Part shown: in pieces, positions 1 to 64,000 of the stretch | Position numbering within the stretch: position 1 is the first letter of the stretch | Layout: each line of letters starts with the position of its first letter | DNA from: Hygrocybe punicea | Lineage: Eukaryota > Basidiomycota > Agaricomycetes > Agaricales > Hygrophoraceae | Assembly: GCA_963556145.1 (NCBI GenBank) | Contig: OY744465.1 | Coordinates: 6,944,001-7,008,000 of the forward strand | Length of the DNA: 64,000 bases | Direction: 5' to 3' | The notes under the pieces: model-generated | Seen by the model: the letters and a program-made list of their open reading frames with translations, nothing else | What the model was told of the DNA's origin: nothing | Databases searched by the model: none | Position numbers and translations under genes: made by a program

Positions 1-82
1 GTGGAAACAATGTTGCATTTGCAAGGAAATATAGATAAGTCAAACATGCAATGCAGACACGGATGATGTTGTGGGGATTCAT
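1..82 (-). CDS. Helitron replicase, N-terminal codons only (copy A)
   Basis: Reading leftward from the ATG at 82-80, the translation starts MNPHNIIRVCIAC and continues LTYLYFLANATLFP. This matches the start of the copy B replicase at 50794 (MNLHDTIHICIAVLT, LHFLANATIFP). The window edge cuts the gene, so nothing can be said about its catalytic domains. The hydrophobic stretch resembles a signal or membrane segment, which is unusual for a replicase, so this may be an untranslated leader or a separate upstream reading frame. Confidence 0.6.
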   Translation of the reverse strand, partial: MNPHNIIRVCIACLTYLYFLANATLFP

Positions 83-1170
83 GAGGATTTGTGACAGTAA
101 GAGGAAACACCGCCCATTTAACTAGTCAAGTGGTTCGGATCATGAATAACAATTAACACAATGGGATTGATCATATGACATTATATTATTTGTAAGCTTT
201 TCCCAAAACACCATAAGGCGTGCCTGAATCTTTAGAAATCTGTGTTTACTTTTTTTATTCCATTCTATGTTCCTGTGACATGCCTTGATACAGGCCAAAA
301 ATGCATCTGTATCATGAATAGCTGCCTTACGATCTTATTAGGGGTCTGGCTGACAAGACATTGATCAAACCGACTGAGAAGAACAATGGTACCCCCTTTT
401 AAGATATTTTGTGGATTTAATCTTCAGAGTCTCAGTGATATTTATTTCTGGCTTGCTCAACAGACAAAACAGGTATTGAAGTTGAACAACCAGGCTGTTT
501 GACAACTGTGCATATTTGACAATTGCTTGGTAATTCATGGAAATTATCATTGTTCTTCATCCTTGTCAGAAATACATTGTCATTTTTATGGAGCTGTACG
601 TATCATTCCCACACAAGTATACTGTATTATTCCGGTACCAAAGAGTCATAGCTCCCCTTGGAGTGACAGTTATATCTTCCACTACAAGAGGGGGTTTTGT
701 TACTCTTGTATCATTGTATCCTCATTTAATAGGTCCATAAAGTTCGTGATTCTGGTTTCTTACATATATTCAATTTGAATTTTCATTAGCCCGAATGAGA
801 GTCATCTCAGGTTGTCCTTCTCAAGTTGAGTGTGTAGGTGGTTGTACAACTAAACTGAAAGTAATGCATTCACCAGGATATATTTTAGACAAACAGATTT
901 TCAGTCAACAAGATTGATGCCTTATGCTGTATCTATGCTCACTATCATGCTCAATTCTTATGGTCATAGGACAGTAACACAAACCATTTTTAACGGAGCA
1001 AAAAGAAATACATATATAGAAACTGTACAAATGTTAATAGTAGCGATGTATGAGGAGGACATTTGAGGGCACAGATTGTCACCAAGTTTCCAGAAATCAA
1101 CGACTGGGATACAGTTTTTTTAGTCAAATATAATGAATACTCCACAAAAGAAGGACTTACTCCTCCAAAA
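83..1170. other. Upstream region between replicase and G1, no gene
   Basis: No open frame here has homology support. The stretch aligns with 50795-51748 in copy B, with interruptions. The main difference is a 218-bp MITE at 51081-51298 in copy B that is absent here at about 690. It probably contains the promoter of the minus-strand replicase and the 3' end of G1. Confidence 0.5.
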
Positions 1171-3094
1171 TTAAGGCCCGGGATCAAGTTTGGATGTCGA
1201 TGGCTTGGGAGATGAAGGCCTCGTTTGGCTTGGAGTAATGGAGAGTAGGATTTCAGGTGGAACGATGTTGCTCCAATCCACATCCATTGATGAAGCGCTG
1301 GGCTCTGCAGGGGTCGATGACTGGTGGCGTGACGATGCACGCGTATTGGGACGGAATCCTAGGACATGGAGAAGATCAGAATTGGAATATATACAGCCTA
1401 TGATGTAATGTTGAAATACATACCCGGAGTCGGAGACTTCTTCGGTGGCTTCACCAGGTTGAGCTTCTCTACGATAATGCCCGCTTGCTCCGAAGCAACA
1501 TCCAATTTCCTCCTCTTTGCCATCTCGCCATCCTCGTGACCATCGCTGGGAGACATCTTTTCAGGTTCGGGAGATCCGTCATCGTTGTCCATGGTTATAT
1601 CATTATCAACATCCAACAACCCCGCCCACTCTGGTCCTAAAATGTCCAACTTCGCGGATTCCGGTGCCACAACATCCGGCTCGGGGGCTATGGGTGGCTT
1701 AATCTCCATTGTCAATTTCTCCGATGCCGATTGCCGGGTTGTGCGCGACGACCCAATTTCAACAGCGACTGCGAGATGTCAGTGCATTAATCATAACAAG
1801 GTGAGCAACGTACGCATTTGGGCCTTAGACCGCTTCTTCTTTACCGGGGCTACGTCCTCCTCCATCTTTATGTCGTCTATACATGAATAAATGTGTTGGA
1901 TCATCGTTTTGATATTCGGAATTCAATAACTCACCCTCATCGTCGTCCTCGGCTTTGGACTTGATTGTGCGCTCTGTCATGATGAAGGGTTTGCATGTAT
2001 GACAATCACAGACAATGAAAGTACTTACTGGACTTGGGCTTGGGCTTGGGCTTCTTTTTGTCCTTCTCGGACGAATTGTCTGCGCCACCTGAATATTCAA
2101 TAGATCTATACACCACTATGGTTGAAAATTTGTACAAACCAGCAGAAGATGCCTTCTGTTTTTTGACCGATTTTGACTTGGCTTTGCCCTTGCCCTTGCC
2201 CTGGGCAACTGGCTCCTCTGCAAATGTACTATATCATTAGCACAATCACACATGTAATTCTAGATCACACCTTCATCATCATCTGCCACATCAGAATCGA
2301 CGAGGACACTATGTCCTTTACACCAAGCAATAACATGACCAATGATCTCGAGCTTTGTGGCATCCGGAAGCCCACCGAATGACCAATTTGCCAAGGTTCC
2401 GCTGTGCCATGCTGGCACGGATTCGTCGTATTTTGCCCAATCTATGATGCCAGACGTGAGAATTCATTTGGCCATAAATACATATATACTTACCTAGATC
2501 CTCGGGCTTGATCTCGGTGTTCACAGCGCCATGTTGAATCAAAGCCGATGGAGAATGTTTCCCGACATAAAATTCTTTCAGGAGCCAATCATCGAAGATC
2601 TTGCTTCGCCAGTCACGGGTAACCTCGTTTGCCCGTTTCGCCACCAAGACTTCTGCCCAAATTTCGTCCATGACGGTGTCGGTATACTTGAGGTAATCCC
2701 GGAGTGAATCGGTCCCTTCCTTATCGTTTTTGACGTAGTCCGGCGAGTAGTGGGGTGCCTTGTTGTATGCGATGGCTGCTGTCGCGTAGATGTACATATC
2801 CATTTGATAAATCAAGCGACGGAGCGGTTCCTCGTATCGTTCGGGGATTTCGCGCCATAACTCACCTCGGGCGGTGGCATCGTGGGGGTGTGTCTTCAGT
2901 ACATAGAGATTACGAGAAAATACGGGAATGGTGCTGGATTCCTTGTTGGGTGCCGGAATCTTGGGCGGGACCATGTACTGGATTTGGAAGATGCGATGTA
3001 GCTCCTGCAGCTTTTTGGGCGGCGCATCAGGCCAGTACTTGAAGGCGGCGGGATTGACAGCGGGAGTCGAGGTTTTGACGACTGGCAAGGACAT
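1171..3094 (-). CDS. Accessory gene G1 (copy A): lysine-rich protein of unknown function
   Basis: A spliced minus-strand gene. It starts at MSLPVVKTSTPAV (ATG 3094-3092), chosen because homology with copy B begins only just before this Met. Exon 1 ends at 2494 before GTAAGT, and a 52-nt intron follows (2493-2442). Several short exons come next, and the gene ends in KLDPGP with TAA at 1173-1171. The first 200 residues look folded and rich in aromatic residues (FKYWPD, LHRIFQIQYMVPPK, YATAAIAYNKAP). The middle and C-terminal parts are low complexity and basic/acidic (GKGKGKAKSKS, KKPKPKPKSS, AKRRKLD), as in disordered nuclear proteins. The family is not recognised. The copy at 51749-53672 has exactly the same genomic length, 1,924 bp, with an intact frame. 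It lies on the replicase strand and is divergent from G2 across a palindrome array. A nuclear DNA- or chromatin-associated role is only a guess from composition. Confidence 0.7.
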
Positions 3095-3499
3095 GGTAGA
3101 TGAAATAAAAGTTTTTTGGTCGACGTGTGAGGCGATTTGAGAGCAAAAGAAAAGGGCGGATTTATTACTCAACGCTCCAGACTATGAATACAGATGTCAC
3201 GACCACGTGACCAGATCAATCGCCACATGTTCGACCTCATGTTCGGCTTCTTTGCATGCATAAACAACAGATCTATTTATTTATGTTTTTGATGTGGCTC
3301 GAGCTTAGAAGTTGTCCAAAGCTAGTAATTGCACGCAGAAAACCGACATGTGCAGCGTATGGCATATTTTTCAGTTGGTAAGGCAATAAATCGAGTTAAT
3401 TCGTTCGATGAATATTCACGGACTGGTCCGTTGACGGAAAAGCACAACAAGTCTGACTTGTTGGATGGATGTAGAAGGACTAGATATACTACAACAAAC
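3095..3499. other. G1 upstream region
   Basis: AT-rich spacer between the G1 start and the palindrome array. It includes the start of a degenerate TGTTCG-type region. I see no gene in it. Confidence 0.4.
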
Positions 3500-3985
3500 A
3501 TGTTGTTGGGTGTGTTCGGTCACCGGACATGTTTGGTGGATGTCAATGTACGACTAGATATACTACACCGAACACATCGAACATGTTCGGTGTGTTCGGT
3601 GGAGATGTTCGGTGGATGTCAACCAACGGTTGTGATTAGATATATCACACCGAACACATCGCCGTTGGTTGACATCCACCGAACATCTCCACCGAACACA
3701 CCGAACATGTTCGATGTGTTCGGTGTGATATATCTAGTCACAACCGTTGGTTGACATCCACCGAACATCTCCACCGAACACACTGAACATGTTCGATGTG
3801 TTCGGTGTGATATATCTAGTCACAACCGTTGGTTGACATCCACCGAACATCTCCACCGAACACACCGAACATGTTCGATGTGTTCGGTGTGATATATCTA
3901 GTCACAACCGTTGGTTGACATCCACCGAACATCTCCACCGAACACACCGAACACGTCCGATCTGTTCGGTGGATATTGCTCTTTC
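3500..3985. repeat. TGTTCG palindrome array in the G1/G2 divergent promoter (copy A)
   Basis: Three direct units with an 82-bp period carry GATATATCTAGTCACAACCG at 3727, 3809 and 3891, and further units upstream (about 3540-3660) are inverted, so the array is itself a large inverted repeat centred near 3660. Each unit contains ACCGAACATGTTCG-type palindromes, that is CCG and CGG triplets facing outward around an 8-bp AT-rich centre. It lies between the divergent genes G1 and G2. Copy B has a different array with the same TGTTCG core at the same place (54030-54420). Confidence 0.9.
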
Positions 3986-4224
3986 AAGACATTTAAATGA
4001 TTACATTGCTGATCAACGTGTTTGGCACGTGTTCGTTGTTTTATCATTGCCACTCTTGTCAGGTGACATAATTCCGACGTCTTATAATTAGAAGGTTTGT
4101 GGAATCGTCACCACCCGCTATCAACCACCCTGAAAGTAATCAATCATTAAGGTATTGATGTATTAATGATATCTGTGTCTGTTCCTCATACCATCCATCC
4201 GAAATCCTGCCTAGGTCCACAAAC
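3986..4224 (+). promoter_or_regulatory. Probable G2 promoter and 5' leader
   Basis: Spacer between the palindrome array and the G2 start codon. No clear TATA box was identified. It is called a promoter only by position. Confidence 0.3.
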
Positions 4225-6047
4225 ATGCCATATAAGAAGGAACTTGGTTATGAACTTTGCATGCACATCTGCCCTGGTCGAAAATGCGACTCTCCAAAAA
4301 CGAAATGTCTTTTGTGGAAGAAGGAAGGCAACTCCTGCCAAAGACATGTCGGATCCGCACACCAACATCCCAAATGCGTTTCGTCTGGAATTTGTCCGCA
4401 GTCGGTATGTCTTGGTCGCAACATACGTGAAAATTCGCAGGGTGTCCGCAATGCGACGGCCGCGGAACTCGATCTCCTTCCACGCAAAAGGCTATCATCC
4501 GACTCTGAGATGGAAACATCATCTGACTGTGAAACGGAACCGCCAACCACCGTAAGCAACAATGAACGCCGTATAACCACATTAAGCAACAATGACGGCC
4601 GTGTTTTCAAAATCCTTTTTATCCTTGACCCAACAACTCGTATCGCGAGCAAAGCCACAGCCATTAACGATCTTGCATTTGTCACCACGACCATATCCGA
4701 CATCGAACTTGATACCATTGCCCATCTTGATGGTTACGTCCATATCATCAAGTCATACAAGAGTCGCTATTCAGCATGTATTCAAGAATGGGTAATGTCT
4801 ATTGTTTAATTTGTGGATTGTTGATACCGAAACGTATTTCACAACAAACAGGTTTATATCGGAATGCGACTACATCATGAGGATGGAGCCCGGCGCTTCA
4901 ATGTCAAATACATATTTTGGCCCGAGTTCCTTCATGCAATACTTCGCCATCAAGACAAAGGCGATACGTGGCAAAAGTTCGCATCGGCAGATTGTGTATT
5001 TGGTGGTGTGGATATGGGAATGTCATACATGTAAGATTGACATCGCTTTAATTAATTCTGCTCCGTTTTCGCTGCATTATACTGATGTCTTGACAGCGGT
5101 AACCAATACGGATTGACACTGGAAAATGTGTCGATTTTCATGACTGGCATGGACGAACTCTGTCGAACGGCACACATCTGGCCGCCTCCGAAGCAGATGA
5201 ACACAGTCCATTCAAAATGGATACAAAATCAAAACTTGCTTCATGTCGCTTTGAATGTAACGCATACGATACGCCCTCAAGCAAAATTATTAAATGATGG
5301 CGACCAATTCCCACCGAATATTGTCTTGAAACGGACACACAGCGACACCGGTCATCACGTCCTATTACCTGGCGACGCCAAGCGAAATTGGGAATACATG
5401 CGCAATAACTGTGAGGTTCCAGGTTCACGTTGGTTTGGGCAAACGTACATCGAACCACTGAGTAAGATGGGCGAATGGCGTGTGTTTCTAGTTGGTGGAA
5501 AGGTCGTGTATACGGTGCACACCCTGTACAACAAGGAAAGCAAGTCCTGGAAGTGGGATATCGTCTCAAGTTTCTATACCTTGGATGAGTTAAGGTGAGT
5601 GCCCTTCATTTTCACTTGTCATATCATATGTATGATTGTCTTAACTTTGTCAGAATATTTCAAACGCAGGGGACTCTATTGAAGACGGTGGCGTGCAATC
5701 CGGACAGGGGCGCCATTTCTATTCGAGAGCAAGGCAGAAACGAGTTCTTCGACTTTGTCCAAAAGACCTATGAAGGGCTTTATGCGATAGAGTCCAATAT
5801 GGTTGGTGGAAAACCATCGATGAGTGTTTTTTGCCGTATGGACATATCGCTCATTGTGGATTCCAAAACGGATACTGTGTCCTATTTTGTGAACGAGGTG
5901 GAACGTTATCACACATGCAGCCTCTGGTCGAACATGAAGTCAGGTCCGAAATCCGTTCGAGCACCCATTGGCTCATTAGCAGACACTTTTGCAGGGGTTT
6001 TCTATAAATGGTTGATTGACATCAAAGGTCCATACTCATATTTGTAA
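4225..6047 (+). CDS. Accessory gene G2 (copy A): ATP-grasp-like protein with Cys-rich N-terminus
   Basis: Four exons: 4225-4791, 4852-5030, 5097-5594 and 5654-6047. Introns of 57-66 nt all have GT..AG ends and restore frame. The N-terminus is cysteine/histidine rich (CMHICPGRKC, CQRHVGSAHQHPKC, CPQSVCLGRN), probably a zinc-binding module. The C-terminal half has ATP-grasp hallmarks: a nucleotide-binding strand with lysine and glycine loop (PNIVLKRTHSDTGHHV), GEWRVFLVGGKVV, and a metal-binding pair (FCRMDISLIVD, then FVNEVERYHT). In the known superfamily such residues hold ATP and two Mg ions and couple an acid to an amine or thiol; the substrate here cannot be told. All frames are open. The copy B counterpart carries three TGA stops. 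The strand is opposite to the replicase. The ATP-grasp assignment rests on motif reading, not a profile search. Confidence 0.7.
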
Positions 6048-6134
6048 TATTATCTGTACAGTCAATGGATCGGTTCGCGTTTATTTCACAAAACAGACAT
6101 AAGATACAAATATAAATGATGCTAAGTGGAGCAA

Positions 6135-8182
6135 TCATTTCGGCACTCCCAAGACCATGACCCATTGCACATTGAGTGAAATGCTCTTCATCATGTCATC
6201 TACACGCTTGAATGTATTGATGGTGTGTCCAACAACGACACAGGATCCTGCAGGGATATTGTGCGGGAAGATGGGTAGTTGCTGGAGCGATATGAGAGTG
6301 GACGTGAAGTCCGCTTTGACTTTGCGTGCATCATAGATGGGCACTGACAACACATACTTAAGATATCAATTTATATTAGACGACCGGATGCTTACCAATA
6401 TCGTAAAATGATAGAGCGGCCTTATGATAAGATGGAGTGGGTCGACGAGTGAATGGACTAAGTTGTACATTTTTGGATGTCGATGCCTCTATAAAAATCG
6501 ATTAGGAATTACAACTAAAAATGATTAATGCACAAACTGGGAGATGTATCCATTCCACTTGCTGTGGTCGTTGAGAAGGACACATAGTCCTTATACAGTT
6601 GGGCCCGAAATTCGGACTCGCGAATCACCATTCCAATAGCACCGACATATCGCTCCCATTCCCCTTGAAGTAGTGCACCCTGTATAACCTTGACCGGCTT
6701 TGTATTGCCACCAATCTTGGGCTCATCGAGAAAGCAGGACTCCACTATGATGACCGATGTAAAGATCGTCGGCATTCCACCTCCGACTGCATGAAAGAAG
6801 TTGCGACCAAATGCACCAGTGGAGATATGGGCAGGGTTATCACGAGAGAGATTAGAGTACCTCCCAGATCTATCAAATGTAATGGCGGAAACCAATAACC
6901 TATATTATATCCAATGAATCGACCAAATTGACCTCAAATTGCTGTTCAAATAACGTACTTTCTGTTGATCTTGTAGATGTCAGTGATGATATCACTGAAC
7001 TGTGGGTTGCCATTCCCAATTGCACTGGACCAGGATACCATTGCTGCTGCCCTGAATGGTTATGAGTAAATGACAAGGGTATAAATGCAATTGCATACTT
7101 GATATTGACACAGTCTTGGTAGGTGTCAACAAGTTGAGGATCCCTCGTGCCAATATCGGACTCATCAACGTTCGGAGATGGTAAGCTAGATTCACGACAT
7201 CTACATCAAACACCACGGTGTAATAAGATCCAACACACCTGGTGATCTGCGTCAGTGCATAGGTCAGATCTCCTTCATCGCCACTGGAGCCTTTATCATC
7301 GTCGGTATCATCGAGCATGATGGCCTTCGTGGACTTCGACTTCTTGGATGGAGTATTAGAAACACTGTTACAATTAATGAATGAGAATATTCATATCGGC
7401 ACGTAAAATACACACGAAATTGGCTTATCGGGGTTCTTCATCAAGGCTACTTTGCGACGATGCCTAAACAGTCAAACGATTTGTTTGAACAAATGGATAT
7501 GTCTATGATAACCGAACAACTCACTTAGAACCGTAATCCTCTTCCTCTTCCTCTTCCTCCTCTTCCTCACCGTCTCGTGATTGATTAGATGCAGCTTTCA
7601 ATTTCTTGGTGGGGGAAGGCGTTTTACTATAGATAACCTGTCAATGATGAGACAATACCTATGAAAAATATTTACACATTGTCGTCATTGTCAGTGACAT
7701 TGGGAGATGACATTTGACGTTTCTTTCCACTGTAACAGATTGATATCATGGTGGATATATTTGATATTGAAACACTAACACGTCTTTAACGTTGCGAAAC
7801 TTGACGGAATGCCTAGGAGGATATTGATATTTGTTAACTCATATTGGATAACAATGATATGTGATTATAGATACCTTGTGAGCGTTGACGGTGCCATTAC
7901 ACTGCCAGTGCTTTGAATACTGATGGCATCATCATTAGCATCGGACAAAGCCACACTGTCCATTGGTCAAAAATAGATAACGATTAAAATGATGACACAT
8001 ACATATCATCATCAGCCCAAGTCTTGATGACCTTCTTCCGCTTCTCGATTGTTGCAGAAGGCCGTCTTTAGTGCATGCAATAGAAACTTCAGTTATACTG
8101 AGTAAAATAGGGATGCATACATGGTGGCCTTGGATTTTGCTTTCGAGTTTGATTTCGTGGCGGTGGACTTCTTGGGAGGCAT
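6135..8182 (-). CDS. Accessory gene G3 (copy A): micro-exon gene with basic/acidic N-terminus
   Basis: Starts MPPKKSTATKSNSKAKSKAT at 8182 and ends in VLGVPK with TGA at 6137-6135. The 5' half is a string of tiny exons (about 30-100 nt) separated by introns of about 50 nt. They encode charged low-complexity sequence (RPSATIEKRKKVIKTWADDD, GKKRQMSSPNVTDNDDN, EEEEEEEEEDYGSK). Two conserved blocks follow: one with DESDIGTRDPQLVDTY and AAAMVSWSSAIGNGNP, the other with FDRSGRYSNLS, GAFGRNFFHAVGGG and GEWERYVGAIGM. The last block reads VPIYDARKVKADF and GSCVVVGHTINTFKR. The family is not recognised. Relatives occur at 56682-58700 and, as a 3' fragment, at 12098-12533 beside the other Helitron lineage. 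The gene converges with G2, leaving 87 bp between stop codons. The charged N-terminus suggests nuclear location or nucleic-acid contact; that is inference. Confidence 0.65.
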
Positions 8183-8844
8183 TGGAGAGCGGTAAAAGTT
8201 GATGGAATAGTGGATATCATCTCCACTCACGCTTTAAATCACTCAAAAACAATAAGCTATGAATTTAAGATGAATCGGTGAATCCAAAACTTCAACAATA
8301 ACATCAGAGGATCCACCATTGGCACATGCTCATATACCAAACGAGGCTTCTTGGGCCATGTACTCCATGCAAAGCGCAAAGGTATGCATGAAAAATGGAT
8401 GACTGTCCACATGATATTCGCCACAAGTTTATACTGGTAGATTTCATGAATTGTTGACAAATTCAATTAAAGTTAGGAATGGAGACTAAACAAAAAGGGG
8501 TATTCATAAAACAAAAATGCATAATGCCAAATTAAGAAACATGGGGTATACTAACAGATATTGATGCATAATGGATAGGGGCTAATTTTAATGCTGTGCA
8601 CACATATACTGTGATGCAGAATTAATGCGGAAAAGCTGGAGTACATGCTTGACTATACCATATCCAAACCAGACAGCTGACAACCAACATTATGTGGTGC
8701 ATTTGAAAGACATGGAAAGGATCCGTATTATGCAAAATGACGCAAACTTCAATATTGAAGAATGCAATACAGAAACAAAAGCAAAATGGATCCTGAAAGC
8801 TATCATCACATGGACATCAAAAGCCAATATGGATATGATCGGTG
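8183..8844. other. G3/G4 divergent intergenic region
   Basis: AT-rich spacer between the start of G3 and the first supported exon of G4. The open frame at 8625-8867 has no counterpart in copy B and is probably fortuitous. An extra 5' exon of G4 may lie here, as copy B has a plausible short first exon (58926, MQKIRDIPHDVEPMIDQ) that I could not match in copy A. Confidence 0.35.
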
Positions 8845-10100
8845 ATGGCGGAAGATATAATCCATGAAGTGGACGAAATTGTGCCACGCAATATACATCT
8901 CACCACTGCTTTGTACGTGATGGACAACTATTACAACTTCAAGGGTGCATGTTAGCAATATCCACCATATATATACTGGCTAGTATTTGACACCAAATTG
9001 ACAGCTGAACATCTGCAGGAAATCATATCTGCACGCTTAGACGATGATGAAAGTCAGCTTGCGAAGGCCACAAACGTAAGTCATTGGATTTGAAAAGGTA
9101 TATCATATTGACCGCATTGCCAGATTGCAAATGTCAATATTGTGCATGTTGACTCTCCAAATTGCTGGAAGTTTACACTTCCAACCAATGATGAATCCAA
9201 ACATCAAGAATTGGTATTAAGTTTGCAAGCGATTTTGGTGGCGAAAGATCTTCCACCCATAACAACCAGGTATGTGCTAAATTCGTATCAATTCCTTGAA
9301 TACCATTCTGATGAATCACTGCAATAGTCAACCAGAACGCCGAACGCCCTTCATACGTCAAAGCATAGTCGTAACTGGCCTTGATACAACAGGCTTTCAA
9401 TCCTATATCAATAACCTTCAGATTCTGCACCAGAAACTGGCTCGTCAATTTCCTGACAAAGCAATGCAAGCTTTTACGCCTTCTACATACATGGATTACA
9501 TGGCACTCGCAATAGGAACCCGATATTTCACTGATCGCCGACATGACAACACTTCCTCTCACATTCCATTCGAGTATGTCATCGATCCAAAAGGCATATT
9601 AACCTCACTTGCGAATTCCCGCTACTTTCATGGCCAGGACAATTGCGTACTTTATTACAAGTTGAAGTCTGATAGAAATCGACATTGGTGAGTGACGATG
9701 AATTGGGATCACATCCCTACTGATGGAAATATTTATTAGCTTCATTCCAACAAACCCAACTTGCTTTAGAATCGGTGATATAGTGGAGGTTCAGTTTACA
9801 ATATCGGCAGTTCCGGTAAAGAAGGATAAATTCAAGATGATTCTGAATCTACGGTCATTGGCACTAGTAGACAGTGACTTCACAGAGGTAACACTTTAAT
9901 ACATCAAGAATTAAACGAATACTGATGTATATTCTCAGGAAGCAACTATGATTCGCAACAAGACAGCTTTGCCTACACCAACTACACAGCCCAGAATAGC
10001 CATCAAACGGCATGTTGGGTATGTGGAAGAGGGTAATGATGCAGAGGGTGTTGTGGAAACAAGGCAACGCTTCTATAATATGAATATAGACCGATGCTAA
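8845..10100 (+). CDS. Accessory gene G4 (copy A): hypothetical, possible OB-fold-like C-terminus
   Basis: A spliced plus-strand gene supported by copy B. The exons read MAEDIIHEVDEIVPRNIHL, then (after a 53-nt intron) EHLQEIISARLDDDESQLA, then DSPNCWKFTLPTNDESK, then RRTPFIRQSIVVTGLDTTGF and TRYFTDRRHDNTSSHIP, then FRIGDIVEVQFTISAVPV and KFKMILNLRSLALVDS. It ends NMNIDRC with TAA at 10098-10100. Every intron has GT..AG ends and keeps the frame. The family is not identified. The strand-rich GDIVEVQ...KFKMILNLRSL block could be a small beta barrel, which would suit a single-strand DNA-binding role in a Helitron, but that is speculation. The start codon is tentative; the true first exon may lie upstream. 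The copy B version (58926-60667) has in-frame stops. Confidence 0.6.
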
Positions 10101-10186
10101 TGTATAATATTGTATGTGTACTCAACCCGTTGATATGTTACAGCTGTTTTGCTATCTGATGGCAGCAACTGCACCTTTTTGAATCG

Positions 10187-10658
10187 ATTGAGAAATTTGG
10201 ACTTGGTAGAATTTTGGGTGCTGTGTTTTGTATCTCATGAAATACTATTTGGATTAAGATGGTTATACAGGGAAGTTGTACTATGTCTTGAGGACTATCT
10301 ACGCCTGTAATTACATTTGAACAATATTTAGGATATAGTGAGTTGTTGATGAAATAAAAGGTAGACCAGTACTTTTTGACGCCCAAAATGATACTGTCAA
10401 ATTATGACATCGAAAGAGCTCATATGAAGAAGACTGGAGGGAGAAGGTTGTTCATCTTTTCAAGGCCTAGAAGTACATATACCATATTCTTCTCTATTTT
10501 TGTCCTTTGAGCCGTCATTGCATCTGTACTATGTTTGTCTGTCACTAGGCTCGAAATACAACCAGAATCATAAACTGTATAACCATCTTGATCCAAGCAG
10601 TATTTCATGAGATACAAAACACAGCACCCAAAATTCTACCAAGTCCAAATTTCTCAAT
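10187..10658. repeat. Foldback MITE, degenerate, right arm shortened
   Basis: The left end (ATTGAGAAATTTGGACTTGG) and right end (AAATTTCTCAAT) are inverted copies, and the arms continue inward through TGTATCTCATGAAATACT. The left arm extends about 330 bp but the right only about 140 bp, so an internal part of the right arm is missing. The left arm is clearly related to the arms of the MITE at 48990-49770 (shared blocks around TTTTTGACGCCCAAAATGAT and TCAAATTATG). Non-coding. Confidence 0.75.
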
Positions 10659-11849
10659 GTGCCTTTTTGCTGAAAAGATGAGAATGAGCTATTGAAAATC
10701 CATTATCTACCTATAATCCAGATTTAATGTTTGCATATTCTCTTTGTATCACCACTGGATAGCTAACTATATCCAATGTTCAATGTGTACTGATCACATA
10801 TGACAATAGTAACCTGAACATATTGACTGAACACATTGACCGAACACACCGAACATGTCCAATATGTTCGGTTTGTGGTCCATGAAACTGAATTACAATT
10901 CATTGTACAAATTCAATCAAACTACCTTTACTTCGCATATGTGATGCATAACCTTTTGTTCAAAGACGTGTCATATTAACTGGACGAAATCTGCAGGTAC
11001 AACAAGCATATTTACTCCTTTATATCTAAATTGATGACGAAATTCACTGCTGTACTGAGAAGCCTATGTTGCTATGTTCCTGCATTGATACCATTGGATT
11101 GTATCTTGGCCCAACCTTCACTTCTTCCCATCCTGCCATAAATATGATGCTTTGCTATTTAATAATTGCTTTCCAATCATATTATTTTGTTCTGGCATGA
11201 TTGGAGCTTCTCTTGAACTAATTATGTTCCTTGTCCTTGTGTCTGGATCTCGAATCATTATGCAGTTGACTGCATTTATTGTACTATTTTCGTGTCCTTT
11301 GATGAAACATCAACAAATTATACACCTCACCCTTATGAGCCCATTCAATGAATACATTGAAACAGCATCTGGGGTACCAATGTGTGAACTCCATAGTTTC
11401 TCAATGTTGATAGCTCTGCTTGCACTTTCTCTGCTTCAATATGGGATGTCAAATATGGCACATAATGCACATCCAACAACTGTCCAGACTTTTATTTCTG
11501 CTATTATTTGTGCAATTGCAATGCCCCGGATTCAGGTAGGGACATCTGCAAAACACTTTGTGCCGAAAAATGATGAACCCGCTGGTTAAACCAGTGTTAA
11601 ACCTGTTCCTTGTGATTCCAATGTACATAGCTGTTATATGTATCTGTAAACAAAGATATCATATCTGGTTCATTCAGTCTATATTGCACTGGCAATTCCT
11701 CAGAATACAGCAGGGATACTAGTTGGACAATACAGAACTCTCAGTACTGTTCAGACAGGTTTTCAACTCATCCATATGTCATAATGCACATTACACCAAC
11801 AAAGAATACGATTATTGTCATGAAGTCGACTTAGCAGTGGACTACACTT
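10659..11849. other. Diverged filler at the distal end of copy A, no supported gene
   Basis: This corresponds in position to the TGTTCG arrays of copy B (60950-61800), but only a relic of such an array remains at 10817-10876 (GACCGAACACACCGAACATG). The open frame 11152-11589 encodes a very hydrophobic, low-complexity peptide with no counterpart in copy B. I do not regard it as a gene. Confidence 0.5.
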
Positions 11850-12076
11850 TCCCAACTTGGCACCTTTGATCTGGTGACCTTATTGTTCTTGCTCATTTGA
11901 GACAACAAATTCTCACAGTTACAAAGTCAGCAGTCACACGGTTTCAAATTTATTCACAGGGCTTCAAAATTGTTCCCACAGTTTGCAACAATTGTTCCCA
12001 CGGCTTGGCAAATTAGAGTCTGACCCTGAGTTGAAAAATCCACCGTATAGAACGATTCCCTTATAGGGACTCGTAA
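11850..12076. other. Shared element terminus with hairpin (copy A)
   Basis: This block is about 80 percent identical to 61960-62152 and includes GTTCCCACAG and GGCTTGGCAAATTAGAGT. It ends in the palindrome TCCCTTATAGGGA (12057-12069) and ACTCGTAA. Homology between A and B stops abruptly after 12076 and 62152, so this is an element boundary. On the minus strand it would be the 5' end of the Helitron. A canonical 5' TC start is not obvious. Confidence 0.65.
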
Positions 12077-12097
12077 TGCCTGACCGTTCTCTCAGCC

Positions 12098-12533
12098 GTG
12101 AGTACTCCAGCATTGCCGAGCAAAGCTGGTGGCCTTTTTATGACGGTTGCAAGCCCTCTGGTGTCTGGTTCTCAGGGGGATCGAAGGCAGGGTGCCTACG
12201 GGTCTTCGCGTGGATTTGATGAGAAAGGTTCTGTTCCTTTTGTTCCCTCTTTCAACTGCTGCATGTCTGAATCGTTTTACAGTCCCCATATATGATGGCC
12301 GTGCTAAGTCGGGTCGCAGCTTTTCTTTCATGGATAATGATTTCCGGAACTTGTCTGGCTTCCCCCTATACAAAATGGGTACTCGGGACATTCCTCCCAA
12401 TGCTGTAGTCGCTGTTGGCTACACCCTCAGCACCTATTTTGGCAATCGTTCGGGGATGACAATACTCTCCTCTAATATTCAGTTTGTCATCCTACTAGGT
12501 CTCGCTAATGCTCCTCTTGATGCAGATGTGTAG
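12098..12533 (+). pseudogene. 3' fragment of a G3-like gene
   Basis: The last exon reads VPIYDGRAKSGRSFSF, PPNAVVAVGYTLSTYF and SSNIQFVILLG. These line up with VPIYDARKVKADF, GSCVVVGHTINTF and SLNVQWVMVLG of G3. The splice acceptor sits at the same codon (ACAG before TCCCCATATATG, compared with TCAG before TGCCCATC). Only the C-terminal block is recognisable; sequence further upstream is cut by the copy A terminus at 12076. It lies on the same strand as the type I replicase, as G3 does relative to the type II replicase. Confidence 0.6.
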
Positions 12534-13092
12534 GAAGGACTTGGTTATCCTCGAGTAGTTTTATGTTGTGCTGATCATTGCTATAAAAATTTATGTTGCT
12601 GCTCTCTATCTTATGGGCCGAACTGAACCAGACAATGATTTGACATACAATTACATGGTTCCTACAATTCTCGGCAGTTACATTCATGACAACGCATTCC
12701 TTCAGGTTCCTCTCACCTCCTCGTCATCCCTCGCGAACACCATGTGTCCGTGATGGCGAGTATTCACGAGGTAAAAGAGAAGGGGGCTAGTGCCTTGCTG
12801 TGGCCGCCGATGTGGTCACCGTTTTAACGTTGCGTGTTTGTGAGGTGTAAATGAGAGGTGCGGCGTGCGCACACATTCGATAGTTCCGTCGCAGCAGCGG
12901 TCCTCGTCATCGCCATAGTTGGCATCCTCGTCGTCCTCGTCTCCGTTGCATTCGCCATTATCGGGCTGTTTTCACCCTGGCTTTCTTTGTTTCCGAGTAA
13001 GTCTTTGTTTCCAAGTCGTCCCCACGGCAGAACTTGTTCGTGAGGTGGGTGGTATCTCGTTTGCGTCGTCGCCGTCGGGTGATTGCCGTCCT
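12534..13092. other. No recognisable gene
   Basis: Transition from the G3-like fragment to GC-richer sequence. It contains short overlapping open frames on both strands without conserved motifs. Confidence 0.35.
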
Positions 13093-14240
13093 TATTCCCT
13101 GTTGCCCTTGTCGCCGTTGGTTTCATCGAGACCCTCACCGTTATCTTCGCCATCCTCAGCTTCGCCTGCGCTATCCCCATTGTGCTCGGCACCCTCACCG
13201 TTATCTTCGCGATCCTCAACTTCGCCTGCGCTATCCCCATCGTGCTCGGCACCCTCACCGTTACCTTCGCCATCCTCAGCTTCGCCTGCGCTATCCCCAT
13301 CATGCTCGGCACACTCACCGTTATCTTCGCCACCCTCAGCTTCGCCTGCGCTATCCCCATCGTGCTCGGCACTGCTTGAATGTTGAACTTCGTCGTCATC
13401 GTCTCCTTGGTCTTCGTGGTTGTCATCGTCCCTGGGAGGTTGTCGGTCGATGTATCACCTTGCTGGCGTCACTGGCGTCTCGTATGTATTCAATTTAGCA
13501 TCATTAACATCCTCCTCGTCATCGGGGGTTGATGTATTCTGAAATCCGATTGAATCGGGCAATGCAAAGGTAGAAGATTTTACCTTGAGATACGTTGCCT
13601 TCTCAATTTCTGAACGTTCATCTACACCTATGGACGTCTTTGTGTTTGAATTCACGAAGGATCCTAATGTGGAGAGGTCAGCCAAGGTATTGATGATTAT
13701 TCAGGACATTAACTTCTATCAAAGCAAAAGGTTCTTCAGGGAGATCTCTGAGCTCTGTAGTCGAACATGTAATTGTAGGCGATTGTAATGTTATCAAATT
13801 ATTTTGGATACATAGCGCATTTTAAACCGTGGGACAAACAACTGGACTTTGCGACGCTCTCAAACCTCGTAGCAAAATGCGCACACTTCGTTGCCTTTGG
13901 GTGATTCTACTCCCTATATTATTCTGCGCCTTGTTAAAAATGCCACTGGCTTCTATGCCGGTCGGGGCATGGCTCTCTCGTGGATATTTGGCTACGTATG
14001 TTCACTTTTTTTCGACTTTTTTTTTTTATCGCCTTGACCTTCTTTGTGTTGGCCTCGAAGGATTTTTCCTGGCATCTTTAGATTGTCAACTGCATATTCT
14101 GGGCAAGTGCCATCGTGTGCTGCTTTAAATAGCCCACCGGTAGCGAGCATCTCGCCGTCACTGCCTTTCGAATGCTTTCCCAATCCCACTAGTGGTACCA
14201 CCGCTGACATATCCGAAGCCGTAGAGCTTGTCTGGCTCAA
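13093..14240 (-). CDS. Candidate acidic repeat protein (tentative, spliced)
   Basis: The minus strand has one frame whose composition looks protein-like. A possible first exon starts at 14240 (MSQTSSTASDMSAVVPLV, later KKKKSKKSEHT). An exon at about 13500-13685 follows (TLGSFVNSNTKTSIGVDERS, then DDEEDVNDAKLNTYE). A strongly acidic C-terminal region is made of the 60-bp repeats (AEHDGDSAGEAEDGEDNGEG repeated four times) and stops at TAA 13095-13093. Exon joins were not resolved. The alternative frames over the repeat (a hydrophobic one on plus and VPSTMGIAQAKLR on minus) look like shadows. Function unknown. Confidence 0.3.
13131..13370. repeat. 60-bp tandem repeat, four units
   Basis: Four consecutive 60-bp units start at 13131, 13191, 13251 and 13311 with ACCCTCACCGTTAYCTTCGC, differing by a few substitutions. 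The period is a multiple of three and one minus frame gives a 20-residue acidic repeat, so length variation would preserve reading frame. Confidence 0.95.
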
Positions 14241-14604
14241 CAGGTGAATTTCTTTTGTGGGTTCATTGTGTTGTGTTTACCATTAATCTACAGTGTAATT
14301 TCACTGCGAGTCAACCATGATCCCAAGGTGTGTGGTCACGCTGATTGTCTTTTGAATTTCTCAGTTCTTACATGGATTCTAGATGGCGAGATCTGTCACT
14401 GCCTCTCAGAGGCTGTATTGCTGCTTATGCGAAAAAAGCCCTTGTTCCCTTGGAACCTTGACTGCGTGGGTATTTTCTTTCGGCATATTGTCAACTTTAT
14501 TAATTGTCTACAGCGCAAATATGTCTTCATTACAAATAGACCGCATCCCAAAGGTGAGCATGGTCTCTCGTCTCTTATTAATTTTTTTCTCATTGGTGTT
14601 TTAG
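14241..14604. other. Upstream region of the type I replicase
   Basis: Pyrimidine-rich and without a supported gene. It probably holds the replicase promoter or leader; no specific site was identified. Confidence 0.3.
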
Positions 14605-17600
14605 ATGTCAGCTTCTGTCACAGCCTCTCCGACGCGATATTCCCAATCCCTATGTCATATGTCGGTTTTCTCTTGTCCCATGTTCTTATGTCATGTGCAC
14701 GTTTTCTTTACCCTTCCACCCATTTCTGCCACCACCTCTTCACACATTCTTCCTTTGTCCCCCAACTCTCCCCACCCAATGTTTCTGTGCTTGGTGCACA
14801 TGTCGTTTACCCCTTGTGGGTGTCTGTCATTTTGCATGTCCACTGTTGTCCACATGTCAACTGTCACCTGCATGTCACCTGTCATCTACATGTCTACTGT
14901 CAATCATAAGTTTACTTTGTCAAATTTATCTTTATTCTCTGCAGCAAGGTGGACTGTTCATTGCACTATTGCTGTCCATGAGAATCAATGTCCCAAGTCA
15001 CAGGATAAATGTGTGTTTCACAATGCAAGTGATGATGCTTGTTGTGACATTGCTGCCCAGCCTGTTATTGAAATGTCATGGGTTTTTATGTTGCACTATT
15101 TCTATATGAACTTATACTATTGGTCAATCCAGATTTATACCATACCTAAGGAGAATATTGTGGCCATATGTCACACTCTATCCCTCATTATGCAGCGTAA
15201 TCTGATGCTCCGCCACAATTTTCATGTAATGCTTGCACAGTCTCATTTACCACTGAGAATCTCTGTGCTGCGTAAATATGTGCATGGACATGTTCTTCAC
15301 CCCTCAACATTAATAGGTTTCCATATTGTTGGCCATCAACTTCCAGTGGGCCTTAATCTAAGCTGGTTATTTCTTGTATGTGATCTGTTGTCTTGCTTTC
15401 ACAGGCTGTCAATTTCTGAAGGCATCCAACAACATTTTCTTTTGTACCAGCCACATGTCAATCACAGACACTCTCAAGCTGTTTATCAATATTACAGTCC
15501 CATTAATTCGTTGCCCATTGATTCAAACAACAAATCTACTGATGCAAGACATGTTGGAGGGGGTAGACCATATCTATTTCCCTCAGATGCAATATTGCCT
15601 TTTCTAAAAAAAAGTGACAATGCTCATGATTCTGGTTCTGTTTTCCTTTTTGTTGATCATGTTGATGATTTGGGTCTAGTGGCCTACCCAACTCAACAGA
15701 ACTTTGTACATACAAATATCCCATTACTTGATCTTATTCCACACATTCCTGTTAGAATAGTGCACAAAATTGCCCACCTTCATAATATTTCTATTGGCTC
15801 ACATGTGTCCAAGAAAAATCTGAATTCTTATTTTGAAATCCATGACTGTGTAAGTTGCAATTCATTTGTCAGTGTATTCTCTGTTGCCATGAGTCAGAGA
15901 ATGAAAGACCGCCAGCGAAAGCTCAAGCCTGTTAAGTTACCTGATCAGCAAGATATTAATAAAGACCAGTGGCCATTTCCTCCACCTCCTTTGTCCTCAC
16001 AATTGTCACATAAAGTGTTGTTGAATTTTTGCATTGACTCTATGCCAAACTCTTTTGAGGAATCAGGATGTTCTGTGTGTGGAGAGTTAGTGCCTTTGAA
16101 CAATTTAAGCTGCTTGAAAAGTGTAAAAGGCATGCTCAATATTCTGGAAGCTCCAGGTGTAACAAGGGTTGAACGAAAGCAATCTGTGGAAAAGATAAGA
16201 GAATTTAAAGGTCCAGTTCTGGACTATCAATGTGACAAAATATGTGGTGAGTGTCGAAGCTGTATCAGGAAAGGAAATGTTCCTCGACTTGCTCTAGCAA
16301 GAGGACTTTGGCTTGGCTGTGTCCCAAAAGAACTCGCTGAACTTCGGTTTGTTGAAAAACTACTTGTGGCTCGCATTCGTCACAACTGTTGTTTTGTGCG
16401 AGTGGCTTCAGGTTTGAGAAAGATGATATCACATGTTGTTGCATTTCAGTCTCCAATACCAAAAGTATACCACATACTACCACCCCCAGTTGATGAACTT
16501 GATGAAATCTTGGCCATTTTATTCACTGGGCCTTGCAAGCCAACTGAAAAGGACTTTGAACGAACACCTCTGTTGGTGCGTAGAAATCATGTTGCAAGAG
16601 CACTTGAATGGCTGAAACTCAATCATGCTGATTATAGTGATTTGGATATATCTTACAATAATCTTGCAAAATATCCTGAGGATAGTCCACCTGTTTCAGT
16701 TGAATATCGTCATAGAGAGACAAATAAAGTTTCAGAAGGAACAAGTGTATTTGATAATGAACATGAAGATGGAACTGAACATGGTGACTGTCCTTTTGTT
16801 GTTCATGGACTGACTGGTGAACATCTTGATACTAACACAATTAATTCTCTCAAAGGGATTGCACTCAGACACCTTAATAGTGGTGGTAAAGTGTTGGCTA
16901 TTGGTCATTCTGCCACAAGTGAGTCTATTTACAGGAATCCAGATCTATACCCACAGATGTTCCCTTGGTTATTTCCATATGGAATGGGTGGTATAGGCAC
17001 CACATCATTGTCTGATGCTGAGCACAAGCGACATCTACTGATGTATCATGATAAACGATTTCAGACAGATATATACTTTCCATTTGTTGCCTTTAGTCAT
17101 GCTCAAGTAAAGGCTGGCACAACAGGTGGATTTTTACTTGCAGACAAGTCCAAATTCAATGAAATAGCTACCCGTTTGTTGAGAGTTGATCAAAATATTT
17201 TGTCTTCATTGGCAAAGCGATTGTCAGAAGGAGAAATTGTAAAACCAGTTAGCCAAGAGGAAAAGGATTGTTACCAGGTTGTTCGAGACCTAGATCATGT
17301 AGCAGCTAAGGTGAGTGGATCTATAACAAGCAAGAAATTCATGAGGAATGAAATTTGGTCTTTGATTGCACACTCTGGTGCACCCTTATGGTATATCACT
17401 TTATCTCCAGCTGATATTAAACATCCAATTTGCTTGTATTTTGCTGATACAAAGGAGAGATTTGATCCAAAACTTAGATCAAGTGATGAACGAATGCGCC
17501 TTATTGCCAATAATCCAGTGGCAGGTGCAAGGTTTTTCCATTTCATGGTTAATCTTTTCATAAAGCATGTTTTGGGTGTAGATACAGACCATCCTGGAAT

Positions 17601-20600
17601 ATATGGTGAAACCTCAGCTTATTATGGCACAGTTGAACAACAAGGTTGCCTCACATTGCATCTTCATATCTTGATTTGGATTCGTGGATGTCTAACACCA
17701 CAAGAGATAAGAAAACGAATATTGGACCCCTCTTCAGAATTTCAGAAAGAAATTGTTGAATATCTGGAAAGCACACATGTTGGTGAATTTCTTACTGGAA
17801 CACAGGATGAAGTGTTGAAAAATATTGATAAAGCTTCTCATACTCCAGATTATTTGGATCCAACACAAACTTTGCCAGAAATACCACCCAACCCTTGCTC
17901 AAAAATATGTGGCAAATGTCACAAGTGTACAGCTTTGAGCTTGTGGGAGGATAGGTTTAAGTCAGTGTTTGATGACATTTTGGCAAAATCAAATATACAT
18001 CACTGTTCCACCAATAGAAACAAAGATGGTTCTCAGAATAAATCACGCCAATATGTTGGATGCATGGATAATAAGTGGGGAAACTGTAAGGCACGATTTC
18101 CTCGTTCTATATTCAGTCAGACTGAGGTAGACCCTGAAACTGGAGCCCTTAATATGAAGAAGACAGAGCCAATGATAAATACTGTTACACCTCTGCTTAC
18201 TTATCTGATTCGGTGCAACACAGATGTAACATCTCTAAAATCAGGAACTGCAATCAAAGGGGTGATTCTTTATGTATCTGACTATATTACCAAAGCCTTC
18301 TTAAAAACCCATGTCATTTTTGATACAATCCGATCAATGTTTCAAAAGAACAGTGAGATGATTGGGGGCAGTGAAACTCAAAAGGAAAAGGCACGTAAGC
18401 TCATCACAAAAATTGTAAATAATCTGAGTGCAAAGATGGAAATTGGATCACCGATGGCTTGCATGTATCTTTTACGCCACCCTGACCACTATACAAATTA
18501 TAAATTTGCCCCATTCTATTGGCAGAGTTATGTTAATGAGGCACAACTGGCCTGGGATCCAGAAAACACCAGAGGGCATGTTGAAAAGGTAGCACTAATC
18601 AAGCACAGAGGTCATATTATTGGTCTATCACCAGTCTATGATTACATCTACCGATCCTGTGAACTGGCACAAATGTGCTTATATGATTGGATTCGGTGTT
18701 GTGTCCGTGAAAAGTTTGCTGAGTCTAAAACAAGTAAAAAGGATACTACTGAAGAAACTGTCTGTGATGCTGATGAAAGCATACATTATGATACATATGT
18801 TTCTCAAGACATAGAAGAAGTATCCCATGTTAATAGCCAACATGATGGCAATGTTTTGTTTGAGAATAAATTGAAAGATGAAGAGTCAAGTAGAATAGAT
18901 CAGAAGGTAAACCAAAAAACAAGTACAAATATTCTTTCTGGCTTGTTTACCTTTCTTGATGTTCATCCACTTCACAAGTCACATGGAACACGTTGTGTAC
19001 GGGAGACTAGTGCTCAGATTCCTACCTTTATAGGAGCTACATTACCACGTTGTGATCAAGGTGATCGTGAATATTACTGCTTAACTATGCTTGTACTATT
19101 CAAACCCTGGCATTCTGGACTTGATTTGAAAACTGAACATCAATCTTGGGATGAATCTTTCTTGTCATACAACTTTAGTCCTAGACAAAAAGAACTTATG
19201 GAAAATTTCAATATAAAATATAAATGTCTTGATGCTCGTGATGATTTTCATGCTCAGCTCCAAAAGGGTTCAGTAATCCTGCCAAGTTGGGATACTGGTT
19301 ATTATCCTACATTGAATCATGATAATTTAGAACAGAATAATGACCTTCAAGATGAAGATGCATCTGGAATAATATATGAAGAGTTTGATGCTGATTTCAA
19401 TAAACTAGGTAAGTGAGAGAAGAAACGTCAACTTGATATGGCCACTATGCGAGCAGTAATTACTCAAACAGGTTGGACTGATGTTGTGTTGACAGAGCCA
19501 AGTGTACAACCTACACCTCCTGAAATAATTCAAACTGGAACTCAATGGAAAGCCATTGTACAAAAGAAAAGGCAACAATTGCTTGAAAAGCGTGCAGAAA
19601 ACTTGCCAAGTCATAATAGCAATAATATACATATTTATTCAAGCCAGAACAGTGTTAGAATTATTGATAAGTCATATCTTGAAAATAGGAGTTATTCTGG
19701 TGAATCTAGGTTGATAATAGAAAGTGTTGTAGCAGAATTTCTGCTAAATCCAGAGCAAAAAAGATCTTTTCACATTGTTTCACACCATGTATACAATGGA
19801 AATTCTGAGCAATTAAAAATGTATATTGGAGGTATGGGTGGCACAGGAAAAACACAGGTCTTGAAAGCTTTAGTTCAACTTTTCAGAAAGAGAAATGAAA
19901 CACATCGTTTTGTCATTGTTGCACCAACAGGAACAGCTGCTGCACTCCTGGCAGGATCCACCTATCATTATATGTTTGGATTAAATGAGAAAGCTGATGA
20001 GCACATCTCAAACACCCAACTTGCACAATTGAGATCACGATTGCAAGGTGTTGAGTACATTTTCTTTGATGAAGTCTCAATGTTATCCTGTCGAGATATG
20101 TATCGTATCAGTGTAAGAATGGCCAAAATTTTCAATGAAACAGAATTACCTTGGGGTGGATTAAATATGATTTTTGCAGGAGATTTTGCTCAATTACCCC
20201 CTGCACTTGGGCAAGAAAATGCCTCTCTCTATAGCAGAACAGTTGGAGCAATATCTACAAGCCGCTTTGATCAAGAATCTGCCATTGGGAAAGCATTGTG
20301 GCACCAGGTTACAACTGTTGTAATACTACGTGAAAACATGAGACAAAGATGTCAAACCAAGGAAGATGCCCAATTGAGACAAGCTCTGACTAATATGCGA
20401 TATAAATCTTGCATTCCTGAAGATATTGTATTTTTGCGATCACAAATATCAAGTAACATACCAGGTTGTTCATCAGTGAGAGACAAGGAGTTCAGACAAG
20501 TCTCAATAATTACTGCTTTTAATATTTACAAAGATGAGATTAATCGGTTAGGGTCATTGAGATTTTCAAAGGAAACTTGTCAGCCACTGGTTGATTTTTT

Positions 20601-22449
20601 TTCTGATGACTCCATTAGCAGTTCACAAGAGAGAAAAAAAGGTAAGTATTCATCTCAATCAAAATTGCACAAAGGTTTTACAATATCAGATAATGTTCAA
20701 GATGTTCTGTGGAATCAACCACATAGTTCAAACTCAAAATGTATTCCTGGAAAACTTTCTTTGTGTGTTGGAATGCCCATCATGATTCGCAATAATAGTG
20801 CAACAGAACTGTGCATTACCCGTGGCCAAGAATGCACAGTACATTGCTGGCAGTCAGCAAAAGGCTTGCTGGGTCAGAGAGTACTAGACACATTGTTTGT
20901 AAAGCTTCTTAATCCCCCACAGGTTGTTCAGATTGATGGACTCCCTGAGAATGTGGTTCCAATAGTGAGAACAAGTGTTACTGTAGATTGCACTCTACCT
21001 GATGATACTTCCATCACCATCTCTCGCAGTCAAGTAGAAGTCCTGCCTAATTTTTCTATGACAGATTATTCCTCTCAAGGCAAAACAAGACCTTATAATA
21101 CAGTAGACCTTAACAATTGCCGGAGTCATCAATCATATTACACTGCCTTGTCACGGAGTGCTTCAGCATCTGGCACTATAATTTTGCAAGGATTTGATGC
21201 AAGAAAGATAACTGGTGGTGCTTCTGGAGCATTGCGTCAGGAATTTCGTGAGCTGGAACTTCTGGATGAAATTGTACGTTTGAGATATGAAGGCAAGTTA
21301 CAAAAATCTGTTACTGGTGATCGCAGGAATACACTAATTCATACCTTTAGAGAGTGGAAAGGTGAACTTTATGTTCCTGCAAAAGTGCACAAAGCCATTC
21401 GTTGGAACAAGTCTGACATGTTTGCTGTAAATTCAAATGAGAATGATATTCCCTGGCAAATTCTAGGAAAAAAACCAAAACTTCCCAAGAATATTACTCC
21501 CAAGTCACAATATATACCTGCACAAGGAACTGCTTCAGCACATTTTGGTAAAACCTCTGCCTCTAAGAGAAAAATCAGTGGTTCTTGTATTGCACCACAG
21601 AAGAAGTGGCAAAAAACAAGTCATACATTTGTGGATGGTCCAACAATTTCCATAGATATTCCAGTGGGTATTTGTTGGAGCAATAACAGTTGTGCATATG
21701 ATTCTGTTTTATCCATACTTTATGCTATCTGGCAGGATGATAGAACTACATACTCCACTTCTTTTAAGAACATAAATTCACAGTTTCTGGGTGTTTTGGC
21801 AGATGGGTTTTCAAGGCACTCTGTTGGTGAGTCCTCTTTGGAAGATGTACGAGATTATTTAAGGCGCTGTTTACATCAATATGATCCTGCTAAATTCCCT
21901 TGGGGAAGGTTTATTAGTATTGATACATTATGTTGTACTTTGCTGCAAAGTGAGATTCCTATTCTTTCTTCTTGTATTTCATGCCCTCAACGTCACCCTG
22001 TTTCAAGACAGCGAGCCGCATCATGTAACTGCCATATAGATGTTGGCAGAATTGACTTTGAATCAATTCAAGATGAAATTGATCTCTTTGTAATTTCTCT
22101 TGCTTCAAAGTGTCTGATCTGCAATGACTTCCTACTCCAGAAATTCCATTTTGTAAGTGCTTCCCAGTTACTTGCCTTTGCTGTATCTATGACAATCACT
22201 ACTGTGAATCATCACTTGTCAGTAATAGTTGAAGGACAAGTGGAACCAAGTCAGTATTGTCTCAGAGGGGTTATATATCATGGGAGTGACCACTTCACCT
22301 CTCGTATCATCAGTTCAGCAGGTCATGTTTGGTTTCATGATGGAATTGTCACAGGGAGATCTACTGAATATGAAGGAATGTTGGAAGATGTTGTTCTAAC
22401 TGTCTGCAAGTTCAAACAACCATGTGTCTTAATATATGTTCTCATGTAG
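14605..22449 (+). CDS. Helitron replicase-helicase-peptidase (type I)
   Basis: The frame is open from 14605, but similarity to the copy B protein begins only near 14950, so the first 110 codons may not be coding. Order of parts: a Cys-rich N-terminal region (SGCSVCGELVPL, CDKICGECRSC); the Rep (HUH) nuclease motif GCLTLHLHILIW (about 17640-17690); a tyrosine motif YVSDYITK (about 18265-18290); then a PIF1-like helicase with Walker A GGMGGTGKT, Walker B FFDEVSM, GDFAQLPP, RENMRQ, SSQGKTRP and YYTALSRS; then a papain-fold-type peptidase with NNSCAYDSVLSIL and YHGSDHFTSR. Rep nicks and joins single strands for rolling-circle transposition and the helicase unwinds; the peptidase role is unknown. 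The frame is broken once, by TGA at 19414-19416; ATG 19438 continues in phase. The TGA is either a CGA-to-TGA mutation or lies inside an in-frame 63-nt intron (19409-19471). Confidence 0.9.
14833..14907. repeat. 18-bp degenerate tandem repeat
   Basis: Four units of the type CACATGTCAACTGTCACC (TGCATGTC..., CACATGTC..., TGCATGTC..., TACATGTC...). It lies near the 5' end of the open replicase frame, before conserved replicase sequence begins, so it may belong to the leader rather than to protein. Confidence 0.75.
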
Positions 22450-22530
22450 GTGATGTCAATTGTAAACTTAAATATAGTCTTATAACTTGAATACTATGAC
22501 ATTTGTAGGAAGGGACAAGGACTCGGATAT

Positions 22531-22555
22531 GCCGTGCAAAGCAACGGCCCTCTAG
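22531..22555 (+). other. Helitron 3' terminal hairpin and CTAG
   Basis: GCCGTGCAAAGCAACGGC (22531-22548) folds into a 7-pair stem with one bulged A and an AAA loop. CC, T and CTAG follow, ending at 22555. It lies 106 bp after the replicase stop. The same structure occurs twice at the end of copy B, with an A-T pair in place of the G-C pair at the fourth position, which is a compensatory change. Confidence 0.85.
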
Positions 22556-22598
22556 AACAAGTCGGTGAAAACTCATAGTTCAAGCACTCTTGATGGAA

Positions 22599-25500
22599 CT
22601 ACCAAGGAAGGAGAGACTCAGGCCTACCAGTGAAAGAGTTTGCCATTTCACCCACCCACACAGCCCCACACCCTTGGACCCGACACTCCATGATGCCTAA
22701 CTCTGCTTCTCTCTCGCTTTCCGTGATTGTTACTCCACAAATACAAGTATTCAGCCCCACAAGGTCAATCTTTCTCTTCCGAAGCAATCTTTTGCCACTG
22801 ATCTCCTTTGCAGCGTCTGAGGCTTCAGGGTTTGCACAAGGAGGAATGGTGGTTGGGCCCTCGGACATAGCATCTGCAGTGGTGGGCGATGTCGCAGTCA
22901 TCGATTGCGTGCATCTCGACTCAGGAACAAGACTCTGGAGTGATGGTATGGGCATTGAAGTGGGAATGGTGGTTGTCGGTGACCGAGAAGCTGGTTCAAT
23001 GGGAAGGATTCTGGGAGGAGGTCCTGTTAAATAAAGTGTCGACTTGAGATTCACGGAAGGTGCAGTGTTTCACATACTGGAATCATCGTCCGAATTGTCA
23101 ATACTCTCTCCTTCTGCTTCAGAATGCAAATCTTCGCCTGATTGAATGCATTCCTCCTCATCCCCCTTAGTCATATTGCCGGAACTGTGGACATTGTTGC
23201 CCGTCTCGTGTGTTATCTCTTGCCTGCTAGTGTATTCTGAATTAGATCTTCTTATTACCTGAGCGCAGACTTACGGTTTGAGCGGGATTTGGGACCGGTG
23301 TGCCTGCGAGACCACAAGCGGCATGTGCTTTTGTTTTCTTTTGCGGGACTGGCAGGTGGCAAAACGCATATTCCAAACACGTTTCATGCCATCCATCTCC
23401 GACTGTGCAAGGTCAATGCGGGTTAGGAAGTAGACAGGAGACGTGAGGCAATGTCGTTCTCGATAATGTGCATGGAGACTGTATGTCCAGACAGCTGGAC
23501 TACCATCCGGACAAAGACTGCAGGTAATGGGAACATTGGAACAGGGGGAGGATTCAGACAACATCGCAGCGGTCGCATAATTGAAACGAATTAGGTTTTG
23601 GCAGATGGAACGCTTATGATCAACCGCTGTACCCCCTTTCCTACCTCGACCCTTTCTAATATACACTTGACATATAGGAGCTGGCCTGAGGCATAAGCCA
23701 CAACGCTCCTCGGATGAATTAAGTGTTGTGTCATATAAGATATGAGCGGCCATGTGTTCGAGTACACGCTGTCCGTTTTTCCAGTTCAGACTGATGCTTG
23801 GACCACATCGAGGGCAGTCTGCGTTGTTGTTGATGTTCATTTCTTCTGTTGCCTGGCACACGAAACAAGCTTTGTCTATAATAAGATCAGTTTCGTGTTG
23901 ATTTCCATGAGGTTTTGACATACCTGAGTTGCGGTATGGAAGGAAATCAGTTCGCTTGATAGTTGGAAGTTTTTTACGGTCCTGTGGCCGGAGTTGTTGA
24001 TACAGGCTACAGGATATTGTGATGAGGAAAGGGCTGTCAAAAAGGAAAGACGGTTTTCCAGGGATTCGGACTGAGACTGATGGGTTGAGTGGATGGACAA
24101 ACTGGCCAAGAACATTGTTGCACGAGCCTTCCATGTGCTGGTACCAAGACCAGTCATGCACCTGTGTTGGATCATCTTCAAGAGTTGCTGGGTGAAGGCG
24201 GAGGAGCTGACAATCCACGGCAGCTGTTGGATTGGCGAGTAAATGAATAGGAAGTCCCTCAAGATCATCTCTGCCTGAAAACTTGAGGTGGTTTATCTGG
24301 GCAACAGCCAAAGCAATGAGTTCCTCGCATCAGACAAGCAGAGCGATGGGGTTGCCAATACGGAGTGTTGGAGCTCCAAGGACACCTTCATTGCCCAACA
24401 GTGGTCCATCAGGATTGGGAGTAATGACCTCGAAACACGGCAGTTGCTGGACTCATTTCAGGCGATCTGTCGATGACCGCCCAGCCTGATACTCCATTCG
24501 ACGACGCAATGCCTTAGCTTTCGATGTTACCTCTCCTTGCACTGTAACCTCTGATGTAACCTGGTTTCGAGGCATTTCATCAGCAATTGCATCCTCCAGA
24601 TCGCCATCGTGAGTGTATGGGCGAGATTGTGGCACGGATTCATGATTATGCAATGGTTCTTCAGTTTCTCGGCTGAATTCCTCATCGTCGTCATATTGAT
24701 GGACAAGAAGTTGTCCCAGTGGTGCAAAGATGTCAACAGAGGAGTCCCCAGAGAGTGAAGTCAGAGCTGGGCTGAGATCTGGAATAAGTTCTATGGCTGT
24801 GCGACGTCCAAGAAGCCAGCAGGTGTGCAAATTCACATTGACAACTGAAACATTGCCGCGCCACTTCTTCGGGGTAATATGGTCCATCTTTGAGGTAATT
24901 TCACCATTCTCCTGGGAGATAGCTGGGAGAGTAAGACGACGTGTTCCAGAGTCCCATTCTGGATGCTCGGCGAGGATTACTGCTACCTCTGTGAGGCCTG
25001 AAGCCTGGCTTCCAAGCTGAAGAAGGTCTACATTCACGTCTGTACCAACAGCAGTGCGAATGAGGCCAAAGAAACTCTCGAGACGATCGGTGCCCAATAG
25101 AATGAGGTGAAACTCTCCTGTTGGATTGTCCACCTTCGCCTTGGTGACACAAAAAAAAACGTTCTTAATCATAATCATGATGTCGATGTAGGACTGAGTC
25201 GGCATGAAACGCGTGCGGGCTGAATTAATTCTAAAAAGGTGAAATGCGAGGTGTGCTGCAGTGCTAAGATAAATGAGTTGGTCGCCAAGATCGAGGTCAA
25301 TATGAATATACGGCATGACCAGATGTCGAGCAAATTCTCCATAGAGTTTCAAGGCCTCCCGAGCGCGAACAAAGGTTGGGTCCGAGTGAGAACATGGTGG
25401 AGGAAGAGACCAGATTTCCTTCAACAACGAGTATGCAAGCACCACATCCTGCTTGTCATTTGGATTGAGAAGCGACTGGAGGCGGTAAGATGGAACACCA

Positions 25501-27818
25501 TTTGATTGTAGATGAAGACGGAGAATCGCTGGGGAAATAGTAAAGCCCAGGATTTCAATCCCCTTATTCCGCATCATCAGATCTCATTGGCGTTTAATGA
25601 CGTGCTTAAAGTCCTTATCTGCGGTAATGTCGTCGATACCCACAAGAAAATTCATGAGTTTGAGAGTATGGATTTGGGGATGAATTGGGGATGTTGGAGA
25701 TAGTGCTGATGCCATCGTGATAATCGCGAGTGCATCACCACGTTTTGCTTCACCATCAGATGCTATGCTGACTGTCCGGTACGTTGAGCTGTTTCTTGAC
25801 TTGTTTCGCCGGCAGACCTCAAGAACGGTCTTGATCAGCTGTGCATGTTGTCTTCCAGTTTCCCTTTTGCAGGTACCAGACAACAAGATTGGCCATGCTG
25901 CATAGAGCCGAGCATTGGACGAGAGAGCACCTAAGGCAGCCACCGTTCCCTGCACAAACCGATTCAGAAAATGCAAACCCCTTGGCTGCTTAATGACTGC
26001 TTACCTCAGTTGCAAGATGAACCTCATCCTTTGCGATTGCGTCGCACAAAAGGTCGAGTTCCTTTTCTGAAGTAAAGTCCAAGGGTATGCACTGATTATG
26101 CTCACGGCAAGTTCCCAGGAACTTATTTGTTGAATCATCCCATCGAATGCGTTTTTCAGTGGCTAGCTCATCAAGCATGATGACCTCATGTATGATCTGT
26201 GGTGTTTCTGGATGGCTGGCAGACTCGGACATGCCTGTGGTGTAGCATGACTTGAGGTTTGCGTCAACCTCCTCAAATGTGGGGATTGAAGGCGAGACGA
26301 CTAGGGCTTGCAAAATCGTGTTACGCCGAATTGTTGTGAGGCTGGGCAAGGACAAGGAACAAGGGCAAACTCTGCGACGTGAGCGCCTCCCAGCCGAAGA
26401 AGGACGATGGACCGCATAATGTCATCGTTTGTATATTGTTTTGGCCAGTAAAGTTTCTCTGCTGCATGCTCGTATTGCTGAATAAGTGTTTTGATTCCAG
26501 CGCGATGTTTTAATCCAGCCTGTACCAATGATGTGACCCGGCCAACCCATCCACTTGCAATTGCTAGAATCCATTGTTTGTGATCCTCCAATGCTCCCAC
26601 TTTTCCTAGCAACTTCTGGTGGTCGTTGAGCTTTGACAGGCATAGGTTTTCAATCTGGTCCTGTTTTCGTCTCACGATAGCAGCAAGTCCACCAACTCCA
26701 TGGTACGCAAGAGGACTGTTCTCATGTGCCCCATCCCTAATCCGGTCAATAATCCCCATGTAGAGCCCTGTCAAGGTAAGCTTCGTGCAATTTTTACAAG
26801 CTGTACCAGTCGTTGAGACTGCCTTCTCACATAACTTTGCCTGAATGAAAAAGGAGTCATTGACGGAGCGGTAATTCCACGGAATGGTGCGCTCTTGATG
26901 AAGGCCAAAGGGATACAATGTATGAGGGCTTTTTCCATCTGGAATTGGAATGCGAATGCCCTGACATGGCACAAGACGTGGCGACTGTTCCAGCTCAGTG
27001 AGTGGAGGTGTCAAATCATCCAATTTGTCGACATCAATTACATCACTAACTGGACGTCGAGCAGTTGGAAGGGAGGGATAACTGGAGTTGAAGTTGTAAG
27101 TATAGTCTTTCAGCCATCAGAACAGATAAGCTGCTTACCGGCTCTGTATTTCCTTCCAAAGTGCCTCAATCTTCGTCTCAAATAAAGCTGCTGGGAGGCC
27201 CCTCTCTGTAACAACGAAGTTCAGGAAATGGATGAACCCATCCAATCCATGCTCGCCGCGGTTGAGCATCAATGACACATTTGTGCATGTCTCTGACTCG
27301 CCCCATCCGAAAGAACTTTTGAACATTGGATTTAAAACAGCCCAGCCATCCTCGGAATCAGTGATGCAGGAGTGTGGATCTACTGCGAATGCACAAAGGG
27401 GGTGGTCGGGAGTTGCAAGAGGAATGTGGGTAGGAATTTGTTTTACTGCTGTCTCGAGATCTTGAACAAGATGTCGTGCTTTGGAACAGGGGATAGGCTG
27501 GTGTTTAGGGGCTGGCATAGTGGAGACCTTCGATGGCTTTGGAGAGCGTGTTGGAGGGAGCAGAAGGGAAGGGTCAATCAGGATCGACATTTCATCAGCA
27601 TGAACAGGAGATGCGGCCAACACCATCGGAGGATTCAAAGGTGGTCGTGGCTTGAAGAAATGTTCCAAAACGTTGTCAGGCTTGGGCTGTTGATGCCACC
27701 CCTTTGCCTTGTTCGCATTCAGTTTGGTACGACATGCCTTCGATCCACGATGGATGTCGAGATTTTTCTGTCCTCCTGAAGCAACATGAATCATCTCCTT
27801 GCAATCAGGGCACTCCAT
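22599..27818 (-). pseudogene. P-element-like DDE transposase with zinc fingers, nonsense-disrupted
   Basis: A multi-exon minus-strand gene. It starts MECPDCKEMIHVASG at 27818 with a BED-like CxxC...H finger. A core with RNase H-like acidic motifs follows: VSIASDGEAKRGDAL, then DITADKDFKHVIKRQ, then GTDRLESFFGLIRTAVG, the last resembling the D-LE-FF-IR motif of P-element/THAP9 transposases. The C-terminal parts carry further Cys/His clusters (CFVCQAT, CPRCGPS, CGLCLRPAP, SLHAHYRERH) and a terminal C.CG...C...C..W module (CICGVTITESERE, ECRVQGCGAVW, near 22640-22750). The core is broken by TGA at 25586-25584, between KRQ and DLMMRNKG, where an arginine codon CGA is expected. Introns are short and were not all resolved. 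Its own terminal inverted repeats were not found. This architecture recurs in basidiomycete hypotheticals as far as I recall. Confidence 0.65.
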
Positions 27819-28224
27819 TGTGCTCTCTTCATTAAATTGTGTAGGATGGCTATTGCCGCTGAAGCGTCAACGAAGTTGCAACAACGGTAACTTTATTTTG
27901 ACGAGACCTACTTTGATTGACCTCTTGGCATGGCTTCGAAAAGGGAGTAAATTGAGGTTGTGACGGAACTTGATGTATTGCAACTATCCTACTAGTACCA
28001 GTACACTCCATTGTCTGCAATGTGCTAGTAAGGTTGGCCAAATGTTTCTGGTCCAAGCAGTGTGTCTACTGCGAGGCCAACTGCCTATTTAGGGTATATG
28101 ACATCATCAAATTTCAGTGTCAGAATTTTTTTTTGGCCGGTCTGGCCAACCCCCCCCCCCCCCTACCCATATCATGGGATCCCAACCCGACACCCCCTGT
28201 GTATTATTAGACTTACACTTGTAG
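27819..28224. other. Intergenic with palindrome and poly-C tract
   Basis: Contains TTGGCCGGTCTGGCCAA (perfect 6-bp arms, 28132-28148) immediately followed by a run of 14 C. Possible upstream exons of the next gene may lie here but could not be supported. Confidence 0.4.
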
Positions 28225-29094
28225 GGCTTCCAGGAATCGTGTACATGTATACTCCTTCAAGGTTCCTTCGGAACAACTGGAATCTGCCTACACCCTGCTT
28301 GACAAAGAAGAAGAACGAAGGGCCATGAGGTTAGTTGACATCCTACCACACCCTTTTATTTTTCTGACTTTGTTTTAGGGTAACGTACAGCGATGTCCAC
28401 AACTTCATTGTTAAGTACATGCCAGGTGCGGTCCACGAGGAGGCCCATGTCTACTGGACCACTGCCTTTTCCCTCGCTCTTGTGCAATTGACCCCGCCGC
28501 CGCATGCTGCAATGCCTCCGGGATGCATTGGCATCGCATCAACGAGTATGTTTGATAGAACAAATAATTTGAGTTTGAGATTACCTTTCTTTCTCCAGCT
28601 TTCCAACTTGGACCGAGAAAGCAGGCAGATGCCAGTGTCCGGCCCACCCCAAGCCGTCTTCCTAGTATTGTCCTCGAAGTTGGGGATTCAGAAAGTCTTA
28701 CGCAGCTAAAAATTGATGCGAGGCTTTGGCTTGAACACATGCCTGAGGTTAGCTAATTTCTTCCTTTGTACCCATTCACTTACCGGAACTCATTCAGGTA
28801 CAGCTAGTCATCCTGCTTTCGATCGACCCCCCCACTGCTCCCCATCCAGATCTTCCAAGAATCATCATCCAATTGTGGAGAAGCTTTGCCCCCCGTTACC
28901 CTCCACACTCACCAGCAGCTCGGCAAAGAGAAGCATGCTTAGTCTGGGAAGCTGACTGGACTCATGCCGCAACTCCTTTGTATATGCTACTTTCTGACAT
29001 CTTCAGAGGACAGGTGCCTGCAGCTTATGGTAACAATGACCGTGTCTATTTAGATACTGGAGCTTGGCGGCAGTGTATTATTGACTTGTGGTAA
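28225..29094 (+). CDS. Hypothetical protein with possible PD-(D/E)XK nuclease-like domain (5' end unresolved)
   Basis: Four joined exons on the plus strand, with introns at about 28309-28378, 28545-28600 and 28748-28798, all GT..AG and frame-preserving. The first supported exon (28225) reads RVHVYSFKVPSEQLESAYTL. The middle part reads VTYSDVHNFIVKYMPGAVHE. The core PSIVLEVGDSESLTQL, then DARLWLEHMPEVQLVILLSI, then RIIIQLW has the pattern of fungal restriction-endonuclease-like domains (acidic residue in a hydrophobic strand, helix with a DARLWL-type motif, then two strands). It ends AWRQCIIDLW, TAA 29092-29094. A start codon was not found within the exon, so one or more exons lie upstream. 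Alternatives are a degenerate transposon accessory gene or an unrelated fold. Confidence 0.55.
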
Positions 29095-29108
29095 CTGTCA
29101 TTTGTTTT

Positions 29109-29153
29109 TTATTGCTGTTTTCAAAATGCATGACATTTTTTGAAAAAATAAAA
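29109..29153. repeat. Left inverted repeat of the DIRS-like element
   Basis: About 90 percent identical to the reverse complement of 35311-35354. It begins 14 bp after the stop codon of the gene at 28225-29094. Confidence 0.7.
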
Positions 29154-29418
29154 CTCGTGTTTTCTTGGCTAGACTAGAGGAGTGTGATGTATATACTATA
29201 ATATAGCAATGTGATCTAGACTCTTGTCATAGGTTTTTTGGGGGAAATCAGGAGTCGTGTCTAGTGTAAGATAAGAAAGGGAGAGATCTACATAAACACA
29301 ACTAGCAATCTGGGTGTACTGTACAAGCAGAGATGGTTGCCCAAAAGAGGCGACGAAGGAGAACTGATGACAGGGAAGCCTGGATGAAAAGTCCACCACC
29401 AAAGAACCTAAAACGAAA

Positions 29419-30512
29419 CTAAGGGAGAGGCCCAACATGGATGCCCCTTCGACTGCATGCAAATGAAGATGTGGGAGCAAGGAGTTTGGCGTAGAGCGGT
29501 GCAATAAGTTCCAAATCCCTCCAGTAATGAAGAAATATGTCCGAGGACCAGCATCTGAGCATCTTGATGATGTTGGATGGAACACCACACAGAAATAATT
29601 CAGTTGTGCCGCCAATGCAGAAGCTGTGACCTGTAAAAACAGGGTAACCTAAGCAGGACCAGATGCTATTGCAGCGAGCGAGAAATTTGCAGGCGCAGAG
29701 TGCGAGGTGACCGGAAGGAGTGTTGTATGTGAAAAGGGGAAAATGGGAGGGGATATTGTTTGTGCAGAGGTGGGACTCCAAAGCTGCAATGGGGTCTGCA
29801 GAACCTGTTTGGCGGCAGATAATGACGTCGGAACCCCTCGCATGTTTTGCCTTGTCCCATGGGAGGTGGAGTTTCTGAGAGCCACACACGGATGAGGGCA
29901 GATGGAGGTCGGAAACAGATGGGAACAGGAACGGATTGTGGGAGTGGTTCTTATCAGGGAGAATATCCTCTAGGCGACATTGGCCCCAGAAGGCTGTAGA
30001 AGCAGCAGCAAAAATGCAGGAGTCGAAGGGATTTGAGGGAGAAAGATTAGAATGTAGAGCGACACGCATTTCATGGGTCACCAGGGGGCGAGGTTAGCAT
30101 TTCAAGGAGAGCAGTGCGAGATTCTCAATGCCACAGAGAATGTAAGCGAGACGCATGTTGCCATGGTAAGGGACATTGTTGATGATGTGCCACACATGAA
30201 TGCCAGATAAATCGTTGTGCACTGTGGAACCACCATGGATGCCGACCGACAATGCTGCAAAAGAGCAAAGAAGGGCTTCAGAAGCCGGGAGGCGTTTTGA
30301 AGGGGGATAGAGTTTGCGGAACAGAAATCTGTGAACCTAGAGATGCCCCTGCTGTGGTTCTTGCAGGTTGTGGGGGCCCAAGCGTGTGCAATCACGAAGT
30401 CCACCAAATCCAAAGAGGGGATAGGACTGGGAACGACTCTGGAAGTGAGAAATGACTGGACTGAAGAAGAGATGAGTGTCGCCATGAAAACAAGGGCCAG
30501 ATGTGTATGCAT
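29419..30512 (-). pseudogene. Tyrosine recombinase of the DIRS-like element
   Basis: The N-terminal helical domain is at 30102-30512 (FVIAHAWAPTTCKNHSRGI). The catalytic domain is at 29419-30081. Visible catalytic positions: the first arginine in FWGQCRLEDIL, the histidine in FTGHSFCIGGTT, and a terminal tyrosine in FLHYWRDLE. Active family members have arginine in the H-x-x-R position; here the codon is TGC (Cys), one CpG transition from CGC. The two halves are in different frames. Probably inactive. Confidence 0.7.
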
Positions 30513-30665
30513 TGATGTAGAAAGGCACGAAGAGGGATGCGCGAGGCAAAATAATAGGATTAAGTGTAATTGTCATAAGGGACATACAAGGAGAAGTAAT
30601 ATAATTAAGTATGAAACGACTGAGGCAAATGGAGGAGGAACTGTGGCCCTTTCGAGAATAGGTGA

Positions 30666-32656
30666 TCAACGAGCAGGTACAGGAGGTAATATTGCGGGGG
30701 AGACAAAGGGTTGCAAGAAAAAGGGAATATGTGGGGAAGGTACAATAAGTTTGTCCCATGAGAGAAATTTCCCTCTGGAGGGGCCATCTGCCAGGTTGTC
30801 TACAGAGCTGACCCATGAAATTGAAAACCAAATATCGAATTTGTGGAAGAGAAGGAGAATGCAACGAAGGATTGAGTTTTGGTGTGAGTTGCAAGAGAAG
30901 CTGGAGTTGAAGGCGCCGACTATGCCAGAATTATCAGAGCATAGGGAGAAGGTGATTGAACTGGCACCAGATTTTATTACCGTGAGAAGTCCAAGTAGAA
31001 CAGCTACGATTTCTGCCCAGCCAATGTCTCTACCATTGTGGTCCCACCCTGGAATGAGGGGCCATGCCAGCCAGTGATCATCCCAGATGAGGCCGATGCC
31101 CCACGAACAGGAAGCATCGACAAAAATAGAAGAAGGGGAAGAGGGAGGGTGAGCAGAAATATTCATGCTGCACCAGGGCCGCGACAGCTGATCACGCCAC
31201 CAAGAGATGTTGGAAAGGGTGGGGCGAGGAATATGAAGCTTGATGAACGGAGATGGATGAGATGCAAATGCTGCCAAAAAGTGGTATAAGGAAGGGAGAT
31301 GGGACCGGCTTGCTAAGATGACCACAGAGCAGTGGTTGAGAGACCCTACGATGGATTTGCACTCCTTATGAGTGACATAGGTGCCAGGGGACCAGCTGTC
31401 GAGTTTGGCAAGAAACTTCAGATGCTTGGAATCCAGAAGGGACACCATTTTCACGACAAGATCCCAGAGAAAGCCGATGTAGGTGAAGGAGGAGGCAAAG
31501 GGAATGCATTTGTTGGGCTTCATAGACCAAGGCCAACCCAATTCAGCCGTGATGTCCCAGATGAGGGATTCATTGTATGAGTAGGTCCAGGGGCTGACAG
31601 AACCCAGGTTTGTGGGAAAGTGCCAGAAACTGAAATCGTCGGCCCACTTGAGAATGTCATCGACCTTTTTGAAGAGGTATATGCGGACAATGCCGTCCGT
31701 GGCACGGCCGAAGATACCTGATGTGCTGGTGCAGCCAAAGCAGCGGCAGTGGTCCATATGGACATGACCTTTCCAGGCAACGCATACATGTAGATGGTCC
31801 TCGGGGGCCACTGGCATGTGGTGGTGGGCTGAGTCAATGTCAAATATTGCAACCTTGGAGCTGGGAGGGGCGTTAAGAATGCTGATACACAGAGAGAGTG
31901 AGTGAGGGTCTCTAAGTGTGGGGTGCGAGTGCTGATCCAAGGGAGGCTCCAAGCTCAACTGTGGTGGGGGAAATGGGGGAATCCAATCTATTTGTTTGTA
32001 CTTGTTGTGCTACAATAAGTACATAATAAAAACTAACTAATAAGAATAGGTAAAATAGGTGATTCGGACCTCAGACATGCAGCATGCGTATCAACACGAG
32101 AGAAGCAGTCGACGAACGTGCCCCAGTCACAGGTGAAGTCAGAGGAGTCAATTTCGGAGTTGACGGAGGACATGGAAGGATCGTTGCGAGGGAATGAGTG
32201 GTCCTGGATAAGGTGAGGTTTGAGTGGTTTATCAAAATTGAGGCTGAGAGGGGAGGTGCGGTAGGGTCTGAAGAGGACGAGAAATTCGTCTGGTAGGTAT
32301 GTGCGAGAATACCTTCCTTCTTTAATTTCATTGGCAATGTGATTATCAATGATTGCAGGGTTATCAAGTGCAGATTTATGATTAGGAGGTGAAAAAACTT
32401 TAGGAATTGAGGAAGAAACGCCAATACAAAAACCGAAACGTAGACCATCAGGGACATCAGAGAAGCTATCTAAAACACCAGCAGCAGAAAGAAAATCGTG
32501 CCATTTATCTGCAATCAGAGGTGTGATGATGGGAAAGTACTTAATTTTGAGGGTGGGACTGAGCATTATGTGCCATAGCTGCAGACCAAGCAGACGTGGG
32601 AGTAGAGGCACGAATCTGCAAAGGAGCAGCTGGTGTGACCATTGAAATGGAAGCAA
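30666..32656 (-). pseudogene. Reverse transcriptase-RNase H of the DIRS-like element
   Basis: The RT N-terminal part is at 32033-32656 (NHIANEIKEGRYSRTYLP, LIQDHSFPRND). The catalytic part at 30666-31958 has VAIFDIDSAHHHMPV (first aspartate) and ILKWADDFSFW (the DD pair). RNase H is visible as IFVDASCSWGIGLIW, GWAEIVAVLLG, LCSDNSGIVGAF and WVSSVDNLADGPSRG. The two parts are separated by a frameshift near 32000. It copies element RNA into cDNA in active relatives. Confidence 0.75.
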
Positions 32657-34913
32657 ACCCAGATGTCATCTGCTGCCTTCAAGTAGCCATCATCGCCCTT
32701 CATGAGAAACCCATTGCCAGGGTTGGGGCATCTGCGGCCACTATGAAAGCTTGAGAGGCAGATGAAGCAAAGTGTGGGAGACTCAGAGGCTTTTGCAGAA
32801 GGGGTGCATTTTGAAGGGGCACGAGAGGGGCCATGGGATTTACCGGCCGGTGGGCCCTTGGAAGAGCCAGGCGGTGTAGTGGTAGTGCCTGTTCTGTCAC
32901 GTGACTGGATTCCCACGGTTTGTCGTAGTCAGTAGCTGATCCGATGTAGAAGACAGTTCCCATCCCAGTCTTTCCGTGCTTCCAGCCAGACTCATCCGGA
33001 GAGTCCCTCAGCAGCCTCCGACCCTCTCCAGCGGTTGAGGGCGAAAGGGGGTAGCACGTATGCTATCAATGGCGCCTCGCATAATCACGAGTTGGTGGGA
33101 ATGATCGTTGTCAATGATCTGGTGCCAAAGCTCAGAATGAAAGGTCATGGGAGAGAAGGAGCTGGAGCGTTGAACAAAAGCCTGACAAATGTGAGAATTG
33201 TACAGCATGTAAAGACAACAAAGGTCCACGAAGTCATGGTGGCTAGTAATGAAACAGAAGTGTGATCGAAAGGCATCATCAATTTGAGATCTCTCAGGAG
33301 AGTTGAGGTACTGCTCAATAAGGTCGCAGAGCCAAGGCCAGGCCTCCCAAAAATTGGACAGGGAAATATTGAGTTCACCGGCTGTATTGAGGGCAGATTT
33401 CTGGATCTGCAGATGGCTGCCATCGCCAACAGCGAGAGTGTCAGCGGTAGAGGGGCAATAAAGCGCCATACGGCACTGAGAGTTTGAAAGGAGGTGCAAG
33501 GGGATGTGTTTGTGCCATCCCAGCCCAAGAATCTTAATGATATTGGGAGGCATGAGGATGTTGTTGGGATCTAATTGTGCCTTGGTGGCTGCAAGGGTAT
33601 GGAAACCCAGGGGTGTGCCGGGTAATAAACCCACGGCCACGCCTGGAAGGACAAATTTGCCCAGATGTGCTGAAAAAGGCCAGAGCAGTGAGCAAAGGCT
33701 CAAAAGGAGAGAGCAAAGGCTCAGAAGGAGCTCGAGTGAAGTATCTAATGGAGCTCAAAGGAGGGCAGAAGTGTGAATTAAATACATGAAACCCTCAAAA
33801 GGGGAAAGGGCTGGGAATAGGCTGAAGCATGCATGAATGCACAAGGTGATTGAGAAGAGAGGGACAAGATAAGAGGGGGAAGCACTCACCCAAAGTATTG
33901 ATGGCCATGTTGAAGGGTGTGCTGGGGTTCCTTGCAACTGCACGGGGGGTGGCGACCAATGTGAGGGCAGTGGCAGGGATTTGAAGGTGCTGAAGGAGGG
34001 AAGCCACATCGGGGATGATGCTGTTTTTCATGGAATCGATAGCCATGGAGAGTGCCAGGGAAAAGGTGGCCGCGATGTCTGGGTTGATGGAGCCTTGCAA
34101 GGGTGGGAGAGTGTTTTGGACCGGAGAGGCAGGTGTGTCAGCGGGCAAGCGCTGATTGGTGAAGGAGGGAGAGTGGGACGTCACAGGATGAGGGATGGAG
34201 GAGGGAGGTAGGGGAGGAGGGGAGGGGACAGTTGTGGGAAGAGAAGAGAGAAAGGCCAGGGGAAGGGAAGAGGGAAGGGTCAGGGGAAGGGAAGAGGGAA
34301 GTATCGGGGAAAGGGAAGAGGGAAGGGTTGGTAGGGTGGGAGGAGCTGTGGTGGAGGGGGCGACAGGAGCTGGAAGGAAAAGGTGTGGAACTGAAGGAAA
34401 GGAATATGAAGGAGTAAAGTGAGAGGGTCCAGAAGCGACGGGAAGTTGGGAAGGGCCAGGTGAAACAGAGGGCAGATTCAGATGATGGGTCTTCCCCTTT
34501 GTTGCCCATGTTGTCCTGGTGCTAGGGATCACTGGTCTGGTGGGGGCTTGGCGTTGTCATTTGGCCGGCGGAGCACTGGGGGCCAGGAGTGTTTCTTCCT
34601 CAATGGGGTTGAGAACGAGCAGCCAACATTGAGACGGAGATGGAGGCAAATTGTTGAGGATCTGATCAATGATGTCTAGATTGAGGTCATCTACTGGTAT
34701 GCCCAGGGAGGAAGGCCTATCCATGACAGATGGAGAGGAGGTGTGAGTAGCGGACCGGAGCATAGCAGTCAGGAGGGTGGTGGAAGAAAGGAGAGAAAGA
34801 GGGCGAAGGTCGGAGGCAGGAACTGGAACCGACATGAGGCAGAGGGCAGGCGGGAACGGCAAGGGGAGTGAGGCAGAATCCGAGAGATAGAGATCTGAGG
34901 ACAAGTGAGGCAT
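32566..34913 (-). pseudogene. Gag-like region of the DIRS-like element
   Basis: It starts MPHLSSDLYLSDSASLPL (34913). A Pro/Ser-rich low-complexity segment (33795-34532) follows, then a globular part at 33008-33703 (NIIKILGLGWHKHIPLHL, NISLSNFWEAWPWL). A cysteine cluster ends it at 32570-32790 (LCFICLSSFHSGRRCP, CLYSHVCLVC). Parts are in different frames, with stops between them. The assignment to gag is from position and the Cys cluster. Confidence 0.55.
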
Positions 34914-34968
34914 GTCGTGATGGTGCCTGATCTGGGGATCAGAAAGGAAACTGGATCAGGAGCTGCCC

Positions 34969-34976
34969 TTATATAG
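34969..34976 (-). promoter_or_regulatory. TATA box upstream of gag
   Basis: CTATATAAG on the minus strand, about 60 bp upstream of the gag ATG. The position fits a core promoter of the DIRS-like element. Confidence 0.5.
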
Positions 34977-35049
34977 GCAGCCCATGGAGTCTAAAGGTCA
35001 CACTGCGACATGAGTCCGTGCACGCTTCGCATGCTCTGAGTGCACCTAT

Positions 35050-35309
35050 CTTTCAAAGAAACAAAGGACCATAATCATGGGAAAGTTTCTATATATGGTA
35101 GCACTGGTAAGTGTTTACTTGAGTCAATGTTGGATGATGAAGAGGAGATCAATGAGGGCTGTACATGTTCAGCAATTCTTTTATTGACATTGTACACAGG
35201 GGGCTACAGTAACCACAATGATGGGAAAGGGTTCGCATTCACTGTCCAGTTCACAGTACTACCATATATAGAAATTTTCCCACGATTATGGTTCTTCATT
35301 CTTTGAAAG
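35050..35309. repeat. Small MITE, about 260 bp
   Basis: The ends are inverted copies: CTTTCAAAGAA...CCATAATCATGGGAAAGT on the left and ACTACCATATATAGAAATTT...CTTTGAAAG on the right, giving arms of about 57 bp. It is non-coding and inserted between gag and the right inverted repeat of the DIRS-like element. Confidence 0.8.
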
Positions 35310-35310
35310 A

Positions 35311-35354
35311 TTTATTTTTTCAAAAAAAGTGATGCATTTTGAAAACAGCAATAA
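35311..35354. repeat. Right inverted repeat of the DIRS-like element
   Basis: Inverted partner of 29109-29153. Confidence 0.7.
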
Positions 35355-35712
35355 AGATTTGTTTTGTATCCATGTTTGAGTTAGATATAGCCAGATGGTT
35401 AAGGACAGGGCTTGGGTGGGCTTCTCAGGTGGAAAAAAGCTTCATTTCTAGATTATCAACTAAATAAAATGAGTAAACACTGGCCAGCAAAAAAGACAGC
35501 AAAGTTGAAAAAGAAAGAGCAAGACCAAAACAGAGAGCAAAAAAGGCCCAAAGCAATGAACAAGCAAAAAGCAAATACACAAAATGAAAGCAATCAGATA
35601 ATGAAACAAAGAATTGGCCTATGGCCCAAGTCTGTGGAGATGGAGTGAAAATCAAGTTGAAAAAGAGGAGAGAGGGGAGAGAGGGGGAGAGGGCATCCTA
35701 GACTTACTGGTG
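35355..35712. other. Purine-rich spacer, no gene
   Basis: Contains a weak tRNA-like A-box (TAGCCAGATGGTTAAGG at about 35389) followed by an A/G-rich stretch and GA repeats. No credible B-box or coding frame was found. Confidence 0.35.
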
Positions 35713-35737
35713 CTAGAGGGCCATTGCTTTGCATGGC
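35713..35737 (-). other. Distal Helitron 3' end (hairpin and CTAG)
   Basis: On the minus strand: GCCATGCAAAGCAATGGC (35737-35720), then CC, T and CTAG ending at 35713. The spacing is identical to that at 22531-22555. It lies 59 bp beyond the proximal end at 35796. Confidence 0.75.
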
Positions 35738-35795
35738 ATATCCTCATCCTCTCAAATCAAATAAATAAATATACAGACTTTATTAATATTCACAA

Positions 35796-35827
35796 CTAGT
35801 GGGGTGTGGGCCATTGCTTTGCATGGC
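35796..35827 (-). other. Proximal Helitron 3' end (hairpin and CTAG) of copy B
   Basis: On the minus strand: the same 18-nt hairpin (35827-35810), a 10-nt spacer CCACACCCCA and CTAG at 35799-35796, followed by T, as expected for insertion between A and T. The replicase stop is at 35865, so the 3' untranslated part is very short. Confidence 0.75.
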
Positions 35828-35864
35828 ATGTTACTCGTCCCTCTTTTTAGCAAGAGAACAAATG

Positions 35865-38800
35865 TTAAGATTGAGCATATATAAACAGTACAGCATTATT
35901 ACCATTACATGACAATAACTTAATATTTGAAAAGTCATCTATATCACCTTCATTAATACAAATTGATCTGGTTGATATACCATCATGAAACCATACCATA
36001 CTGTTGATGAATATGCGGGCAGTAAAATGTGCATCACCATAGTACACAATTCCTCTCAATGTGAAAGCAGTGGATATGTCATCAATTGACAAGTTTATAA
36101 CTTGACTAACTATTAAATTCTCAATAGAGTCAACTGTAAACATGATTAGAGGTGGAATTTTGTTAAATGCAATAAATTTAGTAATCTCTCCCCAACACAA
36201 TTGACATTTGTGCCGTTGTCTATTAACTATGATTTGAGCAAGACATGCTGAGATTGTTCCAGAAAATGAATATGAACAATGAAAGATGGCATCACATCTA
36301 TCATTTTCCAGAATGGTTATGTTTTCACAATTCATACATTTAAGACAAGTTGAAGTCATTGGTTCATTTGCTTTCATTATATAATGGGCCAAATCACTTA
36401 TGGCAATGCCAACTTGACCATAAGGAAATATTTCGGGTTTATCTTGATGCAATAAATGTCTGATTGTATTTCTAACTGTTTCTAAATCTGTTGTGTTGTT
36501 CTTTGATCGTTTGAATCCTAAGCTCAAAATCTTTAATATTTCATTGATGCTATTGAATCTTTTTTTCCAACTTGATGGATCTTCATTCCATATTGCTAGT
36601 AATATTGTAAAGAGTGAATCATAAGCACAGCTCCAATCTTGCGCATCCCATATAAACCCTTTTGGTTCATTTAATTCAATAGTACTTGTTTTTCATCTTT
36701 TTTTCACTAGAAGATGAACTTACAACTTGTTGTAATTTTCATTTTTTATTTTGCAATACATTGGCTGTGGAATTTTTATGAGTGACAGTGATTGGAACAG
36801 TTCCTTTTGCAGGAACAAAGTTGAGGTTTCTGTAATCTGCCTTTTGATTTTTGTTCATATGTTTAATTAATTGCCATGGAGAGGGCTGTGTTGTGTATTG
36901 ATTTAGTTGCTCCGTGGCTTTCCATGCAATAGCATGATGAATGTTTTTTGGAATATATGACTTTCCTTTCCATTTTCTAAATTGATCAATGATAGAATTT
37001 CGCTGATCTCCCTTGACATGGTCTGGTAAGAGTCCTTGATATTTCAGTTTGGTAATCTCATCAAGCAGTTCTAATTCCCTGAATTCTTGCCTGAGATATC
37101 CAGAAGCACCACCTGTAATTACTTTAGGATCAAAGCCTTGCATGATGATAGTTCCTGCTGCAGATGCACTTCTTGATAAGCAAGTATAGTAGGATTGGTG
37201 GTTTCTACAACTACTGAGGTTGACCACATTGTTAGGACGAGTACGTCCTTGACATGCATAATCAGTCATTGCAAAATTAGGTAGTACCAACACTTGTTCT
37301 CTTGACAAAGATATCACATCATCATTGGGTAATGAGCACATGGTGGAAGTGACATGTTTTGTAATCGGCACAACATTTTCAGGAAGTCCTTCTATGTTAA
37401 TTGTTTTTGGAGGATTCAATAATCTGACAAATAAAGTGTCCAGTACAGTTTGTTGTTCTGGACCTATTGCACTCTGCCAACCCACAACTATGCCCTCTGC
37501 TCCTTTGGTAATGCAGCACTCCATTGCATCATTGTTTCTCAGCATCACTGGTATGCCTACACATAAGTCCAATCTTCCTGGTATATGCTCAGAGGATGAT
37601 GCATGTGGTTGGCTCCAAAGTAGCTTTTGGAGTGAAGGTTCCAATATCTTTGTGTGTCGAATAGGATCCAAAATTGTTGACATGTGATGAGATTTTCTTT
37701 TGCTATTGGAACTAGTAGGACCATTCCATTTGTCTATGGAATAGAATGATGTTAATGGCCTTTTATTTTCAGCAGCAAAACGTTGAATACCAAGTTCATT
37801 GATTTTGTCTTTTTGTGCATTCAATGCAGTTACAACTGATACATTCCTGAATTTCTTTTGGGCTAATTTTGGATCATTTGGACCTTTTCCTGCAATGCAA
37901 GTACGAAGAAATGCAATATCTTCTTGAGTACATGTTTTGTATCTCATGTTTTCCAACGCCTGTCTCAATTGGACATCTTCTTTTGACTGATTGGTTTGTC
38001 TCATATTTTCACGTAATATAACAAATGTTGTAATCTGATGCCAAAGAGCTTTGCCTATAGCAGCTTCCTGATTTGCTATAGTTTGACTGGAATTGATTTG
38101 GACACCAATGGTTCTGGAGTACAAAGGAGCACCACTCATAGCTGGTCGAAGTTGGCCAAAATCTCCTACAAATATCATATTAATGCCACCAAAGGGTTCA
38201 TCATAAACACCATGTGCTTTTGCACACTGAGCACTGATTTTGTACATATCTCTGCAAGATAACATTGACACCTCATCAATGAAAATGTAATCCACACCAT
38301 CAAGATTGGCACAGACTTCTGCAAGGGAACGAGATGAACCCCCATGATTAATTCCCAGAATTGAGTGATATGTAGATCCATTGACAAGGGCAGCAGCACC
38401 ACCAGTTGGTGCAAGAACCACAAACCGATGATTTTCGTTGTGTTTACCAAAGAAACTAGTCAATACTTTGATGACTTGTGATTTCCCTGTGCCTGCCATC
38501 CCACCAAGGTAGCTCATCAGAACTGTTAATCAAGGTAGAGTGATTGGCAATGATATGAAATGCTCTCTTTTGGTCAGTGTTCAACTTGTAATCCTTGATA
38601 GTTACATCAATAAGATGACGATCAGCTCTGTTTGCAGGAATAAACAAATGGTTGATGTATGCTGCATCCACTATCTTGACATCATTATATTGAAAATTTC
38701 CCAATTTATTTATGGTTGCTGTGTTTGTTGGTAAATTTTTATTTCTGTCATCGATGATTTCCTTTTTCTTTGCAAGGACTGCAGTTCTCCACAATTTTGC

Positions 38801-41504
38801 TGATTGTACTACAGGTGGTTCCATAGGTATCAATGGTCCTATATCTGGGGTACCATCAATACAATCATCGAGCCACCCTGACCTTTTCAAAGTTCTTTCA
38901 GCTATCAGCATTTGATCTTTCCTTTTTTGTCCTTTTTGACCAAGTTTCAGGAGTATTTCCGTGTCATTATTGTCTTCATCAATATTGTTGTTGAAGTCGT
39001 CGCCATTAAATGCAAATTCAGCATTGTACATGTCATCCAGTTCATCAAGACCATTTGAGGTCGCCCATGAATACCTTATATCTGCAGTATTATTCTTCTG
39101 ACGTTTAGCAGAGAAATCATCTCTTGCATCCAAACACTCATACCGCAGACCAAAGTATTTCATGATCTCCAGCTCTCTTTTAGAAAACTCATGGTCTATA
39201 AAAGCATTATCCCATGTTTGTAATTTACATTTGAGTTCTTTGCCACTTCTCCATGGCTTGAAAAACGTTAACATTGTACAACAATAATATTCTCGATCAC
39301 CACGGTCAGCCCTTGGCAAAGTGTTTGGAATAAAATTAGGAACTATGAAAGGATCATTCCCTTTCATTTTGGCATGGTGGGTAAGATATTGTGGATGATT
39401 GGAATGTAAAGTATAATCATTTTCAATTTTTGTCAATTTATTAAGATCAACTTCATTTGTTTTATCAGCTATTTCTGAACCTGCATTTTTATTCAAACCA
39501 TCAGGTTTTGGAATTTCATCTATCTCCATGAGTATATCATTATCAATGACATCAGACAAGTTGTAATCACTGGAATAGTCAACATTAGTAGGTTCAGTGC
39601 AAGAGTCAGACAAATCATGACAGCCTAGATTGTCCAAAATATGGTTTTGCATGGGTTCTTTTCTGGCCCTTTTGGTTTTTGTTTTGGTGCGTCTTTTATT
39701 TGGTTCCATAGTGGCGAGACATATCCAGTCATACAGTGATACATTATCATACAAGGCGGGTCTGAACATATAATTATTTACTTTGGAAAGTCCAATGTAT
39801 GCGCCATTATTCTTACCAATAACAACCTTTTGTGCATTGTTTTGGTCTTCACATATATTAGCAATTTCTTCATCAGACCATGCACTGATAACCTCTTGAA
39901 CATAAGATCTCCAAAAGAATGGCACGAATTTATGACTGGTGTAGTGATCAGGATTTCCAAGGACATATAATGAAGCCATTGGAGCACCAATTTCCATTTT
40001 GGAGGTGAGTGAATTGACTATTTGTGTAAACAGCTTTCTGACTTTGTCTTTTCTTTTTAGGTCGCCACCAATCATTTCGGAATTCTTATCAAAAATACTT
40101 TTTATCACTTCAAAAATGCTATAGGTCTTCAAGGAGAATTTTGTAATATAATCTGTTATGTATGCAACTATGGCCTTTATAGCAGTACCTGATAATAAGC
40201 TGGTCACATCAGAATTGCATCGTAGCATATATGTAACTTCAGGTGTCACTGTGTTCATCCAAGGTTCATCATGCTTGAGGTTGAGAGCACCAGTGTTAGG
40301 TTCTACAAAAGTTTGTTGAAAGATATCATGGGGAAATCGTCGTTTACATTCACCTTTCGAATTAAGACAATATGGCTTTTTTTTGCCGTCATGCCTGTTA
40401 TGTACATTTAATCGCAATAAAAGATCATCTACAACATCTTGAAACCTTTGCCACCATGTTGATCTTTTGTCGTGATATTGACAATTCATGGAACAATTAT
40501 ATGATGGTGGATCTGGCATGACACATGTGGGTGGTTGATATTCAGGTTTTGACATTGTCTGTTCCATTTTCTGTGATACCTCATCTTTAGAACCTGTCAT
40601 GAATTGTCCTACACACAAACTTTCCAAGTATTCCACTAATCTTTTCTGAAAGTCAGAATTTTCACCCATAATTTTGTCACGTATTTCCTGAGGTGTAAGG
40701 CATCCCTTTATCCACAACAGCATATGAAGATGCAAGGTAAGACGTCCTTGTTCCTCTACAATTGCATAATAACCTGATGTGTTTCCATACAGGCCAGGAT
40801 GAGATTCATTTATTCCTAATATATGTTTGATGAACATTTCAGTAGTAAAGTGAAAGAAGCGGGCTCCAGCAACTGGATTGTTTGCAATTAGTTTGTAACA
40901 ATCCTGGGGTAGACGTAGTTTAGGATAAAACTTTTCTTTGTTGTCAGCATAATATAAGCATAGTGGGTGATTGATGTCTGCAGGTGCAAAAGTGATAAAC
41001 CAAGTCGGAGCACCAATATAGGATATCAGAGACCAAATCTCATTTCGCATGTATTTCTTGTTAGTAATTGAACCTTTGACCTGACCAGCTACGTGATCCA
41101 GATCAGAAATGAGTTTATAGCATGCTTTCTCTTCTGATGTATCCGGTTTAACTCTATCACCTCTAGATAATCTTTTAGAGAGGTCATCCAAAACAGCTGT
41201 ATTGATATTCATCAGGCGATCTGCAATATCGTTGAAATTATGTTTATTAGTCAACAAATATCCTCCGGTTGTACTGTCCTTGATTTGTTCTTGATTGAAT
41301 GCAATCAATGGAAAATAGGGATCAGTTTGAAATCTTTTGTCATGGTACATCAGAAGATGCCTTTTGTGCATCATATCACTGATGCTTAAAACATCCTTGT
41401 CAATGCTGCTAATACCACCCAAGCCATATGGAAATAGGCAGGGAAACATCATAGGATATAACTGAGGATTATTAAAGAACGATTCTGGATTTCTAGCATG
41501 GCTT
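35865..41504 (-). pseudogene. Helitron replicase, Rep-helicase-peptidase part (type II, copy B)
   Basis: Rep domain (41504-38456): NPESFFNNPQLYPMMFPC, HUH motif GRLTLHLHMLLW, tyrosine motif YITDYITKFSLKTY. Helicase (38517-36739): Walker A GGMAGTGKS, Walker B FIDEVSM, GDFGQLRP, RENMRQ, CQGRTRPNNVV, YYTCLSRSAS. Peptidase (36700-35865): WSCAYDSLFTILLAIW and YYGDAHFTAR with VWFHDG. A frameshift near 38515 separates Rep from helicase (SSDEL then MSYLGG), and there is at least one further break before the peptidase near 36740. The N-terminal part continues at 47918 after the LINE. Same domain order as the type I gene, but clearly a different lineage. Confidence 0.85.
41492..41504. repeat. Target-site duplication of the LINE (3' side)
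   Basis: TCTAGCATGGCTT is identical to 47918-47930. Both copies are the replicase codons for SHAR. Confidence 0.9.
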
Positions 41505-42031
41505 TTTTGTTTTTTTGTTTTTTTTTTTATCCAATTTTTGTCCATTGGGGCAAACCCTATGTAGGACCTTACATGTGGGCAGGTAGAAATGATTAACTAA
41601 ATAAGGGACCTTCCCTTTCTGCGTCTCTGACTAGCAAGTGCAGTTCCGACGAGTGACCCCCCCGGAACCCCAATGCTTCCCAGCATTGTTTTACTTGCCT
41701 CGTTCGTCTGATGAGATTGCCCTTTTTCTGTTGTTTGTGGGTACTGGTGGTCATCTAGTAAGTGCTCGGCCGCGTGTGCGGGTGTGCACGATGGGCTAAC
41801 GCAGAGAAAAATGTAAGTATAAAATGAGCGTGAGGTGCGGGGGCGTGAATTCTCGTGGGTTCTCGGATTCGCGTGACGGCTGTTTCGAGGAGTGCGGAGC
41901 CTATTGTGGGCAGGTGAGCGAGAGGGCGAGAGGTGGAGGCAGTTGGTTGGTGTGCTTGTGTGTTGTTTGTAGTGGGTGGGTATCCACAGGGTTCACGATC
42001 GTGGATGGTCATATCTGTTGATGTGGGGTGG

Positions 42032-45000
42032 TCAGTGATGTTGTGTAGGCTGAGATAGGTCACCAAAGGTGGTGGCGAGACGGCCAGTTCTTCCTATGTA
42101 TTTTAATAGCTCCGAGACGCCATCTTTTGTGTTGAGTAGATATCTGAGTGAGTGAGCGTTGTGACGGAGTTTGATGAATAGTAGGTGTCTTGGGTGATCG
42201 TACGCTGGGCAGTCAAAGATGAAATGATGAATGTTCTCGTTGGTGTGTCCGCAGTCGGGACACGATGGCGAAGGTACTTTGTTGATCTTATAAAGATAGT
42301 AATTCAGCGGAAAGTGACCTATACGGAGCTGTGTCAGTATACTGCTCTGCGATTTTTTGAGATACTGGGTCAGCTTGATGAAATTTCGTATTGGGAATGT
42401 GGGATCAATGCGAGTGAATCGGACGTAGCAAGGGGATGTTTTCCACTCCTCCTCCCATTTGGTCGCCATGGACTTTTTGAATGCCGTTTTGATTGCAGAG
42501 GTACCCGACGGAAGGGTGATGCCCCGTAGCCATATTGGTAGGAGGTTGCGTGCGCTTGAGGAACCTTGGGCAGCTCTTTTCGCTTCTTGATCCGCTGCTT
42601 CGTTACCTACTACGTCATCGTGAGCGGAGATCCATCTAATAGTAATTCTTAGCTGTGGGTTTGTCTCAGCTAGGTGGGTTCTCATGTCCTGGAACTCCCT
42701 AACAATGTACTGTCCCGTGCTTGACTTTAGGCATGGGCGGCCTGTCGCGAGGATCGTAGATTGACTGTCGATGTATATTGTTGCCGTCCGTGGATGGGGT
42801 TCCTTGCTGAGTAGGTGTATGGCGAGGGTGCAGGCCAGCATTTCGGCTTCCGGGTTGGTGTGGTTGTCGGTCGAGCCTAGGTGATAGCGTAGAATTTTCG
42901 TCTGTGTGCGGCCCAATCTGTATAGAATAGCTGCTGATCCCACTCCGCCTTCGAAGGCTGAGCCGTCAGTGTAGATTTTGATGTCTGCTGGGTCGGCCTG
43001 TTCTTCTTGTAAGGATCGTTCTCTGGAACGGGCAACGTGTGTACGGAGAGCTGGGAACTGTGAGCAGGTCGGTGGTGTGATCGTTTCGGTGTCATCTGGA
43101 CTTATGCGGTATAGGTGCGTTAGGGTGTGTAATGGTGATTTGTGTCTGAGGACTAGATGTTTAGCGCATTGTCGGATTGGTTTGTAGAGTGGGTGTGATG
43201 ATGGTAGAGTGGCCATCCTTACAATTGCCCGATGACAGGCTCTGTGAAGTAGGATGTTAACCGGCAGAATACCCGCATGCATGTCGAGTAGATCGGTGGG
43301 GGAGGATCGTAGAGCTCCGGTTATTTTTAGTGCGGCCATGCATTGTGCTTTCGTTAATTCTCTCATGGCTTTGACCGAACCCCGCTTGTTCTTGTATCCA
43401 GGTACTTTGTGGACTGGGGTGTACCAAACATCGGCTGCGTAGGTTATTTTGGGAACAGCCACAGCATTATAGAGTCGTCACATTAGTCTAGTGCTGACTC
43501 CGGTTTTGGTCCTGGATAGTCTGCAGAAGAGCGCGATCCATTTGGTGGCATTGGATAGTGTATGGTCTCGTTGTTCGTGCCATCGTAGTTGTTGATCGAA
43601 TATGGTGCCTAGGAAGCGATGTGATTTCGTGGGTTTGATTGTTACGTTTTGTAAGGTTAGGTGCGGTCATGCGATCTGCCGTTTCTGTGAGAAGTCAATG
43701 AGAGCAAATTTGTTTGTTTCGAATTTGGAATTGTGGTCTCTGGACCATTCGTATGCGCCTCCGGATCTATTCATCATGTCCTTAATGGCTGTATGTGTGT
43801 GGGTGAAGCTACGACCTTCCGCGTAAAGTGCGGCATCGTCTATGAAGGCCACTGCTAGCTCGTGGGGACCTACGGGGACGTCTAGTAGATCAGCATTGTA
43901 ATACAGGTAGATAATCATAGATAGTGGGTCGCCCTGTCCGATACCGTTTATGAGACGGATGGGGTCGGAGGTGTAGTCGTTGAACTTTAATCGTGTGGTT
44001 CGGTCCGATAGTATGTGTCCGATGATGGTAACTATCTGTTCCGGGATGCGACGTTTTCGTAGGTTATGGAGTAGACGGGCTGTGACCGCGTTTGGGAATG
44101 CGCCTTCGATGTCCAAGAATAGGATGGTTGCAACCCTTTTGTTTCTCCAGGCGTGCTTGATGCGGTTGACTAGAAGGTGCATTGAGTCCGTGGTCGAGCG
44201 TCCGGGTCGGCCGCCGAAGTGGGTCGATGGTAGTAGTTGGTGTTCTTCGGTTAGTTGTACGATGATTTCTGTCAGGATTGAGGTTAGTATTTTTGGTAGG
44301 GTATTGAGGAGGGCGATGGGTCGGTAGGCCTTGGGAATGTTGTAGCGGGGCTTGCCAGGTTTTCTGAGTACGCAGGTCGTAGATTCTTTCCAGCTATTGT
44401 GATATGTATCGAGGTCGAAAAAGGCATTGTAGATGTAGAATAGATGGTCTATAATGATTGGGTTTATTTCTTTGAGTACCACGTTGGGGATGCCGTCGGG
44501 TCCTGGGGCTTTGAAGGGTTTTACTTTGTTGATGTGTCTGGTTATTTGGTCCCGCGTGATGATGGGCGTGTAGGCTATTCTGGTGGGATATTCGTGATTT
44601 GGTGGGACAGTGGAAGTAGGTGGGGGAGGTGGGAAGAAACTTGCTGCGATTACTCTGCTTTTGTCTTCGTTTGAGGAGGCGTGTTTTGTGGTGCCGTCCT
44701 GGACTGTGTTTTCGAGTGTGGGTATTACCGTGTTGCCTCCGTCTCTGCGAGGGTAGTCACTGATTGGATTGGAGATACAGCGGTTGACCGTCCATAGGCT
44801 GTAGTCGTTGGCCTCCTCTAAGAAGGCCGTCCAGTGGGCTTCTTTGGCTTTCATGATGGCTTCACCATAGCTGTTCCTGGTGCAGCGGTATTCTTTGTGG
44901 ATGGGGTCATCAGGTAGAGCCCGTTTTCTATACGATTCGAAACTTAGCCTGTTTTTCTTTTTTCTCAAGTCCGAGAGGTCCTTGTTCCACCATCGTTTTG

Positions 45001-45970
45001 AGTGCGGGGTCGGCTTAGAGATGGGTACTATCTCATCGATGGTGTCTTGTATCGATTTTGTCAGATTCGTGATGGTTTGAGTTAGTTGCTGTTTGGAGAG
45101 AATCTTGGTTGGCTCTGGAAAGGGTCGTAAGCAGGTGGTTAGCGTGTCACAGAATTTGTCCCAGTCAGTCATTACGAAGTCGCGTTTGGGTGTGTGTGTG
45201 CGTGTGTGGGTTTGAAAGAATAGTGAAGTAAATATTGGGATATGATCGGTGCCGGTGGGTCGGTCGTTGGGTTTTGTGCCGCATATGAGTATTGAATCTA
45301 AAGTTTTTGCTGAGCAGAAGATGTTATCAGTTCTTGTCCAGTTTTTGGTGGCCATGGATTCCAGGGTGGGCAAGTCTTTGGGCAGCGCCATCGTCATGTT
45401 GTGATCGGTTACAGCCTCTATGAGTAATCGTGCTTGGTCCAGGGCGTTGGCGGTGAATAGGTGGTGGTTTCTTTCCTCGTCCCATAGGGGGTGGTGTCGG
45501 TTGAAGTCGCCGCACCACAACATGTGGTCATTTGCGTTTTGATGTAAAGAGTTTTCGTTGTCCTTGGTGAATTGTGTTAGCGTTGTAAGGTTAAGAGAGT
45601 GGAGACAGTCATTGTATATATTGAAGATGGAGAGGTTGGCATGTGGACTTGGGATACGGATGGCGGTAATGTCGTTGGTGTTGGGGAGTTTGATCTGTTC
45701 CCATGTAGTCGTGTCTAGTTTAGAGTTAACTAGGATGACTGATCTGACGGCCGAGTCGAGGTTGAATCGGGATGTGGGATATATGACCCTCCAGTCGTAT
45801 GTGGCTTTCGTGTTGTTGTATCTGTCGAAGTAGGGTTCTTGTATTAGTAAGATGTCACATTTATTGAAAATATTTGAATTCATGAGGTCCCACTGCGCTT
45901 TGGCTGATTTGTTTAAGTTGATTTGCCATATATTTATGCGGTACGGCTGTACGTTGGGTTGTTCAGGCAT
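42032..45970 (-). pseudogene. LINE ORF2: AP endonuclease, reverse transcriptase, RNase H
   Basis: Endonuclease residues visible from the start at 45970: NIWQINLNKS, LIQEPYF, WCGDFNRHHPLWD, GTDHIPIF. RT: FKAPGPDGIP, RPIALLNTLPK, TILFLDIEGAFPN, GIGQGDPLS and AVAFIDDAALYAEG, with FIDD as the catalytic box. RNase H: KIYTDGSAFEGGVGSA, NPEAEMLACTLAIH, IYIDSQS, HDDVVGNEAADQEAKR. A C-terminal CCHC motif reads CPDCGHTNENIHHFIFDC. Two in-frame TGA codons, at 43669-43667 (after SQKRQIA) and 43480-43478 (in RLM-RLYNAV), replace expected CGA arginines. The start overlaps the ORF1 stop by 8 nt. Confidence 0.9.
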
Positions 45971-47749
45971 GGGTCAAGTGTATGTTGGAGTTGGACGTTG
46001 ATGCTCTGTTAAAGGCGGAGAGAGGGGATGGGGGGCGGTCGCCCCATCCTTCTGGCGTGCGAGTGCGTGGATTAGGATCATTGGGAGGAGCCCGTTCATT
46101 TGAAGTGAAGGGCAGGGTCGTTTGTGCGAGGTGAGGGTGTATGTCCCGAGGGGCTCTATGATGGTTTTGGTTTTGGTTTATGCGCGTGATGTTGGGTCTG
46201 GGTGGGGGGAATTGGTGAGCGTGCGTATTAGGAATGTAGTGACGGTCTTCGTTGCTTAGTGATCTATGTCCGTGAGGGTTGGGTGTAGGGTTCGCCGGGG
46301 GTGTGAATGCGTGAGTCCAGGGTTCGTCCGTGGGGTAGTAGGGCATTCGGTTTTCTATATTGTTAGTGTCTAGATCCTTACATTTTTGGATGAAGGTGGG
46401 GCAGGAACGGTCCCAGCTGGCGTGGCCATCCTTTCCACAGGGTGTACAGTGTAGTTTATTGTTGTCGGTGCAATTGGCCGTTCGGTGGTTGTTGCCGCAT
46501 GTGCCGCATATGTCGTTCGGGGCTGGGCACGATGAGGCTACGTGATTCCAGCGTTGGCAGCGCAGGCAACGAAGGGGTTCCCTTTTACATTTGTTGGCTT
46601 TGATTCGTTTGTGGCATATGTAAAAACCTTTGGAGATAATGGAGTTAGCGACATCGGGTGAGGAGGTAGTGAAAATGGCGTGGCCGCAGGTCTGGTTTGC
46701 AGCGCGTTTTTCTTTTGGTTTGATCCAGTTAGCTTTGGTGATGGTATTTGTCGGTAGATCGTTTATCTCTTTGACCTCCCTTAGATGTTTTACGTTTTCG
46801 GGGTCGAATGTGAGAGGGATGAAGTATGCGATAATTGCATATGACCGTGGCTTGATCTCTGCGCCGTAGCCGAAGTCGTCTGTAAATCTCGTATGTTGGG
46901 CATCGGTTAGTAGCCATTTCACAAGTAGATCTGAATTTGCTTCCAAGAGTACTCCTCCATTGCGTAGTTTGGTTGCGCCACGGAATTTTTGGCCTTCCGG
47001 GGCGCCGTTTGTACTGATAATTTGGTTGGCTTTATTTAGGATGCCTGCATGGCTGAGCTTTTCCAGGTCCTCGTGATGGGGGGGTTTATTGTCGAGGAGT
47101 ATTTGTCGGGCTTGCAGGGCCTCTCTCGAGCTAATTGATGGGTTTTTAGTGTTATGGTGAGGGGGGGGTCTTACTTGATTGATGAGGACGTCTTTATACG
47201 TGATCGTGGTAGCTTCTATTGCGTTTGTTGAGTTCTGTAGGTTATCGGCAAGTTGTTGGAGCTGGGTCTTGGTGGCTTCCAGGTTGGTTTCGACTTTCTT
47301 GGTGATCCTGTCTACGATCGCGTCAACGATCGGGTCAAAGTCCTTCGTGAGAGGGTCGAGCTGGTGTTGGTCGATTTTGAGCTTGTCCGTAAGCTGTTTG
47401 GATAGTGCTGCTGCTTTGAGTTCAAGATCGAGGTCCAGTAGGATGAAGGCAATTGATCTGATAGTGTCTATTGCTTCGCGATTTCCAGAGAGGTCATTTC
47501 CTGTAGCCAGATGAAATAACATCGCTGATAATATGGTGGTATCATTTTCTTTGTGTTCTAAAGAGTGGAACTTAGCATTGAGGTATTCTTTAGCTGCTTC
47601 CGGGGAGTCGATGTCTTCATCTTCGGTGTCTTCTTGTCTGTTATCTTTCTTTTTCGGGTACCGGGGGCAGTGGACGATCTGGTGTTCACGGGGTCCTGGT
47701 TTACCGACTTGGAGCTGTTTTTACCGGTGATGAGCATGGCCTGGCGCAT
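45963..47749 (-). pseudogene. LINE ORF1: gag-like protein with zinc knuckles
   Basis: The main frame is 47522-45963, with a coiled-coil-like N-terminal region (LDLELKAAALSKQLTDKL) and three CCHC-type knuckles (CLRCQRWNHVASSC, CGTCGNNHRTANC, CTPCGKDGHASWDRSC), which bind element RNA in relatives. The same frame is protein-like further upstream (DTEDEDIDSPEAAKEYL), but the likely start MRQAMLITGKNSSKS at 47749 is in another frame, so a frameshift near 47640 is inferred. The stop codon overlaps the ORF2 start (ATGCCTGA), compatible with coupled re-initiation. Confidence 0.8.
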
Positions 47750-47917
47750 TGTTAAGTGATTGTTGGGTTTGTTGTTTCTTGTGGAACTGGGGATTATATT
47801 TGTAGCGATTATTGCGATTGTTGATTGTTGGGAGGGCCTGCAGCCGCTGTAGATGAGTTCCTTATTTCGGGGTCCCAGAGGGGTACCACGTGGTCAGGGA
47901 ACAAGGACCTCCACTCC

Positions 47918-47930
47918 TCTAGCATGGCTT
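47918..47930. repeat. Target-site duplication of the LINE (5' side)
   Basis: TCTAGCATGGCTT, identical to 41492-41504. Confidence 0.9.
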
Positions 47931-48989
47931 ATGGCAAGAACACCACCATGGTCATCTATCAAGTGCTTGGTTGCTCTAGCTATTAATGCCTTTGGACTTG
48001 TAATATCTAGATTTTCGCCAGTTACTCCACTAACAACAAAGGGACAAGGCCCATCTTCCACACCATCTTCCTCTTCATTGTCAAATGCACTAGTGGCTTC
48101 TGGTTCCTTATTTGTGTCTGCTGGTCGATATGCAACCACAACAGGAATTCCATGATCTGGATATTGTGCTAGATTTTCATAGGAGATATCTAAATCATAG
48201 TAATCCATGTGATTCAATTTCAGCCATTCTAAAGCTGCAGAAACTCGCATTCGGCGAACCAATAAAGGTGTTCGCTCCATGTCTTCTGGAGTTGGTCTGG
48301 CAGGACCCGTGAAAATGAAGGCTAGCACTTCATCAAGTTCTTTAATTGTTGGAGGCAACCGTTGATATATCTTTGGTGTTGGATTTTGAAACATGATGGC
48401 ATTTGCTTTCATTTTATGCATCCCAGATGAGACACGAACAATACATTTGTTATGACAAACACGGGCAATCAAAAGTTGTTCAGCAAATGTTAGATTTTGA
48501 AGTTGTGCAGGAATTCTTCCCATCCAAAGTCCATTTGCCAAAGCATATTTGGGAGTTTGGCCTTTATTCAGACTGAGCACACATGGTTTGCATATCCATT
48601 TACATGTGTTATCTAGCACTGGACCTTTGATATCCTCCATTGGATCAGAACAATGATATTGTTCACATCTTGTGATTCCCATATTGTCTCTAGTTAATAT
48701 TTTCAGATTAACCTTTGTCTTTGACAATAAAGACATGTTCTTCAATGCAACCAATTGACCGCACACGGCACACCCACTTTCTTGAAAACATTCAGGTGAT
48801 GTATCTCTGCACCAGTTGCTGATTATGGTTTCCTTCAATTCAATAGATGGTGGAGGAGGAGGAAATGATTGCTCATCTGACTTGTCCAATTCTTCTTTCA
48901 TTTTAGTCTGAGTTTCTTCTGTTCCGCACTCATATGTTTCTGTCATTTGTTGTCCTTTGTACCACTCTTTACACTTATCTTTATTTGAT
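47918..48989 (-). pseudogene. Helitron replicase, middle part (type II, copy B)
   Basis: Reads SNKDKCKEWYKGQQMTET, then ESGCAVCGQLVALKNM, CKWICKPCVLSLNKG, NGLWMGRIPAQLQNLTF, ERTPLLVRRMRVSAALEW, and ends at ISHAR at the LINE junction. It aligns with 15900-16930 of the type I gene, including the Cys-rich cluster. The open frame itself is intact here; the gene is broken by the LINE on one side and the MITE on the other. Confidence 0.88.
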
Positions 48990-49770
48990 TTACAGCTGTT
49001 TGCAGCAAGCTTGACACTAACTCAAATTTTTTGAAGTTTAGAAAAATAAAAGTAATTCAGCTATATCTCATGAAGTACTGCATGGATTGAGATGGTTATA
49101 GAGGGAAATTTGTACTATTTCCAAAGGGCTATCTACTCCTGTGATTATATTGAGACAATGTTTAGTGTATGGTGAGTTGTGGATGAAATAGAAGGTAAAC
49201 CAGTATTTTTTGACATCCAAAATGATATTGTCAAATTATGGTATCAAATGAGCTCCTATGAAAAAGATTGTAGGGAGGAAATTGTTCAGTTTTGTAAGGG
49301 CTAGAAGCTCATATACTGTATTTCTCTTCATCTTTGTCATTTGAGCCTATCATCATGATTCTTGTAGGGTTTCAAGCCTCATGCAGACAAACATAGTATA
49401 GATATAATATTTGGCTCAAAGGACAAAAATAAAGCAAATCACGGTATACATACTTCTAGCCCTTAAAAAACTGAACAATTTCCTTCCTACAATCTTGTTC
49501 ATAGGAGCTCATTTGATACCATAATTTGACAATATCATTTTGGATGTCAAAAAATACTGGTTTACCTTCTATTTCATCCACAACTCACCATACACTAAAC
49601 ATTGTCTCAATATAATCACAGGAGTAGATAGCCCTTTGGAAATAGTACAAATTTCCCTCTATAACCATCTCAATCCATGCAGTACTTCATGAGATATAGC
49701 TGAATTACTTTTATTTTTCTAAACTTCAAAAAATTTGAGTTAGTGTCAAGCTTGCTGCAAACAGCTGTAA
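48990..49770. repeat. Foldback MITE inserted in the replicase
   Basis: The arms are about 360 bp each and almost perfect inverted copies: TTACAGCTGTTTGCAGCAAG at 48990 and its complement ending at 49770. A short centre of about 50 bp lies around 49370-49400. There is no coding capacity. A clear target-site duplication was not seen; one of the flanking AT pairs may be it. It interrupts the replicase between SIFHVHDI and SNKDKCKEW. Confidence 0.95.
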
Positions 49771-50794
49771 TATCATGCACATGAAAAATAGAAACATGAG
49801 TATCACAAGCTGAACAATTATGCCTCATTAATGCCACAGATAGATCTTGTCCATGTAATCTTCGTAATGTCTTTGACAAATATATACCATGTATTGTTGT
49901 TATTTCACCAATATCTTTCACCGTCAACTTTGGCAGAAGTTCATGTAAAGGCATTTTAACACATACATATTTTTTTTTATCTCCATATAAAGTGTTGGCT
50001 GTTTGTTCATCAATATGCCCCACATATTCGAATAATATGTCAGAATCATGGTTGATATTATTAGACGGTAGCATGAAAGATTGAAGAAAGCTAAACTTGA
50101 ATGTTGGTATTTGTTTACCACCACCAATGTAGTCATATCTATGAACGGAATTTATATATAAAGATTTAAACAAGTTTCTGAATAAATTCAAATTGAACAC
50201 AATTATGTTTGAATGGCTATGCCGTATTATGAAACATAGTGTGGTCCACAGCAACATTGCATGTGATAGAGAACTAGTAATGCAATGAAATAAATATGAT
50301 CTGAAATCATGTCGTTTCAATAGCGATCGCATGAGCAATGCATTGATCATTTTACAACGACATTGGACAGTGATAGGTTTGAGAAGACAATACAAAGCAA
50401 AGAGATATTTAGAAGGTAAGAAATATGTTCTGGCATATTGAATAGAATGTAATTGCATATTGAATGCGCTATCTTTAAATGTAGTCCAAGCGAATAATGC
50501 ATTGAGCGTCAAAGTATTATTTGTTATTTCATTGAACCTTACACATTGTGTTGCATTTATGTGCATCAGTATTGTTGCATCGCCCTGATCTGGGGCAAAC
50601 TCATGTTCTATGAGTTTTCTTTGAAAAACACCCAATTCTTGGGTCAAGGTCGATATCAAAGGAACGGAAATTGGTTCAAGAGAGATATACATAAGTTGGT
50701 CTTGGCATAGTTGTGGAAATATGGTTGCGTTTGCAAGGAAATGTAGAACAGTCAAAACCGCAATGCAGATATGGATGGTATCGTGGAGATTCAT
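49771..50794 (-). pseudogene. Helitron replicase, N-terminal part (type II, copy B)
   Basis: Starts MNLHDTIHICIAVLT at 50794. The second half aligns with 15480-15890 of the type I gene (LFEYVGHIDEQTANTL, HELLPKLTVKDIGEIT, NCSACDTHVSIFHVHDI). The first half is hydrophobic and poorly conserved. Continuity is broken by the MITE at 49770. The start Met is supported by conservation at 82 in copy A. Confidence 0.75.
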
Positions 50795-51748
50795 GTGGAT
50801 TGGTGATAGTAAGAGAAAGCACCGCCCATGTATCTATTTAACTAGTTAAGTGGTTTGGATCATGAACAACAATTAACACAATTGGATTGATCATATGACA
50901 TTATCTTATTTGTAAGCTCTTCCAAAAACATCATAAGGTGTGCCTGAAGCTTTATAATGTTTTTATTCAATTGAATGTTTTTGTAACATACCTAATATTC
51001 CGGTACTGAATAGTCATAGCTTTCCTTGGAGTGATGGTTATGCTTGCCACCATACGAGGGGGATTTGTTACAGTTGTCACAGGGGATGGATGAGGAATTT
51101 TTACCATCAAATAATATTGAGATATCCACTCAAATATTAAAATTATTTTTGTTGTTATCATAAGTCCGAAAACATTGTAAAAAGTGGATAACGATATGTT
51201 TTCAACATTTTCGGACTTATGATAGCAACAAAATAATTTCAATATTTGAGTGGATGTTTCAATATTATTTGATGGCAAAAATTCCTCATCCGTCTCCTAT
51301 GTGTATCCCCATTTAATTGGTCCATAAAGTTGGCAGTTTTGGTTTATTACATATATTCAATTTGAATGTTCATTAGCTCGAGTCATAATAATCCAAGGTT
51401 GTCCTTCTCATGTTACCTGTGGTGGCTGTACTATGACAAACGTGAACTGAAATTAATACATTTAATTTAGACAAACAGATTTTCAGTCACCAAGATCGAT
51501 GTCTTATGTGATATCTGTGTCTGCTTATTATCGTGCTCAATTGTTATGGTCATAGGAAAGTAACACAAGACATTTTCAATACAGCAAAAAAAGAATTGTA
51601 CAGATATTGTACAAATGTAAAGAATGGCGGTAGAGGAGGACATTGAGGGCACAGATTATCATTACCAGAACTCAACGACTGAGATAAAAGTGTCTTTTAG
51701 TCAAATATAATTAATACTCCATGAAAAGAGGACTTACAGCACCCAAAA
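50795..51748. other. Upstream region between replicase and G1 (copy B)
   Basis: Aligns with 83-1170 apart from the inserted MITE. No gene seen. Confidence 0.5.
51081..51298. repeat. Small MITE, 218 bp, absent from copy A
   Basis: Inverted arms of about 90 bp (GGATGAGGAATTTTTACCAT at left, GCAAAAATTCCTCATCC at right). The flanking sequence is continuous in copy A at about 690-700, so the insertion came after the A/B duplication. Confidence 0.9.
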
Positions 51749-53672
51749 TTAAGGCCCAGGGTCCAGTTTGGATGTCGACGCCTTGGGAGATGAAGACCTC
51801 GTTTGGCTCGGAGGAATGGAGACTAGGATATCGGGAGGAACGATATTGCTCCAATCTACATCCATTAATAAACCGCCTGGCTCCACAGGGGTCGACGACT
51901 GATGGCGTGACGATGCAAGCCTATTGGGATGGAATCCTAGGATATTGACATGATCAGATGTGAAATCTATATAAAGTGTGATGTACATACCCGGAGTCGG
52001 AGACTTCTTCGGAGGCTTCACTGGCTGGAGTGTTTCTGCAATAATGCCTGCTTGCTCCGATGCCAGATCCAGCTTCCTCCTCTTTGCTGTCTTGCCGTCC
52101 TCATGATCGCCGCTGAGAGACTCCTGTATGGGTTCGGGAGGTCCATCGTTGTCGTGCATGATTATATCGTCATCAGAAATCATCAACCCGCCCCATTCTG
52201 GCAAGTCCAACTTTGCAGATTCCAGTGGCACATCATCCGCCTCGGAGGAGATGGGTGGTTTAACTTCCACCATCAATTTTTCGGATTCCGATTTCTTGGA
52301 TCCGCACAATGGCCCAATTTCGACAGCGACTGCGACATGTCAGTGCATTATTCAGAGCAAAGTGAGTAACGTACGCATTTGAGCCTTGGATCGTTTCTTC
52401 TTTACTGGGGCTACGTCCTCCTCCATCTTGATATTGTCTATGCATGAATGAATAATTTGCGTTATAATCTTGATATTTAGAATTTAATAACTCACCCTCA
52501 GTGTCGTCATCGGGTTTGGACTTCACGGTGCGTTCTGTGATGATGAGGAGTTACCGTGTGTGATGATCACAGACAATGACACTACTTACTGGGCTTGGGC
52601 TTGGGCTTGGGCTTGGGCTTCTTTTTATCCTTCTCGGACAAATTGTCTGTGCCACCTGCGTCACCTGAATATTCAATACATCTATCCACTGATATGGGTG
52701 AAAACATTTACAAACCAGCGGAAGATACCTTCTGTGTTCTGGCCGATTTTGACTTCGCTTTGCCCTTGCCCTTGCCCTGGGGAACTGGCTCTTCTGCAAA
52801 TGTATTATATTATTAGCACATTCACACATGTAATTCTAGATCACACCTTCATCGTCCTCTGCCACATCGGCATCGACGAGGAAGCTATGTCCTTTACACC
52901 ATGCAATAACCTGACCAATGATTTCAAGCTTTGTGGCGTCTGGCAGCCCACCAAACGACCAATTTGCAGAGGTTCCGCTGTGCCATGCTGGCACGGATTC
53001 GTCGTATTTTGCCCAATCTATGATGCCAGACGTGAGATTTCATTTGGCCAGAAATGCATATATCTACTCACCTAGGTCCTCGGGCTTGATCTCGGTGTTC
53101 ACGGTGCCATGTTGAATCAAAGCGGATGGAGAGTGCTTGCCGACATAAAACTCTTTGAGGAGCCAATTGTCGAAGATCTTGCTTCGCCAGTCATGGGTGA
53201 CCTCGTTGGCCCGTTTTGCGACCAAAACCTCTGCCCAAATTTCATCCATGACGGTGTCGGTATACTTGAGGTAATCCTGGAGTGAATCGGTCCCTTCCTT
53301 ATCGTTTTTGACGTAGTCCGGCGAGTAGTTGGGTGCCTTGTTGTATGAGATGGCTGCTGTCGCGTAGATGTACATATCCATTTGATAAATTAAGCGATGG
53401 AGCGGTTCCTCGTATCGTTCGGGCATTTCACGCCATAACTCGCCTCGGGTGGTGGCATCATGGGGGTGAGTCTTCAGTACATATAGGTTACAAGAAAAGA
53501 TGGGGACGGTGCTGGAATCCTTGTTGGGTGCCGGAATCTTGGGCGGGACCATGTACTGGATTTGGAAAATGCGATGCAGCTCCTGCAGCTTTTTGGGCAG
53601 CGCATCAGGCCAGTATTTGAAAGCCGTGGGATTGACGGCAGGAGTCGAGGTTTTGACGATGGGCAAGGACAT
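51749..53672 (-). CDS. Accessory gene G1 (copy B): lysine-rich protein of unknown function
   Basis: Starts MSLPIVKTSTPAV (ATG 53672-53670) and ends KLDPGP, TAA 51751-51749, exactly 1,924 bp like the copy A gene. Exon structure is the same. The conserved N-terminal block includes FKYWPDALPKKLQELHR, YATAAISYNKAPNYSP and LKYTDTVMDEIWAEV. The frame looks intact here, while G2 and G4 of the same copy have stops, which argues for later constraint or for chance. The (GGGCTT)-type run at about 52590-52620 is one unit longer than in copy A, giving an extra KP pair. Function unknown. Confidence 0.7.
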
Positions 53673-54029
53673 GGTAGATGTAGTGGAACCTTTTTGGTGG
53701 GCGTCTGAGGGTAGAAATGAGGGGAACGGAAAATGTTGGATGTCAGGGTCGATGCCCTGGCCTATGAGGGAACTGGCCAAGTCAGATGACCTGTCAACAA
53801 CACATGTTCGGCATTGCATACATTGATCGGACATGCAGTGTACAAATAACATACAACCAAACATGGTGTACTTGATTCTCAAGTTTTGCCATAATACATC
53901 CTTAAAATGTCAATAAGCACTATTTGTCATGTAGCTATACAAATATATATTCTTAACTTATGACACGGCGAAGAGGCCAAACAAGCTTGATGCTAATATA
54001 TATAATGGTATGATGATTAACATAGATAT
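53673..54029. other. G1 upstream region (copy B)
   Basis: No gene. It differs from copy A upstream of the start codon. Confidence 0.35.
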
Positions 54030-54420
54030 GAATTGTCGAACACTTGTCGAACACTTGTCGAACACTTGTCGAACAGGCCAAACAGTGTTCGACAAGTGTT
54101 CGACAAGTCATTTCCATGTTAATAAATCAAGTGGAATATTTATTAACGTAGATACGGCTTGTCGAACACTTGTCGAACAGGCCGAACACTGTTCGACAAG
54201 TGTTGGACAAGCCATTGCTATGTTAATATATATTACACTTAATTTATTAACAAAGCAATGACTTGTCGAACACTTGTCAAACAGGCCGAACACTGTTCGA
54301 CAAGTGTTCAACAAGCCATACGGACATTGATTAACGCATCAAGATGAATATGACTAACAGAACACTTGCCGAACAGTGTTCAGCCTGTTCGACACGTGTT
54401 CGGCAGGTCGTTATATTGTT
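54030..54420. repeat. TGTTCG palindrome array in the G1/G2 divergent promoter (copy B)
   Basis: Four palindromic blocks of the type CTTGTCGAACAGGCCGAACA followed by the inverse CTGTTCGACAAGTGTTCGAC. They are centred near 54080, 54185, 54290 and 54385, with AT-rich spacers containing TTAATAAATT-like sequence. The unit sequence differs from copy A but the TGTTCG/CGAACA core and the location are the same. Confidence 0.9.
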
Positions 54421-54688
54421 ATTCATTCTAAAGACAAATATGGGTGCACAACGAAAACCTTGCCGATCAAACCGGGGGAGCATCATTGTTGCCGTTGTCA
54501 CCTGACACGAATCCGATATCATGGATAGTCAAAAGGATTATCCAAACTTGATTAACTCTTCTTCTCCTTCACACTCAGCATCTCACCACACATCCCGAGT
54601 TATAGAACACATACTGGTATATCACAGTACCATTTTGGACCCCGTTGAATTTACAAACTAACATAATCTGATCTGTTAGACTTTCAAT
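54421..54688 (+). promoter_or_regulatory. Probable G2 promoter (copy B)
   Basis: Spacer from the array to the G2 start codon; called by position only. Confidence 0.25.
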
Positions 54689-56506
54689 ATGCCCAAATCA
54701 CGCAAGGAAGTTGGCTACGAAGTGTGCTGCCACATCTGTCCAGGACGAAACTGCCTCTCGATCCAGATGCAAACTCTCCTTTGGAAAAAGGAAGGAAGTT
54801 CCTGTCAGCGCCATTGTGGATCCGCCAGCAAGCATCCAAATTGCATCGCATCCGGTACCTGTCCTCTATCCAGCTGTATTGGACGGAAGGGCGCAGAAAA
54901 TTCCATGGGTGTTTGAAATGCTACTGAAGAGGAACTCGCGTTGTTGCCATCGACGGCGTCCAATACACCAGATCCCACTTCCGATGTAGAGATGGAGGAT
55001 GCAGCCATGAGCACAATTACACAGTCCGTCAGGACCGATCCCATTTTCCACATCATCTTTGTTCTTGATCCCACCACCCATATTACAAGTAAAGCGGCCG
55101 CAACCAATGATCTTGCATTCGTCAACGTTACGGTTTCACAAGACGAATACGAAACCGTCTCGCACCTTGATGGTTATATTCACAATATCAAGGCGCACAA
55201 GACGCGATATTTTGTTTGCATGCAGGAATGGGTTTGTATATTTTAAAAATGTATGGAGAATTATCGCTAAAGAATACTTTCCAATTCCAGGTTTATGTTG
55301 CTATGTGAATGCACCACTGGCGGTGTGACGAACCCAACGGTGCAATACGCCGCTTCAATGTTGAATACATGTTTTGGCCGGAGTTCGCCCATGCCATGCT
55401 CAAATCACCGCACTCAAATATAACATGGAACAAGTTCAAAGCCACCGATTGCGTATTTGGTGGTGTGGACATGGGAATGTCCTATATGTGAGCGTGTCAA
55501 ACATTTTTGTCAATTTTCCTTTTTTTTAATTCAGTTAATTCGAATATCATTTATAGTGGTAATCAATATGGTATAACAGTCGAAAACGTGTCGACATTCT
55601 TGGCCGGAATTGACGAGCTGTGTCGAACAGTTCAGGTGTGGCCACCACCAAAACAAATGAACACCATGCATTCGAAATGGACGCAGATGCAAAACCTGCT
55701 CCATGTTGCATTGTCAACGACACACACGATGCGACCACAATTGAGGCTGCTGAAGGATGGTGAATCGTTTCCACCGAACATTGTTTTGAAGCGAACGCAT
55801 AGTGACACCGGTCACCATGTGTTGTTCCCGGGCGATCCAAGGCGGAATTGGGACTATATGCGCCTGAACTGCAAGGTCCCCAGTTCACGTTGGTTTGGTC
55901 AAACCTATGTTGAGCCGCTGGCCAAGATCGGAGAATGGCGAGTATTTTTGTTAGGTGGAAGGGACATTTACACAGTCCATACGCATTACAACAAAGAGAG
56001 CAAATCGTGGAGGTGGGATATTGTGACGACCTTCTATACTTTAGAGGAATTGAGGTAGGCAGATGCCCCCCGTCTCGCATTACATGTTCACGAGTCTTTG
56101 GCATTTTCCAAGATCGTTCCAAGCACAGGGAATGCTCATGAAGACCGATGTTTGCAATCCGGATCACGGCTCCATTGCAATTCGAGATCAAGCAAGACAG
56201 CAATTCTTCGGCTTCGTATGAGACACCTATGAGGGGCTGTATGCCATAGAGTCGACGTTGATTGGTGGGAAACCTTCAATGAGTGTATTTTGTCGCATGG
56301 ACATTTCGCTCATTGTTGATTCAAACACCAACAATGTCAATTACTTCGTGAACGAGATTGAACGGTATCACACCTGCAGCTTGTGGTCCAACATGAAGCA
56401 AGGCGCGAAATCAGCTCAGGCACCAATCGGATCTTTTGCGGACACATTTTCGGCGGTATTTTATAAATGGCTGGTAGACATTACAAATGCATACTCCTAT
56501 TTTTGA
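54689..56506 (+). pseudogene. Accessory gene G2 (copy B): ATP-grasp-like, three nonsense codons
   Basis: Same four-exon structure as the copy A gene. The Cys-rich start reads VGYEVCCHICPGRNC; the ATP-grasp motifs are FPPNIVLKRTHSDTGHHV, GEWRVFLLGGRDIY, CRMDISLIVD and FVNEIERYHT. TGA stops lie at 54914-54916 (copy A: CGC), 55307-55309 (copy A: CGA) and 56219-56221 (a glutamine CAA in copy A). The rest of the frame is well conserved, so inactivation is recent. Confidence 0.8.
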
Positions 56507-56681
56507 ACTTCACTTGTACATTAGTCAACTTTAAATGTCACAAATCGTATTTCAGGTCAGAGAGGCACGAAACGCTTTGATTTCAAAGGTAGGTACATTA
56601 CAAATTCAAGGCAACATAATGGAAATGGGCAATAGGCCACGCTGCATGGCACACTAGTTTCATGACGAGAAAAACAACAAG

Positions 56682-58700
56682 TTAATGAGAGATGCCCAAT
56701 ACCATCACCCACTGCACATTTAGGGAAATACTCTTCAACAAATCATCAGAGCGTTTGAAGGTATTGATCGTGTGGCCAACCACAATGCAGGATTCTGCAG
56801 GAACATCGCCTGGAAAGTGGGGGAGTTGCTGAAGTATTTTGAGGGTGTCGGTAAAGTCGGTTTTAACTTTCCAGGCATCACAGATTGGGACTATGAATAC
56901 AAGCATCAAAAACGAAACCAAGGACCTTGTGTGAGAGAGAATAAAACTAACCAATGTCATGGAATGACAGCGCAGTCTTTTGGTAAGATGGAGCGGGACG
57001 TCAAGTAAAAGGACTAGACTGCACGAATTTCGAAGAGGAAGCTTCTATTGAATATGAGTAAGGATTGACAAGAGAGCATTGAGTGGTATACTCACTGCTA
57101 GGAGATGCATCCATCCCACTTGCCGCTATCGTCAAGAAGGACAGAAAGTCCTTATATAGTTGTGCACGAAATTCCACCTCACCAGTAACCATTCCAATGG
57201 CGCCAACATACCGCTCCCATTCTCCTGAAAATAACGCCCCTTGGATAACTTTGATCGGTTTTGTGTTCCCACCAACTTTTGGCTCATCAAGGAAGCATGA
57301 ATCGACTAGAATGACAGAAGTGAAGATCGTTGGGATGGCACCAGCAACGGAGTGGAAGAAACTACGCCCAAATGCTCCAGTAGAGATATTGGTGGGATCG
57401 TCATGAGAAAGATTCGAGTACTTGCCAGATTGAACAAAGGTCACTGCAGAGAACAACAAACTGTTATGTGATGTGAATTGTCTTTAACCGTCAAGTCCTA
57501 GTTGACAGCTTACTTTTGGTTGACCTTGCGAATGTTGCTGATGACATCGCTATATTGAGGATTTCCATTCCCTATGGCACTAGACCAAGATACCATGGCC
57601 GCTGCCCTATTCAATATTTAACATTGATTCAGAAGATAAAACTGAATAGTTACTTAATGTTGACACAGTCCTTATATGTATCGACCAACTGAGGGTCTCT
57701 TGTACCAATGTCGGACTCATCCGTGTTTGGAGACCGTATACTAAAGCAAGGGCATCAATTAAAAATATAATAGAGAGATGTAATGTACCTGGTGATTTGG
57801 TGTTGTGCATATGTCACAGCTCCATCATCACTACTGGAAACATTGTCGTCACTGATATCACGAAGACGGGTAGTCTTTGTGACTTTGGACGATATCGCCT
57901 TCATGGTTTTGACAGATGTATCAGAGTTGCTGATCATTTATTAATATATGAAGGACAAGAATCATATGAAGTATCATACCAAAGACCATTATCTGCATTT
58001 GATTTCTTAGAACCGAATTCGAGTTTTGTGATAGGCCTACAACATGTCTAACATATGACCAATTAATCAATTTCCAACTCACATGAATGTTTTGTCGCTG
58101 TCGTCATCCTCATCATGTAATTGATGCTGCTTTGACTTTGACTTCTTCGATGGAGAAGAGAATTTACTATATAAAACGATTAAATAATACACAAATATAA
58201 AAGACCTTATTTAGAGCTACTGACCTGTCTTCGTCTTCCTCTGAAGCATGCCACCTTTTCCCGCTAAATATAAAGAATATTAGATGGCATGAACAGTATA
58301 AATTGAACTTGCAAACCTTGCTCTATTGGTGGTCTTCCTGGACCGCCTATATTACTGAAGTAAATCAATAGTATCTGAAAATACAATTCATGAGACACAC
58401 CTCATAGACGAGACAGGTTTGACAATGCTAGCGACGCTATTAACACTAATAACGTCTTCTTTGGAGTTGGCAATACTACTGGCAGTTTAGTTGTGGTGGA
58501 TGAATCAGAATATTGGAATAGACACATACACTTCTTCATCGACAAGCTTGGTGGTTGTGACCTTCTTACCCTTCCTAGAAACAACAGTATGACCTTTGTT
58601 CAGAACGAACAGCAATACATGAAAATAAATATACATACGAAACGGCACTTGATCGAGCTTTCGACTGAGTCTTCACGTTCACAGACTTCTTAGGGGCCAT
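56682..58700 (-). CDS. Accessory gene G3 (copy B): micro-exon gene
   Basis: Starts MAPKKSVNVKTQSKAR at 58700 and ends VLGISH, stop at 56684-56682. Conserved blocks are DESDIGTRDPQLVDTY, AAAMVSWSSAIGNGNP, VTFVQSGKYSNLSHDDP, AFGRSFFHSVAGAIP, GEWERYVGAIGM and VPICDAWKVKTDF. The micro-exons of the 5' half are less well preserved than in copy A, and I did not verify every splice join, so it may be a pseudogene. It converges with G2. Confidence 0.55.
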
Positions 58701-58925
58701 TGCAAAGATAAGAGCTTTAAGGTGTGCAACGAATCTGTGCGAGATATTATAGATGAATGAGGGGTCAGATGTGGACGATACCATTGGGCTCTCATCGCTA
58801 TTTAAGTATACTGAGACAGATCAAAAACAATAAAAAAGCCGTTTATAGATATCACACCGACAGGTACGAAAACCACATCTGCTGATGGTTTGAAGGAGAA
58901 CTATTCGGACCATAGCGCCATAAAA

Positions 58926-60667
58926 ATGCAAAAAATCAGGGACATTCCCCATGATGTAGAACCGATGATTGACCAGCTGTTACACTCAGCATCATCCAAC
59001 AACATGGATATGGATTACTGGTATGCAGAATAATCAAACACTAAATCTAATTAGGGTTTGGGAATGTAGAACAGCTGTCACCACATGGAGCTGATCATAA
59101 GATCATAACACCGCCAAATTGAACATGGAAATTTATGTGACATATATACTCATTTCCAAACAAATATAAACATCAGATCAACTATACTGACACTTGCATC
59201 GGAACAAACATTCTGAATGGATAGGGGTTTCCTTTCAATGCTGTACAATAAGGAGGTCAAGAATTGCCGATAGGTGTGGATGTATATCCTGTCCTATGAA
59301 AATAGAAGAAAACAATAGGAATCTATTGAGAAGATCTGCAAAATAAAAATGCAAACACCATACAAACATCACAAGTTCGTGGCGAATGAACATGATGCAC
59401 TGTCGTAATATCAATAACGATCGAAAACAATTCATGATAAAACAGTTGGAAATGGTGCGTGAATTATACCCCCCTGTTCCCACTTCGCAAATGGACACCT
59501 ATTACGATTTCAAAACAGCATGTCAGTACAGATTCTATTGAAGGAATTCATATATTCAACTCTACTGTACAGCTGAACGTTTAAGCAATCTCATATCTAC
59601 ACAGATGGACAATGATGACAGCCAACTTGCCAATTCTACAAATGTATATTCAATTCTTATGATGTACACTGTGTTTCATTACATTTGCAGATTTCAAATA
59701 TCAATGTAGTGCGTAATGACTCACCGGATTGCTGGAAACTTACACGGCCAAGCACCGATACCACTGAGCATGAAGAGCTTGTCTTAAGCTTACAGGCGAT
59801 ATTGGTGGCCAAAGACCTACCACCGATCATCAGCAGGTAGATTATATCATCATCTAGAATCATAAACAATTAATTTACATATGTTTTTCAGACCGCCCGA
59901 ACGTCAAACACCGTTTCTCCGTCAAAGCATCCTTATCACAGGCCTCAACATACCATTATTCGAATCATATATTGACAACCTCTGAATCTTACACCAGAAA
60001 CTTGGTCGTCACTTCCCAGAACGTGCAATGCTGGACTTCACATCAACCACCTATATTGAATACACTGCATTATCTATTGGCACCTGATATTTCACTGACC
60101 GCCGACATGACAAAGTTTCATACAATATTCCATTCTAACACAATGTCGATTCCAAAGGCATACTGTCATCAATGAGCAATACTCGATACTTCCATGGGAC
60201 AGACAATGAGGTCCTTTATTTCAAGTTGACGTCAGAAGGAGGACGGCATTGGTGAGTGCTCAGCACAACAATAGCTTGGCTATTAATAATGACATAGATC
60301 ATAGCTTTGTACCTGCCAGTCCGACTTGCTTCAGGATTGGTGACATTGTAGAAGTCCAGATAACGGTATCGGTGGTTCCAGTTAAGAACGACAAATTCAA
60401 GATGATTCTGAATCTGCGCTCATTAGCGCTGGTCGACAGCGAGTTTACTGAGGTAACAGACATATCTAATAATACAATGAATAATAACTAATATCCATCC
60501 AGAATGCAATGATAAGTCAAAACAAAGCATCTCAACCTTCTCGCAATACAATGACGAGGACTAATATCAAACGTAATGTGGGTTATGTCCAGTTGGCTGA
60601 TGATGGTGAAGATGTCATAGAAACCTGTAGACGTTTGACCAACCTCAGGATGAATGAAGCCGATTAA
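58926..60667 (+). pseudogene. Accessory gene G4 (copy B), stop codons
   Basis: A possible first exon reads MQKIRDIPHDVEPMIDQ (58926). Later exons match copy A: NDDSQLANSTN, DSPDCWKLTRPSTDTTEH, RQTPFLRQSILITGLNIP, YFTDRRHDKVSYNIPF, CFRIGDIVEVQITVSVVPV, KFKMILNLRSLALVDSEF. In-frame stops include TGA 59983-59985, TGA 60085-60087 (copy A has CGA) and a TAA near 60137. It ends at TAA 60665-60667. Confidence 0.65.
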
Positions 60668-60949
60668 GATCTATTATAATTACATTGTACGGTCACATAC
60701 AAACATCAATTTTATATAATATTATGTTCTGCAATACATTCACAAGTGAAATAACAACACAAATAGTTTCATAAAGTGACGGGACATCTGAGTATTATTT
60801 AATCATAAAAGGTCCTCATCACTTTCCTATGAATATAATTCAAACTGATATGGTATTTCTCATTCAATGGTCTGGCGTAACATCCATGGACATGTGTTCG
60901 GTACATTTCAAAAAACTTCAATTAATCAATTTCAATGATTGAAATGAAG

Positions 60950-61820
60950 CTTGAGACAGTTGTAGAACGGCTTGTCAAACGCTGTTCGGCCTGTTCGACA
61001 AGTGTTCGACAAGCCCATCATTAATAATACAATGCGCATTGCAAACTTAGCTAAATGCCATATAATGGAAATTCGGCTTTTGTTATATTTTCAATGATTG
61101 AAATGAAGCTTGAGACACTTGTACAGTGGCTTGTCGAACACTGTTCAGCCTGTTTGACAAGTGTTCGACAAGCACATTATTATTAATACAATGCACATTG
61201 TAAACTTAGCCAAATCATTTTCAATGATTGCAATGAAGCTTGAGACAGTTGTAGAACAGCTTGTCACACACTGTTCAGCCTGTTCGACAAGTATTCAATA
61301 TTTACCTTATAAATACTTCTACTGCACATAGCACATGTATCTATATTACCGCAACATTTGACACAGTTGTTTGTGCAATCGCAACCACTTAGACTAAAGC
61401 TGGGACACTTGTCAAACAGTTGTCAAACACTGTTTGGCCTGTTCGACAAGGGTGCACTATTCACATTATTAACAATGCTAATAAACTCAGTACATGTACC
61501 CACATCCAAGATACATGCAATATATTGTTCGTAAAAGTGTTTGTGCATGAGCAATGCCTCAGACTAAAGCTGGGACACTTGTCGAACAGTTTTCGAACAC
61601 TGTTTGGCCAGTTCGACAAGTGTGTACTGTTCACATTATTAACAATTCCAACAAACCCAGTACTTCTTAGCTAGTATATTGTAGATATGTGCCATATATT
61701 GTTCATACAAGTGTTTGTGCATGAGCAATGCCCCAGACTAAAGCTGGGACACTTGTCGAACAGTTGTCGAACACTGCTCAGCATGTTCAACAAGTGTGCA
61801 CTGTTTGCATTTAACCATTC
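60950..61820. repeat. TGTTCG palindrome arrays at the distal end of copy B
   Basis: Two unit types. 60940-61300: about 125-bp units with TTTCAATGATTGAAATGAAG, GTTGTAGAACRGCTTGTC and CTGTTCRGCCTGTTCGACAA. 61390-61800: three units of about 170-180 bp with GACTAAAGCTGGGACACTTG, GTCGAACAGTTGTCGAACAC and CCTGTTCGACAAGTG. Each unit contains a TGTTCG/CGAACA inverted pair. Confidence 0.85.
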
Positions 61821-61959
61821 CATTGCACTACCAATGCATTCAATAGTTGTACAAAGTTGTCAAACATTTGCGGCTTGCAACGGCGATGCAACCATGCTAT
61901 AACAGTATCTATTCCGAAATTGGCATCTGTGATCTAGGCAGCTGTGATCCGGCTGCCTT

Positions 61960-62152
61960 ATTGTACTTGCTGATTGGGACAACAAATTCTCACACTCAAC
62001 TCTGCCCAGTCACACGGTTTCATAGTTATTCCCAGGGCTTCAAAATTGTTCCCACAGTTTGGAAATTTTGTTCCCACGGCTTGGCAAATTAGAGTGTGAC
62101 CCTGAGTTGAAAAATCTGCCATATGGAACAATTCCCTTATAGGGACTCGTAA
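61960..62152. other. Shared element terminus with hairpin (copy B)
   Basis: Counterpart of 11850-12076. It ends in TCCCTTATAGGGA (62133-62145) and ACTCGTAA. The next base begins unrelated sequence belonging to another Helitron. Confidence 0.65.
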
Positions 62153-62318
62153 CATCCCCTATCTTGATTTGATAATATAGTCACTAAAAAGCCATTGGCC
62201 ATGTCTTGTAAAATATAACTTGCTGTAAACATAAGGATTTCTACTTGAAAGAAATTTCTACAATCAAGAAAGTAAAGTTAATTGTTACAAGTTGGCTTAA
62301 TGACCATTTATAAATAAA

Positions 62319-63180
62319 CTATGCAAGAACATATATCAAAATGCAAGGCCTTTTAAACCTGCAAATGTTTAAAACAATATCCTCCAACATTCCTTCATAC
62401 TCTGTAGATCTTCCAGTAGTGATACCATCATGAAACCAAACCTGACCTGTCACACTGATAGTACGAGATGTGAAGTGATCACTTCCATGATATATGACAC
62501 CTCTGAGACAATATTTTTTTGGATCTGTTTCTCCTTTGACTGTGACTACCAAATTATAATCCACAGTAGTTGTAGAAGCAGATGTGGCAAAGGCAAGTAA
62601 CTGAGGGGCATTTACAAAGGTAAATTTACGAAGCAGGAAGTCATTGCAGACTGTACACTTTGAAGCAAGGGAAATTACAAAAAGGTCAAGTTCATCTGAA
62701 TAGATTCAAAATCAATCCTACCAATATCTATATGGCAATTTTTTGCTGCTTCCTGCTGTCTGGACACAGGATGACATTGAGGGCAAGAGATACAAGAGAA
62801 AAGAATGGGGAGTTCAGTTTGTAGCAATGTACAGTGTATTTAATAAGATATTAACACTAGTATTTACCCCCCATGTAAAGTTATGATGTGAAGGCTGATC
62901 TAGATAGTGTCTTATATGATCACGCACTTCTTCTAAAGAGCATTCATCTTCAGAATATCTTAAAAATCCATCCACCAACATGCCAAGAAATTGAGAGTTT
63001 AGATTTCTGAAAGAATTAGACCAAGTAATCTGATCATCCTGCCAAATGTGAAATAATATGGATATCACAGAGTCATATGCACAGCTGTTGTTACTCCAGA
63101 GTGTACCAATTGGAATGTTCAGAGAAGTCAATAAAGTATCATTAATATTATGATTCTTTTTCAATTTCTTTCTCTGAGGG
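62319..63180 (-). pseudogene. 3' end of a second type I Helitron replicase (peptidase domain)
   Basis: Reads IGTLWSNNSCAYDSVISI, NSFRNLNSQFLGMLVDGF, RIDFESIQ, then after a one-base frameshift near 62700 YCLRGVIYHGSDHFTSR, QVWFHDGITTGRSTEYEG and CILIYVLA. It is closer to the type I gene at 21660-22449 than to the copy B replicase. The active-site Cys and His motifs are present. It is truncated at about 63180, where a GGTTCGG-rich repeat begins. Confidence 0.85.
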
Positions 63181-63189
63181 GCAACTAGT

Positions 63190-63310
63190 GTTGCCGTAGT
63201 TCGGTTCCGAACCTAGCCGAACCCGGTTCAAACCCCAAACCGAACCCTAGGTTCAATCTAAGTTCAGCCAAGTGCTGAACTGGACAACGGGTTCAGTTCT
63301 GGGTTTTGAG
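63190..63310. repeat. GGTTCGG/CCGAACC-rich repeat
   Basis: A run of inverted and direct GGTTCGG, CCGAACC and GGTTCA motifs (GTTCGGTTCCGAACCTAGCC and onward). It looks like the subterminal part of an inserted element that cut the replicase fragment. The other end is outside the window. Confidence 0.6.
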
Positions 63311-63426
63311 GCCTGCCGGATTTCCTGAACGGCTCCAAACTGCGTCCAAACTGCGAACGCGGATATTTTTAAGGTATTTATTTCATTTGTTTTTCGTATT
63401 TCTTTACTTACTTTTTCGTGTTAAAT

Positions 63427-64000
63427 GGTATCATGTGACCATTACACAAAGGTTTCTTCACCAACAACAACAACGCAAGGCCAATGAACGTGACATTGTG
63501 TCGCGTTCATGGACACAGGTAATTTTATCATTTATCTTAACTTTACTAATATTATCTGTTACAGGAAACTCGACCGCGACCACATCGTGAGCACACCACC
63601 CTGGCACAAAATGGATCCCAACACCAACACAATGCCAATGGATGCAGGACAGCCGCAACACCACCACCACCACCACCACCACCAGCGGCGGCAATGGCAA
63701 TGGCAACCAGGCAATGACAACGGCAACGGCCAGCAGCAGCAGCAACAGCGGAAGCAGCAGCGCCGGCAGCAATGGCAGCAGCAGCAGTGGCAGCGGCAAC
63801 GGCAAATGCCATCCAACATCACCACCAGCGGCAGCAACAACAATGGCAAGGACAACCACGACGGCCAGCAGGAGCAGCAGCAGCAATGGTGGCAGCAGCA
63901 GCAGCAGCAGCAGCAGTTGCAGCAGCAACGGCAATGGCAGCGGCAGCAACAGCGACAGTGGCAATGGCAACGGCAGCAGCAGCAGCAGTAGCAGCAGCGC
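63427..64000 (+). other. Triplet-rich sequence, possible 5' exons of a gene running off the edge
   Basis: A short exon-like stretch (HQQQQRKANERDIVSRSWTQ) is followed by a GT..AG intron (63521-63565). Beyond it, CAC, CAG and CAA-type triplets fill 63650-64000, so all frames are open as poly-His, Gln, Ser or Ala tracts. The true frame cannot be decided. Confidence 0.3.

Follow-up and report, generated by a model that had tools for sequence, protein, structure and literature searches.

Two copies of a Helitron-type element

The window analysed here, a 64,000-nt stretch of Hygrocybe punicea DNA, contains two copies of a Helitron-type element, A and B (Table 1). The left end of A lies ~7.7 kb left of the window, at about window position -7734 (flanking sequence L027:2266-2268). 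A preliminary description of this DNA had a block of replicase N-terminus, four genes (G1-G4) with a palindrome array between G1 and G2, and terminal segment in two places, alike in order and orientation. Alignment of A with B bears this out at 71-86% nucleotide identity: 84% in the G1 region (2,451 columns), 71% in G2 (1,175), 71% in G3 (739) and 86% in the terminal segment (224 columns). Such a recurrence cannot be chance. The limits proposed for element B also stand, with the replicase-sense 3' CTAG starting at 35796 and the 5' end at 62152; the A/B alignment begins at 35794, 2 bases before this CTAG.

Table 1. Coordinates of elements A and B and of their features within the window
Feature	Position	Strand	Remarks
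Element A, part inside window	1..12076	.	whole ~19.8 kb; left end outside window
Replicase frame of A, N-terminal part	1..121	-	468-aa stop-to-stop piece up to window 121; remainder left of window
G1 of A	1171..3094	-	8 exons, 514 aa
Palindromic iteron array of A	3545..3975	.	repeat unit of 82 bp with core CACCGAACA/TGTTCGGTG; flanked by G1 and G2, which diverge
G2 of A	4225..6047	+	4 exons, 545 aa; Cys-rich N-terminus
G3 of A	6135..8182	-	13 exons, 473 aa
G4 of A	8845..10100	+	6 exons, 330 aa
Single distal iteron palindrome of A	10826..10875	.	one palindrome
Replicase-sense 5' end of A	11931..12076	-	TTACGAGTCCCTATAAGGGA..., terminal hairpin
Element B, whole	35796..62152	-	~26.4 kb with inserts, ~19.2 kb without
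Replicase-sense 3' end of B	35796..35856	-	subterminal AGGGACGAGTAA, hairpin GCCATGCAAAGCAATGGC, terminal CACTAG
Replicase of B	35865..50712	-	interrupted by two inserts (LINE, 775-bp foldback)
LINE insertion in replicase of B	41505..47917	-	AP endonuclease, RT, RNase H; foreign to Helitron
Foldback insertion in B	48993..49767	.	775 bp, 367-nt arms
G1 of B	51752..53672	-	83% aa identity to A
Iteron array of B	54037..54402	.	core CTTGTCGAACA ... TGTTCGACAAG
G2 of B	54689..56505	+	66% aa identity to A; in-frame stops
G3 of B	56691..58700	-	71% aa identity to A over alignable part; in-frame stop(s); 5' limit approximate
G4 of B	59491..60655	+	54% aa identity to A; in-frame stops
Distal iteron array of B	60971..61797	.	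adjoins 5' end of B
Replicase-sense 5' end of B	62007..62152	-	ends at 62152

The replicase of B matches the Helitron_like_N (E 2.8e-32; 38459-41596) and PIF1 (E 3e-16; 36742-38529) profiles, i.e. a Rep (HUH) protein with a PIF1-type helicase, and also has a DUF6570 domain (47897-49021). That of A has HLH, YITDYITKF and a Walker A sequence, presumably the Rep/helicase motifs, within one 1,727-aa frame, and carries one premature stop. A and B share 97.3% and 96.6% identity over the two main pieces of the replicase. By hand count, 33 of the 131 replicase matches listed have an open frame of 2,588-2,594 aa that matches without a stop. A Helentron, with an AP endonuclease fused to the replicase, was considered and rejected, as the endonuclease in B is part of the LINE insert and is absent from A. 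The LINE has a 13-bp overlap at its insertion, taken as a target-site duplication; nested and adjacent insertions occur in the H. punicea genome.

The genes of the module

In the predicted models all four A genes give uninterrupted frames after splicing. The G4 model has one non-consensus junction; a 1-base shift restores GT-AG and alters one residue. In B, the aligned codons contain two in-frame stops in G2, two in G3, three in G4 and none in G1; one of the G3 stops is located at an exon boundary, possibly within the intron. The earlier suggestion that the same full-length genes recur with their splice structure kept thus holds for A, where G1-G4 are intact, but not for G2, G3 and G4 of B.

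Neither G1 nor G3 contains a Pfam domain above cut-off, G1 giving a weak YL1 match (E 0.0065) over a charged low-complexity tail, and a protein search with G3 residues 180-473 returned no relative. Piloderma croceum and Infundibulicybe gibba encode homologues of G4. No fold was assigned to G1, G3 or G4. The C-terminal part of G2 is possibly ATP-grasp-like, judging from weak matches below the curated cut-offs (GSH-S_ATP, E 0.036 and 0.0038; RimK, 0.018; glut_syn, 0.011; R2K_3, 0.14); its conserved motifs are KRTHSD.G.HV, EWRVF..GG and R.D...YFVNE.E. Sequence searches of the PDB with G2, G4, the G2 core and a G2 profile gave only matches with E 0.1 or worse, and the predicted structures are of low confidence (mean pLDDT 40 for the G2 core and 33 for G4). 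Database relatives scanned against NCBIfam and Pfam gave nothing above cut-off. In viral contigs, stretches that matched the short patterns encoded no relative of either G2 or G4. The idea that G3/G4 might be OB-fold/RPA proteins was dropped, being unsupported in the domain scans.

Element ends and target sites

Canonical Helitrons (Helitron1) have a 5' TC, a 3' CTRR with a hairpin and an A|T target, whilst Helitron2 inserts between T and T. Here, the 3' terminus reads ...GCCATGCAAAGCAATGGC-CCACACCCCACTAG, so the Helitron1-type feature of a CTRR with an upstream hairpin is present. The 5' terminus is TTACGAG, preceded by G or A, and the target is T; the canonical 5' TC and A|T target are therefore absent. 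An asymmetric terminal inverted repeat pairs the 5' TTACGAGTCCCT with the reverse complement of its 3' partner, AGGGACGAGTAA (10/12 identical, by eye), the 3' copy sitting 35 nt inside the element's 3' end. There are hairpins at both ends, the 5' one in a computed fold and the 3' one as a stem, GCCAT/ATGGC, read from the sequence; the computed fold of the 3' end pairs this stem only partly. The base after the target T is T in six of eight copies, one of the eight (c39) having an uncertain left flank. In their asymmetric repeat and two hairpins, the element ends match Helitron2, not canonical Helitrons. The "proper Helitron end" described at the replicase 3' side is accordingly right as to the 3' CTAG found there, but the ends are non-canonical overall and have no 5' TC.

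At two clean uninterrupted sites, nothing but the element distinguishes the occupied from the empty sequence; insertion was at one T and, as is general for Helitrons, there is no target-site duplication at either. A third such site, within a repeat array, is less clear, and the left flank of c39 was discarded as an empty site since it maps into another element copy. With up to one mismatch the end patterns had 327 and 354 genome matches versus 0 in a reversed control. On contigs C1-C3, a left end on the same strand was present no more than 45 kb away for 55 of 66 perfect right ends (39 of these at 17-30 kb); each right end was paired with its nearest left end, non-exclusively, so a few pairs share one left end. 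For copies c2 and c3 the left-end pattern is missing from the fetched sequence; the genome-wide scan places their ends farther out.

The module lies within the mobile unit

All nine fetched copies are contiguous with A: the match extends leftwards from the start of G2 to within the replicase and spans 7.9-9.7 kb, with 99.0-99.6% identity. Eight of the nine share the right end to the base, the ninth being unreadable there. Amongst the A-like G2 copies listed, 69 of 79 have an opposite-strand replicase at 4.4-7.2 kb, with ~0.5 expected at random positions (a control that used approximate sizes for three contigs). Counted over all matches listed, a replicase from the list is found near 91 of 150 G2 matches, and a G2 from the list near 91 of 131 replicase matches. 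On contigs C1-C3, 27 of 28 G2 copies have at least one perfect element end, at 5-26 kb in the direction of the replicase or at 7-9 kb in that of the module. G1-G4 lie within the mobile unit. Both ways in which the preliminary description might have failed, with module genes mostly remote from replicases or a mobile unit that excludes them, go against what was found: within this one genome G2 is mostly near a replicase among the copies listed, and contiguous copies, shared ends and uninterrupted sites place the module inside the unit.

Among the matches listed, none of the 13 G2 copies of class C is near a listed replicase. The one that was read, including 1.9 kb left of G2, has no G3 or G4 between G2 and the 5' end; the four genes are thus not always together.

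Selection and exchange between lineages

G1-G4 are under purifying selection between lineages. For G1 of A and B, dN/dS is 0.22 (0.15-0.30); for G2, G3 and G4 the A/B dN values are 0.23, 0.17 and 0.32 with dS saturated, and G3 of A and A2 has dN 0.19 and dS 2.1. Constraint is relaxed in lineage D, with dN/dS of 0.33 (G2), 0.42 (G3) and 0.89 (G4). The A2, B and D genes compared contain 0-3 in-frame stops each. Because of the purifying selection, the view that the genes are not a random capture is supported.

The order of G1-G4 is identical in A, A2 and B. A2 is a mosaic, its central array and G2 being A-type and its G3, G4 and distal array B-like, with G1 about equidistant from A and B (0.87, 0.85). 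Lineages are much less alike in their module genes and arrays than in the replicase. A-B identity declines gradually from the replicase (97%) through its N-terminal side (94%) and G1 (84%) to G2-G3 (71%), so that a higher evolutionary rate in the module and recombination cannot be told apart cleanly.

Iteron arrays and short derivatives

The A-type central array has 0-14 units, in both orientations, among ten copies; the A copy c7b is without it. The array motif differs by lineage, CACCGAACA in A and CTTGTCGAACA in B. As this motif tracks the module and not the replicase, we infer a module-encoded factor that reads it; arrays and genes are physically linked, so no array is assigned to a single module gene. 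All five fetched short derivatives (1.6-3.0 kb, about three families) retain only the ends and GAACA/TGTTC iteron arrays, with 5-23 array matches versus shuffled means of 0.1-0.9 (0/300 shuffles reach the observed number). That arrays are kept in gene-less derivatives suggests that they probably act in cis. Retention of the 5' arrays may partly reflect adjacency to the end.

Interpretation and competing explanations

We consider it likely that the element is a Helitron2-like rolling-circle transposon, autonomous, ~19-20 kb long and high in copy number, of which G1-G4 and the arrays are integral parts serving its own propagation. Its copies are ~99% identical, which points to recent activity. 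One or more module proteins would bind the iterons specific to their lineage, both those that separate G1 from G2 and those close to the 5' end; this binding may license replication or excision, or protect the element from silencing. As a possible ATP-grasp ligase, G2 could modify a partner protein; G3 and G4, swapped jointly in the A2 mosaic, may act together. The replicase would carry out the rolling-circle reaction between the hairpin-bearing ends, with insertion at T and no target duplication. We infer that the module aids transposition.

That the module is instead a separate mobile element or tandem neighbour, with the Helitron ending upstream of it, might be suggested by the nested and adjacent insertions in this genome, but is next to impossible given the contiguity of module and replicase in 9/9 copies, the paired element ends at 19-20 kb and the two uninterrupted sites, which refute it. 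Ordinary gene capture, in which host genes were taken once and amplified without a role in the element, has precedent, since Helitrons, fungal ones included, carry captured genes (PMC4289320; PMC6431247). It is nevertheless quite improbable here: the proteins are conserved between lineages at saturated synonymous divergence, the same four-gene order is found in A, A2 and B, and 27 of the 28 G2 copies on C1-C3 adjoin an element end. The test that disfavours capture covers host source genes among the matches listed.

Starship elements can carry cargo that benefits the fungus, and selection on a host trait rather than on transposition would fit spliced, full-length genes under purifying selection, none of which matches a known transposition protein in Pfam. 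We find this unlikely, as a host trait does not need dozens of near-identical copies, many copies are broken, arrays are kept in short derivatives, and module and arrays co-vary. It is somewhat less doubtful, though still not what we would expect, that the arrays are only a shared promoter/enhancer of the divergent G1 and G2 with no role in transposition or anti-silencing; the central array does lie between divergent start codons in A and B, but B and A2 have a second array close to the 5' end, and derivatives without G1/G2 keep arrays.

Within the reading of an integral, self-serving module, we tentatively propose, with rather more doubt than confidence, a matched cis/trans control. Module protein(s) would recognise lineage-specific arrays that evolve with the module whilst the replicase stays near-constant; modules would be exchanged (as in A2), non-autonomous relatives would parasitise the system via their arrays, and the putative ATP-grasp enzyme would modify a target in licensing or anti-silencing. 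Such a system would, to our knowledge, be new for Helitrons. Helitrons are usually viewed as a replicase with captured gene fragments; in this Helitron2-like element of a fungus, selection maintains four full genes, the arrays persist in short gene-less derivatives too, and parts of the module have been swapped between lineages. If arrays and module do form a matched system, they offer a testable handle on rolling-circle transposon licensing or silencing escape, and on the range of non-autonomous relatives open to mobilisation.

Relation to known systems

Literature searches, which covered open PMC papers, listed no description of the G1-G4 gene set. Accessory genes as such are already known from fungal Helitrons. 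HELPO1 of Pleurotus ostreatus is similar in being a basidiomycete Helitron with resident genes, one to four in elements of up to 13.7 kb (Castanera et al. 2014, PMC4289320). The similarity extends to capB being present in a few other basidiomycetes, where, one uncheckable case apart, it is accompanied by a RepHel of like orientation. In HELPO1, capA and capB lie downstream of RepHel, whereas here the genes, of mixed orientation, are on the RepHel 5' side; canonical ends (T[C/G], CTRR, AT target) also set HELPO apart from the present element. A further difference is that some cap genes have tegument, viroplasmin or RNase-H-like domains, others none (PMC4289320).

Plant Mothra elements resemble ours in having an extra gene besides RepHel, RPA-like and thought advantageous, and tandem-repeat blocks in non-autonomous elements, proposed to improve transposition, (PMC4683698), but G1-G4 have no RPA homology in Pfam. 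Similar in its ends is Helitron2/FoHeli of Fusarium oxysporum, with an asymmetric terminal inverted repeat whose 3' copy is set about 20-40 bp in from the end; FoHeli1/2 have a hairpin at each end, and FoHeli1 copies are >99% identical. These elements are ~5-11 kb, and the text available describes neither a four-gene module nor an iteron array (PMC5148889). Fungal Helitron1 and Helitron2 elements with a resident TET/JBP dioxygenase gene are described as having that single gene, which is proposed to help them escape methylation-based silencing (PMC12730594). G1-G4 gave no TET/JBP match in Pfam.

VANDAL elements are Mutator-type plant elements, unlike Helitrons. With their VANC proteins the analogy is one of function, an anti-silencing system in which the transposon encodes a sequence-specific protein that acts on the element itself (PMC5735166; PMC10398659); what is seen here on that side of the comparison is the association of motif with module.

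Layout of the two elements

The genome searched comprised 92.2 Mb in 42 contigs, and the window corresponds to C7:6944001–7008000. The two Helitron-type element copies that touch the window, A and B, share one order: replicase (the Rep/PIF1 protein; −), G1 (−), palindrome array, G2 (+), G3 (−), G4 (+) and terminal segment. The preliminary description, in which one block occurs twice in the same order and orientation, therefore holds. Its further statement that the same full-length genes recur is true of A, where the gene models predicted from the sequence give uninterrupted spliced frames for G1, G2, G3 and G4 (514, 545, 473 and 330 aa; one G4 splice junction is 1 base off consensus), but not of B, where aligned codons contain stops in G2 (2), G3 (2, one of which may be intron) and G4 (3). 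The replicase frame of A contains a premature stop, and that of B is split by two inserts; a hand count found an open frame of 2,588–2,594 aa, matching without a stop, in 33 of the 131 replicase rows listed.

Features in and around the window
Feature	Coordinates	Strand	Remarks
Element A	left end ~7.73 kb left of window (L027), right end 12076		total ~19.8 kb
Element B	35796–62152		
LINE insert splitting B replicase	41505–47917		13-bp overlap
Foldback insert splitting B replicase	48993–49767		
Foldback element in B, covering the insert above	48986–49775		~0.8 kb
Inverted pair, A distal region	10187–10658		related to the foldback element in B
Tandem repeat	13066–13425		60-bp unit
Second Helitron replicase family	14605–22449	+	DUF6570, Helitron_like_N, PIF1; two frames, 1603 + 1010 aa
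Broken frames, probably retroelement remains	22594–34955	−	one weak reverse-transcriptase-like (RVT_3) match
C-terminal part of another replicase	62319–63212, into L028 (outside window)	−	resembles the 14605–22449 family; abuts B's 5′ end
Low-complexity stretch	63712–63997		CAG/CAA-rich

The module is part of the mobile unit

Nine G2 copies were sampled as 10 kb left of the G2 start and 10 kb starting 4 kb to its right. On the left, similarity to A runs across G1 and reaches into the replicase in all nine (7.9–9.7 kb, 99.0–99.6% identity). On the right, the element end is common to the base in eight, the ninth being unreadable there, and further pieces located the left end of seven. Uninterrupted relatives of the flanks of two copies sit in the window, at 57972 (~94% identical) and 19826 (79–86%); the occupied sites differ from them by the element alone, and the target is one T (replicase strand). 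A third copy (c8) lies inside a B-type array, with a less clean insertion site. The module thus belongs to the mobile unit, as had been proposed. Comparison of copy c7b (C7:7235702) with the site at 19826 shows that it interrupts a helicase gene belonging to a different Helitron; inspection by eye puts the insertion at the Walker A motif.

With ≤1 mismatch, the two element-end patterns occur 327 and 354 times genome-wide and 0 times in a reversed control. On contigs C1–C3, perfect matches from apparently complete lists were paired with the nearest same-strand partner, a few partners being shared. A same-strand left end lies ≤45 kb from 55 of 66 right ends, at 17–30 kb (39 pairs), 1.6–5.1 kb (11), 10.3 kb (1) or >30 kb (4); 29 of the 39 pairs have G2 or G4 among the matches listed. 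Of the 28 G2 copies listed on these contigs, 24 have a left end within 5–26 kb, 21 a right end within 7–9 kb and 27 at least one end.

The expected association of the module with a replicase was also borne out in this genome: an opposite-strand replicase lies 4.4–7.2 kb from 69 of 79 N-terminal G2 rows among the matches listed (one partial row and later-exon rows left out), against ~0.5 for random positions, a control in which some contig sizes are approximate. Among 150 G2 rows (of 227 candidates) at least 91 are linked to a replicase, and in reverse at least 91 of the 131 replicase rows listed are linked to G2; these are lower bounds because the replicase rows are matches listed, drawn with the A query. 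By G2 class, linkage is at least 73/87 for A, at least 18/50 for B and 0/13 for C among the replicase matches listed.

Type of Helitron

Three domains are recognised in the replicase: Helitron_like_N, PIF1 and, at the N-terminus, DUF6570. In replicase sense the element reads 5′ TTACGAGTCCCTATAAGGGA (hairpin) ... AGGGACGAGTAA-CAT-GCCATGCAAAGCAATGGC (hairpin)-CCACACCCCACTAG 3′. Its asymmetric inverted repeat, together with a hairpin at each end, is described for Helitron2 (PMC5148889); unlike canonical Helitrons it lacks a 5′ TC. Within the window, no G1–G4 match adjoins the second replicase family. The elements near B's 5′ end lie side by side or nested.

Earlier reports already describe Helitrons with resident genes: cap genes in Pleurotus (PMC4289320), a TET/JBP gene in fungi (PMC12730594) and an RPA gene in plants (PMC4683698). 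Among open PMC papers none was listed on Helitrons with ATP-grasp, and listings on accessory or giant elements and on subterminal palindromes showed no such element.

Iteron arrays and short derivatives

GAACA/TGTTC palindromes cluster between G1 and G2 (central array) and, in B and the further lineage A2, also near the 5′ end (distal array). CGAACA/TGTTCG occurs 25 times within 621 bp of A, where shuffling gives a mean of 0.9; the two arrays of B contain 17 and 13 (shuffled means 0.7 and 0.6); the distal region of A is weakly enriched (3 versus 0.4, reached by 2/300 shuffles). In coding regions, replicases and an outside stretch the motif is at chance level by the shuffle comparison. The core motif is CACCGAACA in A and CTTGTCGAACA in B, whilst A2 has the A type centrally and the B type distally. 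Ten A copies vary in unit number (0–14) and orientation, c7b having none. Copies c1, c8, c35 and c7b, ~99% identical, display orientation flips and 0–14 units, a very fast-changing stretch.

C1–C3 have 11 short paired elements, five of which were examined (1.6–3.0 kb). Each still has ~62 bp from the left end, at least ~216 bp from the right end, and iteron arrays (5–23 matches against shuffled means of 0.1–0.9, reached by 0/300 shuffles). Their longest open frames are 96–168 aa, and no nucleotide match was found within the coding parts of A, of B or of the A2 module. Since the five make up about three families, the number of independent cases is below five. The arrays are probably cis-acting.

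Divergence and mosaic lineages

Over most of its length the replicase is 97.3% (5,721 columns) or 96.6% (1,075) identical between A and B, and 93.7% (954) on the N-terminal side; in the same alignment G1 is 84% identical and G2 and G3 71%. Protein identities are 0.83 (G1), 0.66 (G2), 0.71 (G3) and 0.54 (G4).

By NG86 on aligned exon pieces, dN/dS for G1 is 0.22 in A/B (bootstrap 0.15–0.30) and 0.32 in A/A2. A/B dN is 0.23, 0.17 and 0.32 for G2, G3 and G4, with dS >2.5 and so saturated. In A/A2, G3 gives dN 0.19 and dS 2.1, and dS for G4 is not computable. For G2 in A/C, dN is 0.20, 46/159 fourfold sites are identical and 509 codons are without a stop. Constraint is looser in lineage D (dN/dS for G2 0.33, G3 0.42, G4 0.89), which is probably decaying. 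Genes of A2 and D each have 0–3 stops in aligned codons, some perhaps intron.

A2 (stretches L038 and L039/L040) is a mosaic. Its central array is A-type and its G2 A-like (0.97); its G3 resembles B (0.87) more than A (0.69), as does its G4 (0.74 against 0.65), and its G1 is roughly equidistant (0.87 to A, 0.85 to B). In the one class C copy that was read (L047), the G2 frame is free of stops and lies 1.4 kb from a 5′ end, and no match to G3/G4 was found within the 5.4 kb covered.

Possible roles of the module genes

We infer module function from anatomy. In G2, as in two relatives from the database (P0001 and P0002), one common protein region gives weak ATP-grasp-family matches (GSH-S_ATP, 0.036 and 0.0038; RimK, 0.018; R2K_3, 0.14; glut_syn, 0.011), and KRTHSD.G.HV, EWRVF..GG and R.D...YFVNE.E are conserved. 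The sole Pfam row for G1 is YL1 (0.0065, below cut-off), over a charged tail. Residues 180–473 of G3 found no relative in the protein search; G4 has three at E ≤0.01 among 5.8 billion proteins, two of them from named mushrooms (Piloderma croceum and Infundibulicybe gibba). To judge by these two homologues, the host is probably an agaricomycete. Both array type and module change, yet the replicase hardly varies, so a module protein would be a likelier reader of the arrays than the replicase is, an argument from co-variation of physically linked segments.
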